64,000 nucleotides of DNA from contig NW_026570337.1 of assembly GCF_019649055.1 (NCBI RefSeq), positions 124,001 through 188,000 on the forward strand. Reading direction: 5' to 3'. This document shows, in pieces, positions 1 to 64,000 of the stretch (positions within the stretch are counted from its first letter, which is position 1; each line of letters begins with the position of its first letter). This DNA is from Paramacrobiotus metropolitanus (lineage: Eukaryota > Tardigrada > Eutardigrada > Parachela > Macrobiotidae). Under the pieces are notes generated by a model. It made no database searches, was not told the DNA's origin, and saw only the letters and a program-made list of their open reading frames with translations. A program made the translations under genes and the position numbers.

Positions 1-1288
1 TCAGTGCCTTTCTAGCTGTGTGAGCTATTCCGACATGTTCCATGGGTTCCCCCAACTTCGCCACATGAGGTCGGAAGAACGGTGGGATGTCGTCCTTCAT
101 AGTATTAGACACCAACTGATTCTGTGTCTTATAATGTGCCAGTCTCGCAGCAAAGACCTTTTGCCCCATCTTTTTTGCGGCATAGTCTTTAGGATCCACT
201 TGTAATCCTATCGATGCTCTTGCTGCAAGCAACTTGAAAGCTGGATTTACATATCGTAAAACGAACTGAGCCACATATTCCTGTTGTTCAGGATAATCTG
301 TGTAGTAGAATTGGGTCATTCCAACCGGGTCAGTCGTATCCAGCGGCACATCCAACAAACTCAAGTCCAGTAGGCTATGTAACCCATTCCTTCGGACAGG
401 GAGATAACAATCTCTTACAGAGTCGCGGGGAATGTATAATCGGTGGAAATGTCCTTCTTCCACTCCCCTTTTAATTTCTCTAGCATAGCCCGAATCGAAT
501 AAAAATTGGCGTAGCTGATTCAGTATGGTATGAATCTTATTAGCTTCCACCGAATCGCCTTCAATCCCCATGTATCGACAAATTTCCGCCTTTTGTTCAT
601 CGGTGTCGCTCATATTATATTGCATTTCGATTGTGTCAGGGTGTCGATTATCGAATCGGGAAGTCGTTCGTCGGTCAGTTCCGCGACGGTCGTCCGGTTC
701 ACGTTGACCTTCTTGTTCACGTCGTCCGCTCTGCGGCGGTTCATTACCCGTCGATGTGGACGGCTGGGGGTCACTGTCAAGGACCACGTTTCTTCGGTGT
801 ATCACGTTATCTCGGGACGCTTCTGCGACTGAACCGGGCCCTTCCATCGTGTCATCTTCCTGTACCACAGACGCTTCTGCGACTGAACCGGGCCCTTCCA
901 TCGTGTCGTCTTCTTGTTGTACCGCACTCACGATGGGATCCACTACATGGACTGTCGATTCCATCCTCTGGTATTTGGCGGTTGTATCTTCCCGTTCTGC
1001 GCTCGATGACCTTTTGCTTGCGCCAGACTCGAAGCCCCCATAGTACTTGGCTCTCTCCTGCCATCTCTTATCCTGTGGGTCCGGTGTTCGATTTCGCGTA
1101 CGTTCGCGTCTCTTGTCCCATGACCTTTCGGGTGTTGACATTCTGACGTTACGGTTACAGAACGCAACTCCCAACGGCACCTGATGACCTTTCTTTTCAG
1201 GTTCTGTACGGTCTGACTCCGTACGCCGTTGTTCTTCGCGTCCGTCGTCGCGTTTAAATCCTCTTGATCGCCGTGCCGGACATTTCAT
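1..1288 (-). CDS. Extra ORF 5: at least 429 residues, runs off the left edge
   Basis: ATG at 1288; I read this frame through to position 2 without a stop. It overlaps the preceding ORF by about 35 bases. The N-terminal ~225 residues are Arg/Glu/Asp/Ser rich and disordered-looking, with two tandem copies of an 18-residue unit (VVQEDDTMEGPGSVAEAS). From about residue 222 it becomes globular: MSDTDEQKAEICRYMG, then HTILNQLRQFLFDSGY, YIPRDSVRDCYLPVRRNG and FVLRYVNPAFKLLAARASIG. No family recognised. The overlap arrangement matches the other ORF junctions of the element. Confidence 0.6.
   Translation of the reverse strand, partial: MKCPARRSRGFKRDDGREEQRRTESDRTEPEKKGHQVPLGVAFCNRNVRMSTPERSWDKRRERTRNRTPDPQDKRWQERAKYYGGFESGASKRSSSAEREDTTAKYQRMESTVHVVDPIVSAVQQEDDTMEGPGSVAEASVVQEDDTMEGPGSVAEASRDNVIHRRNVVLDSDPQPSTSTGNEPPQSGRREQEGQREPDDRRGTDRRTTSRFDNRHPDTIEMQYNMSDTDEQKAEICRYMGIEGDSVEANKIHTILNQLRQFLFDSGYAREIKRGVEEGHFHRLYIPRDSVRDCYLPVRRNGLHSLLDLSLLDVPLDTTDPVGMTQFYYTDYPEQQEYVAQFVLRYVNPAFKLLAARASIGLQVDPKDYAAKKMGQKVFAARLAHYKTQNQLVSNTMKDDIPPFFRPHVAKLGEPMEHVGIAHTARKAL
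818..925. repeat. Two tandem 54-bp units inside extra ORF 5
   Basis: GACGCTTCTGCGACTGAACC starts at 818 and again at 872, and the 54-base units differ at a few positions. The length is a multiple of three, so the reading frame is kept and 18 residues are duplicated. Confidence 0.85.
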
Positions 1289-2009
1289 TTTGACGGGATT
1301 TACGCAGATCCTCCATACGTTTTTCAATTTCCTTCTTGATATATGGTGCTGGAGCGAAACCCTTCTGCAGTCTCAACTTTTCCCGCAACAGCGCGTCGAA
1401 TAAGTCCTGTTGCATAGCGGCCGGATCACTTGTCAAAGTATCGATTTGAATGATGAGGGACTGGCGCGTAAGCTGCGCTTCTTCTTCGTTGAGGCTGGCT
1501 GTAGGTACAGCTGAACTCGACGTGCTGGACAGTGCCTCTCGTGCGGCCTGTTCGCTTGCCCTTTTATTGTCCGCATTAATCTTCGCACGGAGTTCATCCT
1601 CCAGTCGTTGACGCTGCATCTGCTCCTGTTCCCTGTTGAACTGCTGACGGTATCCGTCCGTCAAGGGATCGTGTGGTGGTTCCATTGTTATATCCCAGAC
1701 AGGTTCTCCATCCTTCATGGATTGTCTGTATCGATCTTCGATCAACATTCTGTCTGGCAACCCCACATTCTGATAATGTGTTTTGGTAATTAAAATCCGG
1801 AATATGTCCGTGTTGCCTCGAATGGCTTCTCTCGTCACAATCCACATGGCATTCTCAAGTTTTGCCGCGCACGCCCAACATGGGTATTTGCCATCTCTTA
1901 TGGTGTTAGTGCGCTTACAGTCCGGACACTTCGGATTATGGCCCGTAGATCTGTCAATATCTGTTGCCGTTCCTGAGCTTTTAGGAGTGGCTTGACCTTT
2001 TTGTGCCAT
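1254..2009 (-). CDS. Extra ORF 4: zinc-ribbon-like protein
   Basis: ATG at 2009; ends TAA at 1256-1254 (251 residues from this ATG). Near the start it has CPDCKR, then CWAC about 13 residues later, a CX2C...CX2C zinc-ribbon-like pair. A region with WDITMEPPHDPLTDGYRQQF and a long Gln/Glu/Arg helical stretch (QEQMQRQRLEDELRAKI) likely to form a coiled coil come next. The C-terminal part is also helical. Family unknown. The next ORF starts inside its 3' end in another frame (ATG at 1288). Confidence 0.6.
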   Translation of the reverse strand: MAQKGQATPKSSGTATDIDRSTGHNPKCPDCKRTNTIRDGKYPCWACAAKLENAMWIVTREAIRGNTDIFRILITKTHYQNVGLPDRMLIEDRYRQSMKDGEPVWDITMEPPHDPLTDGYRQQFNREQEQMQRQRLEDELRAKINADNKRASEQAAREALSSTSSSAVPTASLNEEEAQLTRQSLIIQIDTLTSDPAAMQQDLFDALLREKLRLQKGFAPAPYIKKEIEKRMEDLRKSRQNEMSGTAIKRI

Positions 2010-2357
2010 TTTCTCCGTTTGAAATCTGCAATTAGAAAACAATCCATCATAGTAACCTTTCCACGTTAATCTTTTCCATTCCTATTCATTATCAAGGCTT
2101 TCTATCATTTTTACGCCTATTCCGTTACTGAGCTGAGACTTTCCTAGCTCCTGCTGCCCTTTCTATCACTGTAACGTGGTGACCTTTCTCACGTTATCAG
2201 CACTTTCTGACTACTGTGACCTTTTCTATTAGTCTTATTCAAGTTGACCTTTTCGCTCTCTCGTTTCTGTAACACTTTTCTCTTTCGTTTTGAACTATTT
2301 TATGCTTTTTCTGTAATATGCAGGGTTCATTACTCGCTGCATATTACACTGTCCCAT
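2010..2357 (-). other. Spacer between extra ORFs with three AAGGTCA words
   Basis: No ORF of note. Pyrimidine rich on the plus strand. TGACCTT occurs at about 2180, 2217 and 2245, so the word also accumulates outside coding sequence. This spacer could hold a splice acceptor for the next ORF. Confidence 0.5.
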
Positions 2358-3713
2358 TCATTCGGACTCCTTCGCCGGCGGACGTAGCGGCTTAAAGTCA
2401 ACTCGGCCATCTTTGTTAATATGAATAGCTTCGTCCGCGATCAAGGCTTCAACAGCGTTCTTGATCCATTCTTTATCCTTCTCGATGTTCAATTCTCCCA
2501 ATTCGTAGTGGACGGCCATGAAGTTCGAAAGGTGATTCCATAACGCTCCATTGTTACCGCCGATGGCGTCCAAAGCCACATCTGTGATGGCTATCTTCCA
2601 GGCCTCTAGCACCATTTTCAGCCTGGGCGTACGATCCTGGCCCTGTTTCGGAAGGTAGTAAATAACCTTGTTATATTTACATCCCAGTCTTCCTTCCTTA
2701 TATGCTCTTTTCAAGACTCGCTCGGTCATGCTAAGTGATGATCTTCCATTCGAGTTTTCAGCGACTTGTCTTTTCAGATCCGCACCAAGCATCTCGCCTT
2801 CGCTAATGTTCTGAAGTGCAGCTCGGACTTCGCTCCATGTCCGGTTAGTCACGTCCAACGGTGCGCCTAGCGTGTAGTCTGTCGGCTCTTTTATTTTTGT
2901 ACCGCTAGTCTTCTGGGGGAATGATGCCGAGTCCGTTGGGTCAGTTGTCTCCGTTTCATCAATCGTCAATTTTGCCAACGAGCCTGATGATGACTGAGCA
3001 GATTTCGGTTCATCGGTTTTCTCTTTCTGTGGCAAAGTCTCGTGACCTCCCATTTCACCTTCCGACTTCGATCGCTCTTTCTCAAAAACCTCCTTCAATG
3101 GTGCGAACAATGATTTCTGAAACACCTGTCGCGCGGAGGCCGCTTCTGCTTCTGCCGCTGCCTTGTCCATCGGGAGCATGACCTTTTCTTTCTCCCGTTT
3201 TTCTGAAGTCCCATGACCTTTCGGTTGAGTTTTTTCCGTCACAGTTCCAGATGTTTCTTGACCTTTAGGCTTTTCTGTCGTCGGTTCCAAAGGCGTTGGG
3301 ACAGAGGTGTTATCGTCACTCTCTTCGGATTCCGCGTCCATCGGTCCTTTCTTTTTCGTCGCTTTCGGTGCTTGTGCTTTAGTCCGAGCGGCTTCTTCTT
3401 CAGCTGTTAGCTGTGCGATCCGATTCAATATGGGAGTTGTCGGGTCTCCACTCGATGGCACCTTTTCCATCTCCTGACTGTCGGACATGTTACAATGGAC
3501 TTGTTTTTCCGGCGGTATCAGGCCTACTCTCGTGTATCGGATCGGATATCCTTTATGTGCGTTCGTTGTGGAAAGGATGTTCTGTTTTATCATCCTCGGC
3601 AACACGCGTTCAGTGGCCGTGTCGATTTCCTTTATCATTCCTTTTCCGTCATTCCAAACAGCATTGATGTATTGGCTGATCCGGTGGCTCGTTGACCCCA
3701 ACGGGCTTGTCAT
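2358..3713 (-). CDS. Extra ORF 3: 451-residue protein with helical C-terminus
   Basis: ATG at 3713, overlapping the end of the upstream ORF in another frame; ends at 2358. The N-terminal ~75 residues look folded (SQYINAVWNDGKGMIKEID). The centre is Lys/Glu/Thr/Pro rich and contains KGH and KGQ tripeptides encoded by AAAGGTCA words. The C-terminal ~150 residues are helical and conserved-looking (NNGALWNHLSNFMAVHYELG, then NAVEALIADEAIHINKDGRV), which may be a small winged-helix-like or helical-bundle domain. I do not recognise it. No membrane segment. Confidence 0.55.
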   Translation of the reverse strand: MTSPLGSTSHRISQYINAVWNDGKGMIKEIDTATERVLPRMIKQNILSTTNAHKGYPIRYTRVGLIPPEKQVHCNMSDSQEMEKVPSSGDPTTPILNRIAQLTAEEEAARTKAQAPKATKKKGPMDAESEESDDNTSVPTPLEPTTEKPKGQETSGTVTEKTQPKGHGTSEKREKEKVMLPMDKAAAEAEAASARQVFQKSLFAPLKEVFEKERSKSEGEMGGHETLPQKEKTDEPKSAQSSSGSLAKLTIDETETTDPTDSASFPQKTSGTKIKEPTDYTLGAPLDVTNRTWSEVRAALQNISEGEMLGADLKRQVAENSNGRSSLSMTERVLKRAYKEGRLGCKYNKVIYYLPKQGQDRTPRLKMVLEAWKIAITDVALDAIGGNNGALWNHLSNFMAVHYELGELNIEKDKEWIKNAVEALIADEAIHINKDGRVDFKPLRPPAKESE

Positions 3714-5109
3714 TCCCGCGATTGGCCCTTTCTACTCGCATTGAGGTATCTTCATTTGGAGTCGTCAGCGCCTTATCCGAACTTGACGGTCTGAATAATT
3801 TAGCCTTATACGCGAAGTTCGGATGTTTCTGGAGAAGTTTTCCCGCATTCCGAGCGTATTCTAATACCACATCGAACTTCTGTTTGGTGAAACTACGGTG
3901 CATTTCTTTTCTCAAATATTTCTTTAGCCCCGTTCTGAATTTCGATGTTACTGATGTCGTTCGTATTCGTGTAAAATTCTTCTCAGCTCCGTCAAATGCG
4001 TCGATGATTTCGTCAATCGTGGTCAAATTATCGCTGTCTGGATCTTCAAATTCTGCTTCATCTCCTGAATAATTAAGTTCACTGTCACCGTCCGGTTCGA
4101 TATAATTGGCCATTGCCAATGCGTCGATTTTCATGGCCTCTTTCCCTTTCTTTTTCGGCTTTGCGGGTTCGCTCTTTGCTTTTTTCCCTTTTTCCAGAAC
4201 CTTCGCTAGGCTTCTTGGCTCCGTGGTTCTTGATCGAGTCGTTTTCAGGTCCGCATGTGACCTTATGCTAACCGTCGAAGTACTTGGTAGGCTCGCTTCC
4301 GATGCTTCTGATTCTCGAGATGTCTCCCGTTTCGCTTTCTCACGCGTTCCTTTCTCCCTGCGCCCTTTCGTAGTGGATGCCGAGATGACGACTGGAACAA
4401 TCTGTTTCACAGCTATGACCTTTCCCTTGGGTGTTGACGACTCAGGCTCGGTGACCTTTAACTTTGATGTAGCCGATTTGATAATAAATTTCTTTAAAGT
4501 TGTAGGTGTCGGTGACCTTTCTTCAACTTCGGCGACTGATTCATCCAGTATTTCAACATCGTGAGACGGCGGTTTATCTTTCTTCCGTCTCTCCTCCTTC
4601 TTTTTCCCGGTGCTCGTGCTCTCGCTTTCGTCACCGCCCTTTTTCTTCTTATATTCTTCTTCCTTTCGTTTCTTTAGGAAGTCACCTTTCTTAGCCTTTT
4701 CCCGATTCATTGCTTCTTCCAGTTTAGCCGCTTTCCTCGGTTTAACGACCACTTTTGGAGGCTGATTATCTTCCTCGGCCATCTCGTCATCTTCATCGGC
4801 CGATTCTTCTGCTGAATCGTCGTTAGCTTCCTCCTCTTCCGAATCGTCCTGTTTCGATGGTCGCCTGGTACTCCCCGTTCCTGCCACTTCGGCTACGGAG
4901 GCCTCTGCCATCTCTCCGGCTCCACTTTCTTGTGCCGGGTGTTGGGCCTGAATTTCCAAATGTGGTGTTTCTTTAGTCTGTCCCTGTGTAACGATCTCCC
5001 ACAAAGGGTTTTTCTTCGCGTCGTAGAACACCGTTTTATACGCTCCGTTTTCCATTCTTCTTGTGAGTCGGAAATGGGCTTCATCTATCTCCGCTCGATG
5101 TCGCATCAT
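3649..5109 (-). CDS. Extra ORF 2: highly charged Lys/Glu/Ser-rich protein
   Basis: The frame is open from 5166, where it overlaps the preceding ORF by 17 bases; the first ATGs are at 5109 and 5106. The N-terminal ~35 residues are ordered-looking. A long acidic then basic low-complexity tract follows (SEEEEANDDSAEESADEDDE, then KKRKEEEYKKKKGG), with NLS-like clusters. The C-terminal ~110 residues look globular and helical (FRTGLKKYLRKEMHRSFTKQ ... KFDVVLEYARNAGKLLQKH). Family unknown. The composition suggests a nuclear or nucleic-acid-binding protein; that is inference. GATACCAGTAAGT in the ORF overlap resembles a splice donor. Confidence 0.55.
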   Translation of the reverse strand: MMRHRAEIDEAHFRLTRRMENGAYKTVFYDAKKNPLWEIVTQGQTKETPHLEIQAQHPAQESGAGEMAEASVAEVAGTGSTRRPSKQDDSEEEEANDDSAEESADEDDEMAEEDNQPPKVVVKPRKAAKLEEAMNREKAKKGDFLKKRKEEEYKKKKGGDESESTSTGKKKEERRKKDKPPSHDVEILDESVAEVEERSPTPTTLKKFIIKSATSKLKVTEPESSTPKGKVIAVKQIVPVVISASTTKGRREKGTREKAKRETSRESEASEASLPSTSTVSIRSHADLKTTRSRTTEPRSLAKVLEKGKKAKSEPAKPKKKGKEAMKIDALAMANYIEPDGDSELNYSGDEAEFEDPDSDNLTTIDEIIDAFDGAEKNFTRIRTTSVTSKFRTGLKKYLRKEMHRSFTKQKFDVVLEYARNAGKLLQKHPNFAYKAKLFRPSSSDKALTTPNEDTSMRVERANRGNDKPVGVNEPPDQPIHQCCLE

Positions 5110-5149
5110 GCTGATCAGTGTGTTCGCTTGAACTAAAGGATCTTGACGT

Positions 5150-7252
5150 TCACTTACTGGTATCAAGTTCCACAGCTGTTCGAGTGCCGCCCTGATTGGC
5201 GTGTTGGGCGCTCTCTTCTGACACGTCCCAAGGGGCGTATGGGATCGGATCTCCTGTTATCGGGTCGACAATTACTGCGGTTATGCAATCCGTTGTTCCA
5301 TCGCCAAAGTGGAGTGTCAGCGTCACTTTCCTGCACGTTCCATCAGTATATTTTAGGGTCGACTCGTAATCGTCCAATGTTCGTTTATTCGGATCTGGGT
5401 CTGCTGTCGGTTTTGGCTGAATTCTTTCTTTCGTCAGCAACCTTCCGTCCGCTGTATATGTGTATGCCAAATGGTCATCATTCGTGCCCACTTTAATGCG
5501 GATACATGCGTTCTCTTCATTCGCTATTTTCGACATCACGTGTTTCATCATCTGAATCAAGACTCTCGGGTTATGACGTTCTTTCGGGGGAATGAATTGT
5601 AACGCCTCAGTGACTTCTGTCTTTGACCTTTCCCCAATCTCAGTTTTGACTGACTTATCTGCCAGAGGGTTGTATGAGTCGATCTCTTTATTCGTCCCTT
5701 TATCGACTATCCGAGCCGTGACCTTTCGTTCGTTATGGTCCGTTCCAGTATATTTGACTGTGAAAGTCCTGCACTTCGGAAATCGAATTTGGGTATCTCC
5801 CGTGTCCGACGGTGTGGGTGGCGCACTCTTTCTACCCACTGGGATCGGTGCTTTACTCGTCGTGACCTTTTTCGTCCGCTGCTCTTTCTTGTCACTTTCT
5901 TTTGGACTGGTCGTCGGTGACCTTACTCTTTTCCCACTTTTTACGGTCCCGCTAGACGGCTCTGTAACCGAACCGGTACGTCCGCGTACTGATCCTGCGA
6001 TTGAGCTGGCCCTTGACCTTTCCGCTCGTTCGGTTACTTCTGCATCGATTTTTCTCTTTGTTTCCAGGAGAGCACTGTCTGACATCTCCTCTACTGGTGC
6101 TTCAACTAATGCCCGTGATGGCCCCGCCACGCTGCTTGTCAAAGGTCTCCTTTCTTTAGGAATTGTCTTAAGGAATATCTGTATCTTCTCAATCATCGGC
6201 GGCCATTTTCTGTTGGTTAAAGCCGGATGGTACTGTTTCATCGAGGCGATTCTGATCGCTAACTCTTTACGTTTAACTTCGATGATTTTAGTTTTTTCCT
6301 TCATCGCGATGTGGGCTGCTTCAATGATTGCATCCAGACTGAGTAATCTTCCATAGAATGCATGTTCATCCTCGACTCGCATGTGGATTCTATAAAGATC
6401 CCGACACATTCGGTTGAAATCCTGGATGGCCTCTGTATCAGCCGCTGTCAATCTGTCTCCGTTGCCCACTATCACGTTCAGTCGCGCATCATCTTCTTTC
6501 ATGTCTAGCGGAAGTTTCGGTGAATAATCATGCACGGTTGGTTCACCCGGGGGCGTTGCCCGTAGACCATCTGGTCCGACCTGCTCCAAATTTGGGCCCA
6601 GCGACGGCAGTACGCCTCGCGGTCGTGGTGAATCAAACCGATTTCCTCCTCGCCTCCCTCCTTTTTGTGGCGAGTTCCTGTGAAGTCGTTGCGCTCCCAG
6701 TTGCTGCGGTGTTCTCATACGAGGCGTTCCGATGTCTGACAATGATAGGCCTCCTGATTCTGGGAAAGGCGGCAATATCGGAGATGACCCTTGTGACTGG
6801 GTCGCTATCATTCCGCCAAATTCTCCATGTCCCATAAATCTACTCGATGTAGCCTGTTGCGGTGGCGGCATCAACACTCTTGCCGGTCCCATCATCACTT
6901 GCGGTGGTCCCATCGGTGGGGTATACGATCCCGGATGCGGTTGATAAGGGGCGCTCGTTATTTGTCCCGAATACTGGGTTCCGGCAGGTGAGCCGTGGTG
7001 CACCCAGTTAACCGTATCTTGGTAGTTCGTCGGCTGTCCTGGATCGTGATACACATAATACCCCGGGCCACCATAGTAACCTCCTTGGCCTAGTTCGTTC
7101 TGTGCCGTTCCGGCTGACGACGTCGACCCTTCACCATATGAAGTGTCATACCCGTATTCACCTTCCATTCTTTTTGGGGTCGATGTCTTTAACGGATTTC
7201 CGATGCTTTCCGAATCAGAATTATCTGAGTTTTGCCGTTCCAATCTGTCCAT
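5150..7252 (-). CDS. Extra ORF 1 downstream of integrase: 700-residue protein of unknown role
   Basis: ATG at 7252, uninterrupted to 5150. Residues ~1-240 are Gly/Pro/Tyr/Gln/Met rich (GGYYGGPGYYVYHDPG), resembling prion-like disordered regions, with an RRGGNRFDSPRPRG motif. Residues ~250-365 look helical. Residues ~365-490 are Ser/Thr/Lys rich. Near residues 495 and 633 are two similar beta-type units: FTVKYTGTDHNERKVTARIVD and LKYTDGTCRKVTLTLHF, each followed by a T-x-x-I/D pattern. No transmembrane segment or signal peptide is seen, so it does not look like an envelope. No known family recognised. It is intact despite decay of gag and integrase. Confidence 0.65.
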   Translation of the reverse strand: MDRLERQNSDNSDSESIGNPLKTSTPKRMEGEYGYDTSYGEGSTSSAGTAQNELGQGGYYGGPGYYVYHDPGQPTNYQDTVNWVHHGSPAGTQYSGQITSAPYQPHPGSYTPPMGPPQVMMGPARVLMPPPQQATSSRFMGHGEFGGMIATQSQGSSPILPPFPESGGLSLSDIGTPRMRTPQQLGAQRLHRNSPQKGGRRGGNRFDSPRPRGVLPSLGPNLEQVGPDGLRATPPGEPTVHDYSPKLPLDMKEDDARLNVIVGNGDRLTAADTEAIQDFNRMCRDLYRIHMRVEDEHAFYGRLLSLDAIIEAAHIAMKEKTKIIEVKRKELAIRIASMKQYHPALTNRKWPPMIEKIQIFLKTIPKERRPLTSSVAGPSRALVEAPVEEMSDSALLETKRKIDAEVTERAERSRASSIAGSVRGRTGSVTEPSSGTVKSGKRVRSPTTSPKESDKKEQRTKKVTTSKAPIPVGRKSAPPTPSDTGDTQIRFPKCRTFTVKYTGTDHNERKVTARIVDKGTNKEIDSYNPLADKSVKTEIGERSKTEVTEALQFIPPKERHNPRVLIQMMKHVMSKIANEENACIRIKVGTNDDHLAYTYTADGRLLTKERIQPKPTADPDPNKRTLDDYESTLKYTDGTCRKVTLTLHFGDGTTDCITAVIVDPITGDPIPYAPWDVSEESAQHANQGGTRTAVELDTSK

Positions 7253-7423
7253 TAACTGAGCTTACCTTCTGTAACAATGAAACAATACTGGTTAGCTTTT
7301 TAACGGTGATGACCTTTCCTTTACACCTTCCCAACTCCTATTTTTATTGTAATTAATCCCATTAATCATGTTTATGTGGGTTATTATTTTTCGCGTCCTT
7401 TAGTTATCCGATCGAAAAGTTCT
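7253..7423 (-). other. Short gap between integrase tail and the 700-residue ORF
   Basis: No ORF of note. It is AT rich with one TGACCTT word at about 7309. It could hold a splice acceptor or leader for the downstream ORF, but none is clear. Confidence 0.3.
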
Positions 7424-9050
7424 TTATCGGCTGCATCCTCGGGTTCGCCTTTCTGGGTCAGTAGTTCCATAGGAGTTAGTTTCTTTTTTCTTCTGTTTGA
7501 CCTTTCTCTCATTGATTGCTTTCGCTACGTCACGGCCCAACTGTTCAGCTTTTGATTTGACCGCCTCTATTTCCTCCTTTCTCTTTCTTATGAGGTCATT
7601 CTCATTGCCGGTAGCAGTGCGTGGTTTGAAAAAATTCGGATCGCGCTCTGATGTCTCGGCTCCTGTCTGCTGTTTCAAAAGGTCATCGACGTCCCCGGTA
7701 GCAGTGCGTGGTTCAAAAGAGTCATTTGCAGTACGCTCTGCTACTTTAGAACCTGATTCGGTCTCTTTTTCCAGTGACCTTTCTGCCAAATTTCCAGCTT
7801 CTGCGTTCAACTTAATTGTAACTGCTGTTTCGAAATCCTTATCTTCTTTCCTTTTTCTTCCTCTTTTCTTTGTTGGTTTATCTCCGTTTTCATTCTCGTT
7901 CATCCGAGCTTCATCCGTTTCGGGTAGCGGAGGTGGTTCGATAAAGGTCTCTTTTTGGGGCTTATGCTCTGCGTCTTCATCCGGCAATGGCGGGTGCCAT
8001 AACTTCAAGCGATCGATCGAGACCACCTTCAAGTCCGCTTCTTTCTTTGGGTTCTGCTCAATGACCTCCGCTTCGTTTGCTAGCGAAAAGCTAAGGATCT
8101 TCCATACTTTGTCATATTTTGATTTAAAGTCCGATTGGTTCTCTTTCTTTCCTTGTTTCGTATCCTTTGGAAGTCGTATCAACACAAGGTCACCCACCTT
8201 GAAATTCGGTTCTGACTTCCTCTTATTATATATCTCTGCATTCTTTTCGTAAGCATCTTTAATATTGCATTTCGCCACCTCTTCGGCAAAGGTCAAATTC
8301 TTTTTCATAGTTTCTACTCATTCATCTGGGGTCCCGTAGTCATCTGGCACATTCGTTTGTGTGACGACGTCCTCTGGCATGGTCATTTCTCTGCCGTGTA
8401 GCATATAGTATGCCGAATATCCGGTTGTGGCGTGTACGACTCTGTTCATCGCCGATATGACGTATGGGAGGTACTTGTTGAACTTCCTCTCATTTCCCGC
8501 TTTCAGATATTGCGCCAAGCCATCTGCAATCGTCTGCATTTGTCTTTCAACTTGGCCTTGACCTTCTGGATTATACGCCGTTCCAAATGTGTGTTTGATC
8601 TTAAACACATTGGTGACCTTTGTCAACACTTCGGCCGTAAAGTGCCGTCCACGATCCGTATGTAGGATGTGCGGTGCTCCGTTTACCAATATCACATGCT
8701 TTACGAACACCTTTGCAAACTCTTTGGCCGTTGCCGTCTTCATTTGTACCGCGATCACATATTTCGTCAGTTGATCGATGAACACCGCTATGTACTTATA
8801 TCCCCGTTTCTTCGTTGGTAACAACGGTCCTTTCAGATCCGCGTAGACTCGGAAGAACGGATGTCCCACCTTTATCTCTTGCAATTTACCGAGTGGGCAT
8901 TTCCTCGGTGTCTTACGAAACTGGCATCCTTGACAGGCGAGTATATAATTTTTAACGTCTGTACTCATTCTGTCCCAGTAATATCGAAGTCGGATTGCTG
9001 TCAATGTCTTTTCGAATCCCAAATGTCCTGCCGCTTTCTCGTCGTGTGTA
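7424..9050 (-). pseudogene. Integrase, DD35E core intact, broken by a frameshift and a TGA
   Basis: The integrase frame begins inside the end of the RT ORF. The HHCC zinc module is visible (AAGHLGFEKT ... CQGCQF), but its first His lies in the overlap, where a CACA dinucleotide run puts the two ORFs out of frame. The catalytic core has D in YADLKGP, D in LHTDRGRHF and E in GQVER with family-like spacing. An in-frame TGA at 8320-8318 separates the core from the C-terminal part. That part has the KVGDLVLIRLPKD ... KYDKVWKILSF ... SIDRLKLWHPP pattern of an integrase C-terminal beta domain, then a Lys/Glu-rich tail with a repeated FEPRTATG/FKPRTATG unit. Integrase inserts the cDNA into host DNA. 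Confidence 0.85.
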
Positions 9051-12006
9051 ATGCGTGGATTATCGCTCTTAGCATCGACAACAGTACCACATATGACCTT
9101 TCAAGTTTGCCATTTTTATCCTTTACTCGGTACAGTATGCCATTCCATAACTGATAGTGCACTTCAAATTGCGATCTCGTTTCCGCATCTGGTAAGTGTT
9201 CCAACTCATCTATTATCATTGCCAGATGGGGATCTTTGAACTGTTTATTCCGCAACTGCAAGTTCGAATCATCTTCATCTTCCTCATCGCCTTGTAGGTT
9301 AACGATACGAACTGTTGCCGTACTTAGTTCGTTGCAATCCTTGATGACATTACACCGCGGTAACGGCTTATATCTCTTTTTCATCTGTTTCGGGAATCTC
9401 AGCAGCTTTATCGGACACTCGTTCAGCGCCTGTGCCACTTTGTCTGTTTCCCAAAGGTCATCTCTATTCTCCACCGCTTCGTTAAGTCCGGTGACCTTTC
9501 CAGCTTGAGTTTCAGAATCCATTCCAAGTCCGGTGACCTTTAAGTCACTAACGGTGGGCAACCAGCTTTCTACGCGGTTCACGTTTACTTCTGGCTCAGC
9601 CGACTCATTCGCCGTAGCTGAGGTGACTTTTAAACGTTTTTCCCTCTGTTCTACCATCTGCAGGAACAACTGTCCAATTTCAATTGCTGGTTCTTTCGTG
9701 TCGAATTCTTTTTTATAATCTTCGAAGTTCGGAATCTCGTCGAATTCTTCCTCTTGACACGTTGGCCCTTCGATCGGCGCTCTTGATAAGGCGTTCGCAT
9801 TGTCACAGTACTTTGCTGGTTTATATTCAATTTTAAACTGGTGACCCTGCAGTGCCATCGCCCATCTTGTCAGACGCGGGTTCATTCCCACTTTATTCGT
9901 CTCTGACCTTAGTAAGTTGGTCAGCGCCTGGTGATCCGTTCTTACGGTGAATTCCGCATAGTCGATAAACGGCTTGAACTTTCTGACAGCAAAGACCACT
10001 GCCAGACATTCCCATTTCGTTACACCGTAATTTCTTTCTGCTCCGTGTAAGACGCGGCTGGCGTATGCGATCGGGTGACCTTCTTGTGATAGGACAGCTC
10101 CGATTCCTTCTTTACTCGCGTCACATTCAATGACAGTCGGCTTTGCCGGATCAAATTTCGCTAATACTGGGCCTTCGCATAGCAGTTGTTTCAGACTGTT
10201 GAATTCATCCTCGTGTACCTTTGTCCAGTCTTTCTTTACTTGTTTATCCTGTCTCAACAGCTCGTACAAATGACACGTTTTCTGAGCATATCCCATAATG
10301 AACTTGCGATAATAATTCGCCAGTCCAAGGAATGACCTTAACTGCCTTTCTGTTTGAGGTCGTTTAAATTCTGAGATTGCGGTGACCTTTTCAGGATCCA
10401 TTCGAATTCCATCTTCACTGAGTATATGACCCAGAAATACCATTTGTCTCATTCCAAATTCACATTTCGTCGGTTTTATTGTAAATCCCGCTTCGGCTAG
10501 GCTCATCAATACATTTCTCAAATTCTGCATGAAGATCGCCCAAGTTTTTCCGGCGAAAATTACATCATCGATGTATCCGAAGACGCAACCCTTTCTTTTC
10601 GCCTTCGACAGTACCTTGTCCATACACAACTGGAATGTTGCTGGTCCGTTGCAGACCCCGAATGGCATTCTTTTAAACCGGTACATTCCGTCTTGCGTGA
10701 CAAAGGTCGTCTTGTTGATTGACGCTGGATCCATTGGGATCTGCCAGAATCCACTTTGCAGGTCCATTTTTCCGTAGTATTTATTGCCTGCACACGCATC
10801 AAGCAACTCGTCCGGATTCGGTAGCGGATAGTTGTTCTTTCTCGTTAACTTATTCAACATGATGTAGTTGACACAAAATCTGGTTCCCATTGTTCCGTCG
10901 CCGTTTTTCTTAACTGCCAACACGAGTGGAAAGCTCCACTCGGCGTCCGACGGCTCAATTACGTCTTGTGCCAACATCTCTTCGATGTGCTTCGTTATGA
11001 ACTCACGGCCTGTCCAACTCGTTCTGGCCGGGTTACATCTAACTGGTTTCGCATCTCCCGTATCAATTACGTGAGTGACCCCTTTCACATCTCCATACGG
11101 TTTCTTTGATGTCGGTAAGACCTTCCAGAATTCCCAGAACGCGTTATACACATCGTTCTTTTGTTCTTCCGTTAGGTCGGGTCCTAATTTCAGATTTCCA
11201 ATTATCTTTGTCAATTCAGCTTTCGTCGTATCGTCCACCTCTGGGTCTTCGAGTACGTTCTTTACTGTCCCAGCATTGACCTTTACGTTTTCCATGTGTT
11301 CATAAGGTTCCACATAGCCGAGAAGCTGATTTTTCTTCACGATTTGGTATTTACTACTATGATGCGCGATGACGATTTCAAAATATTTCCCTCTGTGGTC
11401 CGTCACTCCTGCCAACGGTTGCACATCAGTTTCAACTTGTGGGACCCGTGTGAACATTAACTTGTTTTGAGCCGGTGCATATTTTCCCATCTTGACCTTT
11501 ACCCGTGTGCAGTTTGATGGTTTCAATTTGATTCGTTGGTCACTATAAACTTTAATGACATCTTTCGACAGTCTGGCTTTTTCTATTTTCAATCTTCTGA
11601 CTTTTATCTCTTTTTCTTTTTCTTCGTCCACTTCGTCATCTTCATCCAAGTCCAGTAAATCCTCTTGTTCCGAAAGGTCACTTACACCTGAATCTTCTGA
11701 GGTCGTTGTGTTATCGCTTGAACTCGTCCACTCTGAGTCCGAGTTACTGCTCTCATATTCTTGTGCAGTAGCTTGACCTTTACCAGTCTTTTTGATTGGG
11801 CGCTCATCAACTCCTTCGTCTTCTGATGAAAGGTCACTTTCGTTTTCTCGCGAATCGCTAAGCTTTTTCGCTTTCGAATTTTTGAGCAGAGGTTTGTCCG
11901 TTTCCTTTGCCTTTCGCCCATTTCGTGTAGCGATTCTCGGGTGGCTCCTTGCTACCCGGATCGGAGTTTGACCTTTCTTCTTCCGATTTTGACTTTTCCA
12001 GCCCAT
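9001..12006 (-). CDS. Reverse transcriptase - RNase H polyprotein segment
   Basis: About 1000 residues, ATG at 12006; a small acidic frame (12139-11858) overlaps its start. Residues ~1-180 are charged and low complexity. RT spans roughly residues 310-540, with FPLVLAVKK, KMDLQSGFWQIPM, PFGVCNGPATFQ and the catalytic YIDD box (10563-10578). The connection and RNase H follow: VIECDASKEGIGAVLSQ, KWECLAVVFAVRKF and FTVRTDHQALTNLL. At the last RNase H acidic position the family usually has ADALSR; here it is NANALSR, an Asn. The C-terminal ~240 residues lead into the integrase zinc-binding region, where the frame is lost at about 9040. RT copies the element RNA; RNase H removes it. Confidence 0.9.
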   Translation of the reverse strand: MGWKSQNRKKKGQTPIRVARSHPRIATRNGRKAKETDKPLLKNSKAKKLSDSRENESDLSSEDEGVDERPIKKTGKGQATAQEYESSNSDSEWTSSSDNTTTSEDSGVSDLSEQEDLLDLDEDDEVDEEKEKEIKVRRLKIEKARLSKDVIKVYSDQRIKLKPSNCTRVKVKMGKYAPAQNKLMFTRVPQVETDVQPLAGVTDHRGKYFEIVIAHHSSKYQIVKKNQLLGYVEPYEHMENVKVNAGTVKNVLEDPEVDDTTKAELTKIIGNLKLGPDLTEEQKNDVYNAFWEFWKVLPTSKKPYGDVKGVTHVIDTGDAKPVRCNPARTSWTGREFITKHIEEMLAQDVIEPSDAEWSFPLVLAVKKNGDGTMGTRFCVNYIMLNKLTRKNNYPLPNPDELLDACAGNKYYGKMDLQSGFWQIPMDPASINKTTFVTQDGMYRFKRMPFGVCNGPATFQLCMDKVLSKAKRKGCVFGYIDDVIFAGKTWAIFMQNLRNVLMSLAEAGFTIKPTKCEFGMRQMVFLGHILSEDGIRMDPEKVTAISEFKRPQTERQLRSFLGLANYYRKFIMGYAQKTCHLYELLRQDKQVKKDWTKVHEDEFNSLKQLLCEGPVLAKFDPAKPTVIECDASKEGIGAVLSQEGHPIAYASRVLHGAERNYGVTKWECLAVVFAVRKFKPFIDYAEFTVRTDHQALTNLLRSETNKVGMNPRLTRWAMALQGHQFKIEYKPAKYCDNANALSRAPIEGPTCQEEEFDEIPNFEDYKKEFDTKEPAIEIGQLFLQMVEQREKRLKVTSATANESAEPEVNVNRVESWLPTVSDLKVTGLGMDSETQAGKVTGLNEAVENRDDLWETDKVAQALNECPIKLLRFPKQMKKRYKPLPRCNVIKDCNELSTATVRIVNLQGDEEDEDDSNLQLRNKQFKDPHLAMIIDELEHLPDAETRSQFEVHYQLWNGILYRVKDKNGKLERSYVVLLSMLRAIIHALHTTRKRQDIWDSKRH

Positions 12007-12146
12007 CAATTTCTTCGAGGTTCAACAACGACCGTTTTGTTCCTTCAATTGGTCGCTGTTCTTCATTTTGATCGGCTGACCTTTCGTCAGCTTTTGCCTC
12101 TGTTACTGGGTTTTGCTGTTCATTGGATATCCTTTCCACCTCCTCT

Positions 12147-13313
12147 TTAAATTTTTTTCCACATTTCTCCTCTATCTGTTAACATCTTTGCAATGTTAAA
12201 AGCTGACGTGTGTGATTCTTCTGTTTCATTCGATCCTCCTTCAACTATCTTTTTAGCTGGCTCTTCCTTCTCTGCTTCTTTTTGGACCGCTTCGTAACCT
12301 TTGGGTCGTTTGGGACCAACAAAAACGCAATTCGCCATCAGCTCTTCGGTGACCCAGTCGTCACTCGGAATCGTTTCGTACATGCACCATGTATCATCGC
12401 CTCGTTCTGGGTATTCCACTCCATCTGGGTCTGGTGCAAAGGTCACCTTTTTCTTTTCCATCAACCCCGGTAACTTTTTTTTCCGGGTTACTTGTAGTTC
12501 TCGAATTTCCTTTACATCAAATGTAGGAATCTCCGCTTCAAATTTTGTCCAGTATTTTTCGAATATGTCCCAGTCATTTTCTTTCAGTGCTTTGCAGAAC
12601 ACCACCACTGACTCGTATACCGGTGTGCCGAGTCCTGTTGGGAATATAACTGTTTTCCCTTGGCCTTTGTACATGTGATTGACGCGGAAGTCCCAAAAGA
12701 GTTCTATTCTCGCTTCTTCCCATAGCTGTACTTCTTCATTCATTTCATCTATCTCTCTTTCAAGTTTCCGCTCAGTTGATACCGGGTCAAGAGGATCTTG
12801 GATTCCGTTATCCGCACGTTGCTGCCAATGGTTCAACCATTTTCCTCTCCCCGTAATGAAGTTTTTTACACATGACAACCAAGTCCGATATCTGTTCCAA
12901 TGGTACCGTTCGATGTGTGGTTTCCACATTCCATTTGTCCGCATGATACTTTTCAGTTTCTTTTGGACTTGACCTTTAAGGTCTGCTAATGCAGCGTTAC
13001 ATCTCGGCCATTCTGAAAGGTCATCTTGGGAGGCGTTTTGGCGACATTCAGTGCATTCCCATTGTGGTTGCACTCTACACGGGTCCTCGTAGTAACCGTG
13101 TCCGCAACTCCCAATTCGTTCTTCTGGAGTTAATATCCTGCGACTCGTTTGCGGGCTGGCAACCTCCTTCTCCTGTGTCGTGGCATCTTGCTCGCATTCA
13201 ATTTGGGTTACACTCGCTTCGTCGGGGGATATTTCAATAATCTCTGTTTCTTTGTTTAGTTGGTGACCTCTCAAATGTTCAATCGCTTTGTTGCGGATTT
13301 CGCTCGCGAACAT
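12147..13313 (-). CDS. Unknown ~390-residue ORF with Cys-rich segment, between PR and RT
   Basis: The frame opens after a TAG at about 13373; the first ATG is 13313. A Cys/His cluster lies near residues 55-85 (CGHGYYEDPC ... WECTEC), which could bind zinc. A long Trp/Arg-rich helical region follows, including WKPHIERYHWNRYRTW, then a Lys-rich stretch, VTFAPDPDG and an acidic tail. I do not recognise the family. Standard Ty3/Gypsy elements have no ORF of this size between protease and RT, so it is extra coding capacity. AAAGGTCA words occur here in both orientations. Confidence 0.55.
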   Translation of the reverse strand: MFASEIRNKAIEHLRGHQLNKETEIIEISPDEASVTQIECEQDATTQEKEVASPQTSRRILTPEERIGSCGHGYYEDPCRVQPQWECTECRQNASQDDLSEWPRCNAALADLKGQVQKKLKSIMRTNGMWKPHIERYHWNRYRTWLSCVKNFITGRGKWLNHWQQRADNGIQDPLDPVSTERKLEREIDEMNEEVQLWEEARIELFWDFRVNHMYKGQGKTVIFPTGLGTPVYESVVVFCKALKENDWDIFEKYWTKFEAEIPTFDVKEIRELQVTRKKKLPGLMEKKKVTFAPDPDGVEYPERGDDTWCMYETIPSDDWVTEELMANCVFVGPKRPKGYEAVQKEAEKEEPAKKIVEGGSNETEESHTSAFNIAKMLTDRGEMWKKI

Positions 13314-13362
13314 CTGCTCTTCTTCAGCTATTCGTTTCAATACCCGTAACCTTTCACTCTTT

Positions 13363-13494
13363 TTATCCTACTGGGATTAGCGTTTTATTTGTCGTTTGGG
13401 CATTTCCCGTCCGTTTTGCAAGTTCGGTGACCTTTCCGACTTTGGCAACTGGTTTCGGATTATCTTCTTTTTCTTCTTCGCCTTCATTATCCAT
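13363..13494 (-). CDS. Small 43-residue ORF coupled to the protease stop by TGATG
   Basis: It starts at ATG 13494-13492, overlapping the protease stop by two bases, and ends at TAA 13365-13363. The product is acidic at the start (MDNEGEEEKEDN) then Lys/Thr rich. No domain. It may be the visible start of a longer ancestral frame; the next ORF opens in another frame just downstream. It is listed because the TGATG overlap is a plausible translational coupling site. Confidence 0.3.
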   Translation of the reverse strand: MDNEGEEEKEDNPKPVAKVGKVTELAKRTGNAQTTNKTLIPVG

Positions 13495-14688
13495 CAGTAC
13501 AAATTTTTTTCCCGGAAATCAAATCCCAGTAACACCTGTACGTCATCACATTTCGGTCGGACGTAGAAGGAATGTTCGCTAGTCTTTTTTCTTAAGGTTA
13601 CTGGTGCTACACAATAATGTGTCACCAGGAATCCTGACGTTCCGCTAATTCTGTTAATCTTTACCAATCTGTCAGGTGGCAATGGGAGCATATGAAGTCC
13701 ATTTTTCTCGCAAAACGGTTTACTGATCAGCGACGTCTCGGCGCCAGTTTCCAGCATTGCGGTGACCTTTATGTCTCCCACTTTCACTTCATGTGTATAC
13801 GCTTCAATTCTTTTGGGCAATTTTCCGTTTTGAATCTTCAATGTGTGAATCTCACATTTTACAGGGATTAGCGATACTGGTCCCGGATCCATATCGGGAA
13901 GCACTTGCCCTTTCGCTGGAGTGCTATGACCTTTCAGTATCTCACTCAACTTGTCAATCCTGTGTGGCACGTCAGTTCGGACATCGTAGAATTTCTGCGG
14001 CTTTTTCTTATCTGCCTGCTTCTCTGTAGCCATTTTACCACTGGTGACCTTTTCAACATTCTGCACTTGCTCATTTGCTTTTGTGCCGGTCGTATGACCC
14101 TTAGGCACTTCATTTATCGTCTGATGGATCAGTTCCTCTATACGCTTTTCATTTCGTTTATTTCGCAGCTTCTCAATGACTTCACTTGTTATTTGGTCGG
14201 CTCGCTTCAGTTCATCTGCTTCGCTGTCTGGTGACCTTTCATATGTAACCATATCATGTCCCTTTTCGGTCATCCATTCAATCACCTTTGCAGATACTTC
14301 ATTGTTCGTTTTCGTCGGGTCGATTTGCGAAGACATCTCGTCTGTTCGGGCCGGTGACTTGTCATTGGCATCCTGTTGCAGTGCTTGTGATAAGTCCCGT
14401 GACCTTTCAACTGCACTGCTCTGTTGCATTTGCGCCATCTCATTTGACCCTCCTTTCTGTTCATTTTGCGCTAAGTCCTGTGCCCTTTCACTGCGCTTTA
14501 TAACAAATCCGCCGCTTGACAGCTTTTGTATGGGAACTTTTTCTCCATAATTCGACGGTTTATCTTTCGGTGGTGCATTTCGCGAGTAATTCGCGTCGGC
14601 GAATGTCTTCTTATATTCCTCTGTATTGAATGGTGGGACTGGTTTTCGATAACCCTTGAGCTGGTTTAGCGGTAACCAACTCTTCTAA
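13494..14688 (-). CDS. Protease-like ORF with altered catalytic residue
   Basis: The N-terminal two thirds is a Glu/Lys/Thr-rich linker containing several AAAGGTCAC words. The C-terminal ~100 residues look like a retropepsin: KVTAMLETGAETSLIS, a middle beta-rich stretch, and VLLGFDF near the end. Retropepsins use D-[TS]-G; here the codon gives ETG (about 13745-13750), Glu in place of the catalytic Asp, so this copy is probably inactive. The ORF ends TGATG: the protease stop overlaps the ATG of the next small frame, an arrangement used for termination-reinitiation in some retroelements. Confidence 0.7.
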
Positions 14689-15600
14689 TCTTTTCCTTTC
14701 ATGTTGTGTTCGTAACTCTTGCATGTCCCAGTAATCCTCTTGCGACATTCCCGCTTTCTGCTTTGCTTTTGGCGTCACGGGTATCCACATCCCGTGATTC
14801 CCATTTGGTCTGTATTCTACTTTTTGCCATATTTCCTTCCGTTGCAGCGTTACTGCATCCACAAGTGAGTCATCGGAATTCTGTTGTGCCGGTTCGCTAT
14901 TCTTCTGCTGCGCTGTTCGCAGTGTCAAGTCTGTTTCTTGACCATTTAACACGGCGCTTTCACCGTGACCTTTAGCGTTCGCACTTGCTCCTCGACCTTT
15001 CACTTGAACTTTTCCTACGGAAGGTGACTTTTCATCTTTACTATTAGCAGTGATATTCTGCTCCATCCATTTTTGCCTTATTAACTTCTCATCTTCGTCC
15101 TCTGAACAATTCCAGAACTTTGGCTTTATCCCTTCGTAACAGTCGCAACGTGACTCATTCACTTTATCGTTTTCTGCCAAGTATTTTCGGAATTTCGCAT
15201 GTTGCTCATTTTCTTCTTGTGCAGTATCAATCTGCGGCTTATTCTGGTTCAACAGCGCCTGTTGAATTTTCGCGTTCCGTTGTGCGCGTCGTTGCGCTAG
15301 CACTTCTTCGCTGCAGTACGGTGACCTTTCATTTTGCTGCACTTTTTGCAGTGTCGCGCTACCGTCACAACAATTTCCACTCGCAGTACCGTTCTGCGGT
15401 GACCTTTTATTCACTTGGACGTTTCCACTCGCAGTACCATTCTGCGGTGACCTTTGATTCTGTGACGGTATCCTTATAACCGTTCCAATTTCTTTTTGCG
15501 ATGACTGCATCCATATAGCCGTTTCTTTTTGCGCTGACGGCATCCATATAGCCGTTGCAGTGGTCACATTCACTGCAGTACCGTTCTGCAGTGGTGACCT
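14611..15600 (-). CDS. N/Q/S-rich ORF with RSPQNG repeats, between Gag and protease
   Basis: The frame is open from upstream of 15573 to a TAA at 14611; no clear ATG start. The N-terminal third has tandem repeats: ATAIWMPSAQKE / TAIWMQSSQKE, then three units around RSPQNGTASGN. The RS of each repeat is encoded by an AAAGGTCAC-type word. The rest is charged and Gln rich. The C-terminal frame overlaps the protease ORF by about 77 nt in a different frame (14611-14688), suggesting recoding or an indel. No known domain. By position it could be the Gag-Pol linker. Confidence 0.5.
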   Translation of the reverse strand, partial: RSPLQNGTAVNVTTATAIWMPSAQKETAIWMQSSQKEIGTVIRIPSQNQRSPQNGTASGNVQVNKRSPQNGTASGNCCDGSATLQKVQQNERSPYCSEEVLAQRRAQRNAKIQQALLNQNKPQIDTAQEENEQHAKFRKYLAENDKVNESRCDCYEGIKPKFWNCSEDEDEKLIRQKWMEQNITANSKDEKSPSVGKVQVKGRGASANAKGHGESAVLNGQETDLTLRTAQQKNSEPAQQNSDDSLVDAVTLQRKEIWQKVEYRPNGNHGMWIPVTPKAKQKAGMSQEDYWDMQELRTQHERKRLEELVTAKPAQGLSKTSPTIQYRGI

Positions 15601-15649
15601 TTCCGTTCCCTCTTTATCCGGTGGTTTAGGGTCGGGGCGATCAGTAGGC

Positions 15650-16298
15650 TCACCGGCGCCTACTGATCTTGCCCGTTTCCCTGAACCGGCGCCCCACCTT
15701 GTTGCGCGCCTTGCACGTTTCCTTGTACATTTCCTCCTTGTTGTTGTCCGATATCATTTGCCGGGTTAGGATTCTGTCCGTTGCCATTGTTGTATTGGCC
15801 ACCACCCTGTTGGTAGTTTCCTTGGCCGCTCCGTTTCCACCGCCTCGGTTGCCGCCACCGTAGTTTCCACGACCGAAGCCTCTGTCCCTTCCTCTGAAGC
15901 CGCCGCGGTAGCCGCCTCGATTGCCACCGCCTTGGCCGCCATTTCCGTTTCCGTAGTTACCGTTTCCATCACCTTGTTGATTTTGGAAGTTCGCTTTGAC
16001 TTGGTACCATTGCGCAATGAGGTCATATCCATTTGCCACCGCTTGGCGCCAGCCGCCCGAATTGCGCAGCCGTTGCCATTCTCTGAAGGCGAACAGGTTC
16101 GGGTTCTGGTCCGGCGGCGTGTTCGCGAACTTGCATCCCTGCGTCTGGTGATTACCGTACATACAGTTTTGGCACATCTGTACGCCGTTTGCCACCCATC
16201 CGTCGATCATCTGGAACTTGAATTCAGTTCGTGACCCTTGCTGACCTTGCTGATTCTGGAAGTTATTCTGATTTCCATTCCAATTTCCATTTCCATTT
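15650..16298 (-). CDS. Gag nucleocapsid: zinc knuckle plus RGG-rich tail
   Basis: This is in the same frame as the capsid ORF after its TAA. It contains CQNCMYGNHQTQGC, an exact CX2CX4HX4C knuckle that binds nucleic acid in retroelement nucleocapsids. A long Gly/Asn/Arg-rich tract with RGG-like repeats follows (about 15830-15970). Near 15830 the Gly/Gln/Asn-rich character moves to another frame, which stays open to a TAG at about 15658, so a further indel is present. First ATG at 16210. Confidence is high for the knuckle and moderate for the exact ends. Confidence 0.75.
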
Positions 16299-16300
16299 CC

Positions 16301-17333
16301 TTAACCGTTTCCGCCAAAGTTTCCGTTACCCATTCCCTGTTGTGGTAACCCAGTATTCATAGGGGCCACGTTCTGTGGTACCGGTGGAGCCACATTCTGA
16401 GGTACCGGTCTCACTTGGGCCGCCGCCTGTATCGCAGCTACCATTGCATACGTACGTAGCTGTCCCGTCTGGCTGTCGATAAAGGTCACTTCTTTGGTGA
16501 TTTCTTGCACCGGAGCCTCCCTTCGGTATTCAACCGGCTGCTGCACTGGTGCTGCTGCTGCCATTCTCTGTTGCGATACCGATTCGACTTGACCTGTGCG
16601 GATAGTGACGTAATCTTGGTTACGTTGACCCTTTGGTGCTTTGTATTTCTCCTCTCCCGTTGCCCAATGTAGGAAGAAGTCCTTAACATCGGTTGGCGTT
16701 CTGCACTTTTGTGTACGCAAGGCCTTGTAGAGTTCATTGTCCACTCTACATCCTTCGATCAAGAAACCCACTGCTTGTTTTTCCGTAATGATCCGTTTTG
16801 CTTTGAACCGCATCATTGCCTGATAATACTGGTCGAGCGATTCTTTTCCGAGTTCGAATTTTCTTGCGTAGGCCTCACGTAAGCCTAGGACCTCTTCATC
16901 TCTGTCACCATATTCATCTTTAAATTTGTCCATCCACTCCGTTACCGAGTACTCAATTCCGTCCTCTGATGCGATATCCTTTTCACCTTCGAACCATGTC
17001 TTGGCAGGGCCTTTCACCGCTGGCTATTTCGATCATGATTTGATCGTCGGTGAGCTGGTAGGTTCTCTGAGTTTCTTTTACAAGTCTTGTCCAACCATTC
17101 ACGGTGTCGCGACTGCCGTCAAAGGTTACAAGTGTCGTTTTCCGAGCCATCGAATTGAGCGCTTTTGTCAATTGCGCCGCTGTCGTTTCTACTCTCGGGT
17201 CATCCTCTTCTTCGCTACTTTCATCGTCATTTTGGTTTCGTTTTGCCTTTCCGTAACGGGACTTCCGTGGGCGCTCTTGCCGGCTGGAGGGTCTGTCCCG
17301 TCGCCCTTCGTCAATGAGCACATTTGTTTCAAT
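16301..17333 (-). pseudogene. Gag capsid region, frameshifted
   Basis: The lower part (16301-17017) has the retrotransposon Gag capsid signature: GPAKTWFEG, then a W..F..F...Y motif (EWMDKFKDEYGD), a basic segment, and SLDQYYQAMMRFKAK. Capsid proteins of this family assemble the intracellular particle. The upstream part (16983-17321) holds an acidic/basic linker and the start of the capsid fold (VTFDGSRDTVNGWTRLVKET) but is in a different frame. A one-base-type shift at about 17017 separates them, inside the conserved domain, so it is a mutation rather than programmed recoding. The C-terminal tail is Pro/Gln/Val rich. The frame ends at a TAA at 16303-16301 and is open again beyond it. Confidence 0.8.
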
Positions 17334-17756
17334 ATGTGGGGAAACTGAGAAGGATCGCCGTGACTCGTATGTGGATAACCTCCTGATGGTGGCTCTTTGT
17401 CATCTTTGACCTTTTCACCATCCTTTTCGTTTTTGACACTTCCTCTGCCGGTACCAGTTCGCAGCGGCATCTCAAAGTGGAAGCTTTTGCCCGTGCCCGT
17501 TTCTTGTGCCTTACTGTAACTGGGCGGGGGTGACTCCACCGTTGCCGTTCGAACTCCATATTGCAGGAGCTGTTCATCCTTGTGTTTGTTCGACATGTTG
17601 AGGGCCTTATTCTCGTCTTCGAGGCGTCTAACTTTCAGCTGGAATTTTTCCTTCTCAGTTTTCAAGTTCTGGTTTTCCTCCTTGACCTTCAACATGTGCT
17701 GGTGGAGTTGGAACGTTTTCTCCTGGATGACCTTTTCGGTGTCATTCTTCACTTTT

Positions 17757-18545
17757 TTTATGTGTTCCACCAACTGGGTCACATCTCTTTCCAATTTCGT
17801 ATATTCCTCAGCTGCTACTTTGAGCTGGTTTTTTGTTTGGGTGACCTCATCCTCTCCCGTCATTACCGTTTGGGTCATATCGATCAACTCGGTATTGAGT
17901 TTGATGATTTCTTGTGTCTTCTGGTGGACAGTTTGTTGCCATTCTTTATCTTTCAGTTCGCTGTGACCTTTACGTCCAGCAGGTGTGCCTCGTGTTCCCA
18001 CCTCATGCCTTGTTCGGCGATTGTCTTGGCGGCTTCCTTTAACTCTTTGATCTCTTCGGTGACCTTTTTGTTATCTTCTTTCAACACCTGGTTCTCTTCC
18101 ATCACCTGTTTGATTTCGTTGCTCAACCGTGCGCCTCGGTGGCTCACTTTTTTTGTGTTCCACCAACTGGGTCACATCTCTTTCCAATTTCGTATATTCC
18201 TCAGCTGCTACTTTGAGCTGGTTTTTTGTTTGGGTGACCTCATCCTCTCCCGTCATTACCGTTTGGGTCATATCGATCAACTCGGTATTGAGTTTGATGA
18301 TTTCTTGTGTCTTCTGGTGGACAGTTTGTTGCCATTCTTTATCTTTCAGTTCAAGCGCTGTGACCTTTACGTCCAGCAGGTGTGCCTCGTGTTCCCACCT
18401 CATGCCTTGTTCGGCGATTGTCTTGGCGGCTTCCTTTAACTCTTTGATCTCTTCGGTGACCTTTTTGTTATCTTCTTTCAACACCTGGTTCTCTTCCATC
18501 ACCTGTTTGATTTCGTTGCTCAACCGTGCGCCTTCGGTGGCTGTA
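17757..18545. repeat. Tandem duplication (~395 bp) inside the coiled-coil ORF
   Basis: The segment from TGTGTTCCACCAACTGG (17761) to CTCAACCGTGCGCC (18135) is repeated almost perfectly from 18154 to 18532. The right copy has 4 extra bases (CAAGCGCTG versus CGCTG), so only one copy keeps the frame. Near identity indicates a recent event. Confidence 0.9.
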
Positions 18546-18660
18546 AGATCTCGCAGGTCTTTAGCCACTTTGGCGGCTTCATCGGCCCTTCTCTGGTGCT
18601 CATATGATTCCTTCTGGAGGATCCCGATATTCTCATCACGCAGCTTCAGGTCATTCCTGT

Positions 18661-19223
18661 ATGGCGTACCAAACGGGCCAGAGTTTTCCAGACAAATGCT
18701 AATGACAAATGCTTTTCGGTTTTCAAACAAATGCCACTGACAAATGCTTTTCACAACAGACAAATGTTTTTTAAAAAATGTTTACCAGACAAATGCTTGT
18801 GACAAATGCCGAAAACTTTCAGACAAATGCCGAAAACTTTCGGACAAATGTTACTGACAAACGTCAGATCAGAAGCCTACCACCGCAAATCTGAGTGCGG
18901 ACTGCGTGGTTGCGTTCAACGGTTTGACTCGCCATAATGCTGGTAATAGTTTGCCACGATTACTCAGCATTGTGTTCGAGTCAGACGTGTTGAACGCAAC
19001 CACGGTCTCTCAAATTCTGCATCGACATTAATCGGTAACATTTGTCTGAAAGTTTTCGACTATCCAAACATTGTCTGTAAACTTTCGATTGTTAAATGAA
19101 AACATTTGTCAGAAACATTGTCTGTTAAATTGTTTTGAAAAACATTGTCAGTGTATTGATTGAAAACTAAAAAGCATTTGTCGTAAACATTTGTCTGGAA
19201 AACTCTGGCCCGTTTGGTACGCC
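18661..19223. mobile_element. Inverted-repeat MITE inserted in the Gag coiled-coil ORF
   Basis: The ends are inverted copies: TATGGCGTACCAAACGGGCC at left and its complement at right, extending through an AGAGTTTTCCAGACAAATG segment. The flanks on both sides read ATTCCTG, a 7-bp target duplication. Deleting the insert plus one flank copy leaves the coiled-coil frame continuous, which shows it is a later insertion. ACAAATG-like words recur inside, and a nested inverted pair (GGTTGCGTTCAAC / GTTGAACGCAACC) lies near the centre at about 18910-19000. No coding capacity; superfamily not assigned. Confidence 0.8.
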
Positions 19224-19912
19224 ATATTCCTGAGCTTGAAAACTTCGGTGGTGTTTGTCAGTAACCGTTGGGTAACATTGGCGAGTTTGGTCGCATATTC
19301 GCCTCTTTTAGCTTCCGCTTCGGTGACCTTTTATTTCAATGCGTCGCATTCATCCTTCAGTTCGGCTAAGTGTCGCGACCTTTCCGCTGATTCTTCCGAC
19401 ATACTCTCGTTAAGGTCACTGACTGCAAGATGACCTTCCATTTCTCTGTCATCGACCATTTTCAAGTATTCTTCCGCGAGTTCTCTTTGACGTTCATATT
19501 TAATTTTCCATTCATCCGCCGTGCTCTCCAAGTCGGCCTGTTGTTGTTCCAATTCATATATTCGGGTTTCCAGCGACGACAGTTTTTCCCGGTTTTCTTT
19601 TGTTCGTTTCATTGCCTGACTTTCCTTGGCCTAGAGTTCCTTTTCCAGCTCCCTCACACGAATCCTCAGAGTTGTTGTGGGGCTGTTCGGTGATGGCGGT
19701 CGAACATTGATGACCTTTCCTGTTTGTGTCCGTTCAATTAGGTGCTCCGGTATATCTTTGAAAGGTGTTATCCCTTCAGCACGGTCAGCCTCCTTCATCG
19801 CGGTTTGGAAGGACATATTCATCGTCGCTTCATCATCCGTGAAGTAAGACTCATTCGATTCATCTGAGACCATTGGGAGTTGCCCAAAGGTCATCGCCTG
19901 CGGTTTTATCGT

Positions 19913-20449
19913 TCAGTGAATGGTCATCCGATCCCAGTTCAGCCAGTTCCTCTTCGGTAACCTTTGTGTTTCTCTCTTCCACTTCTTCCACTTGAGCCAG
20001 GTTCCATTTTTTTCCTGCTCATTCGTTCCGCTAATGGTAGCATCCAGCTGTAATGCTCCCACTGCTTCCGCTCCTTTTTCTGTGGACTTTTCCTCCCCAG
20101 TGACCTTTTTCTGGTTCATCGGTTTGCCTCCCGCCGTAGACGCGGGAGTTTGGTTTCCGTCACCGCTAGAGCTCTCTTCGTTCTGTATAGCTCCGAGCGC
20201 CACTTGGTATGTACTGTCACTGCCTTTGCTGTCCTTTCTTGCAAAAGGTCACAGCTGCTCGGGTCTGTCTATCATGTCCGACTGGACGCGCGAGCGACTT
20301 GTATTCCTTCTTATAAGGATCAACTGCGCCTTGCTGTGATCCTCGGGAGCTCCTGCCTCCCTGGCTGCTGTGTTATGTCGGTTCCTCGTTGTCTTTGTCC
20401 ATGTTGATCGGATAACTTGGACGCTCCTGCCAATTGTTCTCACACACAC
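19913..20449 (-). CDS. Leader ORF of the retroelement, interrupted by one in-frame TGA
   Basis: One minus-strand frame is open from 20449 to 19913 except for a single TGA at 20251-20249. That stop lies inside a reverse-oriented GTGACCTTT word. No ATG begins the frame near 20449 (the first codon is GTG), so the real start is unknown. The upstream part is Arg/Ser rich; the downstream part is Glu/Lys/Ser rich with a Lys-Trp cluster near its end. No recognisable domain. By position it could be the N-terminal part of Gag, and it is followed directly by the next frame at 19894. Function unknown; the TGA may be a decay mutation. Confidence 0.35.
20419..20432 (-). other. Possible primer-binding site
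   Basis: On the minus strand the sequence TGGCAGGAGCGTCC follows ACAAT, just before the first ORF. A TGG start (complement of a tRNA CCA end) right after an LTR end is the usual arrangement of a primer-binding site. I could not match it to a specific tRNA, so this rests on position and the TGG start only. Confidence 0.3.
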
Positions 20450-20474
20450 ACGTTATTGTATGGTTTAATCAATT

Positions 20475-20885
20475 GTCCTTAAGGTCACTTTACTTTGTTC
20501 GAGTTTCTTCTAAGTCCTTGTTAAAGGTCACTTTTTGATTGAAAAATTCGACTGTTTCGTTTAAAGGTCACTTTTTCGATAGAAAGTTCGAGAGTTTTGC
20601 CCTAAAGGTCACTTTTCAGACAAAACTTCGACACCGCTTTTACGGTTCAGAACACGTTTACGGACAAAATCCTACAGCTGCTGATATCGCTGTACTACTA
20701 ATCAACTCAATTTCAACTTCGTTAAAGGTCACTGTTGGTCACTTTCAGATCTTAAAGGTCACTTAGATAGGTCAATTTGGTCAATTCCAACTTTTCGGTA
20801 AAGGTCACTTTTCAGAGTCAAAGGTCACGTTCTGGTCTTAAAGGTCACTTTCCAATTCAACTCAACTCAAAAGGTCACTTCCCGA
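20475..20885. repeat. Array of ten AAGGTCAC words in the retroelement leader
   Basis: Ten copies of (T)AAAGGTCACTT-like words occur on the plus strand at about 20481, 20525, 20563, 20605, 20726, 20756, 20803, 20821, 20841 and 20871. Irregular spacers of roughly 15-120 bases separate them. On the element's sense strand they read AGTGACCTTTA, the reverse complement of the word scattered through the ORFs. The spacers are not repeats of each other, so this is not a simple tandem satellite. AGGTCA is the DNA half site of nuclear receptors; whether anything binds here is not known. Confidence 0.9.
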
Positions 20886-20959
20886 TTCGGTTATCTCATC
20901 TCAGATCAAATTTCCCGTTACTGCTCAGTTTCAATGGAAAATCCCCGTTTACCTTGTTT

Positions 20960-21180
20960 ACTACGTTCCTATTGGTCAGCTAGCTCAAATCGTTCAGTTC
21001 AAATTTCGGCCAATCACGGCTCAGATAACTGACCAATCACGTTAATCCTTTTAAAATTTATATCTGCCTGACGTCACGGTCAACGGCCAGACATGCGCGC
21101 CGTGTGCAAAACTCCGCCTACGTCTATGCTCGGCTCAGTACGGACCAATAGAAATTGCCAATTTTATCAACTAGCCAATC
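20960..21180 (-). promoter_or_regulatory. Candidate LTR promoter: CRE palindrome, TATA-like and CCAAT boxes
   Basis: The perfect CRE palindrome TGACGTCA lies at 21069-21076. Next to it, read on the minus strand, is ATATAAATTTTAAAAGG (about 21063-21047), a TATA-like stretch. Several CCAAT/ATTGG boxes lie at about 20967, 21010, 21031, 21146 and 21174. Transcription leftward from about 21.03 kb would place the AAGGTCA array in the transcribed leader. The orientation is inferred from the ORFs, and plus-strand use of the same boxes cannot be excluded. Confidence 0.4.
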
Positions 21181-22310
21181 CCGTAATTAATAACGGTTTT
21201 TCTACCTGTTCACCGTCCGTTCCGCGGGGAAATGATCCAAATGATCCAGATTCTTCTCCACACTCCGTTCCCGCGTTGCCGCCTCCGTAGCGGTTGTGCC
21301 GCACGCTTTTAGTCGACTACTGTGCCGGCTGACTGCCGTAGCAGCAGTAGTGGTGCTCTACTACCAGTTTGGAGGAGTCTGATCTACTTGATCCGTGCAC
21401 CCCTTTTGGCGCTTCGCCGCTTATGGCCCACGGCTTAGGCTTCGCTGAAGCCTTGCCGAGTATCAGTGACACCAGTGTAGGTCTTCGCTGAAGACTCTAC
21501 ACCGAGGAACACTGACGACTGAACTCTTGTACTCTTGCACAGCTAAGGAAACAGCACGGTTCTTCGCTGAAGATACCGTACCGAAAACCAAAGCTGGAAA
21601 TCCGATGAGGAACTTGCACCGCTTGTGGTGTTGCGCTTTGCTGTTGGACAGACCTGTGCCTTACTGGTCACGGATATCACGTCAGATGACCGGCCAAATA
21701 TGCCTGACACAAATTAAATCAAATCAGATCAAATCAACTCAAATCAGAGAACCGCTGTCGGCTCTGCTACCATCTAATGCTAGATCCAACTGTGATCCAG
21801 ATACGGCGACCTAAACGGAATAGATCCCGTGGAGCGAGCAATGCGATATGTATTGCGAGCTATGCGGAAACACAAGACGTCGCATCGCTAATTGCTAACT
21901 TTTAATAATATTGAAAGTTCCGACAACAGAAAAATCAATAATCGATCGGCGCAGCTCGATCGCAAATCGTAGAGCCAATTCTACACCGTGCAGCACGTGC
22001 TATGCCACGCCCACTAACAAAACACAAGCCAATCAGAGCGAGACACAACACAGACCGTAATCCATGGCGTAGCGCCTAGCGCCACAGGCGTGAACGCTAC
22101 TGAGCCCTCGTCTCACAGCAGTGTTCTGGGCACTAATATCCGCCAAACAAAATAATTATAGCCTGGCAGTTATTGCGCAGGCAAGAGCGCTGCCGGTGCA
22201 CCAGTAAAAGTACTCCTGCACGACCGCTGTGAAAGTCCACAAGGGAATTCCATATCAGTGTGAAAACTCTGCGACAGTGACAACGACACCAACTTTTTCC
22301 TATATTATAC
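21181..22310. other. Non-coding region right of the retroelement promoter, with short hairpins
   Basis: No ORF worth calling. CTTCGCTGAAG (a stem CTTC/GAAG with a GCT loop) occurs at about 21441, 21483 and 21562, each in a different context, and a related GGCGCTTCGCC lies at about 21407. Runs of AAATCAAATCA appear near 21720. It probably contains the upstream part of the 5' LTR, whose start I could not place. Confidence 0.35.
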
Positions 22311-22321
22311 ACAACACATGA

Positions 22322-22633
22322 GGGTCGGCCAACTTCGCCTTTGCCGTTTCAGTTTGCCGTTTTCAACTTTACCTTTACCTTTGCCTTTGCCGTCAGAAAA
22401 GCCGTTAGCATTCCAATTTGCCGTTTCAGAATGCCGTCTGTAAAAGCCTTTGCCGTTTGAAAAACGAATTACCGTTAGCACATTGCCGTTTCTAAACTTT
22501 TTTGTTTCCGGTTTCAGGGTTTTCCACACTATTCTGCATACCTTCGCTAGTTGGAAACGGTAAAGGTAAAGTTGGAAACGGCAAACTGAAGCGGCATAGG
22601 CAAATGGACGGCAAAGGCGAAGTTGGCCGACCC
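22322..22633. mobile_element. Palindromic MITE with 8-bp target duplication
   Basis: The ends are inverted: GGGTCGGCCAACTTCGCC at left and its complement at right, with TTTACCTTTACC-type sequence further in. The flanks are identical 8-mers, ACACATGA, at 22314-22321 and 22634-22641. The interior is built of short TTTGCCGTTT-like words in both orientations. No coding capacity. An 8-bp duplication fits hAT-, P- or Merlin-type transposition; the termini do not decide. Confidence 0.85.
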
Positions 22634-23059
22634 ACACATGATATGTACTGCCGAATCCCATTAACGTTTATTTTGTATGTAAACGATCTCGATACATAGA
22701 AGGATAGAAGTATGCAAAGCACAGCAATTCCATGCAGCATCCCGGTACAGATCGGTACAGGCTGTACTGTAACCAGTTGCTTGCCACTTGCCAGGATTGA
22801 CCACCACATTTTTATTTCCCTGTGTCGGCTTTGGCTTCGCGATCACTCTTCAGCTGTATGTAAAAGTCGTACGTTTTAAAAAGCAGATTTGCGGTTTTAT
22901 TTGGCTTGACATTTAACAACGGCACCCCCGGTGTCGTAATTTCAGGGGGTGACATTATTTTTCGAACACGGATGTGGATGTGCCCCAAATTCGATAAGTA
23001 CGGTATCAGGTTTCGGAAGAATATGAAGGGATGTCAGTGGCTAATCAAGATAATCCCTG

Positions 23060-23200
23060 TACTGGCTGGCGTCAGTCGGCTGGAGCATGTCGTTGTGGCT
23101 CAACATGGTGCTTATGTACCGCTTACGCCTGATTTAGCCATATGTACTGCCGTAACGTCACACTCCCGGCTGGTGACGGCAGCAAGCCAGGGGATTATCT
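23060..23200. repeat. Dispersed repeat copy (three copies in window)
   Basis: A segment around GGTACATAAGCACCATGTT...GCCACAAC...GGCTGACGGCAGC is found here in reverse orientation, at about 39535-39610 in forward orientation, and at about 50430-50530. Copies differ at many positions, so the family is old. No ends or duplications resolved. Confidence 0.55.
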
Positions 23201-23454
23201 AGGTGCGCTACTGACATCCCCTCGTATATCGCAGTGGAATATTATTTCGCAATACTCTGTAACTCGTAAAGCAGTAGCTCAAAACCGTAACAGATTTTGC
23301 CGCCGTTTGAAAACAGGCCAGTCTGACGGCTGACTGTCAGTCTGTCGCAATTACTGATCGATGCCTCTGATGCATGCCTCAAAATTACCGTGCGCCCAGT
23401 CTTCCTATGCATTGGCGCAAACGGCTCTGCCGCGGACGCCCTAACTAGTTAGCG

Positions 23455-23790
23455 AGCGAAATGATTGAGTTTGCGCGCCATCGACACCTTAATTGTTTCG
23501 GCGGATGGGCACCGCATGATTGAATACTGCCAAATAAGGTCACTCGCAGGATGACAGTCCTATTTCACGGTGTCGTGGGTCATCCAGTTTAAGGAGCTGC
23601 ACAGGGATGTCCAGTTAGCGCTGAACATATCAAGAAGCCTGCTTGTGTGAAGAGGGATTTATGCCGGAAATTAAGGTTATTACATTGGGGCGGAAATGAT
23701 TCCTGTACGAGCCCGCCCGGATTTGTGTTAGCGAGTGCAGTGACTAGTGCATGAGTACTGCATATTGTGGAGAATGTATGATCGCTCGCA
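23455..23790 (+). repeat. Orphan copy of the Kv 5' flanking block
   Basis: The sequence TTTGCGCGCCATCGACACC ... CGCAGGATGACAG ... TTCACGGTGTCGTGGGTC ... CGAGCCCGCCCGG matches the blocks just upstream of the three Kv copies at about 31340, 37055 and 43700. No Kv exon follows here. It is either a remnant of a lost fourth gene or a dispersed element that also lies in front of the others. Confidence 0.65.
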
Positions 23791-24985
23791 GGCATTGTCC
23801 ACATCACACAGATGTGTAATTCCTGATGTGCCATAAGGCCGTAAGTTTTTGGGGTTTTGGAGCAACACATGGAAATTGGATGGGTATAAATACTATGAAT
23901 AAGCCATGCAGCAGAAGTGTCCGCAAACATATTTCTTCAACGTTCTCCGCGTACGGTTTACGCTCTGTGTACCTGGATCGGATTTACCCCGACCACATTT
24001 GCGATTCCTGCCGTTTTTCGCGTATTTCGAGTTTTTCGTATGTCATTTAACATTTTGAAAACTCGAAATACTCGAAAAGCGCTGTAGATCTCACACAGCA
24101 CTGTAAGCAATCGGGAGTCGTTTTTCGTAACAGCAGCTTTCTACAACATTTTTGTTTGTTTGAACTGGAGGAATTGTTAACGTTTCCGTGTCTTCGGAGG
24201 TTTGAAAGTTGTGCTGTTGATCTTGCAGAGCAGCGCAAAAGGCCTGCGAATAATATCCCTTTTGCTTACTTGACAGGTAATCAAAATTGATATTACTTGC
24301 AGTTCTATTCGGCGACTTCCCCGGATAACCAGACTTTCTGAATTTCTGTGGCTTGGCGCTAAAATCTTAAAGCGCCATTTGTGTGTCAGATGGCAAAGAG
24401 TTGCGGAAAGCGATGCCGCAGTTGTTTTGTGGAAGGAAATCGGTAAGAACTTATTTTTGAGAACAGGCAAAAATCGCGCCACCTGTTTTCTGTTTAAGCG
24501 TTTAAGTTTAGATATAATGCGCGGTAATGCCATGAGTGTGTTCTGCTCGGTCTCATCTCGGGTTAATTGGGATTTGGGACTAACTCTACTGATTGCAATT
24601 GTCCAGGGAAACTCGCTTTGTACCGTCAAGTTCACGATAATAAATCATGACAAAAAATGCTGTCATGTTTGCGGCATTTTCTGTCATGCGAATGCCGCGA
24701 ACCGCGAAAATGCCGCGAAAATGACAGCATTTCCTGTCGTGAGCTACCATTTCGAAAACGAAGGGGAGGAAACAGCTTCGCCCAGCGCGCCAGCCGTGAT
24801 CAAGATATTTCATCTGGATCACTTGGACCACCGTGGGGTGAGTTTATACAGTACTTATTTACAACAGCCGGCATCCCTCATGATTCTGGTCGGCGTTAAT
24901 TTACCTTCTCACATTTGGATTCTTCTGTGCTTCTTTCACTTTTTTTCTGCAACTGCTTTACTGTTTCGACACTGCCGCATTTTTG
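23791..24985. other. No convincing gene; one strong inverted repeat
   Basis: Open frames on both strands show no domain. At 24645-24740, ATGACAAAAAATGCTGTCAT ... GAAAATGCCGCGAAAATGACA forms an imperfect palindrome, probably a MITE remnant. A second short inverted pair (ACTCGAAATACTCGAAAA) lies near 24030-24080. Confidence 0.4.
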
Positions 24986-25523
24986 CAAACATTTGTGAAT
25001 TTTCGAAAACGCTTCAAGTTTATGCTCATATTCAAATTCAAGCCTAAAATGTAGTAGAGGGTATGCCAAGACCCTGTGTATTCATGAAGTTGAACTTGTA
25101 TGCATGACGTTTTTCAAACTTAAGTTCAAGTTGAAAGGCCCTTAAACTTGAGTACTTTTTGACACGTTGTAGTGTATCAACGGTTCGTCCAAGAACTTGT
25201 AGTTATGCAAATTATAATTAGTTCAACTATTCATCTACAATTATTTTGCTTGAGTTCAAGTTTAGTTCTCGGTGGTTTACTAGATAAAAACCGTTTTCGG
25301 ACGGGACCAAATTCTAAGTTATGTTGCCGCCAAATGCAAGCCAACCGCCTGGTGACGCAGGCATGCTTCATAAAATCACTGCTTCGCTCCGATATGCAGA
25401 ATATTTGCTAGCGTTATGACACAGCACTACTGCACTAGTTTTTTACATTTTATTTATATCTTTCAAACGATAAAGAAAAACTGATCGCTTTCTCCTTTTT
25501 TTGATTTATTCGTTCCTTAAATA

Positions 25524-26712
25524 ATGGCACCACAACGACGGTTTAAGGCCAAACATCATCTTTTATTACTCGATGAGGTGAACACCATCAGCCCGTATTT
25601 CGCAAGGAACAAAGAACAAGCATGGAAGACGATCGCGGAGAACCTGAATAAAATCCCCGATCAGGTTTGTTTGTTAGCTTCGCGTTACTTTTCTTCTTTG
25701 AGAAACGAGAATAAAATTGTGCTACATATCGTGGTATGTAATACGCAATGTACGGGGTTGCAGTTAGCGTACAACTATACGTATGTGTCATAGCAATGAT
25801 AGTCTGCCTTTACAGATGTTTGGTGGGGATAATCTGCTCGATGGCGTTGCGTGTAAAAATCGCGTCGAGATTTTGGTCAAAGCCTTTCGCAGCGAAGACG
25901 TACGAAATGTTGTTAAGAGCGGAACTGAGGAGCAATATGGTGACATCGAAAAGCTTCTCACCAACGTTAGTGCTGCAGCACTGGACTGGGAAACTCAACG
26001 GGAGGCTCGAGCAGCCCTCAAGAAACAAGAGCAGGGTAAGCGTGATACCGAGCTGGAAGAAGCGAACAAAGCTGTCGAAGCTGCTGGAGAAGTCGGCATC
26101 GTAGAGCAGGTTGAAGTGACGGACGAAGAGTTGGTGGCTATGGGTGCCATGGATCCTGCTGAATTGAATAACTGTAAGCTCAACAAAAATTAATAGATAT
26201 TTAATATTTTTGTCAAATTTGTTTTTTACGGTTTGTCATAAAAGTAGGTTGTAGTGTTGGTTAAAGTATTGTTGTAATGTTGCCCAGCAATGCTAGCATT
26301 AATGTTACAAGTTTTTGTAACTAACAGGCAACGTGAAGATGACGAGAACGGCAAAAAGGTTCCATCTCGTCTGCAGAAAAGAAAGACCAGCCCCAAACTT
26401 AGTGAAGCAGAAACCGTGGTATCTCTCATTTCCCAGGAATCAGTTAAGACGCAGCGCATCCGCGAAATGGAGTTAGAGAGTACCGCGCGCATCCGTAAAA
26501 TTGAAATTGACAATGAAAAAGAAATGCAAGAAAAGGAAATCGAGGCGCAGAAAGAAATGAAAGATAAAGAACTGCAGATGCAAAAAGAATTAAAAGAAAT
26601 GGAACTGCAGGTGGAAAAAGAGGTCGATCTGAAAGCATTAGAAAATGACCGATTGCGAATTGCTGCTGAAGAACGCAAATGGGAAGCTATGTTAGCTTGC
26701 ATGAAAAAATAG
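25524..26712 (+). CDS. Harbinger Myb/SANT-like accessory protein
   Basis: Exon 1 (25524-25664, ATG) encodes LLLLDEVNTISPYFARNKEQ ... AWKTIAENLNKI, the first part of a Myb/SANT-like trihelix with the spaced hydrophobic/Trp pattern. A GT-AG intron follows (donor at 25665; acceptor CAG at about 25814). Exon 2 continues the domain (GVACKNRVEILVKAF) and an acidic middle to about 26174. The segment 26325-26712 encodes a strong coiled coil (KELQMQKELKEMELQVEKEV) ending at TAA/TAG 26710-26712. The donor at 26175 and acceptor at about 26325 do not keep the frame as I read them, so there is a different junction or an indel. Confidence 0.65.
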
Positions 26713-26733
26713 TTAATTAAAATGCGGCTATTT

Positions 26734-28038
26734 TTATTGCAGCTGGAAATAATTTTCCAACATCGGCGGTGGTACTTTAAAATACAGGCTGGTCTGATTT
26801 GGTTTTAAGCAAGTCTTACAGTTCGTCAAAATAACAGCAACACGATAAATTTTGTTGACAGGAATTTGAAACAAACGCATTCGTTTTTTAAAATCAACGA
26901 AAGCCCAGTTATTTGCGATATCTTTGAAGTTCCATTCCACAGCGATCCGCACTGCAGACATTGCTAGATTATCGATTTCTTTTTGAATATTTGCTAAACA
27001 CTGTGCTTTTGAATATGGCGTTTCCAAAAAATCTGTTTTTCCGTATCCACTGTCGCCGTACATGCAAAAATCATCGGATACGAAAGCATTAAAATGATTC
27101 CGTAGCCGGTTGATTAATTTGCTCTCCCGAAGCATTCTGGCGTCATGCATGATCCCGCGGACACCACCATAGAGGTTGCAGATTAAACCTAAAAAATGTA
27201 GACAGCGATTGCGGTATCAGATCAATAACTTTTTGGCGATTAATTAATTCATGCTGTAATATTAATGTCAAACGGGTAATTTACTAAGCGCATCAAATCT
27301 GCGTAAAAAAAACAGGAATGTCAAGCGTAATTTTGGAAACAACTTCATTTTTATTTGCAAAAGTCTCTGTAAGCCGAATTCCGGTCGCTTACCATTTGGT
27401 GTCACAATCGACTGCCACTTCAGACAGTGGTATCTTTTATGACCACTAAAACAAGCGCGCTGAAACAGCTTCGGGCGACAAATCGGCCGTGCGGTGCCGT
27501 CTATAAAAGCAAAACAACCAGGCGTGGTTCCCCCTTTGTTCGATATGGCATCAACAAACTCATCCATTGATTCTTCTGATAACCACTGTTGATCCCAAGA
27601 TTCCAGTAGCCAACGAAACGATCGATCGATATGATCCAGCACCATATAAAAAATTCTGCACAAATTGGCAACAGAGCGGCCAAATATCCGACGCAAATCG
27701 ATCCAGCGGTTTGGATACGAAAGACGGCGGAGCAGGATACAAAGTCCCTCAATCCCGCTGACCTTGTCTCCTGATGGCTTCTGCAGAACATTAGGGATGC
27801 GTAGCGCTGCCGCTAATCTGTTAAGATCAGCCTTTCTGAGTCGAAAAAATCGAAAGCATTCGAATTCCGTAAAATTTTCGAGGGTAAACTGGCTTTCTAT
27901 TTCCCAGTCATCCTGCATCTTCATCAATCGTAATTCACGCTCCCGGCATCTCTTGGCTACATACAGTAAAATAAACGTTTTATCGGAAATTACTTTCCGG
28001 TGACGGAGCAGTAATAGCGAAGATAAATTCAGAAACAT
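26734..28038 (-). CDS. PIF/Harbinger transposase (DDE_Tnp_4), two exons
   Basis: Exon 1 is 28038-27393 (ATG) and exon 2 is 27188-26734; the intron 27392-27189 has GTAAGC and TTTTTTAG borders and keeps the frame, giving about 366 residues. Catalytic residues are visible: D in FAFIDGTARPIC, D in HDARML and E in IAVEWNF. Other family features are RACFSGHKRYHCLKWQSIV, YGDSGYG and GLICNLYGG. The N-terminal half has the helix-turn-helix-like region (RLRKADLNRLAAALRIP). It appears intact, so this copy may have been active recently. It cuts and joins transposon ends. Confidence 0.85.
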
Positions 28039-28255
28039 CGTGAAGAGAATTCAACAGAGCTGAAACTAAAAGATCTTTCCGCTCCTGTTTGTTTATGTTT
28101 GATTTTCGTTGTGTAATTTTTTTAAACATGTACATGTACGCGTACGGTGTCATTTCCGAAAAGTGATATTTGCACAAGTTCAAACCACAATTCAAGTTTC
28201 AGTTCAAGCTGCAACTTGAACTTGTGTTTGAGTTTGAACTTAAGCCGGTTTCGAA

Positions 28256-30065
28256 AATTCCTTTCGCTTTCGCGAAAACTTTCGCTTTCGCGCACTCCCA
28301 AACACATTTTTGTTGCGGTTTATGAAGTTCTGTAGCCAGTAGAGCCCTGCAACGGACTGGGAAATCCGATCCGCTCCGAACCCACTCCGATGTTCGGACC
28401 GGATTGGACGGATTTCAATCTGGAAAATTCGGAGTCGGAGTGGTTTCGGAGTTTTTGTGCACCTGATCGGATCGGGTTCGGATGCAGTCAAGACTCCGAA
28501 TAATCCGAAATTAAATAAATATTATTAATTAATTTTTATTGAATTTCACCCGTCTTCAAAACAAAAAAGTTCGTCAGCTTCGCGCTTCGCGCGAGGCTTC
28601 CATTTGCGCTAAATTAGTTTACACCGAAGTATCTGCTTTTGTTTAGTTGACTGTTCTTAATTGTCTGTCACTTTCTTTTATTAATTTTCCTGACACTTTT
28701 TAATATTAGAGTGTTTGACGATTGTTATGATGTGGTTATTTGTTATCGTCTTATCAGGGAATTTTAGTATAACTGCTTCGGTCAAACGGACTACATGTGT
28801 TGTGCGGCTCAGTCAGTTTAACTAGGCAGCGGCTTCCCTTTTTATTTGCAGCACTAGTAATTGGATTAATACTGGTGATTTAGATAATAATAATAATAAT
28901 AACAATAGTAGTAATAATATATACGTTTAACTAAACCTAAAGAACACATGAAACTACCATTTATTTTAGTTGCGGACGTTTAGAAACAACACTCACTTTA
29001 ATTTTCTCTCCTTATTTTTGACTCTGGCCAATACGTGGGTGATCCGTTTGCTGGACCGTATACAACAAAAAGATCTGATAAAGATTTCGACAATGACGAT
29101 AGCTAACTAGCTTCCCTAATTTTTTCAACACTGTAGTGTTAAAAAAGTTTAAATTTACCTAAAAAAAATTTTATATATATAAATCCTCTAGCGTAACCTT
29201 TATTATGCACAAGAAAATTGTACGTACTTGTGAGTTTGAAGTCTTTTTACTGCCGACAACATGGCATTTAAAAATTTTTTGTAATATAAGGATGTCCGGA
29301 TGTGTAATAGAATTAATATCCTTTGGAAAATTTTTCGGATCGGATCGGAGTGGGTTCGGATTGGCCAAAAATATTTTCGGATCGGATTGGTCGGAGTACG
29401 ATTTTTAGAATTCGGAGTCGGACTGGGTTCGGATAAAATTTTTTAAGTTTGGATCGGACTGGACGGAGTTTTCTACTCCGTTGCAGGGCACTAGTACTAG
29501 CCAGAACATTTGTATAAACAGGCGTGAAAACCGTTTGTGCGCACAACATCCGCTTCGGGAGTTATGGCTGTTAAAAATTCCAAAAATTTTAAATGCGTTC
29601 AGGTGTACTAAAAGTCTCTTTATCAACCGATCTTCTCCAAATTTTGCATGGAAACGCACACATGCATGAAGAACGTTTTTACACCGATCCAATGTTCTAG
29701 CATGTTTTTCAAATTTTAAAATGAATTTCAAAAAATTTAAAATTCATTTTAAACTTTGAAAAAAACCATGTAAGTCTGGATCGGTATAAAAACGATCTTC
29801 ACGGTTATGTGCATTTACGAGCAAACTTGAGAGAGATCGGTCCATATTAAAGCTTTTGGTACATCTGAACGCATTTTAACCTTTTGGAATTTTCTAACAG
29901 CCAGAACTCCCGAAGCGGACGTTGCGCGCACAAACGGTTCTCTCGCCAGTGTATACAAATCTTCTGGCTACAGAATGTCATAAACCGAAACAAAAAAGTG
30001 TTTGGGAGTGCGCGAAAGTAAAAGTCTTCGTGCATGTACTTACACGAATTTGGTACCATGTACCG
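28256..30065. mobile_element. Foldback repeat, split by a nested hAT-like element
   Basis: The left arm, GCGCACTCCCAAACAC...TTCTGTAGCCAG, continues after the nested insert with AACATTTGTATAAACAGGCG and AACCGTTTGTGCGCACAAC. The right arm (about 29765-30065) is the inverse of the same sequence, with the centre near 29735. A related copy lies at 62040-62420, and a fragment at about 30605-30700. The outer end reads CGGTACATGGTACCAAATT. No coding capacity; the left arm is shorter than the right. Confidence 0.7.
28340..29497. mobile_element. Non-autonomous hAT-like element nested in the foldback repeat
   Basis: The ends are TAGAGCCCTGCAACGGA and, inverted, TCCGTTGCAGGGCACTA. Sub-terminal GGATCGGA/CTCCGA-type words fill both ends for about 150 bases. 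Flanks read TAGCCAG on both sides (28333-28339 and 29498-29504), with the adjacent base differing, consistent with an 8-bp hAT duplication plus one change. The uninterrupted site is visible in the right arm of the host repeat. The interior has no transposase ORF. Confidence 0.8.
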
Positions 30066-30604
30066 GCCCACTTCCCTTAATTATCTTACGAGTGCGCTGT
30101 AAACTGAAATGTGAAAAAAGTCTTCATTACACCAAGCCGTATACAGTCTCCCCGTAAACTGTCGATAGAGAAAAGCATGATATCAAGAAACTGCTAACGC
30201 TATTGCATTTAGCCCGTTCAAAAACGGTGCTACATGTGTTATGTTTCTAAAAAAAGGTCTTTTCCATATCCCGTTCACATATCGATGCCGGTAAAACTGA
30301 AATCTGAATGAGGAAAAGTACAAAATACGGTACCAGCCAAATTATTGAATATTTATTTGCTTGAGATTAATATTTTACAAGACCAACAAATCGAAAAATT
30401 TCCCACTTGCATTTTTTAAAAAAAAGCTTCAAACGTTAACACAGAAGCGCTCGCAGTGGACAGCTTCGATAGATCGTTAGGAACTGCGCGCCTTAAATGC
30501 CACTATGAGTGAGAGCGCTTGTTCAGGACTGACTCTTCATCATAGTCCTTTTAAAGTCGTTAGTGAATCAAAAAAGCATCGTATCACGGGAAATTATTAC
30601 TTAG

Positions 30605-30705
30605 GGAGTGGCCCGGTACATGCCCCCAAATTGGCTTGTATGCAGGAAAATTTTCTTTTTCTCGCACTCCAAAACAATTTTTTTTGCATTGTTATATGGC
30701 GCTTT
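30605..30705. repeat. Fragment of the foldback family
   Basis: GGCCCGGTACATGCCCCCAA followed by AAAATTTTC...CTCGCACTCCAAAACA matches the outer arm of the 28.3-30.1 kb repeat. The rest of 30.07-31.33 kb shows no gene. Confidence 0.5.
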
Positions 30706-31334
30706 GCAGGCAACACAAGGTTGCTCAGCTAAAAGAGCAGCGGCAACCCTCTGGCACATGTTATGCTTACTAGACAACAACTAATGTTGGGCAAGCATGT
30801 CTGCCCAAAGATTAATATCAACACAAATAATCTACCATAATTCTACCATAAACAATCTACCATAAATTCACGCCCATTTTATGCGAAATCACTGCATATT
30901 GTTCGTTTCGGTCATTGTCGACCATCCAGCTTTACATTTATGGACTGAGTATTTGTGCACACCCATAAAATGGCTGATAAAAAACTACTGAATTGGAATA
31001 GTATCACACTATATCTGTACGTATCAGTGGCCTGTGCTTTATGCAGCGCGACGTCTCCTCTCTTTCCGGTTGGAAAAGATAGTTCTCCGCCTCCCGCGGG
31101 CTTCGACGGGCGGATTAAAGAATAGAGGTTATCTTCCCTTATAACAGCAGCGCTATGCGATATAAGTGACGATAAGTGACGGTATAAATCCAACCCTTTT
31201 ATACCACCAAGACACTTCAATGACAGTAGGTAAAGGCACTAATTAAACTGGCCTCTCAAGTTTCGTGTGATTTGCTTCCGTGCCACTGGAAGCGCACGCA
31301 TGGTTTTACCGGCCGTATTCGCACCGTATTGTGT

Positions 31335-31726
31335 TTGCTCGCCATCGACAGGTTTATTGTAATTGTACCAGAGGATGAACGCGGCCTGCCTGCGCCCTAT
31401 TAATATTGTAAATAAAGGCCACCCACAGGATGACGATCAAGTATCCCGGTGTCGCATGCCATCAATACGCGGTTGCAGAGGGAAATCAAAGTATCACCTG
31501 TTAGTGATTTACTGTAGCCTGATTAGTCTGATTATTTGGGGACGGGAAGGACACTTATACAAGCCCGCCGGGAATTGGGTTAGTGCGGGACATAACGATG
31601 GACAGCGCTGCACCATAACAGCAAGGCGACAGGCAGCGCGCGGTATACAGATATGTACAAGTATCTATGGTTATAACGGTGCGGCGCTAGCAAAACCTTT
31701 CATTCCCGTTTTGGGCCACCGGTAAG
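31335..31726 (+). promoter_or_regulatory. Conserved 5' flanking block of Kv copy 1
   Basis: The block shares ordered conserved segments with the sequences before Kv copies 2 and 3: TTTGCTCGCCATCGACA, CACAGGATGACGATCAAGTA, CCCGGTGTCG and ACAAGCCCGCCGGGAATTGGG. It ends immediately before the ATG. Its conservation relative to surrounding unaligned DNA suggests a promoter or 5' UTR, or simply shared ancestry of the duplicated unit. Confidence 0.5.
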
Positions 31727-34433
31727 ATGCCGGATTCTGATTTAGTTACGTTGAATGTCAGCGGCCACATATTTCAAACCGAGCGGAAGACTTTACTGAA
31801 ACATCCAGATACATATCTGGGCCAGCTCGTTCAGTCGAACCTTCCCGAGTATTTTCTGGCTCGCAGTTCTCGCATTTTCGGCCACATACTCAACTATTAC
31901 GGTACAAATCTGTTGCACTTTCCCGAAGATGTATGCGTCGCAGCCTTTGATGAGGAGTTGGCGTTCTACGGACTGACAACGGAATTAATCAGCCCTTGCT
32001 GCATGGCGAAGTATCGCAACAAACACCGCGAAAACGAGCCCCGCAGTAAACTGGATGAGGACAACAATGCAGGGAGGCCGTTCCACCTGCCGGGCAGAAT
32101 TCGGAGGAGTCTGGATAACCCGCTGTCTTCAAAAACTGGTCAGTGCTGGTATTTCTTCAGGAACCTCCTGATAGCAGGTATAACTTGTATAAAAAGGTTC
32201 GGTAAAGAAAAATGACAAGATCTAATTTGATTAGCTTTTTGCGCTTCACATGACTTCCGTTTTTTGTGCCCGCAGAAAATGATTTTTAAGATGATTTGCG
32301 TCACGGATTTCACGTCGTGTTTTCACAGTGACGATGGGGGTCCACATAATCAAAGCGGGCACCTGCGACACACACGAACCGCATTCAAGTTCCTGTGCAC
32401 GGCGATTTCACCGTTTTGTTTTCCCGCTTGATGTTGTGTACTTGGCAGCATTTACTGTGGAGTACGCGCTCAAAATATATGCAGTGCCAAAGACCGGCGC
32501 ATTTCTGCTGAGTTCCTCCTCTTTTTTCGATGCGGTATGTTACGATGTTGACAAATCCCATAATTATAGCTACAACTGTACATACAGCTAATACTGAAAC
32601 AGTCACAAAAGTTATTATCTTCCGCAGGTTTTTATCATCCGTTCTTGCCCGAGAATAATATGGAACGCCGAAGTCAACCAATACGATTTATTTGTGATAA
32701 TTATCGCTCTCCGTATGCTTCGCGCCTGTCGTAAGTCTAAAGCGTTGTCATAAAAAAACTGATTCGCAATAAATCCGAGCTTGCTTAAACCATCAGTGAT
32801 ATCACTTGTACGCATGGAAAAGCGGCTGTAGAGTTATATCGCCGTTACCGTAGTTATGGAAGTGCATGTATAAGAGTCCTCTTGATTGGAGTATATTTGC
32901 ATTGCAGTATGGAGAATTCCCCAACACATCCCGGGCAGCACTTCCGAGGATAAATTGTTCCGACAATGTCTGCTGACCATAGTGATTGTGACACTTTCCG
33001 CTTCGGTCATGATGTATCACTGCGAGAGAGCTCATGCTGAAACCCCCATTACTAGCGGCATGACCGCATTCTGGTACAACGCGATCATAATGGCGACCGT
33101 TGGGTACGTAACCGTTCGTAACAAAACTTTTATTATTTGAATACGATACATTTTATTTCAAACTTGTACAAGCAAATGCCTTTTAAAAGCTTAGACTCAA
33201 GTAACCAAAAGCTAGAACAAATAAAACAACTCCTCTAGCTCTTTTGAACAACCAACAGTTCCAAGAACCGAAGCGGCATTTCCACGCTGAATTTCAACAC
33301 TTATGCGCTGCCACAAAAACGTGGTAGCGCGCGCCTCTCTTGTTTGTTCTTTTATGCGTCGACCAACTTCATTGATGAACTGACGAGTACTGACGCCCAA
33401 ATTCCCGCAATTTCGCAGGCCAGATGTTGGAAAAAATAACGGTCGGTGAGTTCTTCATAACTACGCCGGTTTCGTTCGTCTGTATCCTCTGATGCCGATC
33501 CCGATACTTCTGCTGAGCCGGCGATGTACGACATAGCAAACGTGTCGCACACTGTTACATCCCAGATCACAGGGAGGCCGTTCTTCCAGGGGAAAAGTGA
33601 TAAACCGTCCGGCCGCTTACCATTTGACCTGCACAATCCAGGTGGCTCTAGAATAGTTGGAACTTTTGCTGAACCCAGGCTTCGCTGAATTAGGCTGTTC
33701 AGACTTGCGTGACGCTTGAATCTATTATTAGTTTCATGTTTTTATTATTAGTTTCATGTATTTTCTTGCATTTTCCTCGCCAAAAGATTTCCGTTTGGCT
33801 GGCTACCAGGTGTACTAAAATATTAGCAAAACTCAAATATTATTAGCAAAATATTAGCAAAACACAATTTCTTGTTCACGGAATGCCGGGATTTTTTCCC
33901 TTCGACTAGCCGGTCTAGCACTAGCTGCACGACTATCGAGAATTGAGATACATTTTTGAATGATAAAAAGAAAAGAAATCACTTTGTTACTTCTGATTCT
34001 GAAACGTAGCATTATTGGGCTACTCGTTGTCGCTATATGTACCAGCTGTATTCACTTACGTACATTAAGAACGTTAGCGCAATTCGAGTTACGATCAGTA
34101 TCTGTGTCACGAGAAAGCAAAAAAAAAAACCAAACGCTCTCATTAGACCATGGCCTTTTTTAGATACGGCGGTTTGGTACCAAAGAGTGTCACCGGAAAA
34201 ATCATCACTAGTACTTGCACGTTGAATGGTGCGCTTCTTATGATGGTATTCCTGCAAATGCTGTATCTGAACGCATGCCGGGCATCTGACCACTACTATC
34301 GCCTCCGTGAAAAGGTAATTACTGGTCAGCTATTAAATCCTTGCTGAAAACATGGTAATGCAATGGTCTACCTTATTTTCCCTAGCAAAAGACCCGACAG
34401 GCTTGGTCGGATCCAGCAGAAAGATCAGGCTGA
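31727..34433 (+). CDS. Voltage-gated potassium channel (Shab/Shaw/Shal-type T1), copy 1, intact
   Basis: Six exons: 31727-32177, 32329-32534, 32628-32730, 32908-33103, 34164-34314, 34386-34433. All have GT/AG borders and matching phases, giving 384 residues. Exon 1 is the T1 tetramerisation domain. It contains an exact HX5CX20CC zinc signature (H of LHFPEDVC to ISPCC), typical of non-Shaker Kv subfamilies, and ends in S1. Exon 2 has S2 (FPLDVVYLAAFTVEYALKIY), exon 3 S3/S4, exon 4 S5 and pore helix, exon 5 the rest of the filter (TVG|YG across the intron) and S6. S4 is poor: ALRMLRACLWRI, with only two or three Arg. S6 lacks the PVP hinge (LLMMVFLQMLYLN). The C-terminus is very short. It conducts K+ across the plasma membrane; voltage dependence may be weak. 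Confidence 0.85.
33205..33640 (-). mobile_element. LINE-type retroelement ORF fragment in Kv copy 1 intron 4
   Basis: Minus-strand frames encode KRPDGLSLFPWKNGLPVIWD, VTVCDTFAMSYIAGSAEV, then FINEVGRRIKEQTREARATT and VEIQRGNAASVLGTV. This is the conserved segment that follows reverse transcriptase in many invertebrate retroelement ORFs (recognised from general knowledge, not a search). Two frames are needed, so it is decayed. Related fragments lie at 39632-40009 and 59062-59515. Confidence 0.55.
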
Positions 34434-34867
34434 TGTCTTATCATGAATTTCGCTCATATATACTCACCATCAGGGGTTGTCAATTATATATAAAACTGGA
34501 GCCAGTTATGCGGAGACCAACAACAATCATCTTGAAAGTGAGACTACAATAGACATTGTCACTTTCATATCATCATGTTCTCAGTTTAAAATGTAACAAA
34601 CTCGCTGCATGTTCTTAAAGGTTAGTAAAGTGTCATCTTGTGCCTGGTGCTGTCTGCAGAACCGGCAGATGTGTGGTACCGCTCGTAGTCTGTTTTCTTG
34701 CCATTTATCCGCAGTTTTGCGGAAAATTATTATATACATGTCCATTCCACCTGTCCATCATACACATGTCCATGATAACTGTACATTTTCGTCGCGTTTC
34801 TCGGCTACTTTTTAGTTTTCCTTGATGTGTCACGCCAAACACGAACAATGAGAGGTACCATTAAGAA
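34434..34867 (+). other. 3' flank of Kv copy 1
   Basis: Homologous in pieces to the 3' flank of copy 3 (for example ACCAACAACAATCAT...CATCATGTTCTCAGTTT versus 46905-46975). No other gene seen. Confidence 0.45.
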
Positions 34868-34870
34868 TTA

Positions 34871-35040
34871 GGCCTTGTCCCGAATTCAAAGCGAATCTCG
34901 CTATGTACCGGTACGGTTGCTCAACCGCACGAGATGGCTGTATGCAGTGGCCACGCCTCACAGATACGGTACGCGAAGCCACCTCGCGAGGTGGAGTTGC
35001 TGTATCGCAACGAGATTCGCTTTGAATTTGGGACGAGGCC
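34871..35040. mobile_element. Tourist-like (PIF/Harbinger) MITE with TTA duplication
   Basis: Terminal inverted repeats of about 30 bp start GGCCTTGTCCCGAATTCAAA and end with the complement. Flanks are TTA at 34868-34870 and 35041-35043. A 3-bp TTA target and GGCCTTGTCC-type ends are characteristic of Harbinger-mobilised MITEs. Length 170 bp, no coding. It may have been moved by an element like the one at 25-28 kb, but the termini do not visibly match. Confidence 0.85.
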
Positions 35041-35043
35041 TTA

Positions 35044-37049
35044 ACGACTTAGGTTGTCCGTATCTTGGCTGTTATTACAGAAAACAATCATATCCAGAAG
35101 AGGTTCAATTGATGTAGACTGTAGAGCGTATCCTTTAGCATACAATTGTTAGCAGTAGCAAAAGGCGGGAAAAACTCACTGAAAATAAAATGCACAGAAA
35201 ATAAATAGCATTTGCACCGCTCACTGTTTCTTAAACGGAATAGTTAATTAGTGGTAATAGTTAATGGTACTAGTTGTAAGTAGTGCTGATATAGTGATAC
35301 TAGTACTGTTATTGGGAGCGGTACATGTAATGCTTACATTTGTCGCGTAATATGGTATCGGAGATTTGACAAATACCTATGGATAAATACAGTACCAGGT
35401 GTTATGGACAGTGCAAGCTTGTCCCGTAATTTCCTTTCGCAAAAGAACAGGGAAATGCACTGCGCAGGTTACGCCAAACTGCATTCAACGGCGCGCCACG
35501 CCACACTGTTTAAACACGTAACATGCATTCGGCTGGCTGCTGGCTTGGTGCCGCCAGATAGTTTAATGAGAATAATCGTAATCGCCTGGCGGAATGTGGC
35601 TAGGAACGGTCAGTGCAGTTAAAAACAATCTAACTGCAAAGCGCGTTTAGGCAATCCGATAAACGTAGTAAAGTGGCCATCGTTTCTAGCGCAGACTTTG
35701 CGCTGGCTGTACCTTTACGATGGAAATTATCGGACCCACTTGAGCATATAACTTTATTTGGTATTAGCCTCGTACAGTGCTCATGCAGCAATATGTATGG
35801 CGCCGGTGAACATATAATACACACTACTAAAATTACGAAAACTAAACCATCAAAAACACATTCAAAATCGACACAAGTAGCGTTATTTACAGAGGTTACG
35901 TTGGATATTAATTAATATTATCCACAAAATCAACCGCCGCACCTCGGTATACTTACAACAGTCATTTAAGAATGTTTCGCGGGAGCCGTAAAATCAAAAT
36001 TCCCCGGCGTTATTTGTTTCACGATTTATATGGTGAAATAGATCTAAACGGAAAATGTGCAAGCATATGTAGGAGTATGTACAGCAGTTAATCGGCTTTA
36101 TTATGTACTTGCCAAACGATAATTATTATTATAGTTTCAGTGTGATGGATCATGTTGTAAAAGATGCGGTGACGCATCATGCAACCCAAAACCACTTTTA
36201 CTTGCACACCGGCAGCGTTCTGACACACTTTATAGCGCACAACCATTGCGTAAAAATGTTTGCTGGGAAGATAAGCATTAGTCTGCAAATATATTCTTGT
36301 GCGATGTACGTATTCACACACATTTTATACGAAATCGATGGCTACTTAGTTCGTTGGTACCGCGCCCATTGTCGGTCGACCGCATAAGATGCTTACTAAG
36401 AAAATTAATTAATTTAAATAGTGCTTCACGATGCATACCAGTTCCTGTGTTCGTGTGCAAGCAATGTTTTGCCGCGGGCTTCTGCGAGAGGACTGAAACT
36501 TAAAGACCATCTCAACTATGTATAACGCAACCGCTACGTGCAAATTCATTTGAGAAATGCTTACGCTGCTGCATAAGGAGCTTCATTATTTAGTCATTAA
36601 TGCCGCCAGGACAATTAAATGGCACTAAGCAAGTACATTAATTAACCTGGGCGTATCAGTTTCACATGGTTTACTTCTGTGGCTCGGGATGCGCATGCAT
36701 GGTTTAATTTACTGACCATCGGCATCGCTTCCTTAATAAATCCCTAAAATAAATCCACCTCAAAATAAAAGAGGTTGATGATGGTCTAAAGGCCGCAAAG
36801 CAGCGAAATGACCATATAGAAGATTTCATGCATGCGGATGCGGGATTGGCTATTCTAATGGTGTACCAGATCCGAGATCGGCACTGGCGTTTGGCAGATG
36901 CGACAGCCTGCCGTTAGAACCATAAAATCGATTTTCGGGACGAGGCTGACAAACAACACCGTTTTCGTTGGAAAATGCCAAACGTCTCCATGAGCACTTC
37001 AGGCATCGCCGCTGGCGGATGTACTTGCTGTGGGGAAATCGAGAACGAA
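35044..37049. other. Intergenic region upstream of Kv copy 2
   Basis: No gene seen. Segments at 35950-36060 match 43500-43660, and 36616-36715 matches 31215-31320. The duplicated Kv unit therefore extends over 1 kb upstream of the coding sequence. Confidence 0.5.
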
Positions 37050-37487
37050 ACGATTGTGTTTGCGCGCCACCGACATGTTCGTTGGGTCAGCGGATGCATG
37101 CGGCCTGTGTGGGCTCATCCAAACAAAGGCCATTTACAGGTTGACGATCACGTCTCACGGTGTCGTATGTCACCAAGAATAGCGCCGAAGTATATCAGCT
37201 AGCTGTTAGTGCGAACTGCGAAGATGGATTTACTGTAGGATAACCGATAACCTAATTATCCAACGGTTAGTACGGAAATGGTAATTATACAAGACCGCCT
37301 GGAGTTGAGTTAGAGCGTGCTCAATGACGATTAATAGTGCTGCACTTTAAGAGCATGGCGACAGACGCAGTTGCAGCTGCATCAGATGAAGCCAGAATAT
37401 GTAAAGTAATTGCGCTTGTATTATCAGGCACCAGCAGGCAGCATCAGCACCTTTCATACCCGTGAACCGCTTTAATTCACCCGCAAA

Positions 37488-38832
37488 ATGCCGGAATCAG
37501 ACGTAGTTACGTTCAATGTCAGCGGGAAAATATCTGAGACCCTGCGGAGCACTATATTGAAATATCCAGATACATATCTGGGCAATCTTGTCCAATCCAA
37601 CCTTCCCGAATACTTTATCGCTCGCAGTCCTCTCTTCTTCGGCCACATACTCAACTATTACCGGACGGAGCTTTTGCATTTCCCCGAAGATGTATGCATG
37701 ACAGCCTTTGATGAGGAGTTGTCGTTCTACGGACTGTCAGCGGAATTATTCTGCAACTGCTTCATTGCGAGGTATCGCAATCGACGCCTGACCAGCCAGC
37801 CAACGGATGGAGATAAGAACAGCACAGGAAAGCCGTTGCATCTGTCGGTCCGAATCTGTCTGTCGGGTTTAGATAACCTACTATCGTCGAAAACGGGCCT
37901 GATCTGGTATTTCTTTACCAACATCTTGATAGCAGGTAACGTGTGAAACAAGGTTCGATTGAATAAAATAAAAAAAGTTTTGTTTCTTTTTGCGCTTTAT
38001 ATGTCTGACATGTGTCTGCGCGCTGACATCTTGTAAAAAGTTTTGCGCTAAGGATTCAGTATTTTTAAAGTGACGTTGGTGGTTCACATAATCGAAGCGG
38101 GCGTCTGTGGCACACTCGAACAGCATTCTATTTCCTGTGCAGACCGATTTAGTCGCTGTCTTTTTCCCCTGGATTCTGTGTACAGATACGTGGCAGTGTT
38201 TACTGTGGAGTACGCGCTAAAAAATATGCAGCTCCCAAGATAGGAACGTTTTTGTTGAGCTTCACCTCTTTCTTGGATACGGTATGTAGACAACTCTCAC
38301 ATTATAGCTACAACTGTGCAGGTATCGGAATATTCACGCATATTATTATGTTCTGAAGGTCTTTATCATCTGTTCTTGCCCAAGAATAATCTGGGGCGCT
38401 GAGGTCAGCCAGTACGATCTGTTTGTAATAATCGTTGTTCTCCGTATGCTTCGCACCTTTCGTAAGTCCCAATCATTCGTAAGCGTTGTAAAAAAAACAC
38501 TGCTTGACAGTAAATCAAACCTAGAAACATCAGTTGTATCACGTGTAAGCATGCAAACGGCTGCAGATTTGCATCGGCGTTACCGTAATTATCGAATTAT
38601 AAGCTTTTCCGTAACTGGAGTGTATTTGCATTTCAGTTTCAATAATTCCCCAAAACAACATGAAGAGCAGTGGCGAGGAAGCGTTTTATCTATTTGTCCT
38701 GCAAATCTTAGGCATCGTGGTACTTTGCGCTGCCATATTGACGTTTCAATGCGAGAAAGAATATCCGGAATCACCCATTGTTGGCGGCCAGACCGCAATC
38801 GGGCACAGCGCCATTACGGTGGCGACCGTTGG
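37488..38832 (+). pseudogene. Kv channel copy 2: frameshift and missing S6 exon
   Basis: Exons by alignment to copy 1: 37488-37935 (T1+S1, open), 38071-38281 (S2), 38359-38461 (S3/S4) and 38637-38832 (S5-pore, ending TVG at the donor). Exon 2 is 211 bp instead of 206: a 6-base insertion (extra AGATAC-like bases) and a one-base deletion in an A run near 38220, which puts it out of frame and brings a TAG. The T1 zinc signature lost one Cys (FCNCF instead of CC). No exon with the YGG-S6 sequence exists between 38832 and the 3' flank match at about 39110-39245; it appears deleted. Exon 4 is well preserved, with a full S5 (FVLQILGIVVLCAAILTF). The upstream flank (37050-37487) matches the other copies. 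Confidence 0.8.
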
Positions 38833-38899
38833 GTAAGTGCAATACGGACTGACACATGCATCCAAACCTTAGACCGTGCATTACACGCGGATAGCCTAA

Positions 38900-39090
38900 A
38901 ATTTAATGTACATACATATACGTACATATACGTGGATATATACATACATATAGCGTAGATATATACACAGATATATACACAAATGCCCATAGATTTTTAC
39001 ATACACGTATATACGTTCATACATATGCGCCGACAGCATACTTATACCGTACTCGTACACGTAATTTTTACCTAATACGATAATTACGTT
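38900..39090. repeat. TACATA/TATACG-rich microsatellite
   Basis: Interrupted runs of ACATACATATACG and related words after Kv copy 2 exon 4. A similar tract lies at the same relative place in copy 3 (46030-46160). Confidence 0.6.
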
Positions 39091-39464
39091 CAAATATGTA
39101 CGGAGCTGCAGCAGCGGGCGGATGTTATCGCCGTTTAACGGAAGCTGTAGAAGGATATGTGAAGTGTGGTGGGGACAATTTCCGATGCTGATAACGTAGA
39201 AGAGGTGTCCTTGTTATGCATTGCACTTGTACAGTGTGCTTGTGTAGAATTTTTTATTAAAGCAACTTGGACGCTTGCCTGAGTGTCCTTGGAGCTTTCA
39301 CCATTTTTTGGAGCCTTTTTTGTCGTCTAAGATACGACACCAAAGCTGATTACTCTGGTCCAAAATTCAGTGAATTTCGGGCTAGGGTAATCAGCTTTGG
39401 GCCAGGTAATCAAAGTTGACCAAATATAAGCGCATAACTCGACATTGAGACATCATGTTCAAAT

Positions 39465-39650
39465 ACGCGGGAATGACGGTAGCGCATTTCAGCCATCACT
39501 GTACTAGTATCACGTTGAGGCAATACATTTGACTGAATCTGGCGCGGTACATAGGCACCATGTTTAGCCACAATCTTATACTCCAGCCGGCTGACGGCAG
39601 CCAGTACAATGATGGCAGAAATACGCTACCGTCATTCCCTCGTGTAGCCA
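39465..39650. repeat. Inverted repeat (about 39-bp arms)
   Basis: GGGAATGACGGTAGCGCATT (39465-39505) is matched in inverse orientation at 39610-39648. The dispersed repeat of the 23.1 and 50.4 kb family sits in the loop. Just upstream, CCAAAGCTGATTAC and GTAATCAGCTTTGG (39352 and 39389) form another 14-bp hairpin. Confidence 0.6.
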
Positions 39651-40009
39651 AAATCATCAGAGTCATTCATGCGTTTGGAACGTGCGTTAAATGTACCCAG
39701 AACAGCAGCTGCATTTCTTCTTACTACCGCTAGACTTGAACGTTGTCTCAAAAAGGCTGTAGATCGAGGCTCTCCAGTAATATCACGGATCTTGCGGCCG
39801 ACAAAACGAATTAGCTCGGCGAAAGGCAATCCAAAAGTCCCAAACCTCTCGACGGCCAGAGGATAGAAAAGATATCCCAAATCTTCGACGATGGCGTATT
39901 TCCGCCGCTGGAAGTCTTCCGCCATCTGCGCCACTCCTCCGGCTTTCCAGGAGCTAGCGTGCACGTGCACTACGACCATGTTCTCGCTTTCCAGTTTCCC
40001 TTTCGTCAT
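39632..40009 (-). mobile_element. LINE-type retroelement ORF fragment
   Basis: A single open minus frame encodes KYAIVEDLGYLFYPLAVERF, FAELIRFVGRKIRDITGEPR and SLAVVRRNAAAVLGTF, the same conserved post-RT segment as at 33.2 and 59.1 kb. No ends identified. It is followed (40.0-40.3 kb) by GC-rich sequence without an assigned gene. Confidence 0.5.
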
Positions 40010-41029
40010 ACCGTGCGCCGCGCGGATGTTCCTGGTTCAGTGCGTGCTTCCAGGGCCATTTCGTCGTCCTGCTGACCTGCCCGGCCCGTCGATCTGTATA
40101 AAGGAGCGCCGACGACGCCGAGCAGGAACCGTAACGCTGCCGACGGTCCCGCTAGACTCCCCGGCGCCGGGCACAGTGCCGCGCGCGTCCTGGTCGTTCA
40201 CCATCCGGCCAGTGACCTTTCCGACAGGCGTCAGCAGCAGCCGACAAAAGTTTTTGCGCCAGTCGGCGACCTTAAATTGGCCGGTAGTACATTGGTCAAA
40301 TGAATGTCACTTTTCATCACGTCCGTCACCGGCTATTCGCACCCGGGCATGGAGAACACCGCTGTGGTGCACTTGCATATATGGACAACTTGCGGGTCAA
40401 TTTGGATCCGCTGTAAATATATACCTGATCGCCTCTCGGCGAAACCCCTGAAGGAGGCGCTGTGCAGATTAGTTCCTAGTACCTCCCAGCGATTCCGCTC
40501 TCGCAACAGTCGAGAACGAGGTTTTCCACAAGAACTAGAAAGCCATAATTCTTTTTATTTCGGCAGCAGCCAGTACACAGAGCAATACGCTTGCGCAGAT
40601 TAAGACTAATTAAAATGAGTGAATTTTAAACGATAAAAAAAAACAGACAAAGTCAGTACGAGTATCATAATGAATCGCCCGCCTTGGCAATATATTCGCT
40701 ACCGCCCGTGGGGGGCGGGTTGTGCAAGCGCTTCTTGCCGCGCGTCGCCAGCATCTACTTGTCATGGTTATCTCTATATAATAATCGCGTAAGCCTTAAT
40801 CTGGGTTTATTTTTATTTGTTGCCGATTTAATCTGTATATTTTAATAATTATTCGATATTAATTTGTATTTATTGCTTTATATTTCTAATACTTTTTGTT
40901 TAATTTAAATTTATACCGATCGTATTTATTTCTCTTCCTTGCATATCTATAATTTTATAGTTCGGTTAATATTGATTTGCAAAAAAAATTAATAAATATT
41001 TTTATTGATTTTTATTTTGATATTCGCGA

Positions 41030-42610
41030 TGTGTGTGAACAGGCATGCAGCCTGGATAACGCGGTGCTGGCGGTGCAGAACGGGCTGAAACAGCTGCCGC
41101 AGAAGCTTATTTTGGCGCTGCGCCATCTGGGGATTCCTCAGATCGAGCATGCAGAGCGACCCGGAGCAGGTGATGGCCGCCTTCGACAGCTAGATCAGCG
41201 CGGAGGACGCCGGGCTGGTGGAGTTCTTCCTGGTCAAGGAGGCGCGCTACCAGCTCAAACTGAAGAACGACAAGGAGCGCGCCATGCAGATCCTCCGGCT
41301 GGGCTTCAAAAAATACCCGGTAAGCGGCGATGAATTTATATGTATCATTTAATTACCGATTAAATTGGATAATTATTTTATACAATTTTCCTACCGGTTT
41401 CTTTGAAATATTGTTTTATTGATAATTTAATTTGATAAATATTTTGTATGGTATTATTATTGGCTCAGTTTAATTATTATTTTATTACTAATTCGATTAG
41501 ATAAATTTTTATGGAGTTTTATTGCTAGTTTAATTTAATTAAAATTTTATTACAGTTTTTTAAAAATATTTTTCTTGATTATTGTACTTTTTTAAATTGA
41601 CTGATGTTGTTGGGCAGATGAGCGTTAGTCTGGCAATATATTATACCTTTTATAATTCACTTACTGTTTTTTTTTAAAGACAGTTTTCACTGCATTTGAT
41701 TTATTTATTTGATTATCATTGTTTGATTCGGCTGTTGTTTATTTGTTTGGATTTTTCAAGTGGGAGTTTACCATTTTCGATATCAGTATTGTAAAGTACT
41801 GTGAATATAATTTTTTGTTTCGTTAATTTTCAGTAGAAGTACTTAACTAAATCAATAATAAATAAATTACAAATTACTGGTAACTGTGGTACGTCACCGT
41901 ACGTGATTTGATTTGAGTACGTTATCTGATTTGTGTTGACGTTGTTTCTTAGGGAGAGCAGCGTGAAGAAGCCCTTTGAGCCCACCTCCTCCCTCCCGAC
42001 CACGCCCATGACGACCCCCGCGGTTGTGCCGCTGGCCAGTCTGCTCGGCTACCCCGCGGTGACCGCCGCCCCGCCTTCCTGGCCGCCGATGCTGGACGTG
42101 CCACCCCCCGCAGCGCCCACCATGGTTAGTCTGGGAAACGTGCTGTGCATCGACAGAAATGTTTCTCGGAATATTCTGCTAATTCTTTTCTGAATACTAA
42201 TAATTTTTCTCAGTTTTCTGTTGCATGATTTTCCTGAATATTTTGCTAATTTTTTCTGAATATTCTGCTAATTTTTCTGAATATTCTGCTAATTTTTCTG
42301 GATATTCTGATAATTTTTCTGGATATTTTGCTACTTTTAAGAATACGTAGCCAATTTTTTTCTGAAACATTTACGGACTTTTCTGAATATTTTGCTGATT
42401 TTTCCTGAATATTTTGCTGATTTTGCTGAATATTTTTGTAGGCGGTCGGCCCGGCGATAACGTTCCCCGGTACCCGCCCCCCCCCTCGGTCGGGGTGGGT
42501 GTGTCGGCCCCCTCCCCCGCCTGACCCACGGTCCCGCTGCCCCGGCCTACGGCGTCCCTCTGCCGCCGCAGACGGCCGTCTCCTGGCACGCCTGCTAATT
42601 GGCATTTTTT
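41030..42610 (+). pseudogene. Three GC-rich exon-like islands, possible HAT/TPR-type gene fragment
   Basis: Island 1 (41036-41320) encodes LDNAVLAVQNGLKQLPQK in one frame. In another frame it encodes AEDAGLVEFFLVKEARYQLK and ERAMQILRLGFKKYP, ending at a GTAAGC donor. The latter resembles half-a-TPR repeats of RNA-processing factors such as CstF-77 or Prp39. A TAG lies between DS and ISAED (41190-41192). Island 2 (41953-42123) follows a TTTCTTAG acceptor and encodes a Pro/Ala-rich stretch. Island 3 (42442-42610) follows TTTTGTAG and ends at TAA. These islands are far richer in GC than the surrounding AT-rich introns. Family assignment is weak. Confidence 0.3.
42165..42440. repeat. Minisatellite of ~20-bp CTGAATATTTTGCTAATTTTT units
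   Basis: About 10-12 degenerate units with the core TTTCTGAATATTCTGCTAA run between islands 2 and 3. Units vary in length and sequence. Confidence 0.85.
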
Positions 42611-43696
42611 AATCATTTTGCCGGGTTTACTCGTTGCCATTGGTCGATTAATTTGCTGAATATTCGCTTGTTGGCCGTGTTCGCTAATTTTGATGATTTA
42701 GGCGCTGATGAGCGTTGCGCAGCGGAATGGGCATTTAAGTGGCGGCTGATGGCGTGTGTGCTGCGAATAAATCCGAGTAGCTACTGAATCACAAAACACA
42801 CTTGATGAATAATAATAATAATAATGATAATGTAACGTTCGATTATTTCCACGTAAACATATGTACATTAAATTCTCGCAGTGTTGGTAGTTGATTTAAA
42901 GACATAAGATATAGACAAATTTTACCGGCATTTCGTCGTTGCAGAGATAAAAGTGTTTGCAGGATAGTAAGGGTGTGGATGACCTTTACGGCTTTGCGAT
43001 GGCAGTAATCGGTTCTTTCTTGATGTTCATCTGTTCACGTTGCGGGCCACGAGAAGAGCTCGCATTTCAAACTGGTGGAGAGGGGCAAGAAATATAAGGG
43101 CATTTTTACCTCTTCACCGGCGATCAATAAGTCAAAGTGGGATTCATTGCGTAACAACTTGTGAAAAATTCTGGTAAAAAAGGTATAAAAAAATTAAATT
43201 ATTAAAATTTGATTACAATTTTAAATTAATAAACTGCTAAAAAAAATTAATCGCAAATTTATAATTTATCTTCTCCTAATTATTGGTGATTTTGGGAATT
43301 AAATGATCATCGATTTCAATAATGTTTTTAATAAATTTCGCTGTTATTAGCGAATCAATTTACCACACGAACCAATCCACGAAATGAGAAAGCAAAATTA
43401 AACTGATCAACACAAAAGCAAAAAATAAAACCAGCATCAACCGGGTAATTAAGAAACCACGCCGATGAAGAGCAGATAAGGGCCGGCGCCTTTGCGGCTG
43501 TTGTAACCGGCATCCGCCGCGCATTCCGGTCAAATTATTTGCTGATTACAACACTCAAATTTAAGGATGGTTCACGGGTGGCGTAAATGGAAATTCCACG
43601 GCGGTTATTTGTTTCCCGAATTCTAATGCGAAATATTTCCAAACGGAAAATGTAGAAGCCGACTCAGTGTACCTGCTGTGCTGACACCTAGAAGGA
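42611..43696. other. Intergenic; upstream flank of Kv copy 3 begins near 43.5 kb
   Basis: No gene seen from 42.61 to 43.5 kb. From 43500 the sequence aligns with the copy 2 flank at 35950. Confidence 0.45.
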
Positions 43697-44118
43697 AACG
43701 ATTGTGTTTGCGCGCCACCAATACGTTAATTGTGGGAGCGGATGCACCCGACCTGTCTGGACTCTATCAAATAAAGATCACCCGCAGGATGACGATCAGG
43801 TATCACGGTGTCGTTTGTCACCCAGAGTAGCGCCGGAGTATCTCAGTGGAGTGCTAGTGCGGAGATGGATTCACTGCTGGATAAACTAATTATCTTACGG
43901 TTAGTACGGAAATGGTAGTTATACAAGACCGCCTGCAGTTCGGTTAGCGCCTGGCAAATAACGATTAATAGCGCTGCACCATAAGGGCAGGGCGATAGAC
44001 GCTGGTGCAGCTGCATCGGATGAAGCCAGTATTGTATATGGAAAAAGTAACTGCGCTGTTGTTACGGTCAGCCAGAAACGCCTTTCATTCTCTTGAACCG
44101 CTGTTGTCTACCGTCAAA

Positions 44119-46641
44119 ATGTCGAATCAGACGTAGTCACGTAGTTACGCCCCATGTCAGCGGCACCATATTTAAAACCGAGCGGAACAGTTTACTAAGA
44201 CATCCACATACATATGTGTGCAAACTATTCCAGTCCAATCTTCCCGAGTACTTTCTGGCTGGCAATCCCACCCTTTTCGGCTATATACTGGATTACTATT
44301 GCGCCGATCTGATGATTTTTCCCGAAGGAGGATATGCGCCGCAGAAGTTGATAAAGAGTTGGTATCTTTCGGACTATAACCGGAATTATTGTGCTGCTGT
44401 TGCATTGCGAAGTATCGCAATTAGAAACGTGCGATGGAGGAACACCTGACCAGCAATCCAGCGGATGGAGAGAAGAACACCATCGGAAGACCTTTCGATC
44501 TGTCGGCCCGAATTCGCAAAGGTTTGGATGACCCACTATCGTCAAAAACGGGACTGATCTGGTATTTCGGTACCAACGTCTTGATAACAGGTAACTTGTC
44601 AAAATTAATGAGGTTCTATCAACTACGTGCAGATATATATACATAGATATACATATATATATATATATGTAGATGTATATATAACCAATAATATGTATAT
44701 GTATAATAATAATATATATACATATGTAATATGTATATGTAGCCACATATGTATATACGTATATGTAATATGTATATGTATAATATGTATATATAATAAT
44801 ATATATCTTCTTGCCTATATAATAATAATATGTACGTAATATGTATGCGTATATAATAATGCATATGTATACATGTATATAATACATGTAATAACATATG
44901 TATATATGCATATGTATATGTATATGTATACATGTATAATATGTATGTAATATAACATATATGTATATATGTATATAATATGTAATAATAATAATATGTA
45001 TATAATGCATGCTAATAATAATATATATGCATATATGTATATAATGCATATATGTATGGATGTAATAATATGCGTGAATATATATAATATAGCATATACG
45101 GTGGATGGAGAGAATTTTGCTTCTTTTTGCGCTTCACATGATTAACATGTTCGTGCGCGCTAACATCCGGTAAAATGGTTTGCGTCAGGGATTGTGTATT
45201 TTCACAGTGACGTTGGTACTTCACATCATCGAAATGGGCTTCTGTGGCACACAAGAACCGCAATCATCTTCCTGTACACAGCGATTGAGTCGGATTCTCT
45301 TTCCTCTGGACGCTGTATACGTGACAGTATTTACCGTGGAGTACGCGCTCAAAATATATGCTGCGCCCAAGATTGGAACGTTTCTGTTGAGTTTCACCTC
45401 GATTTGCGATGCGGTATGTAGACAGATCTCATAATTATAACTGCATTTGCAAAGATGTTGGAATATTCGCGCATATTATTACGTTATGCAGGTCTTTATC
45501 ATCTGTTCTTGCCCAAGATTAATCTGGGCCGCCGAAGTCAACCAATACAATTTGTTTGTAATCATCGCCGCTCTCCGTATGTTTCGCACCTTTCGTAAGT
45601 CCGACTCGTAAGCGTTGTAAAACGTGAGCTTGTTAAAAGCATAATTTGCATAAATTGTATGCATGAGAAGCGTTTATAGACTTGCACCGCTTTTACCGTA
45701 TTTATCAAACTATAAACTTCCTCGTAACTGGAAGCATCTGTATTTGCGTTTCTGGATTGATAATTCCTCCTCACACCATGAAGAGCAGTGGCGAAGAAGC
45801 TCTTTTTCGATTCGTCCTGCAGATCTTAGGCATTGCGGTACTTTGCGCTTCCATAATGACGTTTTACTTCGAGAGAGAATATCCTGAAACACCGATTGTT
45901 TGCGCACCGAACGCAATCTGGTACAGCGCCTTCACGATGGCGACCGGTGGGTAAGTGCAACACGGGCTGACACATGCATCCTACTCTAGCCTTATCTGCA
46001 TTTAATACGCGCCGATCGCCTAAATGTACGAGCAAATATGTACGTGCATACATAGATGTAACTTAAATTATACAACGTAGATATATACATATATGCATGT
46101 AGATATAAGCATACATATACGTATATACGTACATACATATGCGCCAATAGCATACATATAAGAAATTTTTACCACCACTACGGTAAAATATCTTGATTGT
46201 TTTTTATACATAAGGAAAAAGGGAAGCTGCTGCATTACGCGGATAAGGGCGTATCTACTTACGTACATTAAGAACACGTTATAGCGCATCTCTTGTTACG
46301 ATCAATCTCCCAGCCACGAGAAAATGTAAAAAATTAAACGCTCTCATTACAGCATGACCTTTGTTAGATACGGCGGCCTGATACCAAAGAGTATCCTTGG
46401 AAAAATCATCGCCAATATTTGCAGATTAATTGGTGCATTTTTTTGACGTTATCCCTGCGATCATAATGATGTATGTGAACGCATGCACGGCTTATGACCA
46501 CTATTGTCGCTTCCGTGAAAAGGTAATTACTGGCCAACCGCCAGAACGTTACTGCCAACATGGCAATGCAATGGTTTAACTTATTCTACACAGACAGAGA
46601 CCCAACAGGCTCCGCCGGATTCAGCGCAAACAGCAAACTGA
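44119..46641 (+). pseudogene. Kv channel copy 3: multiple disabling changes
   Basis: Exon matches: 44119-44590, 45208-45413, 45492-45594, 45755-45950, 46368-46522, 46594-46641. From the ATG the frame meets TAG after five codons; the T1 sequence needs shifts near the start and near 44330. Exon 2 and exon 3 are in frame and well preserved (FTVEYALKIYAAPKIGTFLL). The exon 4 acceptor reads TTTCTG instead of TTTCAG. The filter start is ATGG rather than ATVG. Exon 5 is 4 bp longer than in copy 1, with a run of seven T, and shifts the frame in S6. Exon 6 aligns with the short C-terminus of copy 1. Clearly a pseudogene with recognisable structure. Confidence 0.85.
44630..45095. repeat. (TATATG)n-type microsatellite in intron 1 of Kv copy 3
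   Basis: About 460 bases of TATATG, TATGTA and ATAATA words. It expands intron 1 to about 617 bases versus ~150 in copies 1 and 2. Both strands give meaningless Tyr/Ile-rich open frames. Confidence 0.95.
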
Positions 46642-47533
46642 TGTCTCGTTATAAAGACGACACGGTGTTTCTGTATATGTTGTATTCCGGATCATTTATT
46701 CCTATTTTCGATGCGACGACAGCGTGCGGATGCTACCTGTAGAAACTTGGAAAGAAAACGCGATATGTGTGATGGGTACATTCCCTGAATAGGACGACCT
46801 GCAGGAGGTGTTCCTGTTATGAATACCACTTGTACAGTATGCTCATGTAGCGTTAATTACCTCGTATTCAAGTAACATAACCACAGGCAATTCTGTTAAG
46901 GCCAACAACAATGATTATGCTACGTGAGCTTATAATAGCCATGGTCATTTTTATGTCATTATGTTCTCAGTTTTACTTGTATCAAAATCGGTGCATGTTC
47001 AGGGGAAATGTTATTAACGTGTCGGCGTCTAGTTAGCACTGTCTCAACATTCACACTTTTCGCAATACCGGCAGCCGTGCGCGTTTCTTGCGTTTTCTGG
47101 AAAAAATATGGTGTGATTGACCTTTCATCGGTGTTCTGGCAATTACTTTTAATATTTCTTGTGGGTTTGTAATTTATGCAATGCCATGTAGTGCAGTTAT
47201 TTGGTTAAGTCTGAATACCGCAAAAAAACACAAAAAACATTAAAGATGTGCTTTTAGTAATAACAGCAATGAATTTAGTACAGCTCCACAACACATACAG
47301 ACAGATACATACGTAGTCACTACATACAGTACATAAATTAATGAAATCAATTAATACATGCAGAATAATTATACATACAGACTGTAACATACGTAAAACT
47401 CTCATAATAATTTAATTTGGAAACCGATCCGTAATAGTGCGAGTATATCGTGCTCGGCTCTATACAGCGAAAGGTCAACGGTAGCGTCATTATAATTATA
47501 GCATCACACACAAGACAGATCAAGTAACTTGAG
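46642..47533. other. 3' flank of Kv copy 3; no gene seen
   Basis: Matches the copy 1 and copy 2 3' flanks in parts (GAGGTGTTCCTGTTATG... versus 39200). Beyond 47.0 kb nothing is recognised. Confidence 0.4.
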
Positions 47534-47899
47534 ATGGATAACATTATTCAGAGGAGCGGATTACCGGGCAGCTGGTTGTGCGCCATCAGCCTTCCGGTGG
47601 CGATAAAAAAGTTAATTCTTGTTTGCCGGATTAAGGATCATAATTCTTCACCTAAATTGTTGTTCATCGGATTGATTGGCTTATTTGGCAACGTGGTGAC
47701 AATATGCTGCGCGATTCCAGTGGATATAAGCTGTGCGTCATTCGTTTTCCGTCTATTATTCCGTACTTGCTTTTATGCCCAGCCGCTCTTCTCGAGATCT
47801 GTTCAGACATTTGGTCTGCTTATTGCGGAGTTAAACGTAAGCCATGGTGACCTTTATGCCAAAGTATTTCATCATTTTTATGGTGATCGCGTACGTTAA
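47534..47899 (+). CDS. Candidate small membrane protein ORF
   Basis: ATG at 47534, 121 residues. Contains hydrophobic stretches KLLFIGLIGLFGNVVTICCA and SCASFVFRLLFRTCFY that could be membrane segments. A possible donor (AAC|GTAAGC, about 47836) lies before the overlapping next ORF, so the two could be exons of one gene. No family recognised; it may be fortuitous. Confidence 0.25.
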   Translation: MDNIIQRSGLPGSWLCAISLPVAIKKLILVCRIKDHNSSPKLLFIGLIGLFGNVVTICCAIPVDISCASFVFRLLFRTCFYAQPLFSRSVQTFGLLIAELNVSHGDLYAKVFHHFYGDRVR

Positions 47900-48158
47900 T
47901 GGCAGTCTCACGTGCGTCTCCTTCGCCAAGTTTCGTAACGCATCCATTACTGTAAAGTTGATCGACAATGGTGAGACCCTTGAGCTGACCGACCTGCCAC
48001 CTGCCAGACTTTGTTTTGCCCAAACGCTCGAAGGGACCATCTACTTAGTAGAAGAATGCTGTGCATGCCCTGTCCAGCAGAAGAATCCACTAGCTCCACA
48101 ACCTGAGCCTCCATATTCCCCGTTTATGGGACTGGCCATTATTGTCTCGGCAAATTGA
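47844..48158 (+). CDS. Candidate small secreted protein
   Basis: ATG at 47844 (a second ATG, in frame, at 47856). The N-terminus MPKYFIIFMVIAYVNGS looks like a signal peptide. The ~85-residue mature part has five Cys including CCACP, one NAS glycosylation site, and a Pro-rich end. 104 residues in total. No family recognised. Confidence 0.35.
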   Translation: MVTFMPKYFIIFMVIAYVNGSLTCVSFAKFRNASITVKLIDNGETLELTDLPPARLCFAQTLEGTIYLVEECCACPVQQKNPLAPQPEPPYSPFMGLAIIVSAN

Positions 48159-48426
48159 TGGTGCAATGTTTAGCTTTCTGGACGTGGCTTTATGAGTTAG
48201 TGGCTTATAATCCGTCATGTTGTACATACAGAAATTGACTGAATATTATATATAGTTACAACAGCTATTTTAGTCTTAATAAATCGGCAATGATATGGAT
48301 CGATTTCTCTACTCCTGAAATTAATGAAATTATAACAGAGGCAGCCATAAGTCGGCTGTCCGTGATGATCTCAGCGAGGGAGGGCGGTCAGATGAAGATC
48401 CTGTCTGTTGAGGAAATTCCGAAAAA

Positions 48427-48493
48427 TGGCGATGGAGCGGAATCGAACCGCTGGCTACCGAGTGAGATCCACGTAGCTATCAAAGCCATCGCC
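48427..48493 (-). tRNA. tRNA-like relic with perfect B box
   Basis: On the minus strand the segment begins GGCGATGG and ends CCATCGCC-A, a fully complementary acceptor-like stem. The T arm is perfect: AGCGG TTCGATT CCGCT, and GGTTCGATTCC is a consensus pol III B box. The middle (D and anticodon arms) is short and does not fold normally: 67 bases in all, with a CTAC/GTAG stem only. It is probably a decayed tRNA or a tRNA-derived SINE head. Confidence 0.4.
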
Positions 48494-48529
48494 GCTGTTG
48501 GCGAAGATCAAGATATTTGTGCTTGAGCT

Positions 48530-49470
48530 TGAGCCAACCAGGTAGGCGGCGGATGGGCGGCTGCTGTGTGTAAAGAGGATTCTCCTCTTACAAAATAATA
48601 ATTTAGAAATAAAAGTTCTCGTTCTATTGACCTGCGATTGTATATAAACAGTAATTACAGTAGTAGAGACTTTTATTTTTCATCTTTCCCAAACAAATAT
48701 TTTGAAATTTGCTTCCAACTCTTAGGATACCAGTTCTTAATTTTTGCGATCATTTTAATTATTAATAATGTTGAGTGGGTGAATGGCTTCTCTTGCCGCC
48801 TGCATCGTAAACCTTAACAAATACGTATAAGTTAAAACGTCGAACACATTACACAGTCGACAAAACTACGTACATACGTACTGTAATTAATTTACACAAT
48901 ATTAGTTATATGAATACTAATCAGCTGTGCCAGAACCTCGGCCCCTCTCCTTTGAGGCAAATGATCTCGGCTTCTACTTCACCAATTTTCCTACTTTAAA
49001 GTGCATAAGAATTCTCGCAGCGCAGCGGTGGATCTAAGATGGTTAACTTTTTGCCAAAATCATTTGGCTGGGTCCAGTGGTCAGCTATAAGCTTGTTACC
49101 ATGGACGCGATAAGAAATGCATACTGTTCTAACACAAAACTTGACCCAGAACAGTATATCTGTGCCTCTACTCAACAATACTTAGAGCACAATGCAAAGT
49201 AAAAAATTCATGATAAAATGGCAGTATCAGCCGACAGCGCAAACTGCAACTTATGTAGAGTATATGTTTCGATTAACTTATGTAAAATCACTACAGCGTG
49301 TCAAAATAATTATTGCTAAATACACGTACAGGTTTCGCAATATTTTGACAGTTTGTAAGCAACTAGAATTCAACACATCCTTGGAATTACTTGATTCTTT
49401 TAGTCATCAGCCAATATTCATCCGTGCTCGGCTTGTAATGGGTTAATTTAAGCGTTTCACTTTATTGTTA
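48530..49470. other. No gene seen
   Basis: AT-rich sequence without convincing coding signal on either strand. Confidence 0.4.
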
Positions 49471-49477
49471 CTATTAC

Positions 49478-49859
49478 CAAGGTGAATGGGCCCCTATTGT
49501 GACAGCTGGCGAACAGAGGCTCACGGTAGTGAGGAAACAGGCTTTATTGTGTGATAGCAATAAAGTACAGCACTGTGCGTGAGCAAAATCATGACTGACA
49601 AGAATGATCGGCTGAATGAGCCGTAACATGGAAAATGGCTATCTGCGGCACTGGGCTAATCCAACACGAGCGAACGAACGCTGATTGGCCGAGACGTATA
49701 GCCGTAGGCGTGGTAAGGCGTAGCCGAGCCAGAGTCGAGGCCGATGTGGCGTTCGACAGCGAGGGCGACAGGGTGTGAGTCAGCACACCGGAAGAGGGAC
49801 TGTCGCTGGCTGCCTACTCGTAGGCTGCCATAGCGACTGGCCCAACACTATCCACCTTG
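49478..49859. mobile_element. 382-bp inverted-repeat element with 7-bp target duplication
   Basis: The ends are CAAGGTGAAT and, inverted, ATCCACCTTG. Flanks are CTATTAC at 49471-49477 and 49860-49866. Sub-terminal GGGCC words are also inverted. The interior contains CACAATAAAG on the minus strand and is GC richer than its surroundings. No ORF. The CARNG-like terminus would suit hAT or P superfamilies, which make 8-bp duplications; only 7 bp match here. Confidence 0.65.
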
Positions 49860-50640
49860 CTATTACTAGTACTATTGCAACTTTTAATTGTAAAGCAGTA
49901 CGAACAAGAAAAATCTTGTGGGTACAATGAAAAGCTTCTCTTAAGTCAGCACAATTTTATAAAGTTATAGGCGTATTTTTTGTTGCAGAGAATGACCCGA
50001 TCCGAATCAGCCATTCTGAGCAGCAGAAATCATTACCGCGCCGTGCCGTCATTCTCCATGCACAGCATTATCAGTTATCACCTTCCGGATTTCCGCCGAC
50101 CATCCTCGCCGTAACCAAAGCCGTAACCTTAGTTTAATGTTCCCGTCAAAAATTGTTTGCATGCGCACACAGCGTCATATGGATTTATATGTACTTTACA
50201 TTTATATGTACTTTACATTACATAACAAGTGTACTTATTGTTGTGAATTGTCCTGTGGACGCACACGTCAGTAAAAACCTCGTGAATAGTCAGTAAGTTT
50301 AGAGATTACTTTATATTGAAGTTTGGTTTTAAAGACATTACAGTCGCTTTCGATACGCGTCCAAAAATATGTATTGCATGGCAATAAATATGGCATATCC
50401 ATCTTATGTGGCAATAAATATGGCTAAAGCTGACGTGGTATATAAGCACCATGTAAAGCCACAACTTCAGAGTTCCCGGCTGACGGCAGCAAGCACGAGG
50501 AGTGCTTGCCCCAGCAACTGTTAGCCCCATATAGGTACATAATTACATTCAGTATAATATAAGGTATGTACAAAATAATCAAAGTAATCAATACGGACAT
50601 GCACTTTCCTTGAACTGAACAGTATTTAACAATACTAGCA

Positions 50641-50760
50641 GTGGTTGCGAACCACATTATTGGTTGCGAACCACATTATTGGTTGCGAACCACATTATTG
50701 GTTGCGAACCACATTATTGCACGCGAACCACATTATTGGTTGCGAACCACATTATTGCAC
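50641..50760. repeat. 19-bp tandem repeat GGTTGCGAACCACATTATT
   Basis: Six units in a row, two with GCACGCGAACC or GCACGAGC at the start instead of GGTTGCGAACC. Each full unit contains GGTT-GCG-AACC, which can fold into a 4-bp hairpin. Confidence 0.95.
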
Positions 50761-51454
50761 GAGCGCGAGCGCCAGTACCACTGGAAAATGGTAATGGGAT
50801 TGTGGAATTGGAAAAGCGTGCCATACGCCCTTCGTGGCGTCAGGCAAATTTTATGCTCTTGACGAAGACTTATTGTAGCACCTCGCGCTTCGCGCTCGGT
50901 GCAAACAATACAATGTGTTTTCTTAATTATTTCCATATAATTCTCGACCCATGAAGGAACAGACTACATCTGCAATATGGTTACAAAACCCTCTGGATGT
51001 CATCAACCTTAAGACTGGAAAGCCATCCGGTTCCTGATATCGAATATTTCCTGTTATGTACAGAGTAGTGACTGCACAGCGCCGCCATTTTTCGCGTATC
51101 CGCGGACTTGAAATGCGGGTTAATACTGCAGTGCTTAATTACAGACTAAACAATACCGGAGAGTGGTGCAGTTATTATTATGGAGGGTCCTTTATGCGCG
51201 GTTTGATTACTGTACTGTGCAATCACAGCGATCCGCTGCTACTTGTTACTAGGGTAGCGATTAATCCGGCAATTGCCGAGGTATCAACAAATTTTTTGTT
51301 GAACTTAAAATTCATACCATAGAAAAACAATAATACAATGAGCTTAAAATATTTTTTTCAAAATTTTTGCTGCAGTAGTTAAAATTTGAAGGGTAGGTGG
51401 AAATTCCACCGACTGGGCATTGACGATATACAATATGTATGCAGTACTATGCAC

Positions 51455-51580
51455 GTAATGACACTAACGATTTTGGGTGTTTTTTCAATGTGTAAATTTA
51501 ATCATTTGAATTAGTGTAAATCGGCGCATGCTTATTGTCATTGTGTGCTGGCTGACTAGCCGAATAAATAATAATACGTA
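51455..51580 (+). repeat. 3' end of the LINE-type family seen at 59.4 kb
   Basis: ACTAACGATTTTGGGTGTTTTTTCAATG ... TTAGTGTAAA ... GCTGACTAGCCGAATAAA matches 59404-59508 in the same order. The upstream part (51.05-51.45 kb) shows no conserved ORF. Confidence 0.55.
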
Positions 51581-52253
51581 TAATACGGCAATGCGGTTGC
51601 ACTGCCGGTGCGACACCACACAAATTCCTTTGTACTCAACGTCGTGGCCACTTGATCTACTCGAATCAACCTGCTGGTAATAGCTGTTTACGATAGTTAG
51701 TTTATGCCAATTAATTCATCATGAAACGATTCACTGTTGAATTTATAATCGAAAAAAACTGTGGTTTTCGGTCAGTATGTAACAGGGTCATGATGGGCTG
51801 CGCCAGCTTACATGTGCACAAAACTGATCGCGCCAGCCATATTTATGCTTGGCAGCTTCGATCATAACGTCGTTCTATTGTTCTTCCAGGCTCCTTGATG
51901 CAGTGTCATGTAGCGGCTACAGTAGTGGTCTTTCTGAACGGAAACAGGACGCAACTGATAGCGGCTGGGTTGTATAATAGGTTAACGAAGCCGTCACTGG
52001 GAGTTGCGGAATAGCAACCGGTTGAGGTACCAGAACGGATCATATTGCACTCGCGAAAAATAAAAAAAATACATACATAAATAATACATAATACATAAAT
52101 AAAAAATACATCACTGTTTTATAGGCCAGCAACACAACGGCAGCATGTTCAAACGTTTTAGTTGTCAAACTGCGTTACTTCCGTGGCGAACAACAACCAA
52201 GAGCTGCAGTACCTCTATATAACGATTTAACGCTAACGATAAGCGATTTAACG

Positions 52254-52801
52254 CTAACGGAGCAGCTCCGCGTGGGCACGCAGGTTGTTCTGCGGATCAT
52301 TGTTGGCTCGGTGATCTTCTGGCTGTTTTGTCAGTGCCGCCAGTATGTCAGCGACAAGAACGGTCCATGTCTCCAACTACACCTGCACAGGCCAAGTAAG
52401 TGCTCCTACGGCCTTAATAATGTTAAGAACTTGAGAACCAGTAATATTGTTGGTGATTGATCGACTATGAGTCATTTTCGTGTCAGTTTTGTGTAATAAG
52501 ATGTTCATGGCGGCAGGTGACTGCAAAGGCCCGGAGGCCCAGAAACCGGATCAAGGAAAGCGCACAACCTGGTGGAGGAAGAATCCTGTTAAAGGGCGTC
52601 TCTTTGCAGTGGCTGTCATCTTGTTGGTGGCTTATTTACTCGACTGCGCGCTGGACGGCGCACCACAGGCGAGTGGTAAGTAAAACTACGGCCCGATTTC
52701 GCATGTTACTCGACATTTGGTCCTTACAGAACCGAAACCTAAAAATTCTTCGAAGAATGAATAGAGTAAACAACCGATTTATATTTACAGTAACCCAGTG
52801 A
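52254..52801 (+). pseudogene. Two-TM membrane protein, copy A (N-terminus not found)
   Basis: Three exon matches to copy B: up to 52395, 52517-52675, 52791-52801. The first encodes VVLRIIVGSVIFWLFCQC, a transmembrane helix. The second begins DCKGPEAQKPDQGKR and has a second helix (FAVAVILLVAYLLDCAL). The third adds V-T-Q and a TGA. Splice phases agree. I find no ATG or signal peptide upstream like that of copy B, so the copy is truncated or uses a distant exon. Confidence 0.5.
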
Positions 52802-53449
52802 TCGGTGCCACGACGCAACAGATGTGGCCTCCTCGTAGCCAATACCAATTCCGTATTTCCAACTCCGACGGAATTTTTAACACGATCTACATTAAATACC
52901 CGCTGAAATTATTCGCCAACGAGGCGAATGCACCTGTTTATTTAGCGAACCTTCTTGATCCAGACTGCATAATGTAACAGCTTTCATGTACTGTATACAT
53001 TACTGTTTGTTAGTTGAAGTAATATTCACTACTAATTTCATGTATTATTATATCGTTGGTGTAATTTTTCCGTATTTTTGTGAGTATTCAGTCATACTGG
53101 TGTTCTTTGAGTTTATTTTCGCCACGGTGGGTGTTCGCGGAACTTTTGTGACTCCCGACTTTCTTTTGGTTGTATTTACTCGATCCAGTTTAACCTGATT
53201 AAAATAATTATCGACGTCCCAAGTCATTTTCAATTAGTCGTGGTTGACCGCTGCACTGTCCAATAAGCGCGAAAGGCTAACGGATCTATACATTAATTTT
53301 ATGTTCAGATTTTATATAACTCCTGTCCGGAATTGATCCGATCGGTCACCGTTAACTTGCATGTGTTGTTCACTAAATATGCAGTAATACGATCGATCGG
53401 ACAGTAGAAAAGACATGGCGCAGTAGAAGTGGGAAAGAATAAAGCATAA

Positions 53450-54240
53450 GTTGTACGTGCGCAGCGGACGGAAAATTATTATTGCCTGGAATGTGCTTTA
53501 CCGGAACCGATGCGTGTCATATTACTTTTATGAGTTCTCGCATTACAGCGGCGAAAGTATGGGAAAAGCATCAAGCCATATTTTGCACACTGCCGAGGGT
53601 CTGATCATGGTAAGAGCTGTTCCAAATGCCTTTCCAGCACAGTAACTCCGCCACTCCTTGTTTGCTGGGCGAAACGTGGATCGTCGGTGCTATTCGTGTC
53701 ATGTTGTACGCAGAATACTGGTCTCATGTCTACATTAGCGACATGATTGGCTCGTCGCGAGCAAGGATCGTGCTTAGTACCGTATTCGTCCAGAGCCGGT
53801 ACGGGTACTGCATAGTGTAAGGTACGGACATTAAACCGCGATATGGCCGGCTTTCCACGAGAAATCCCGAAGGATCACACAAGCTGCACTGGCGCCAGTT
53901 AGAAAGCAAGTGCCGCAGTATCAGCATCTAACAGCATTACCGCTTACGTTCAATACTATAGATGCGTACTGTAGATCCACCTGTCGGCAGAAACAACAAT
54001 TACCTGATTGTCTTCCTGGTGTCTCTAATGAGCTTATTAAGGAAACTAAGGACACAATCAGGTTTTGCTCCTCCGATATTAGGTCTTGGAAAACTGCATC
54101 GATCGTAAACGGCGAACAGACCAGCAGAGTAAGCGCATTACAATACTTGTACAATTTACGGCATACCGACATTTCGGCATAGGACACTTCCGCATACGGT
54201 CGTTTCGGCACTGGAACATTTCGGCATATAATCTAAATTC
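53450..54240. repeat. Duplicated non-coding block (pair with 60570-61730)
   Basis: Long stretches align with 60575 onward: GCAGCGGACGGAAAATT, GTGCTTTACCGGAAC, TACACCGAATACTGGTCTCATG, ACCTGTCGGCAGAAACAAC and a run of TTTCGGCA words at the end. The right copy holds an extra ~350-bp Ig-coding stretch. Confidence 0.8.
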
Positions 54241-55306
54241 AAAAAGCTAAGAAAAATGTTAGAAAAACCTAAGAAAACATAAGAAAACCCAAGACTTGCG
54301 CCGTTTTTGCGCCTTCTAGCCAAAAGCAATACTTACCCTCTGCGTAACGCCGAAAACGACAATTCTAGAAAAATAAATTAGTGTGAGCCGCGATTGCGCA
54401 GTTCCAGTACGTTAATTATTACTGCTTTATCGAAACCTGGCTTGCGTCACACAACAGGTTAGCTAACCGTAGTATGGTTCGAAAGAGGTTTTACTTATTG
54501 TAGTTATTTTCGTAGCCTAAAGAATCAGTGAACAGACTTTACATAAATGTAAGTACAGCCATGTTTTTATTACTAGTAATATTATTTTCAGCAAGGGATC
54601 ATTTTTTAATTACTAATATATATAATCATACACTGAGTGGATCGATCGTACGAATTTCAGTTTATCAGCAGGTGTTGCACGGCAACGAGGTGCTTAAACA
54701 GTGTAAGGTACTAGTGGTACAAGAAATTGCTTACTTCAGTATGTACAGTACTTGGCTTTGACGATAGGTTACTACTTAATAATTATTAATGTTATTATTA
54801 ATTTTTTATTGTGCATTTTATGCTCAGGTGCGCATTTTTTATAACTACGTAATGCTCTTGAATTGCTCTGCCAGTGAAGAATCGCCCAACAATCTCATCA
54901 TACCAAAATCATCATACCAACAATCCCATCATACCTAAAAGGCTAAAACAGTCTGTTTTTTTACGATGATTTTATAACTTGATATCGTGACCTTTCCTAA
55001 ATGTGAAATGCGGCATCGATGGATAATTATTGCTGTCGACTGCAGTACGCTGCAGTAGCGTCACTTTGGACTTATTTTGTGCTTTCCATGGCCAGCACCT
55101 CAGTGTCCGCTTGTCCGACGGCTGTACCAAAGGCCTGCCGTAGTAGCACTTGTTACTACAGCATCGCCACCTGTACGTGCATTTACGGCCTTGCTGCATG
55201 GACCTCTTAAAGTTTGCACTGTGCCTCATGATTATGTATGCTGCATAAGCATGTTATCATTAATGCTAAAAGCCTAAAACGTAGATAAACCATGTCTGTC
55301 TTACAG

Positions 55307-56225
55307 TGGACAGAATCGTTCAGGAAGCCACCTACAACCCAGCCAGCGAGAAGATCCATCTAGTGTTTGAGCGAGGAATACCGAGTGCCATGCGCAGCCT
55401 CGTCCAAGTGGTCCGTGTCGACTCCGGTGACAGTGCCTCCTTCCCATGCGCCGTGCTGAATGTCACCTACAGCACTCCGCTGCAACTTCCGGACGTCTTC
55501 TGGATGCACAACCAACGCCCGCTGGCGTTGCTGAGCAGGGAGCACCTCATTCACGAGGGCATCCTCGACCTCCAGCATTCCGTACAATCCCGTCCGTCGT
55601 CGACATCCGTCTACGCTGACACCACTGTAACGTTAACCATGAAAAATGTCTCGTGGAATGTCCGCGGTAACGTGACCTGTTCCCAACCCTGTCTCGCGCC
55701 TTTTGCCACGCTGCCCGCTGTGCTGAAACCCGGCGACGTACCTTTCTGCTCCAACGAGTACCAGTACTTCCACCTGCTGGTCTTTCCTTCCGCCAGCGAG
55801 CTCTTCCGATGCCGCTGGTTAATGTGAGCGTGCGCCGCGGAGCGGATGCCCATATGAACTGCGTCACCAACCGCCTGCAGGCTACTGAGAAGACCCCGGC
55901 CTTTATTTGGCGCTTCAACGGCCACGTCATCGCCGCTCCGGCCGACCACCCGCTGCAGGCTCTGGCCAGAGCCGTGGTGGATCGTCGCGGCGGTTCCGTA
56001 GCAGCGGAGCGCTTCCCGTTGCGGGGTATTTCAACAGCCAATCAGTTGACGTTCGGCGTTTCCGTCAGCAGCACGGCGACCACGGTCACCAGCGCGCTCT
56101 CCATCAGCAGCGTGGATTTGCACACGTCGGCGCGTGTCGAATGCTGGGTGCGGCTCGAGGAGAGCCAGGAGGTGTGGCGCCGGCAGATCGCCTACCTGGA
56201 TGTTATCACCACTCCGGCCGTTTGA
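55307..56225 (+). CDS. Ig-like domain exons (two domains, frame change between them)
   Basis: The segment opens after a TTACAG acceptor. Domain 1 has the V-set pattern: SFPCAV, VFWMHNQ about 25 residues later, and TVTLTMKNVSWNVRGNVTCS, with further Cys. Domain 2 (55809-56225) has AHMNCV, FIWRFNG and VTSALSISSVDLHTSARVEC. The two lie in different frames; domain 1 ends at a TGA at 55825-55827. Either a splice event (candidate donors GTTAAT/GTGAGC at about 55819-55830) or an indel separates them. NVT and NVS sites suggest an extracellular protein. No signal peptide or TM exon is linked with confidence. Confidence 0.55.
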
Positions 56226-57378
56226 TCTCTCTTTTCTGGATGACAGTTAAAAGCTGTCAATTTGAAGAGCGGCTTACTGCGGTGTTGCGTGGCAAGTACG
56301 AGTATTGTATGCACTTGCATAGATAACTGTATTCTATTTACGTCTTAGATGGTATGCAATCAACATTTTTGTCGGCAAACTTAACGAACTGAACGTTTAA
56401 CGAATGCCGCCAACGGGTGCAGCCGCCATTATGGCAACTTTTCTTGCCGGTGTCTGGCCAGTGCTGAACAAGCTGCCTAGCGTGCGCTGCAAGATTAGGC
56501 CACCGGAAAAACTGATGGTGAGAAGGCAGAGTCACGTGGCCTGGCTGATGGTCCCCGTCAGCGTCAGCATGTTCCACGCGCGCGTACGGTAACGCTGCTG
56601 CATGTGCTGTTTCCAGTCTCTGTTGAGGTCTTTGCAGCGAAACCGATGACCTTTTGAAGCTGATATGTCCTTTATGTAATCTGCTGGAGACCTGTTGGTA
56701 GTTTCTGTGTTTTTACGCATGCATGCTGCTGCAGCAATTCCGCCGGTACCACGCTACCGCTTGTCGAGGCGCACTGGCAGTCTGGCGCAGCCTTGGTGTA
56801 ACCGCTAAGATATTGTTGTTAGAGCATCCAGCCGTAAAATAAAAAATAATATTGTACAACTATGAGATCGGAAGTAAGCCTCAAAACTGGAGAGCAAAAT
56901 CATCGCCAAAGCCTTTTTCAAAATTCATTTCATATAAAAAAATTGTTATTTGTAGAAAAGCACAGAAATAAAAAGAAATAATGTTAAAACTTATTTAGGC
57001 ACTCGAAAATTGCTAGCCACGAACTGGTACTGGATGTGATCGACTAAAGCACAAGAATAACACAAAACTCCTCACCGTATTTGCATCCTCAACATATTTG
57101 GAAATCCTCGCCGTATTTTGCATACACAATTAGCGAAAGACGAGTAATGGGTGGAGATACACGGTGTCGTGTTTTGAGGTAGAAGATGTGCACCTTATAT
57201 GTACTCCAAACTTGTCGACCCGAGAGCAGCGAAGTCTCCCTAACTAATCAAGTGAAAATGCGATACTGGATGTCGGCGTGTTGCGCCCTGTTACCAAAGC
57301 CAGTTGAAAAATCGTGATAGAAGTGTATGGGAAGCTAATTTGCTAGCCTTTTTTAAGTGATTCTAAAAAATTTTACTA

Positions 57379-57825
57379 TGTCAGAGGCGTACGACTGCGC
57401 CTGGTGCGTACGGTCCACACAGGACGTACTCGCACCATTGCTTGCCGTTATCACCTCTCTCGCTGTACGTACGTGTGCTGCTGCACTGCACTTATCCGCT
57501 GAAGCGGATATACGCAGCGCATACACTGAGCCACACTTGCTCTCTCGTTCCTCTCTCGCAGTATGACTCAGCGTTCATACGCTCGCGTTGGATAGAGTCC
57601 AGTCTGCGCATCATCACACAGCTGATGGCACACAGCACGTGCTTGCCGCCAGTTGCTTCTTTACACGCCTTGAAGACGCTCAAGAACCTTCCTAGCATAC
57701 ACTTGCTATTAGATAATTAGCCATCAGGGCTTTTGTTCTTGCTTTCCTGCTATCACGCAGTATTGTTCCCCCTTTATCTGTACAATAAAGCATCACTCGT
57801 GATCTCCTCGTGCTTGTCTGTTACA
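57379..57825 (+). mobile_element. Solo LTR
   Basis: It starts TGTCAGAGG and ends TGTTACA (TG...CA). Flanks are ACTA on both sides (57375-57378 and 57826-57829), and the next base out differs, as for a 5-bp duplication with one change. AATAAA lies at 57784 near the end, as expected for an LTR poly(A) signal. 447 bp. It is unrelated by eye to the giant element's leader. Family unknown. Confidence 0.65.
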
Positions 57826-57829
57826 ACTA

Positions 57830-58611
57830 ATAATTTATCTAATTATCTGAATAATTGACAGCTTTTAGAAAGACAAAAAAGCTGCGCTCAAGTCTGCCAG
57901 TACACACACCAAGGTGGATTTTTTGTGTTGTAATGTAAAGTTCTGTCGAGCCCAGTCATTACACTACAGCATGGTACTCGTTAGTACAATAATTTTTAGC
58001 ATCCAAAAAAAGATGCACTGTGATCTTGTGTAAACTAAAGCAAGCCAAGGCGAAACATGAATGAAGTATGTTGACCCCACTTTGGTATATGTCAGCCGGC
58101 GCAGTGTTACATCATGGTAACCGTGCATCTCCTACCCGTAATACGAAAAAATTCCACGGTAGCTGTGCGTACTAGTGGAAGACTGTCAGTGGGTGTGTTC
58201 GTGGCAATTGTTTACCGGCAACTTGCAGCTTGTCAGTATCGGCCGGCGGAAACCCGCAGCTGTATCCGGCGCTCATTTTGTCACACAATGTAACTTCCGG
58301 AATAACTTCCAACTTCATCGTCCCATGTGAGCCAGTAATGCTAGTACAGCGTGGTCGTTCATTAATTTTGTCACTAGGTGTGGGCGGTGTCTGGTTAGTG
58401 TTTACGTGCAACAGGATAGCTTGGCCGGGAACATGCTATTCAAGTCTCGAGTTCCATGTCAACTCTGAGCAAGAAACTGCAAGGCACAGCACCGGCAAAC
58501 CTTCGTCTTACCGGGTACTTGTTGGCATTCATTGCGGAGAGCAGATGTAAGAAGATTCACTGCATTTGCCAAAGCTTGTGCGTACAGTAGATATACCCGT
58601 TAGCTAGCGAA
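57830..58611. other. No gene seen upstream of the two-TM gene
   Basis: It may contain the promoter of the gene starting at 58612. No strong TATA or other signal recognised. Confidence 0.3.
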
Positions 58612-59741
58612 ATGCTGCTGCCCATTGCGAACATCGTAGCGGCATTCTCCGCCGTCGCCCTGCAGAATAACGCCACCACCGACTCCGCAGTTGGGAATTT
58701 TGCTATCGGCGCTGACACACGCTCTCCTGTGGTGAATAATGTTTCCTTACCCATTGCACCTTCGAGCGCCCTGGACGCTGTCGAGGTACCGGCAACGCCG
58801 GTCTCTAATAATTCTTCGGCGAATTCAACCCCGAAACTGACTGGGACCCTGGAATGCGGAAACGCGACAAGCGGTAATACGCGGAAGGTATGCCTCAGCC
58901 CTTTCCAGCTCTGGCTGCGGATCGTTGTGGGCTCGATCATCTTGCTACTGTTTTATCAGTGCGCCGGCTACATAAAAATTGAGAGCGATCCACAAGACCA
59001 ACAACACCTGAGTGAGTGCTCCTATGGCATTAGCTATGTTAAGAAGAAGTAATACTGTTTGGGATGCGACGTGCTGGGACACTGTGGCCATGTCCCATGT
59101 TAGTGCCAGTTCAAGAAAAGCCGGAAGCGTAGCCCAGTTGGCTGAAAACTATAAGCGCAACAAATATGCTTTCGTCGAAGAACTGGGATATTTTTTTCTA
59201 CCCTCTGGCGGTGGAAACGTTCGGTACGTTTGGAGTATCTTTTGCTGAGCTCATCCGTTTCGCCGGCCGTAAGATTCGCGAAATTACCGGAGAACCACGA
59301 TCTACGGCCTTTTTTAAGGCAGCGCTTAAGCCTTGCAGTAGTCAGAGGAAATGCAGCTGCGGTTTTGGGTACACTGACTGCACGCCCCAAGATCACTAAT
59401 GGGACTAACGATTTTGGATGTTTTTTCAATGTTTAAATTCTGATCATTTTAAGTAGTGTAAACCTGTGCTAGCCCATCTGATCTGTAAGCTGACTGGTGT
59501 CGAATAAAAGTTAACAGTAATACTGTTTGTGATGGATGTACATCAATGTAACATTTTCGTGTCATTTTCATGTAATTAGATGTTCTTGGCGACAGGTGAC
59601 TGCCAGGACCCCGAAGCCCAGCAGCCGGATCAAGGAAAACGCACGACATGGGCAGAGGAAAATCGTATTAAAGGGTTTTTCCTTCGAGTGGCGCTGATCC
59701 TATCGGTGGCTTATTTACTGGAGCGCGCGATGGACGAATAA
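58612..59741 (+). CDS. Two-TM glycoprotein-like membrane protein, copy B
   Basis: Exon 1 is 58612-59011 (ATG) and exon 2 is 59596-59741 (TAA). Phase is kept, giving 181 residues. A signal peptide (MLLPIANIVAAFSAVA) is followed by a Ser/Thr/Asn-rich ectodomain with several N-x-S/T sites (NATT, NVSL, NSSA, NSTP, NATS) and two Cys. Next come a TM helix (LRIVVGSIILLLFYQCAGYI), a short loop and a second helix (RVALILSVAYLL). Copy A continues past the stop position into a third tiny exon; a matching exon exists here at 59882-59892 but lies after the stop. No family recognised. The intron carries a LINE-type insertion. Confidence 0.6.
59062..59515 (+). mobile_element. 5'-truncated LINE-type insertion in intron 1 of copy B
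   Basis: Flanking sequence AGTAATACTGTTTG occurs at about 59049 and again at about 59514. Copy A's corresponding intron is only ~120 bases and lacks the insert. The insert encodes, in shifting frames, VAMSHVSASSRKAGSVAQLA, FAELIRFAGRKIREITGEPR and LAVVRGNAAAVLGTL. A duplication of 12 or more bases and 5' truncation are typical of LINE insertion. Confidence 0.7.
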
Positions 59742-60574
59742 TCAGAGACGACTGTGGTAAGTGAAACTCCGGCATTAATTCGAATGGATATACCCGGGAT
59801 TTGGTCCTTACAGAGCCGGCAATCTGCTAATTCTTTGAAGATTAAACCAGCGTACTCATGTTTCACGATTTATATTTTCAGTAACCCGGTGATCGGCGCC
59901 GCGACGACGCTACAGATATGGCCTACTCGTAGCAAATTCCACATCCGCATTTCCAACTCCGCCTGAAGTTTTAACCCGATCTAAATTCTAAAGTACATAT
60001 CCGCGGAAATGTGCCGACAAGGAAGCGAATGCACCTGTTAATTCAGCGAATCTGCTTGATCCAGACTGCATAATGTAACAGTTTTGATGTACTGTATAAA
60101 ATTATAAATTACCATTTGTTAGTTGATGTAATATTCATTACTAATTTCAATTTTCATGTATGATTTCGTCCGTTAGTACAAAGGTCTGGTGTAATTTTTA
60201 CGTATTTCAGTAAGTCATACTGCTCTTCTTTGAGTTGTTTTTCGCCAACACGATTTGTTTTTTTTCGAAACACACACCATCTATGGTGTGTGTTCGCAGA
60301 CCTTTTGTGATTTGCGCCTTTCTCTTAGTTTTATTTACTCGATCCATTGTTATAACTAGCCGCTGCGCTGTCCAATAAGCACGAAAAGCAAACGGATCTG
60401 TACATTAATTTTGTGTTCTGATTTTATAATCTCCTGTCTGGAATTAAAACCGATCGGTCAGCGTTAACTTACGTCTTATTCAGTACATATTCAGTAATGC
60501 GATGGATCGCTTCAGTGAGACGATCGATCACGCAGTAGAGAAGTCACTGCGAAGAAGCAGACTTAAGCTGTACG

Positions 60575-61730
60575 TGTGCAGCGGAACAGAAAATTGTTGC
60601 CGGGAATGTGCTTTACCGGACCCGATGCGTGTCATGTTACTGTACTGAGTTCCCGCATTACAGCGGCGAAAGCAGGGGAAAAGCATTAAGCCATATTTTA
60701 CTCACAGCGTGACTGAGGAGAGGCTGATCATGGTAAGAGGTGATTCATTCCAACACAGTAACTCCGCCACTCTTTGCTGGCTTGGCGATCCGTGGATCAT
60801 CGGTGTTAGTCGTACCATGTTGTACACCGAATACTGGTCTCATGCCTACATTAGCGGCTTGGTTGGCTCCTCGCAACCGGGGTCGTGTTTAGTACCGTAT
60901 TCGTCCAGAACCGGTACGAGTACTGCATAGTGTAAGGTACTTAAACCGCGATATGGCAGGCTTTCCACGAATACTTAACCCGAAGGATCACACAAGCTGC
61001 AATAGCGCCAGTTAGAAAGCAAGTGCCGCAGTATCAGCACATAACAGCATTACCGCTTACGAGCAGTACTGTCGGTGCGTAAATTCATGCTCTGACTTCA
61101 ATGCCTGACTTCTTCCCTGTACTCCCGTCTGTCACCGGCATTTACTGACGTCCGTGTAATGTTCACTCTGAAAAACGTCTGCTGGGAGGCCCATGCCGAC
61201 CTGTCCTGTGGTCAGTCCTGTCTTGTGCCTACGGCAACGTTTCCCGTGCGGCGAAAGTTCGGTGACGCGTTCTGCTGCGCCAGCCAACACAAACGCTTCC
61301 GCTTGCTGGGATTCCCCGCTGCCAACGAACTCTTCGCGTATCTTACTGTTGTTCATAATAAGTTAACAACAGCTCCGTTGATGTAGCCAGAAAATCTCAG
61401 ACAGCCACAGACAGGGTGTCAGATACTCCACCTGTCGGCAGAAACAACAATTCCCTGATTGTCTTCCTGGTGTCTCTAATGAGCTTATTAAGGAAACCAA
61501 GAACACAATCAGGTTTTGCTCCTCGTAAATTACGTACTCTGTATGTAGAAGTACTGTTTTGATATTGGGCTTTGGAGAACTGCATCGATCGTAAACGGCG
61601 AACAGACCAGCAGAGTAAGCGCATTGCAGTACTTGTACAATTTACAGCATACATACAGTTCGGCTTAATGACACTTCGGCATGCGGTCGTTTCGGCACTT
61701 TAACATTTCGGCACTCAGCTATTACGGCAT
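60575..61730. repeat. Duplicated non-coding block, right copy
   Basis: Aligned with 53450-54240 (see that entry). It differs by the Ig-coding stretch at 61130-61385. Confidence 0.8.
61159..61386 (+). pseudogene. Partial Ig-like domain, paralogue of 55.3 kb
   Basis: Encodes MFTLKNVCWEAHADLSCGQS and CLVP...FRLLGFPAANELF, matching TMKNVSWNVRGNVTCSQPCL ... LLVFPSASELF of the 55.3-kb domain. Only the C-terminal half of domain 1 is present. No splice acceptor is clear. Confidence 0.5.
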
Positions 61731-62039
61731 GAAATCTAAATTCGAAAACCTAAGCAAAAATTAGAAAAACACAAGAAAGCATAAGAAAACACAAGACTTG
61801 CGCCGCTTTGACGGCAACTAGCCAAAAGCACTACTGTGTACTTACTTACCCTTTGCGTAACGCTTAAAACGGCAATGCTACAAACATGAATTAGTCAGCC
61901 GCGATTGCGCATGTCTAATACGTCATGCATGGCTTCAGTTCGCAACCACTGTGACGTGGAACGGCAACAGGATATTCGACCTTGTTTTTCGTATAAAAGA
62001 GAGCAAAGACGAACACGTGTCTAAGGGAAAGAACCCGGT

Positions 62040-62420
62040 ACATGGTGTCAAATTAGTGTACGACTGTACGTGCACGAGAACACTCACTTTTGGGTACTCC
62101 CAAACTATTTTTTGCTGTTTTTATGGCATTCTGTTGCCAGATATTTGTGTACTTACATAAAGGCGTGAAAACCGTTTGTGCGCACAACATCGGGTTTGCG
62201 AGTTGTGGCTTATGCCTGAAAAAAAATCTCCGAAGTTTAATGTATTCTAGTGTACCAAAAGTCACATTATGCACCGATCTTCGGTTTCACATCGAACCAG
62301 AGAGCATCGTTTTTTTAGAACTTTATTATGTATTCTAAAATTTTGTGAAATTAAAATAAAAGTTTTCGTACATGTACTTATAGGAATTTGGTACCATGTA
62401 CATACCGGTACATGTCCCAT
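62040..62420. repeat. Copy of the foldback family
   Basis: Outer arms CGGTACATGGTGTCAAATTA and, inverted, AATTTGGTACCATGTACAT; inner part AAGGCGTGAAAACCGTTTG as at 29520. It shows what the 28-30 kb copy looks like without the hAT insert. Confidence 0.7.
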
Positions 62421-63744
62421 AAGATTAGATTGGATTTATTTTTTGGGACATCGGTACAGCATCTCCTCTGAGCATTTGACGTCCAAGCATTGTAAAGATT
62501 GCAGCAACAGAAAAAACCGAAACAAAAACAAAGATGTTTATGTGATTGTATGCAGAACAGTAATACAAAAAAATATCCAAAGGGAGAGTTGCTAGATGGG
62601 CACGCATACTCTGGTCGGCCGTTCGTTAAAAAGACGAGACAGGTGATTGTATTACAATCCAGGAATCCCGAGGGGCTCGAGCTGCCTGAGCTAGGACACC
62701 GGCCGGATGGTTTCCGCCCAACCTGCGCAAATGCTAGGCGTTCAGGGCAGAACTGGGTCCAGTTAAAGGAAACAAACAAGTTATTACGGCTCCTGATCTT
62801 GCAATTCTCATTGTACAAGGAATGAAGGTAATTATCATCATTAAGGGATTTCAGTTAGGGAAGTATCTCTATGCAGGTTCGTTAGTTTTCAGCGAAACGA
62901 AATCGCTGGCCGCGAGGAACGCCATTAAAGTGTTGAGTTAACGGTGTTTTCAAATTCTCGCCATGTTGCGTCCTTCCTAACGCCACAGCGTTACTCACCG
63001 GCCATTTATTGTGAGAATAAATCAGAAAATGGCATTGTTTGAATTTAATTTTGGCTGATCAGCGCTTATTTAGTAAGTAAAAAAGTCTGTTTTCGTCTAC
63101 GTGGCTGCAATCTCCCAGTTATGCTGGTTCAGCCAGCTGCACCAGTAGCTTTACAGCGCTGTACTGTAAACGTATTGGTGCAGTTTGCTAATGCTAGCAT
63201 TAGCGAATAATTCGAAATTCGAAGGCTGCCTTGCCGTGCAAAATCCAGAGGATATTAATTTACACTTCAACGTCACCGGTGATTAACAGTGTGGACGATC
63301 TAGAGTTATTGTGGAATGTAAATCACCAACGCCATACATTTTAATGCCTTTTGCGGTAGTACGTCAGTCTGTATCCCTTGTTTGCCTAGTATGTACGTAT
63401 GGAACGAAATCGTCCTGAACTTTCGCAGTATCGAAAAATAAAATCAACAAGCCTTGTGGGTTTTCGACATCGCGGAAGTTCTGCTGTGAAAAAGAAGATC
63501 TCAGTCCAGTGCCAAAAGGGTTTCGCTATAAATATATTTTCGGATTTTACATAATAGTCATGTTCCTGCTAAAAGTCTTGCCATTTATCGTCCTCTGCAT
63601 TCTGTCGCAATAACATTTAGACTGTCCGGCCCTTATTACACTGCTTTCACAGCAGGTACTTACGCAGGTGCACACTACGTAATACGTATTATCAGATTTA
63701 ACTTTGGAAGTCTTCACGGTGTCTATGTAACTTTATGATGATCT
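62421..63744. other. No gene seen
   Basis: Open frames at 62378-62825 on both strands lack domains or coding character. Confidence 0.35.
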
Positions 63745-63850
63745 TCCCTAAATCTAACGCGAAATGCGGCATCGATGGATAATTACTGCTGCCGATTGCA
63801 CTAACGCTGCAGCAGTGTCGGAGACCGCTCACTCGAGGCGGTAGACACCT
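63745..63850. repeat. Start of a further copy of the Ig-unit flank at the right edge
   Basis: TCTTCCCTAAATCTAACGCG then AAATGCGGCATCGATGGATAATTACTGCTG matches 54990-55060, which lies about 250 bases upstream of the Ig exons. Another Ig-type exon may therefore lie just past the window. Confidence 0.6.
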
Positions 63851-64000
63851 CTCGTGGCTTGCTCTGTCGCCCGCCCGCACATGGCAACGCCATTCGTGCC
63901 GCTATATTACGCTGCTCGCTCAGCGTATACTTTGTCTACGCTGACCAATCAGCGCATTTCTGCACTCTTGGGGTGGAATTTGGGGCGATTTCGCTTACGA

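Follow-up and report, generated by a model that had tools for sequence, protein, structure and literature searches.

A 64,000-nucleotide stretch of the genome of Paramacrobiotus metropolitanus (the window) raises the question why a giant retroelement should repeat one short word along its length, regardless of reading frame. An initial annotation had counted about 80 copies of AAGGTCA/TGACCTT within positions 700–20890 and about 9 elsewhere, and the recount gave 83 (61 on the minus strand, 22 on the plus strand) and 10, respectively. AAAGGTCAC occurred 41 times within 700–20890 and three times elsewhere in the window. Measured against an order-3 Markov model, AAGGTCA ranked first among the over-represented 7-mers of positions 1–20890, and the next seven all overlapped the word. 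One-mismatch neighbours were mostly at or near chance; the excess is one of the exact word. Codon-preserving shuffles (n = 500), named beforehand as a possible refutation, yielded a mean of 7.9 sense words (maximum 17) against 52 observed, an about 7-fold excess, and a mean of 0.84 antisense words (maximum 4) against 9 observed, an about 11-fold excess. In three other copies of the element, each of the 13 open frames held more sense words than any of 200 shuffles. Consequently, an effect of composition or codon usage was rejected for the window copy and these three others. As had been claimed, sense words fall in all three coding frames (20/15/17; antisense words 0/3/6) and words also lie between the open reading frames, at 2180, 2217, 2245 and 7310. 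The earlier statement that protein selection cannot explain them is borne out.

Judged from its sequence, the carrier is a Ty3/gypsy-type LTR retroelement of 24.4 kb on the minus strand. The annotated extent of 700–20890 rightly pointed to a giant retroelement and was too narrow: it spans 24,394 bp, with the outer edge of its 5′ LTR at window position 22117 and its other end outside the window, to the left, at C117:121724. It is flanked by two LTRs of 345 bp with 98.55% identity (5′ LTR 21773–22117, minus strand; 3′ LTR C117:121724–122068, left of the window), and its Pfam matches on the minus strand follow the PR-RT-RNase H-INT order of Ty3/gypsy elements (Metaviridae), the Ty3/gypsy-type placement of the reverse transcriptase being one by database similarity and not by a tree. 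Directly after the 5′ LTR stands TGGTAGCAGAG, a putative primer-binding site, which presumably fits the animal initiator-Met tRNA. Between LTR and word array, the wordless leader (20891–21772, minus strand) carries a TGACGTCA box and several CCAAT boxes; a 30-bp pattern with this box had 112 matches genome-wide at three mismatches or fewer, and its reversed control had none. The leader word array itself (20481–20880) holds ten antisense words on the plus strand, mostly AAAGGTCACT, which lie 20–46 bp apart except for a single gap of 120 bp; in other copies, spacings of 29 and 41–43 bp are common.

The Gag region (16304–18781, minus strand), upstream of PR, is broken up into several open frames in the window copy; its Gag_p24 match is weak (E 0.085, under the cut-off), and it can be aligned with the gag of other copies, where the open frames are long. 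A Gly/Asn/Arg-rich, nucleocapsid-like stretch (15653–16300, minus strand) shows a Cys/His knuckle-like motif when read by eye, and a Pfam scan of 15650–16210 gave zero matches. On the same strand follow the aspartic protease (13494–14684; PF13650, E 1.9e-6), reverse transcriptase with RNase H (9001–12021; PF00078, 1.6e-25; PF17917, 2.4e-33) and the integrase (7427–9100), which comprises a core (8318–9022; PF00665, 2.9e-13; PF17921, 3e-11) and a C-terminal extension with zero Pfam matches in 7424–8308. Additional open frames downstream of pol (2–7261, minus strand) are matched in three other long copies and are partly or mostly absent from three shorter ones. Within four of these accessory frames Pfam returned nothing above and two weak matches below the cut-off; frame 1254–2042 weakly resembles a zinc ribbon (PF08271; E 0.009; score 16 bits, cut-off 29).

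Body words, AAAGGTCA, extend over 700–20200 on the minus strand, mostly in sense orientation; they occupy each of the three coding frames as well as the gaps. Antisense body words lie within 7679–19893 on the plus strand (starts 7679, 8186, 8289, 9454, 11674, 11830, 12439, 13017, 16482, 19412 and 19887). The predominance of the sense orientation noted at first holds for the total and fails for the leader array (20.5–20.9 kb) and for most words beside the 3′ LTR, which are antisense. Nucleosome phasing of the body words was rejected, as their gap variation lay within the random range and lacked a nucleosome period in all seven copies compared. Tandem duplication as the sole source of the words was likewise rejected: tandem arrays of the word were found in the leader only, and the flanks of the body words differ.

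The comparison set comprised the window copy and six others, one of them partial (C11, whose left end is nominal). They were chosen from the first 100 places listed, for having several words together, and therefore do not represent the 112 leaders at random. The six further copies hold 105–119 words each, the six complete copies 91–119 at lengths of 17.9–24.7 kb, and the density ranges from 3.7 to 6.5 words per kb. A 5′-leader site array, as in the gypsy-type insulator, was present in 7/7 copies with 10–18 antisense words in the kilobase that holds it; outside this kilobase each copy carries 63–80 sense words, spread over its ORFs and 3′ region. Words are most numerous in the two shortest copies, from which most accessory frames are missing.

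Decay of the words in aligned copies had also been named in advance as a possible refutation, and conservation was found instead. With gapped 7-mers excluded, pairs of copies agreed at 90% of the sense words and 79% of the antisense words in pol, compared with 43% for other 7-mers, and in gag-PR they agreed at 76% of the antisense words compared with 38%. Divergence at synonymous third positions amounted to 4.3% within words and 23.5% outside. In a non-coding 3′ block, 25/28 and 25/29 words were kept, taking each copy as reference, against 48% of other 7-mers. At the places covered by all seven copies, 24 of 62 word sites were intact throughout, against 3.2% of other 7-mer states. Evidently, the word is under selection and is conserved even where proteins change as a result.

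How far the proteins give way is seen in comparison with sister families. Those whose main RT stretch is 48–59% identical lack the word, with five occurrences in the 44 kb read, and a relative at 74% identity bears the word. In one pol frame the sense word stands at 38 of 55 positions able to spell it synonymously, and the antisense word at 10 of 21 possible ones, a sense surplus exceeding codability; wordless sister ORFs offer only 14 sense-spellable positions in 2124 amino acids and 10 in 1306. Residues that the sisters conserve were swapped to spell the word: their KVA, QGR/K and ERR/C read KVT, QGH and ERS in the word-bearing element (45 of the 136 comparisons were dropped for gaps). That the words merely reflect composition or codon usage, or result from repeat expansion or mutational bias, is extremely improbable in view of the codon shuffles, the exactness and footprint of the word, its conservation at synonymous sites and the existence, within this genome, of sister loci that lack it, even though the A-rich sense strand favours the word over its complement and the leader is partly a tandem array.

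The form in which the word is recognised can be narrowed down by its orientation. The initial annotation had considered action in the RNA, by packaging or protein binding, which is less supported by our data: pol and gag-PR conserve antisense words almost to the degree of sense words, all seven copies read have an antisense leader array, and tolerance of G:U pairs is not significant. A single-strand RNA-binding or packaging site, AAAGGUCA, would agree with the sense excess in the ORFs, somewhat above codability; it is very improbable, as the leader array, a region commonly searched for packaging signals, holds the reverse complement only and antisense words are conserved in the body. Pairing of leader antisense words with body sense words inside one RNA, leading to folding or packaging, would draw on the perfect 8-nt complementarity between the antisense array and the mostly sense body. 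The G:U trend of the sense words points this way (17 of 34 losses were G:U-compatible, 12.6 expected, p 0.086); the excess is not significant, the antisense words gave 0 of 6, and pairing needs no single fixed word. Pairing was rejected on the G:U result, and we regard it as quite improbable. Since antisense words are conserved, double-stranded DNA is favoured as the recognised form.

For the sense word, divergence falls at offsets −1 to +6 and climbs at once beyond, so that the conserved footprint reads AAAGGTCA; A is favoured before the word, and G is disfavoured behind it. AAAGGTCA is the NBRE, the monomer site of NR4A receptors as given in PMC12539977, in agreement with the initial assignment. 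In the host, an NR4A-type DNA-binding exon lies within C45:297490–297840 (one exon read), which among solved structures matches NR4A proteins best (E 3.1e-21), foremost NGFI-B (1cit); other nuclear-receptor DNA-binding domains are encoded as well. AA precedes AGGTCA in 648 of 822 occurrences. TCA preceding AGGTCA would make what we take to be an ERR/FTZ-F1 style site, TCAAGGTCA, and this type was rejected, as TCA stands there in just 10 of 822.

With a probability of roughly one half, we propose that a sequence-specific protein recognises the word as its binding site in double-stranded DNA, the host NR4A-type receptor being the most likely candidate binder, and that the leader array is an enhancer or insulator whose protein is also recruited by the body words. 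Dependence on the word would have arisen in a single lineage of giant Ty3/gypsy-type elements of P. metropolitanus. Beside the conserved TGACGTCA and CCAAT boxes, the dense leader array would act like the Su(Hw) array of gypsy, and the body words would recruit the array-binding protein along 18–25 kb of element DNA, which may keep this long provirus accessible to transcription or carry its cDNA.

Instead, the element itself may encode the binder, be it the Gag nucleocapsid, the integrase or an accessory product, which would act on cDNA or RNA; the word would then be a self-recognition mark by which the 18–25 kb genome is sorted or compacted, comparable to the uptake sequences by which bacteria mark their own DNA. 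The spread of the word through the element and its absence from sister loci are consistent with this, as are the similar totals in the six complete copies and the weak zinc-ribbon match. We consider it unlikely, given that the integrase has the sole DNA-binding domain above the Pfam cut-off among the element frames scanned on the sense strand (all except 2–1372), that the shortest copies, short of accessory frames, are the richest in words, that the word is a known receptor site and that the leader array is enhancer-like.

Several observations speak against the proposed explanation. Other receptors share the half site, the sense surplus in pol (38:10 used, 55:21 possible) goes beyond codability, both LTRs of the window's element hold zero words, and body spacing is random. 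Furthermore, the antisense footprint is uneven (divergence 15.6% at the first base and 13.5% at the last), and antisense conservation in the accessory region is weak (40% vs 30%, 30 scorable pairs). We know of no regulatory function requiring about 100 sites within coding DNA.

More tentatively, the host-factor site may be the organising code of the whole element genome, outranking codons and conserved residues. Some 90–120 words, whatever the length, would then label the element's DNA as one unit, to be transcribed, brought into the nucleus or partitioned, much as uptake sequences label bacterial DNA.

Retroviruses and LTR elements such as MMTV carry hormone or nuclear-receptor sites, in the known cases few in number and located in the LTR. 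The present element shares a nuclear-receptor-type site with them and differs in that the window's LTRs are without sites and its body holds about 100. The planarian Burro is a giant Ty3/gypsy element, likewise above 20 kb and with extra open frames; to our knowledge, no word saturation is known from such giants. The DNA uptake sequences that Pasteurellaceae and Neisseria possess are also short words, with hundreds to thousands of copies per genome, genes included; here the carrier is an animal retroelement with 3.7–6.5 words per kb, and no uptake machinery is known. According to PMC7168160, the Su(Hw) insulator of Drosophila gypsy comprises 12 degenerate sites in 350 bp. Both elements have a 5′-leader array of sites, that of gypsy for a host DNA-binding protein; here, the word is a different one, it is antisense in the array and mostly sense in the body, and selection on it overrides codons and residues.

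A literature search, mostly at title and abstract level and with most subscription journals beyond reach, showed no report of comparable word saturation among the papers listed, and the part of a tardigrade transposon paper that was available contains no mention of Paramacrobiotus. That leaders and LTRs of retroelements can hold arrays of sites for host factors is already known; here such a site runs through gag, pol and the accessory frames as well as non-coding DNA, under selection strong enough to replace polymerase residues that sister families conserve. With wordless sisters in the same genome, the element offers a clean natural system for the effect of a dense intragenic field of receptor sites and bears on how a selfish element gets bound to a host regulator.

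Beyond the element, 17 stretches of viral contigs matched the search pattern and none of the 17 encodes a relative. A genome-wide host word was rejected: the 119.6-kb background sample held 26 words, compared with 10.6 from the order-3 Markov model and an anagram mean of 14.4. This excess is modest, three of the 26 words share one flank, and AAAGGTCAC occurred four times in the sample, equal to its reversed form.

The 7-mer AAGGTCA, whose sense and antisense copies lie on the − and + strands of the window, respectively, occurred 83 times between 700 and 20890 (61 on −, 22 on +) and ten times in the remainder, close to the roughly 80 and 9 of the initial annotation. Protease, reverse transcriptase with RNase H and integrase were recognised on the − strand in Ty3/gypsy order, and further open frames beyond pol reach the left window edge. 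The element measures 24,394 bp from its 5′ LTR (21773-22117, −, 345 bp) to its 3′ LTR left of the window (C117:121724-122068, −, 345 bp; the window itself spans C117:124001-188000), the two LTRs being 98.55% identical. Its gag and pol are split into several frames; other family copies carry long open gag and pol frames. The polymerase's top protein-database matches carry the annotation Paramacrobiotus metropolitanus, the closest with 92% identity.

The 15 sense open frames (18,471 bp) contain 52 sense words, where 500 shuffles preserving protein and codon usage gave a mean of 7.9 and a maximum of 17, and 9 antisense words, where the same shuffles gave a mean of 0.84 and a maximum of 4. The sense words are distributed over all three reading frames (20, 15 and 17), as had been noticed initially, and the excess upholds the earlier view that protein selection is unable to explain them. 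When the 24 single-base variants of AAAGGTCA were counted on the sense strand, most were at or under chance level; the clearest excess was TAAGGTCA (4 vs 0.3 expected), a few others reaching 3-4 vs 1.5-2.5. It is the exact word that counts.

Six more copies were fetched from word clusters among the genome matches listed. Across pol they share 84-88% identity with the window copy and 86-97% with one another. The six copies with both LTRs, window copy first, contain 91, 107, 105, 105, 119 and 115 words within 24.4, 24.7, 20.3, 24.5, 18.2 and 17.9 kb; in the seventh, which is partial, 107 were counted over the stretch read. In three other copies, 13 of 13 open frames had more sense words than any of 200 codon shuffles.

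Alignment of the copies showed the word to be conserved. Counted over pairs, which are not independent because the copies are mutually related, sense words in pol were intact in the aligned place in 90.1% (750 pairs) and antisense words in 78.7% (282), compared to 43.4% of 221,908 for other 7-mers. The corresponding values were 81.6% (944), 76.4% (144) and 38.2% for gag-PR and 74.7% (249), 40.0% (30) and 29.7% for the accessory region (4 copies), where antisense conservation was barely above the control. Counted site by site, 24 of 62 words were intact in all seven copies vs 3.2% of 29,337 other 7-mer states (highest of 20,000 random draws, 14.5%). The words are also conserved at synonymous sites: third positions of same-residue codons differed in 87 of 2,044 cases inside words (4.3%) vs 23.5% of 53,952 outside. 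For sense words the divergence was low only at offsets −1 to +6 and rose immediately on both sides, which identifies AAAGGTCA as the conserved unit. The fewer antisense words gave an uneven profile (15.6% at the first, 13.5% at the last base). Two short copies (C9 and C7b, stretches L015-L020) have lost most accessory frames, but the final 2.8 and 3.0 kb before their 3′ LTR survive as a non-coding remnant holding 31 and 34 words. This block lacks any frame above 177 codons, and 25 of 28 words (25 of 29 with the other copy as reference) are shared vs 48% of other 7-mers.

An antisense word array, typically AAAGGTCACTTT with frequent spacings of 29 and 41-43 bp, was present in the leaders of all seven copies read. 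Between the 5′ LTR and the array (window 20891-21772) all seven leaders contain TGACGTCA, which we take to be a CREB-type site, and several CCAAT boxes, presumably NF-Y sites; this stretch resembles a promoter or enhancer that lies outside the LTR. The array resembles in its repeated sites the gypsy Su(Hw) insulator, described with 12 sites in 350 bp (PMC7168160), and it may act in a similar way.

For comparison, eight sister loci were picked from the 151 matches listed for a related-protein piece (150 of 1043 candidates scored). Over the main RT stretch they share 48-59% identity with the window element, and their 44 kb contain 5 words, under the flank-sample rate of 0.22 per kb. L059, a 3-kb word-rich relative at greater distance (RT identity 74% over 537 and 64% over 345 residues), has 10 words, and 5-8 of 12-16 family-copy words are intact in it vs 8.5-11.6% of other 7-mers. 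With wordless sisters and a word-bearing relative, the word habit apparently originated in a single lineage and persisted there. Throughout the assembly (169.8 Mb, 533 contigs) AAAGGTCAC occurred 19,414 times vs 3,461 for the reversed word, AAAGGTCACTTTT 585 vs 56, and the family leader gave 112 matches vs 0 for the control. At 42-63 AAAGGTCAC-type 9-mers per copy (six copies), 112 copies would account for ~6,000 of the ~16,000 excess; older relatives such as L059 are a likely source of the rest, and further word-rich relatives or remnants are probably present. Three background words (window 23536; L010:95; L011:2798, both fetched stretches) share a flank ending in CAGGATGA, which hints at another short repeat family bearing the word.

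The protein accommodates the word at particular places without overall loss of conservation, since mean residue identity to the sisters was 0.48 at word codons and 0.51 elsewhere. For 17 words in RT-INT of a single copy, the residues differed from those of 8 sisters in 73 of 91 scorable comparisons and agreed in 18 (45 further ones were unscorable). KVA became KVT (8/8 sisters; at a second site 7/7), QGR or QGK became QGH (8/8) and ERR or ERC became ERS (8/8); LRS (8/8) and EGQ (7/7) were retained and spelled using the word. One pol frame of 3059 residues has 55 positions able to spell the sense word synonymously, 38 of them used, and wordless sister frames have 14 per 2124 and 10 per 1306 residues. 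For the antisense word 10 of 21 positions were used. The sense excess in coding DNA stems partly from codon limits (in the first frame TGA terminates translation), with possible sense and antisense positions at 55:21 vs 38:10 used.

As antisense words are conserved too, recognition is probably independent of the RNA strand, which weakens the role in the RNA suggested initially. Pairing of leader with body words in the RNA received no significant support: G:U-compatible losses were 17 of 34 for sense words (12.6 expected, p 0.086) and 0 of 6 for antisense words. In 648 of 822 cases AGGTCA follows AA; TCA, presumably the ERR/FTZ-F1 site type, precedes it in 10 of 822, which argues against ERR and FTZ-F1 as readers. 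Among 63 zf-C4 matches in the host genome 20 were translated, and for one the best solved relatives were NR4A receptors (1cit, NGFI-B, E 3.1e-21), followed by RXR (E 1.8e-16). The word equals the NBRE site of NR4A receptors (PMC12539977). A survey devoted to C4-type zinc-finger proteins in tardigrades includes the species and, in the part available, leaves NR4A unmentioned (PMC12941274). Antisense conservation, NBRE match, AA preference and the host match together point to a host NR4A-type receptor, predicted from sequence to act on double-stranded DNA via the word with roughly even odds. The NR4A proposal of the initial annotation thereby gains a matching site and a candidate protein, binding itself staying a prediction. 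Body words may serve as intragenic enhancer or anti-silencing sites, or in cDNA carriage. The strongest rival to the host receptor is a binder encoded by the element itself.

Long + strand open frames opposite the element (17534-18436, 5577-6353 and 7473-8249; 259-301 codons) are perhaps a composition effect. On contig C7 (L021-L024) two family copies face each other with their 5′ ends ~5 kb apart. The host flank contains a weak DDE transposase match below the cut-off (27268-28038, −) and a frame with a BTB_2 domain (31727-32215, +). A 19-bp unit forms a tandem array at window 50642-50757 (6.1 copies, 93% matches).
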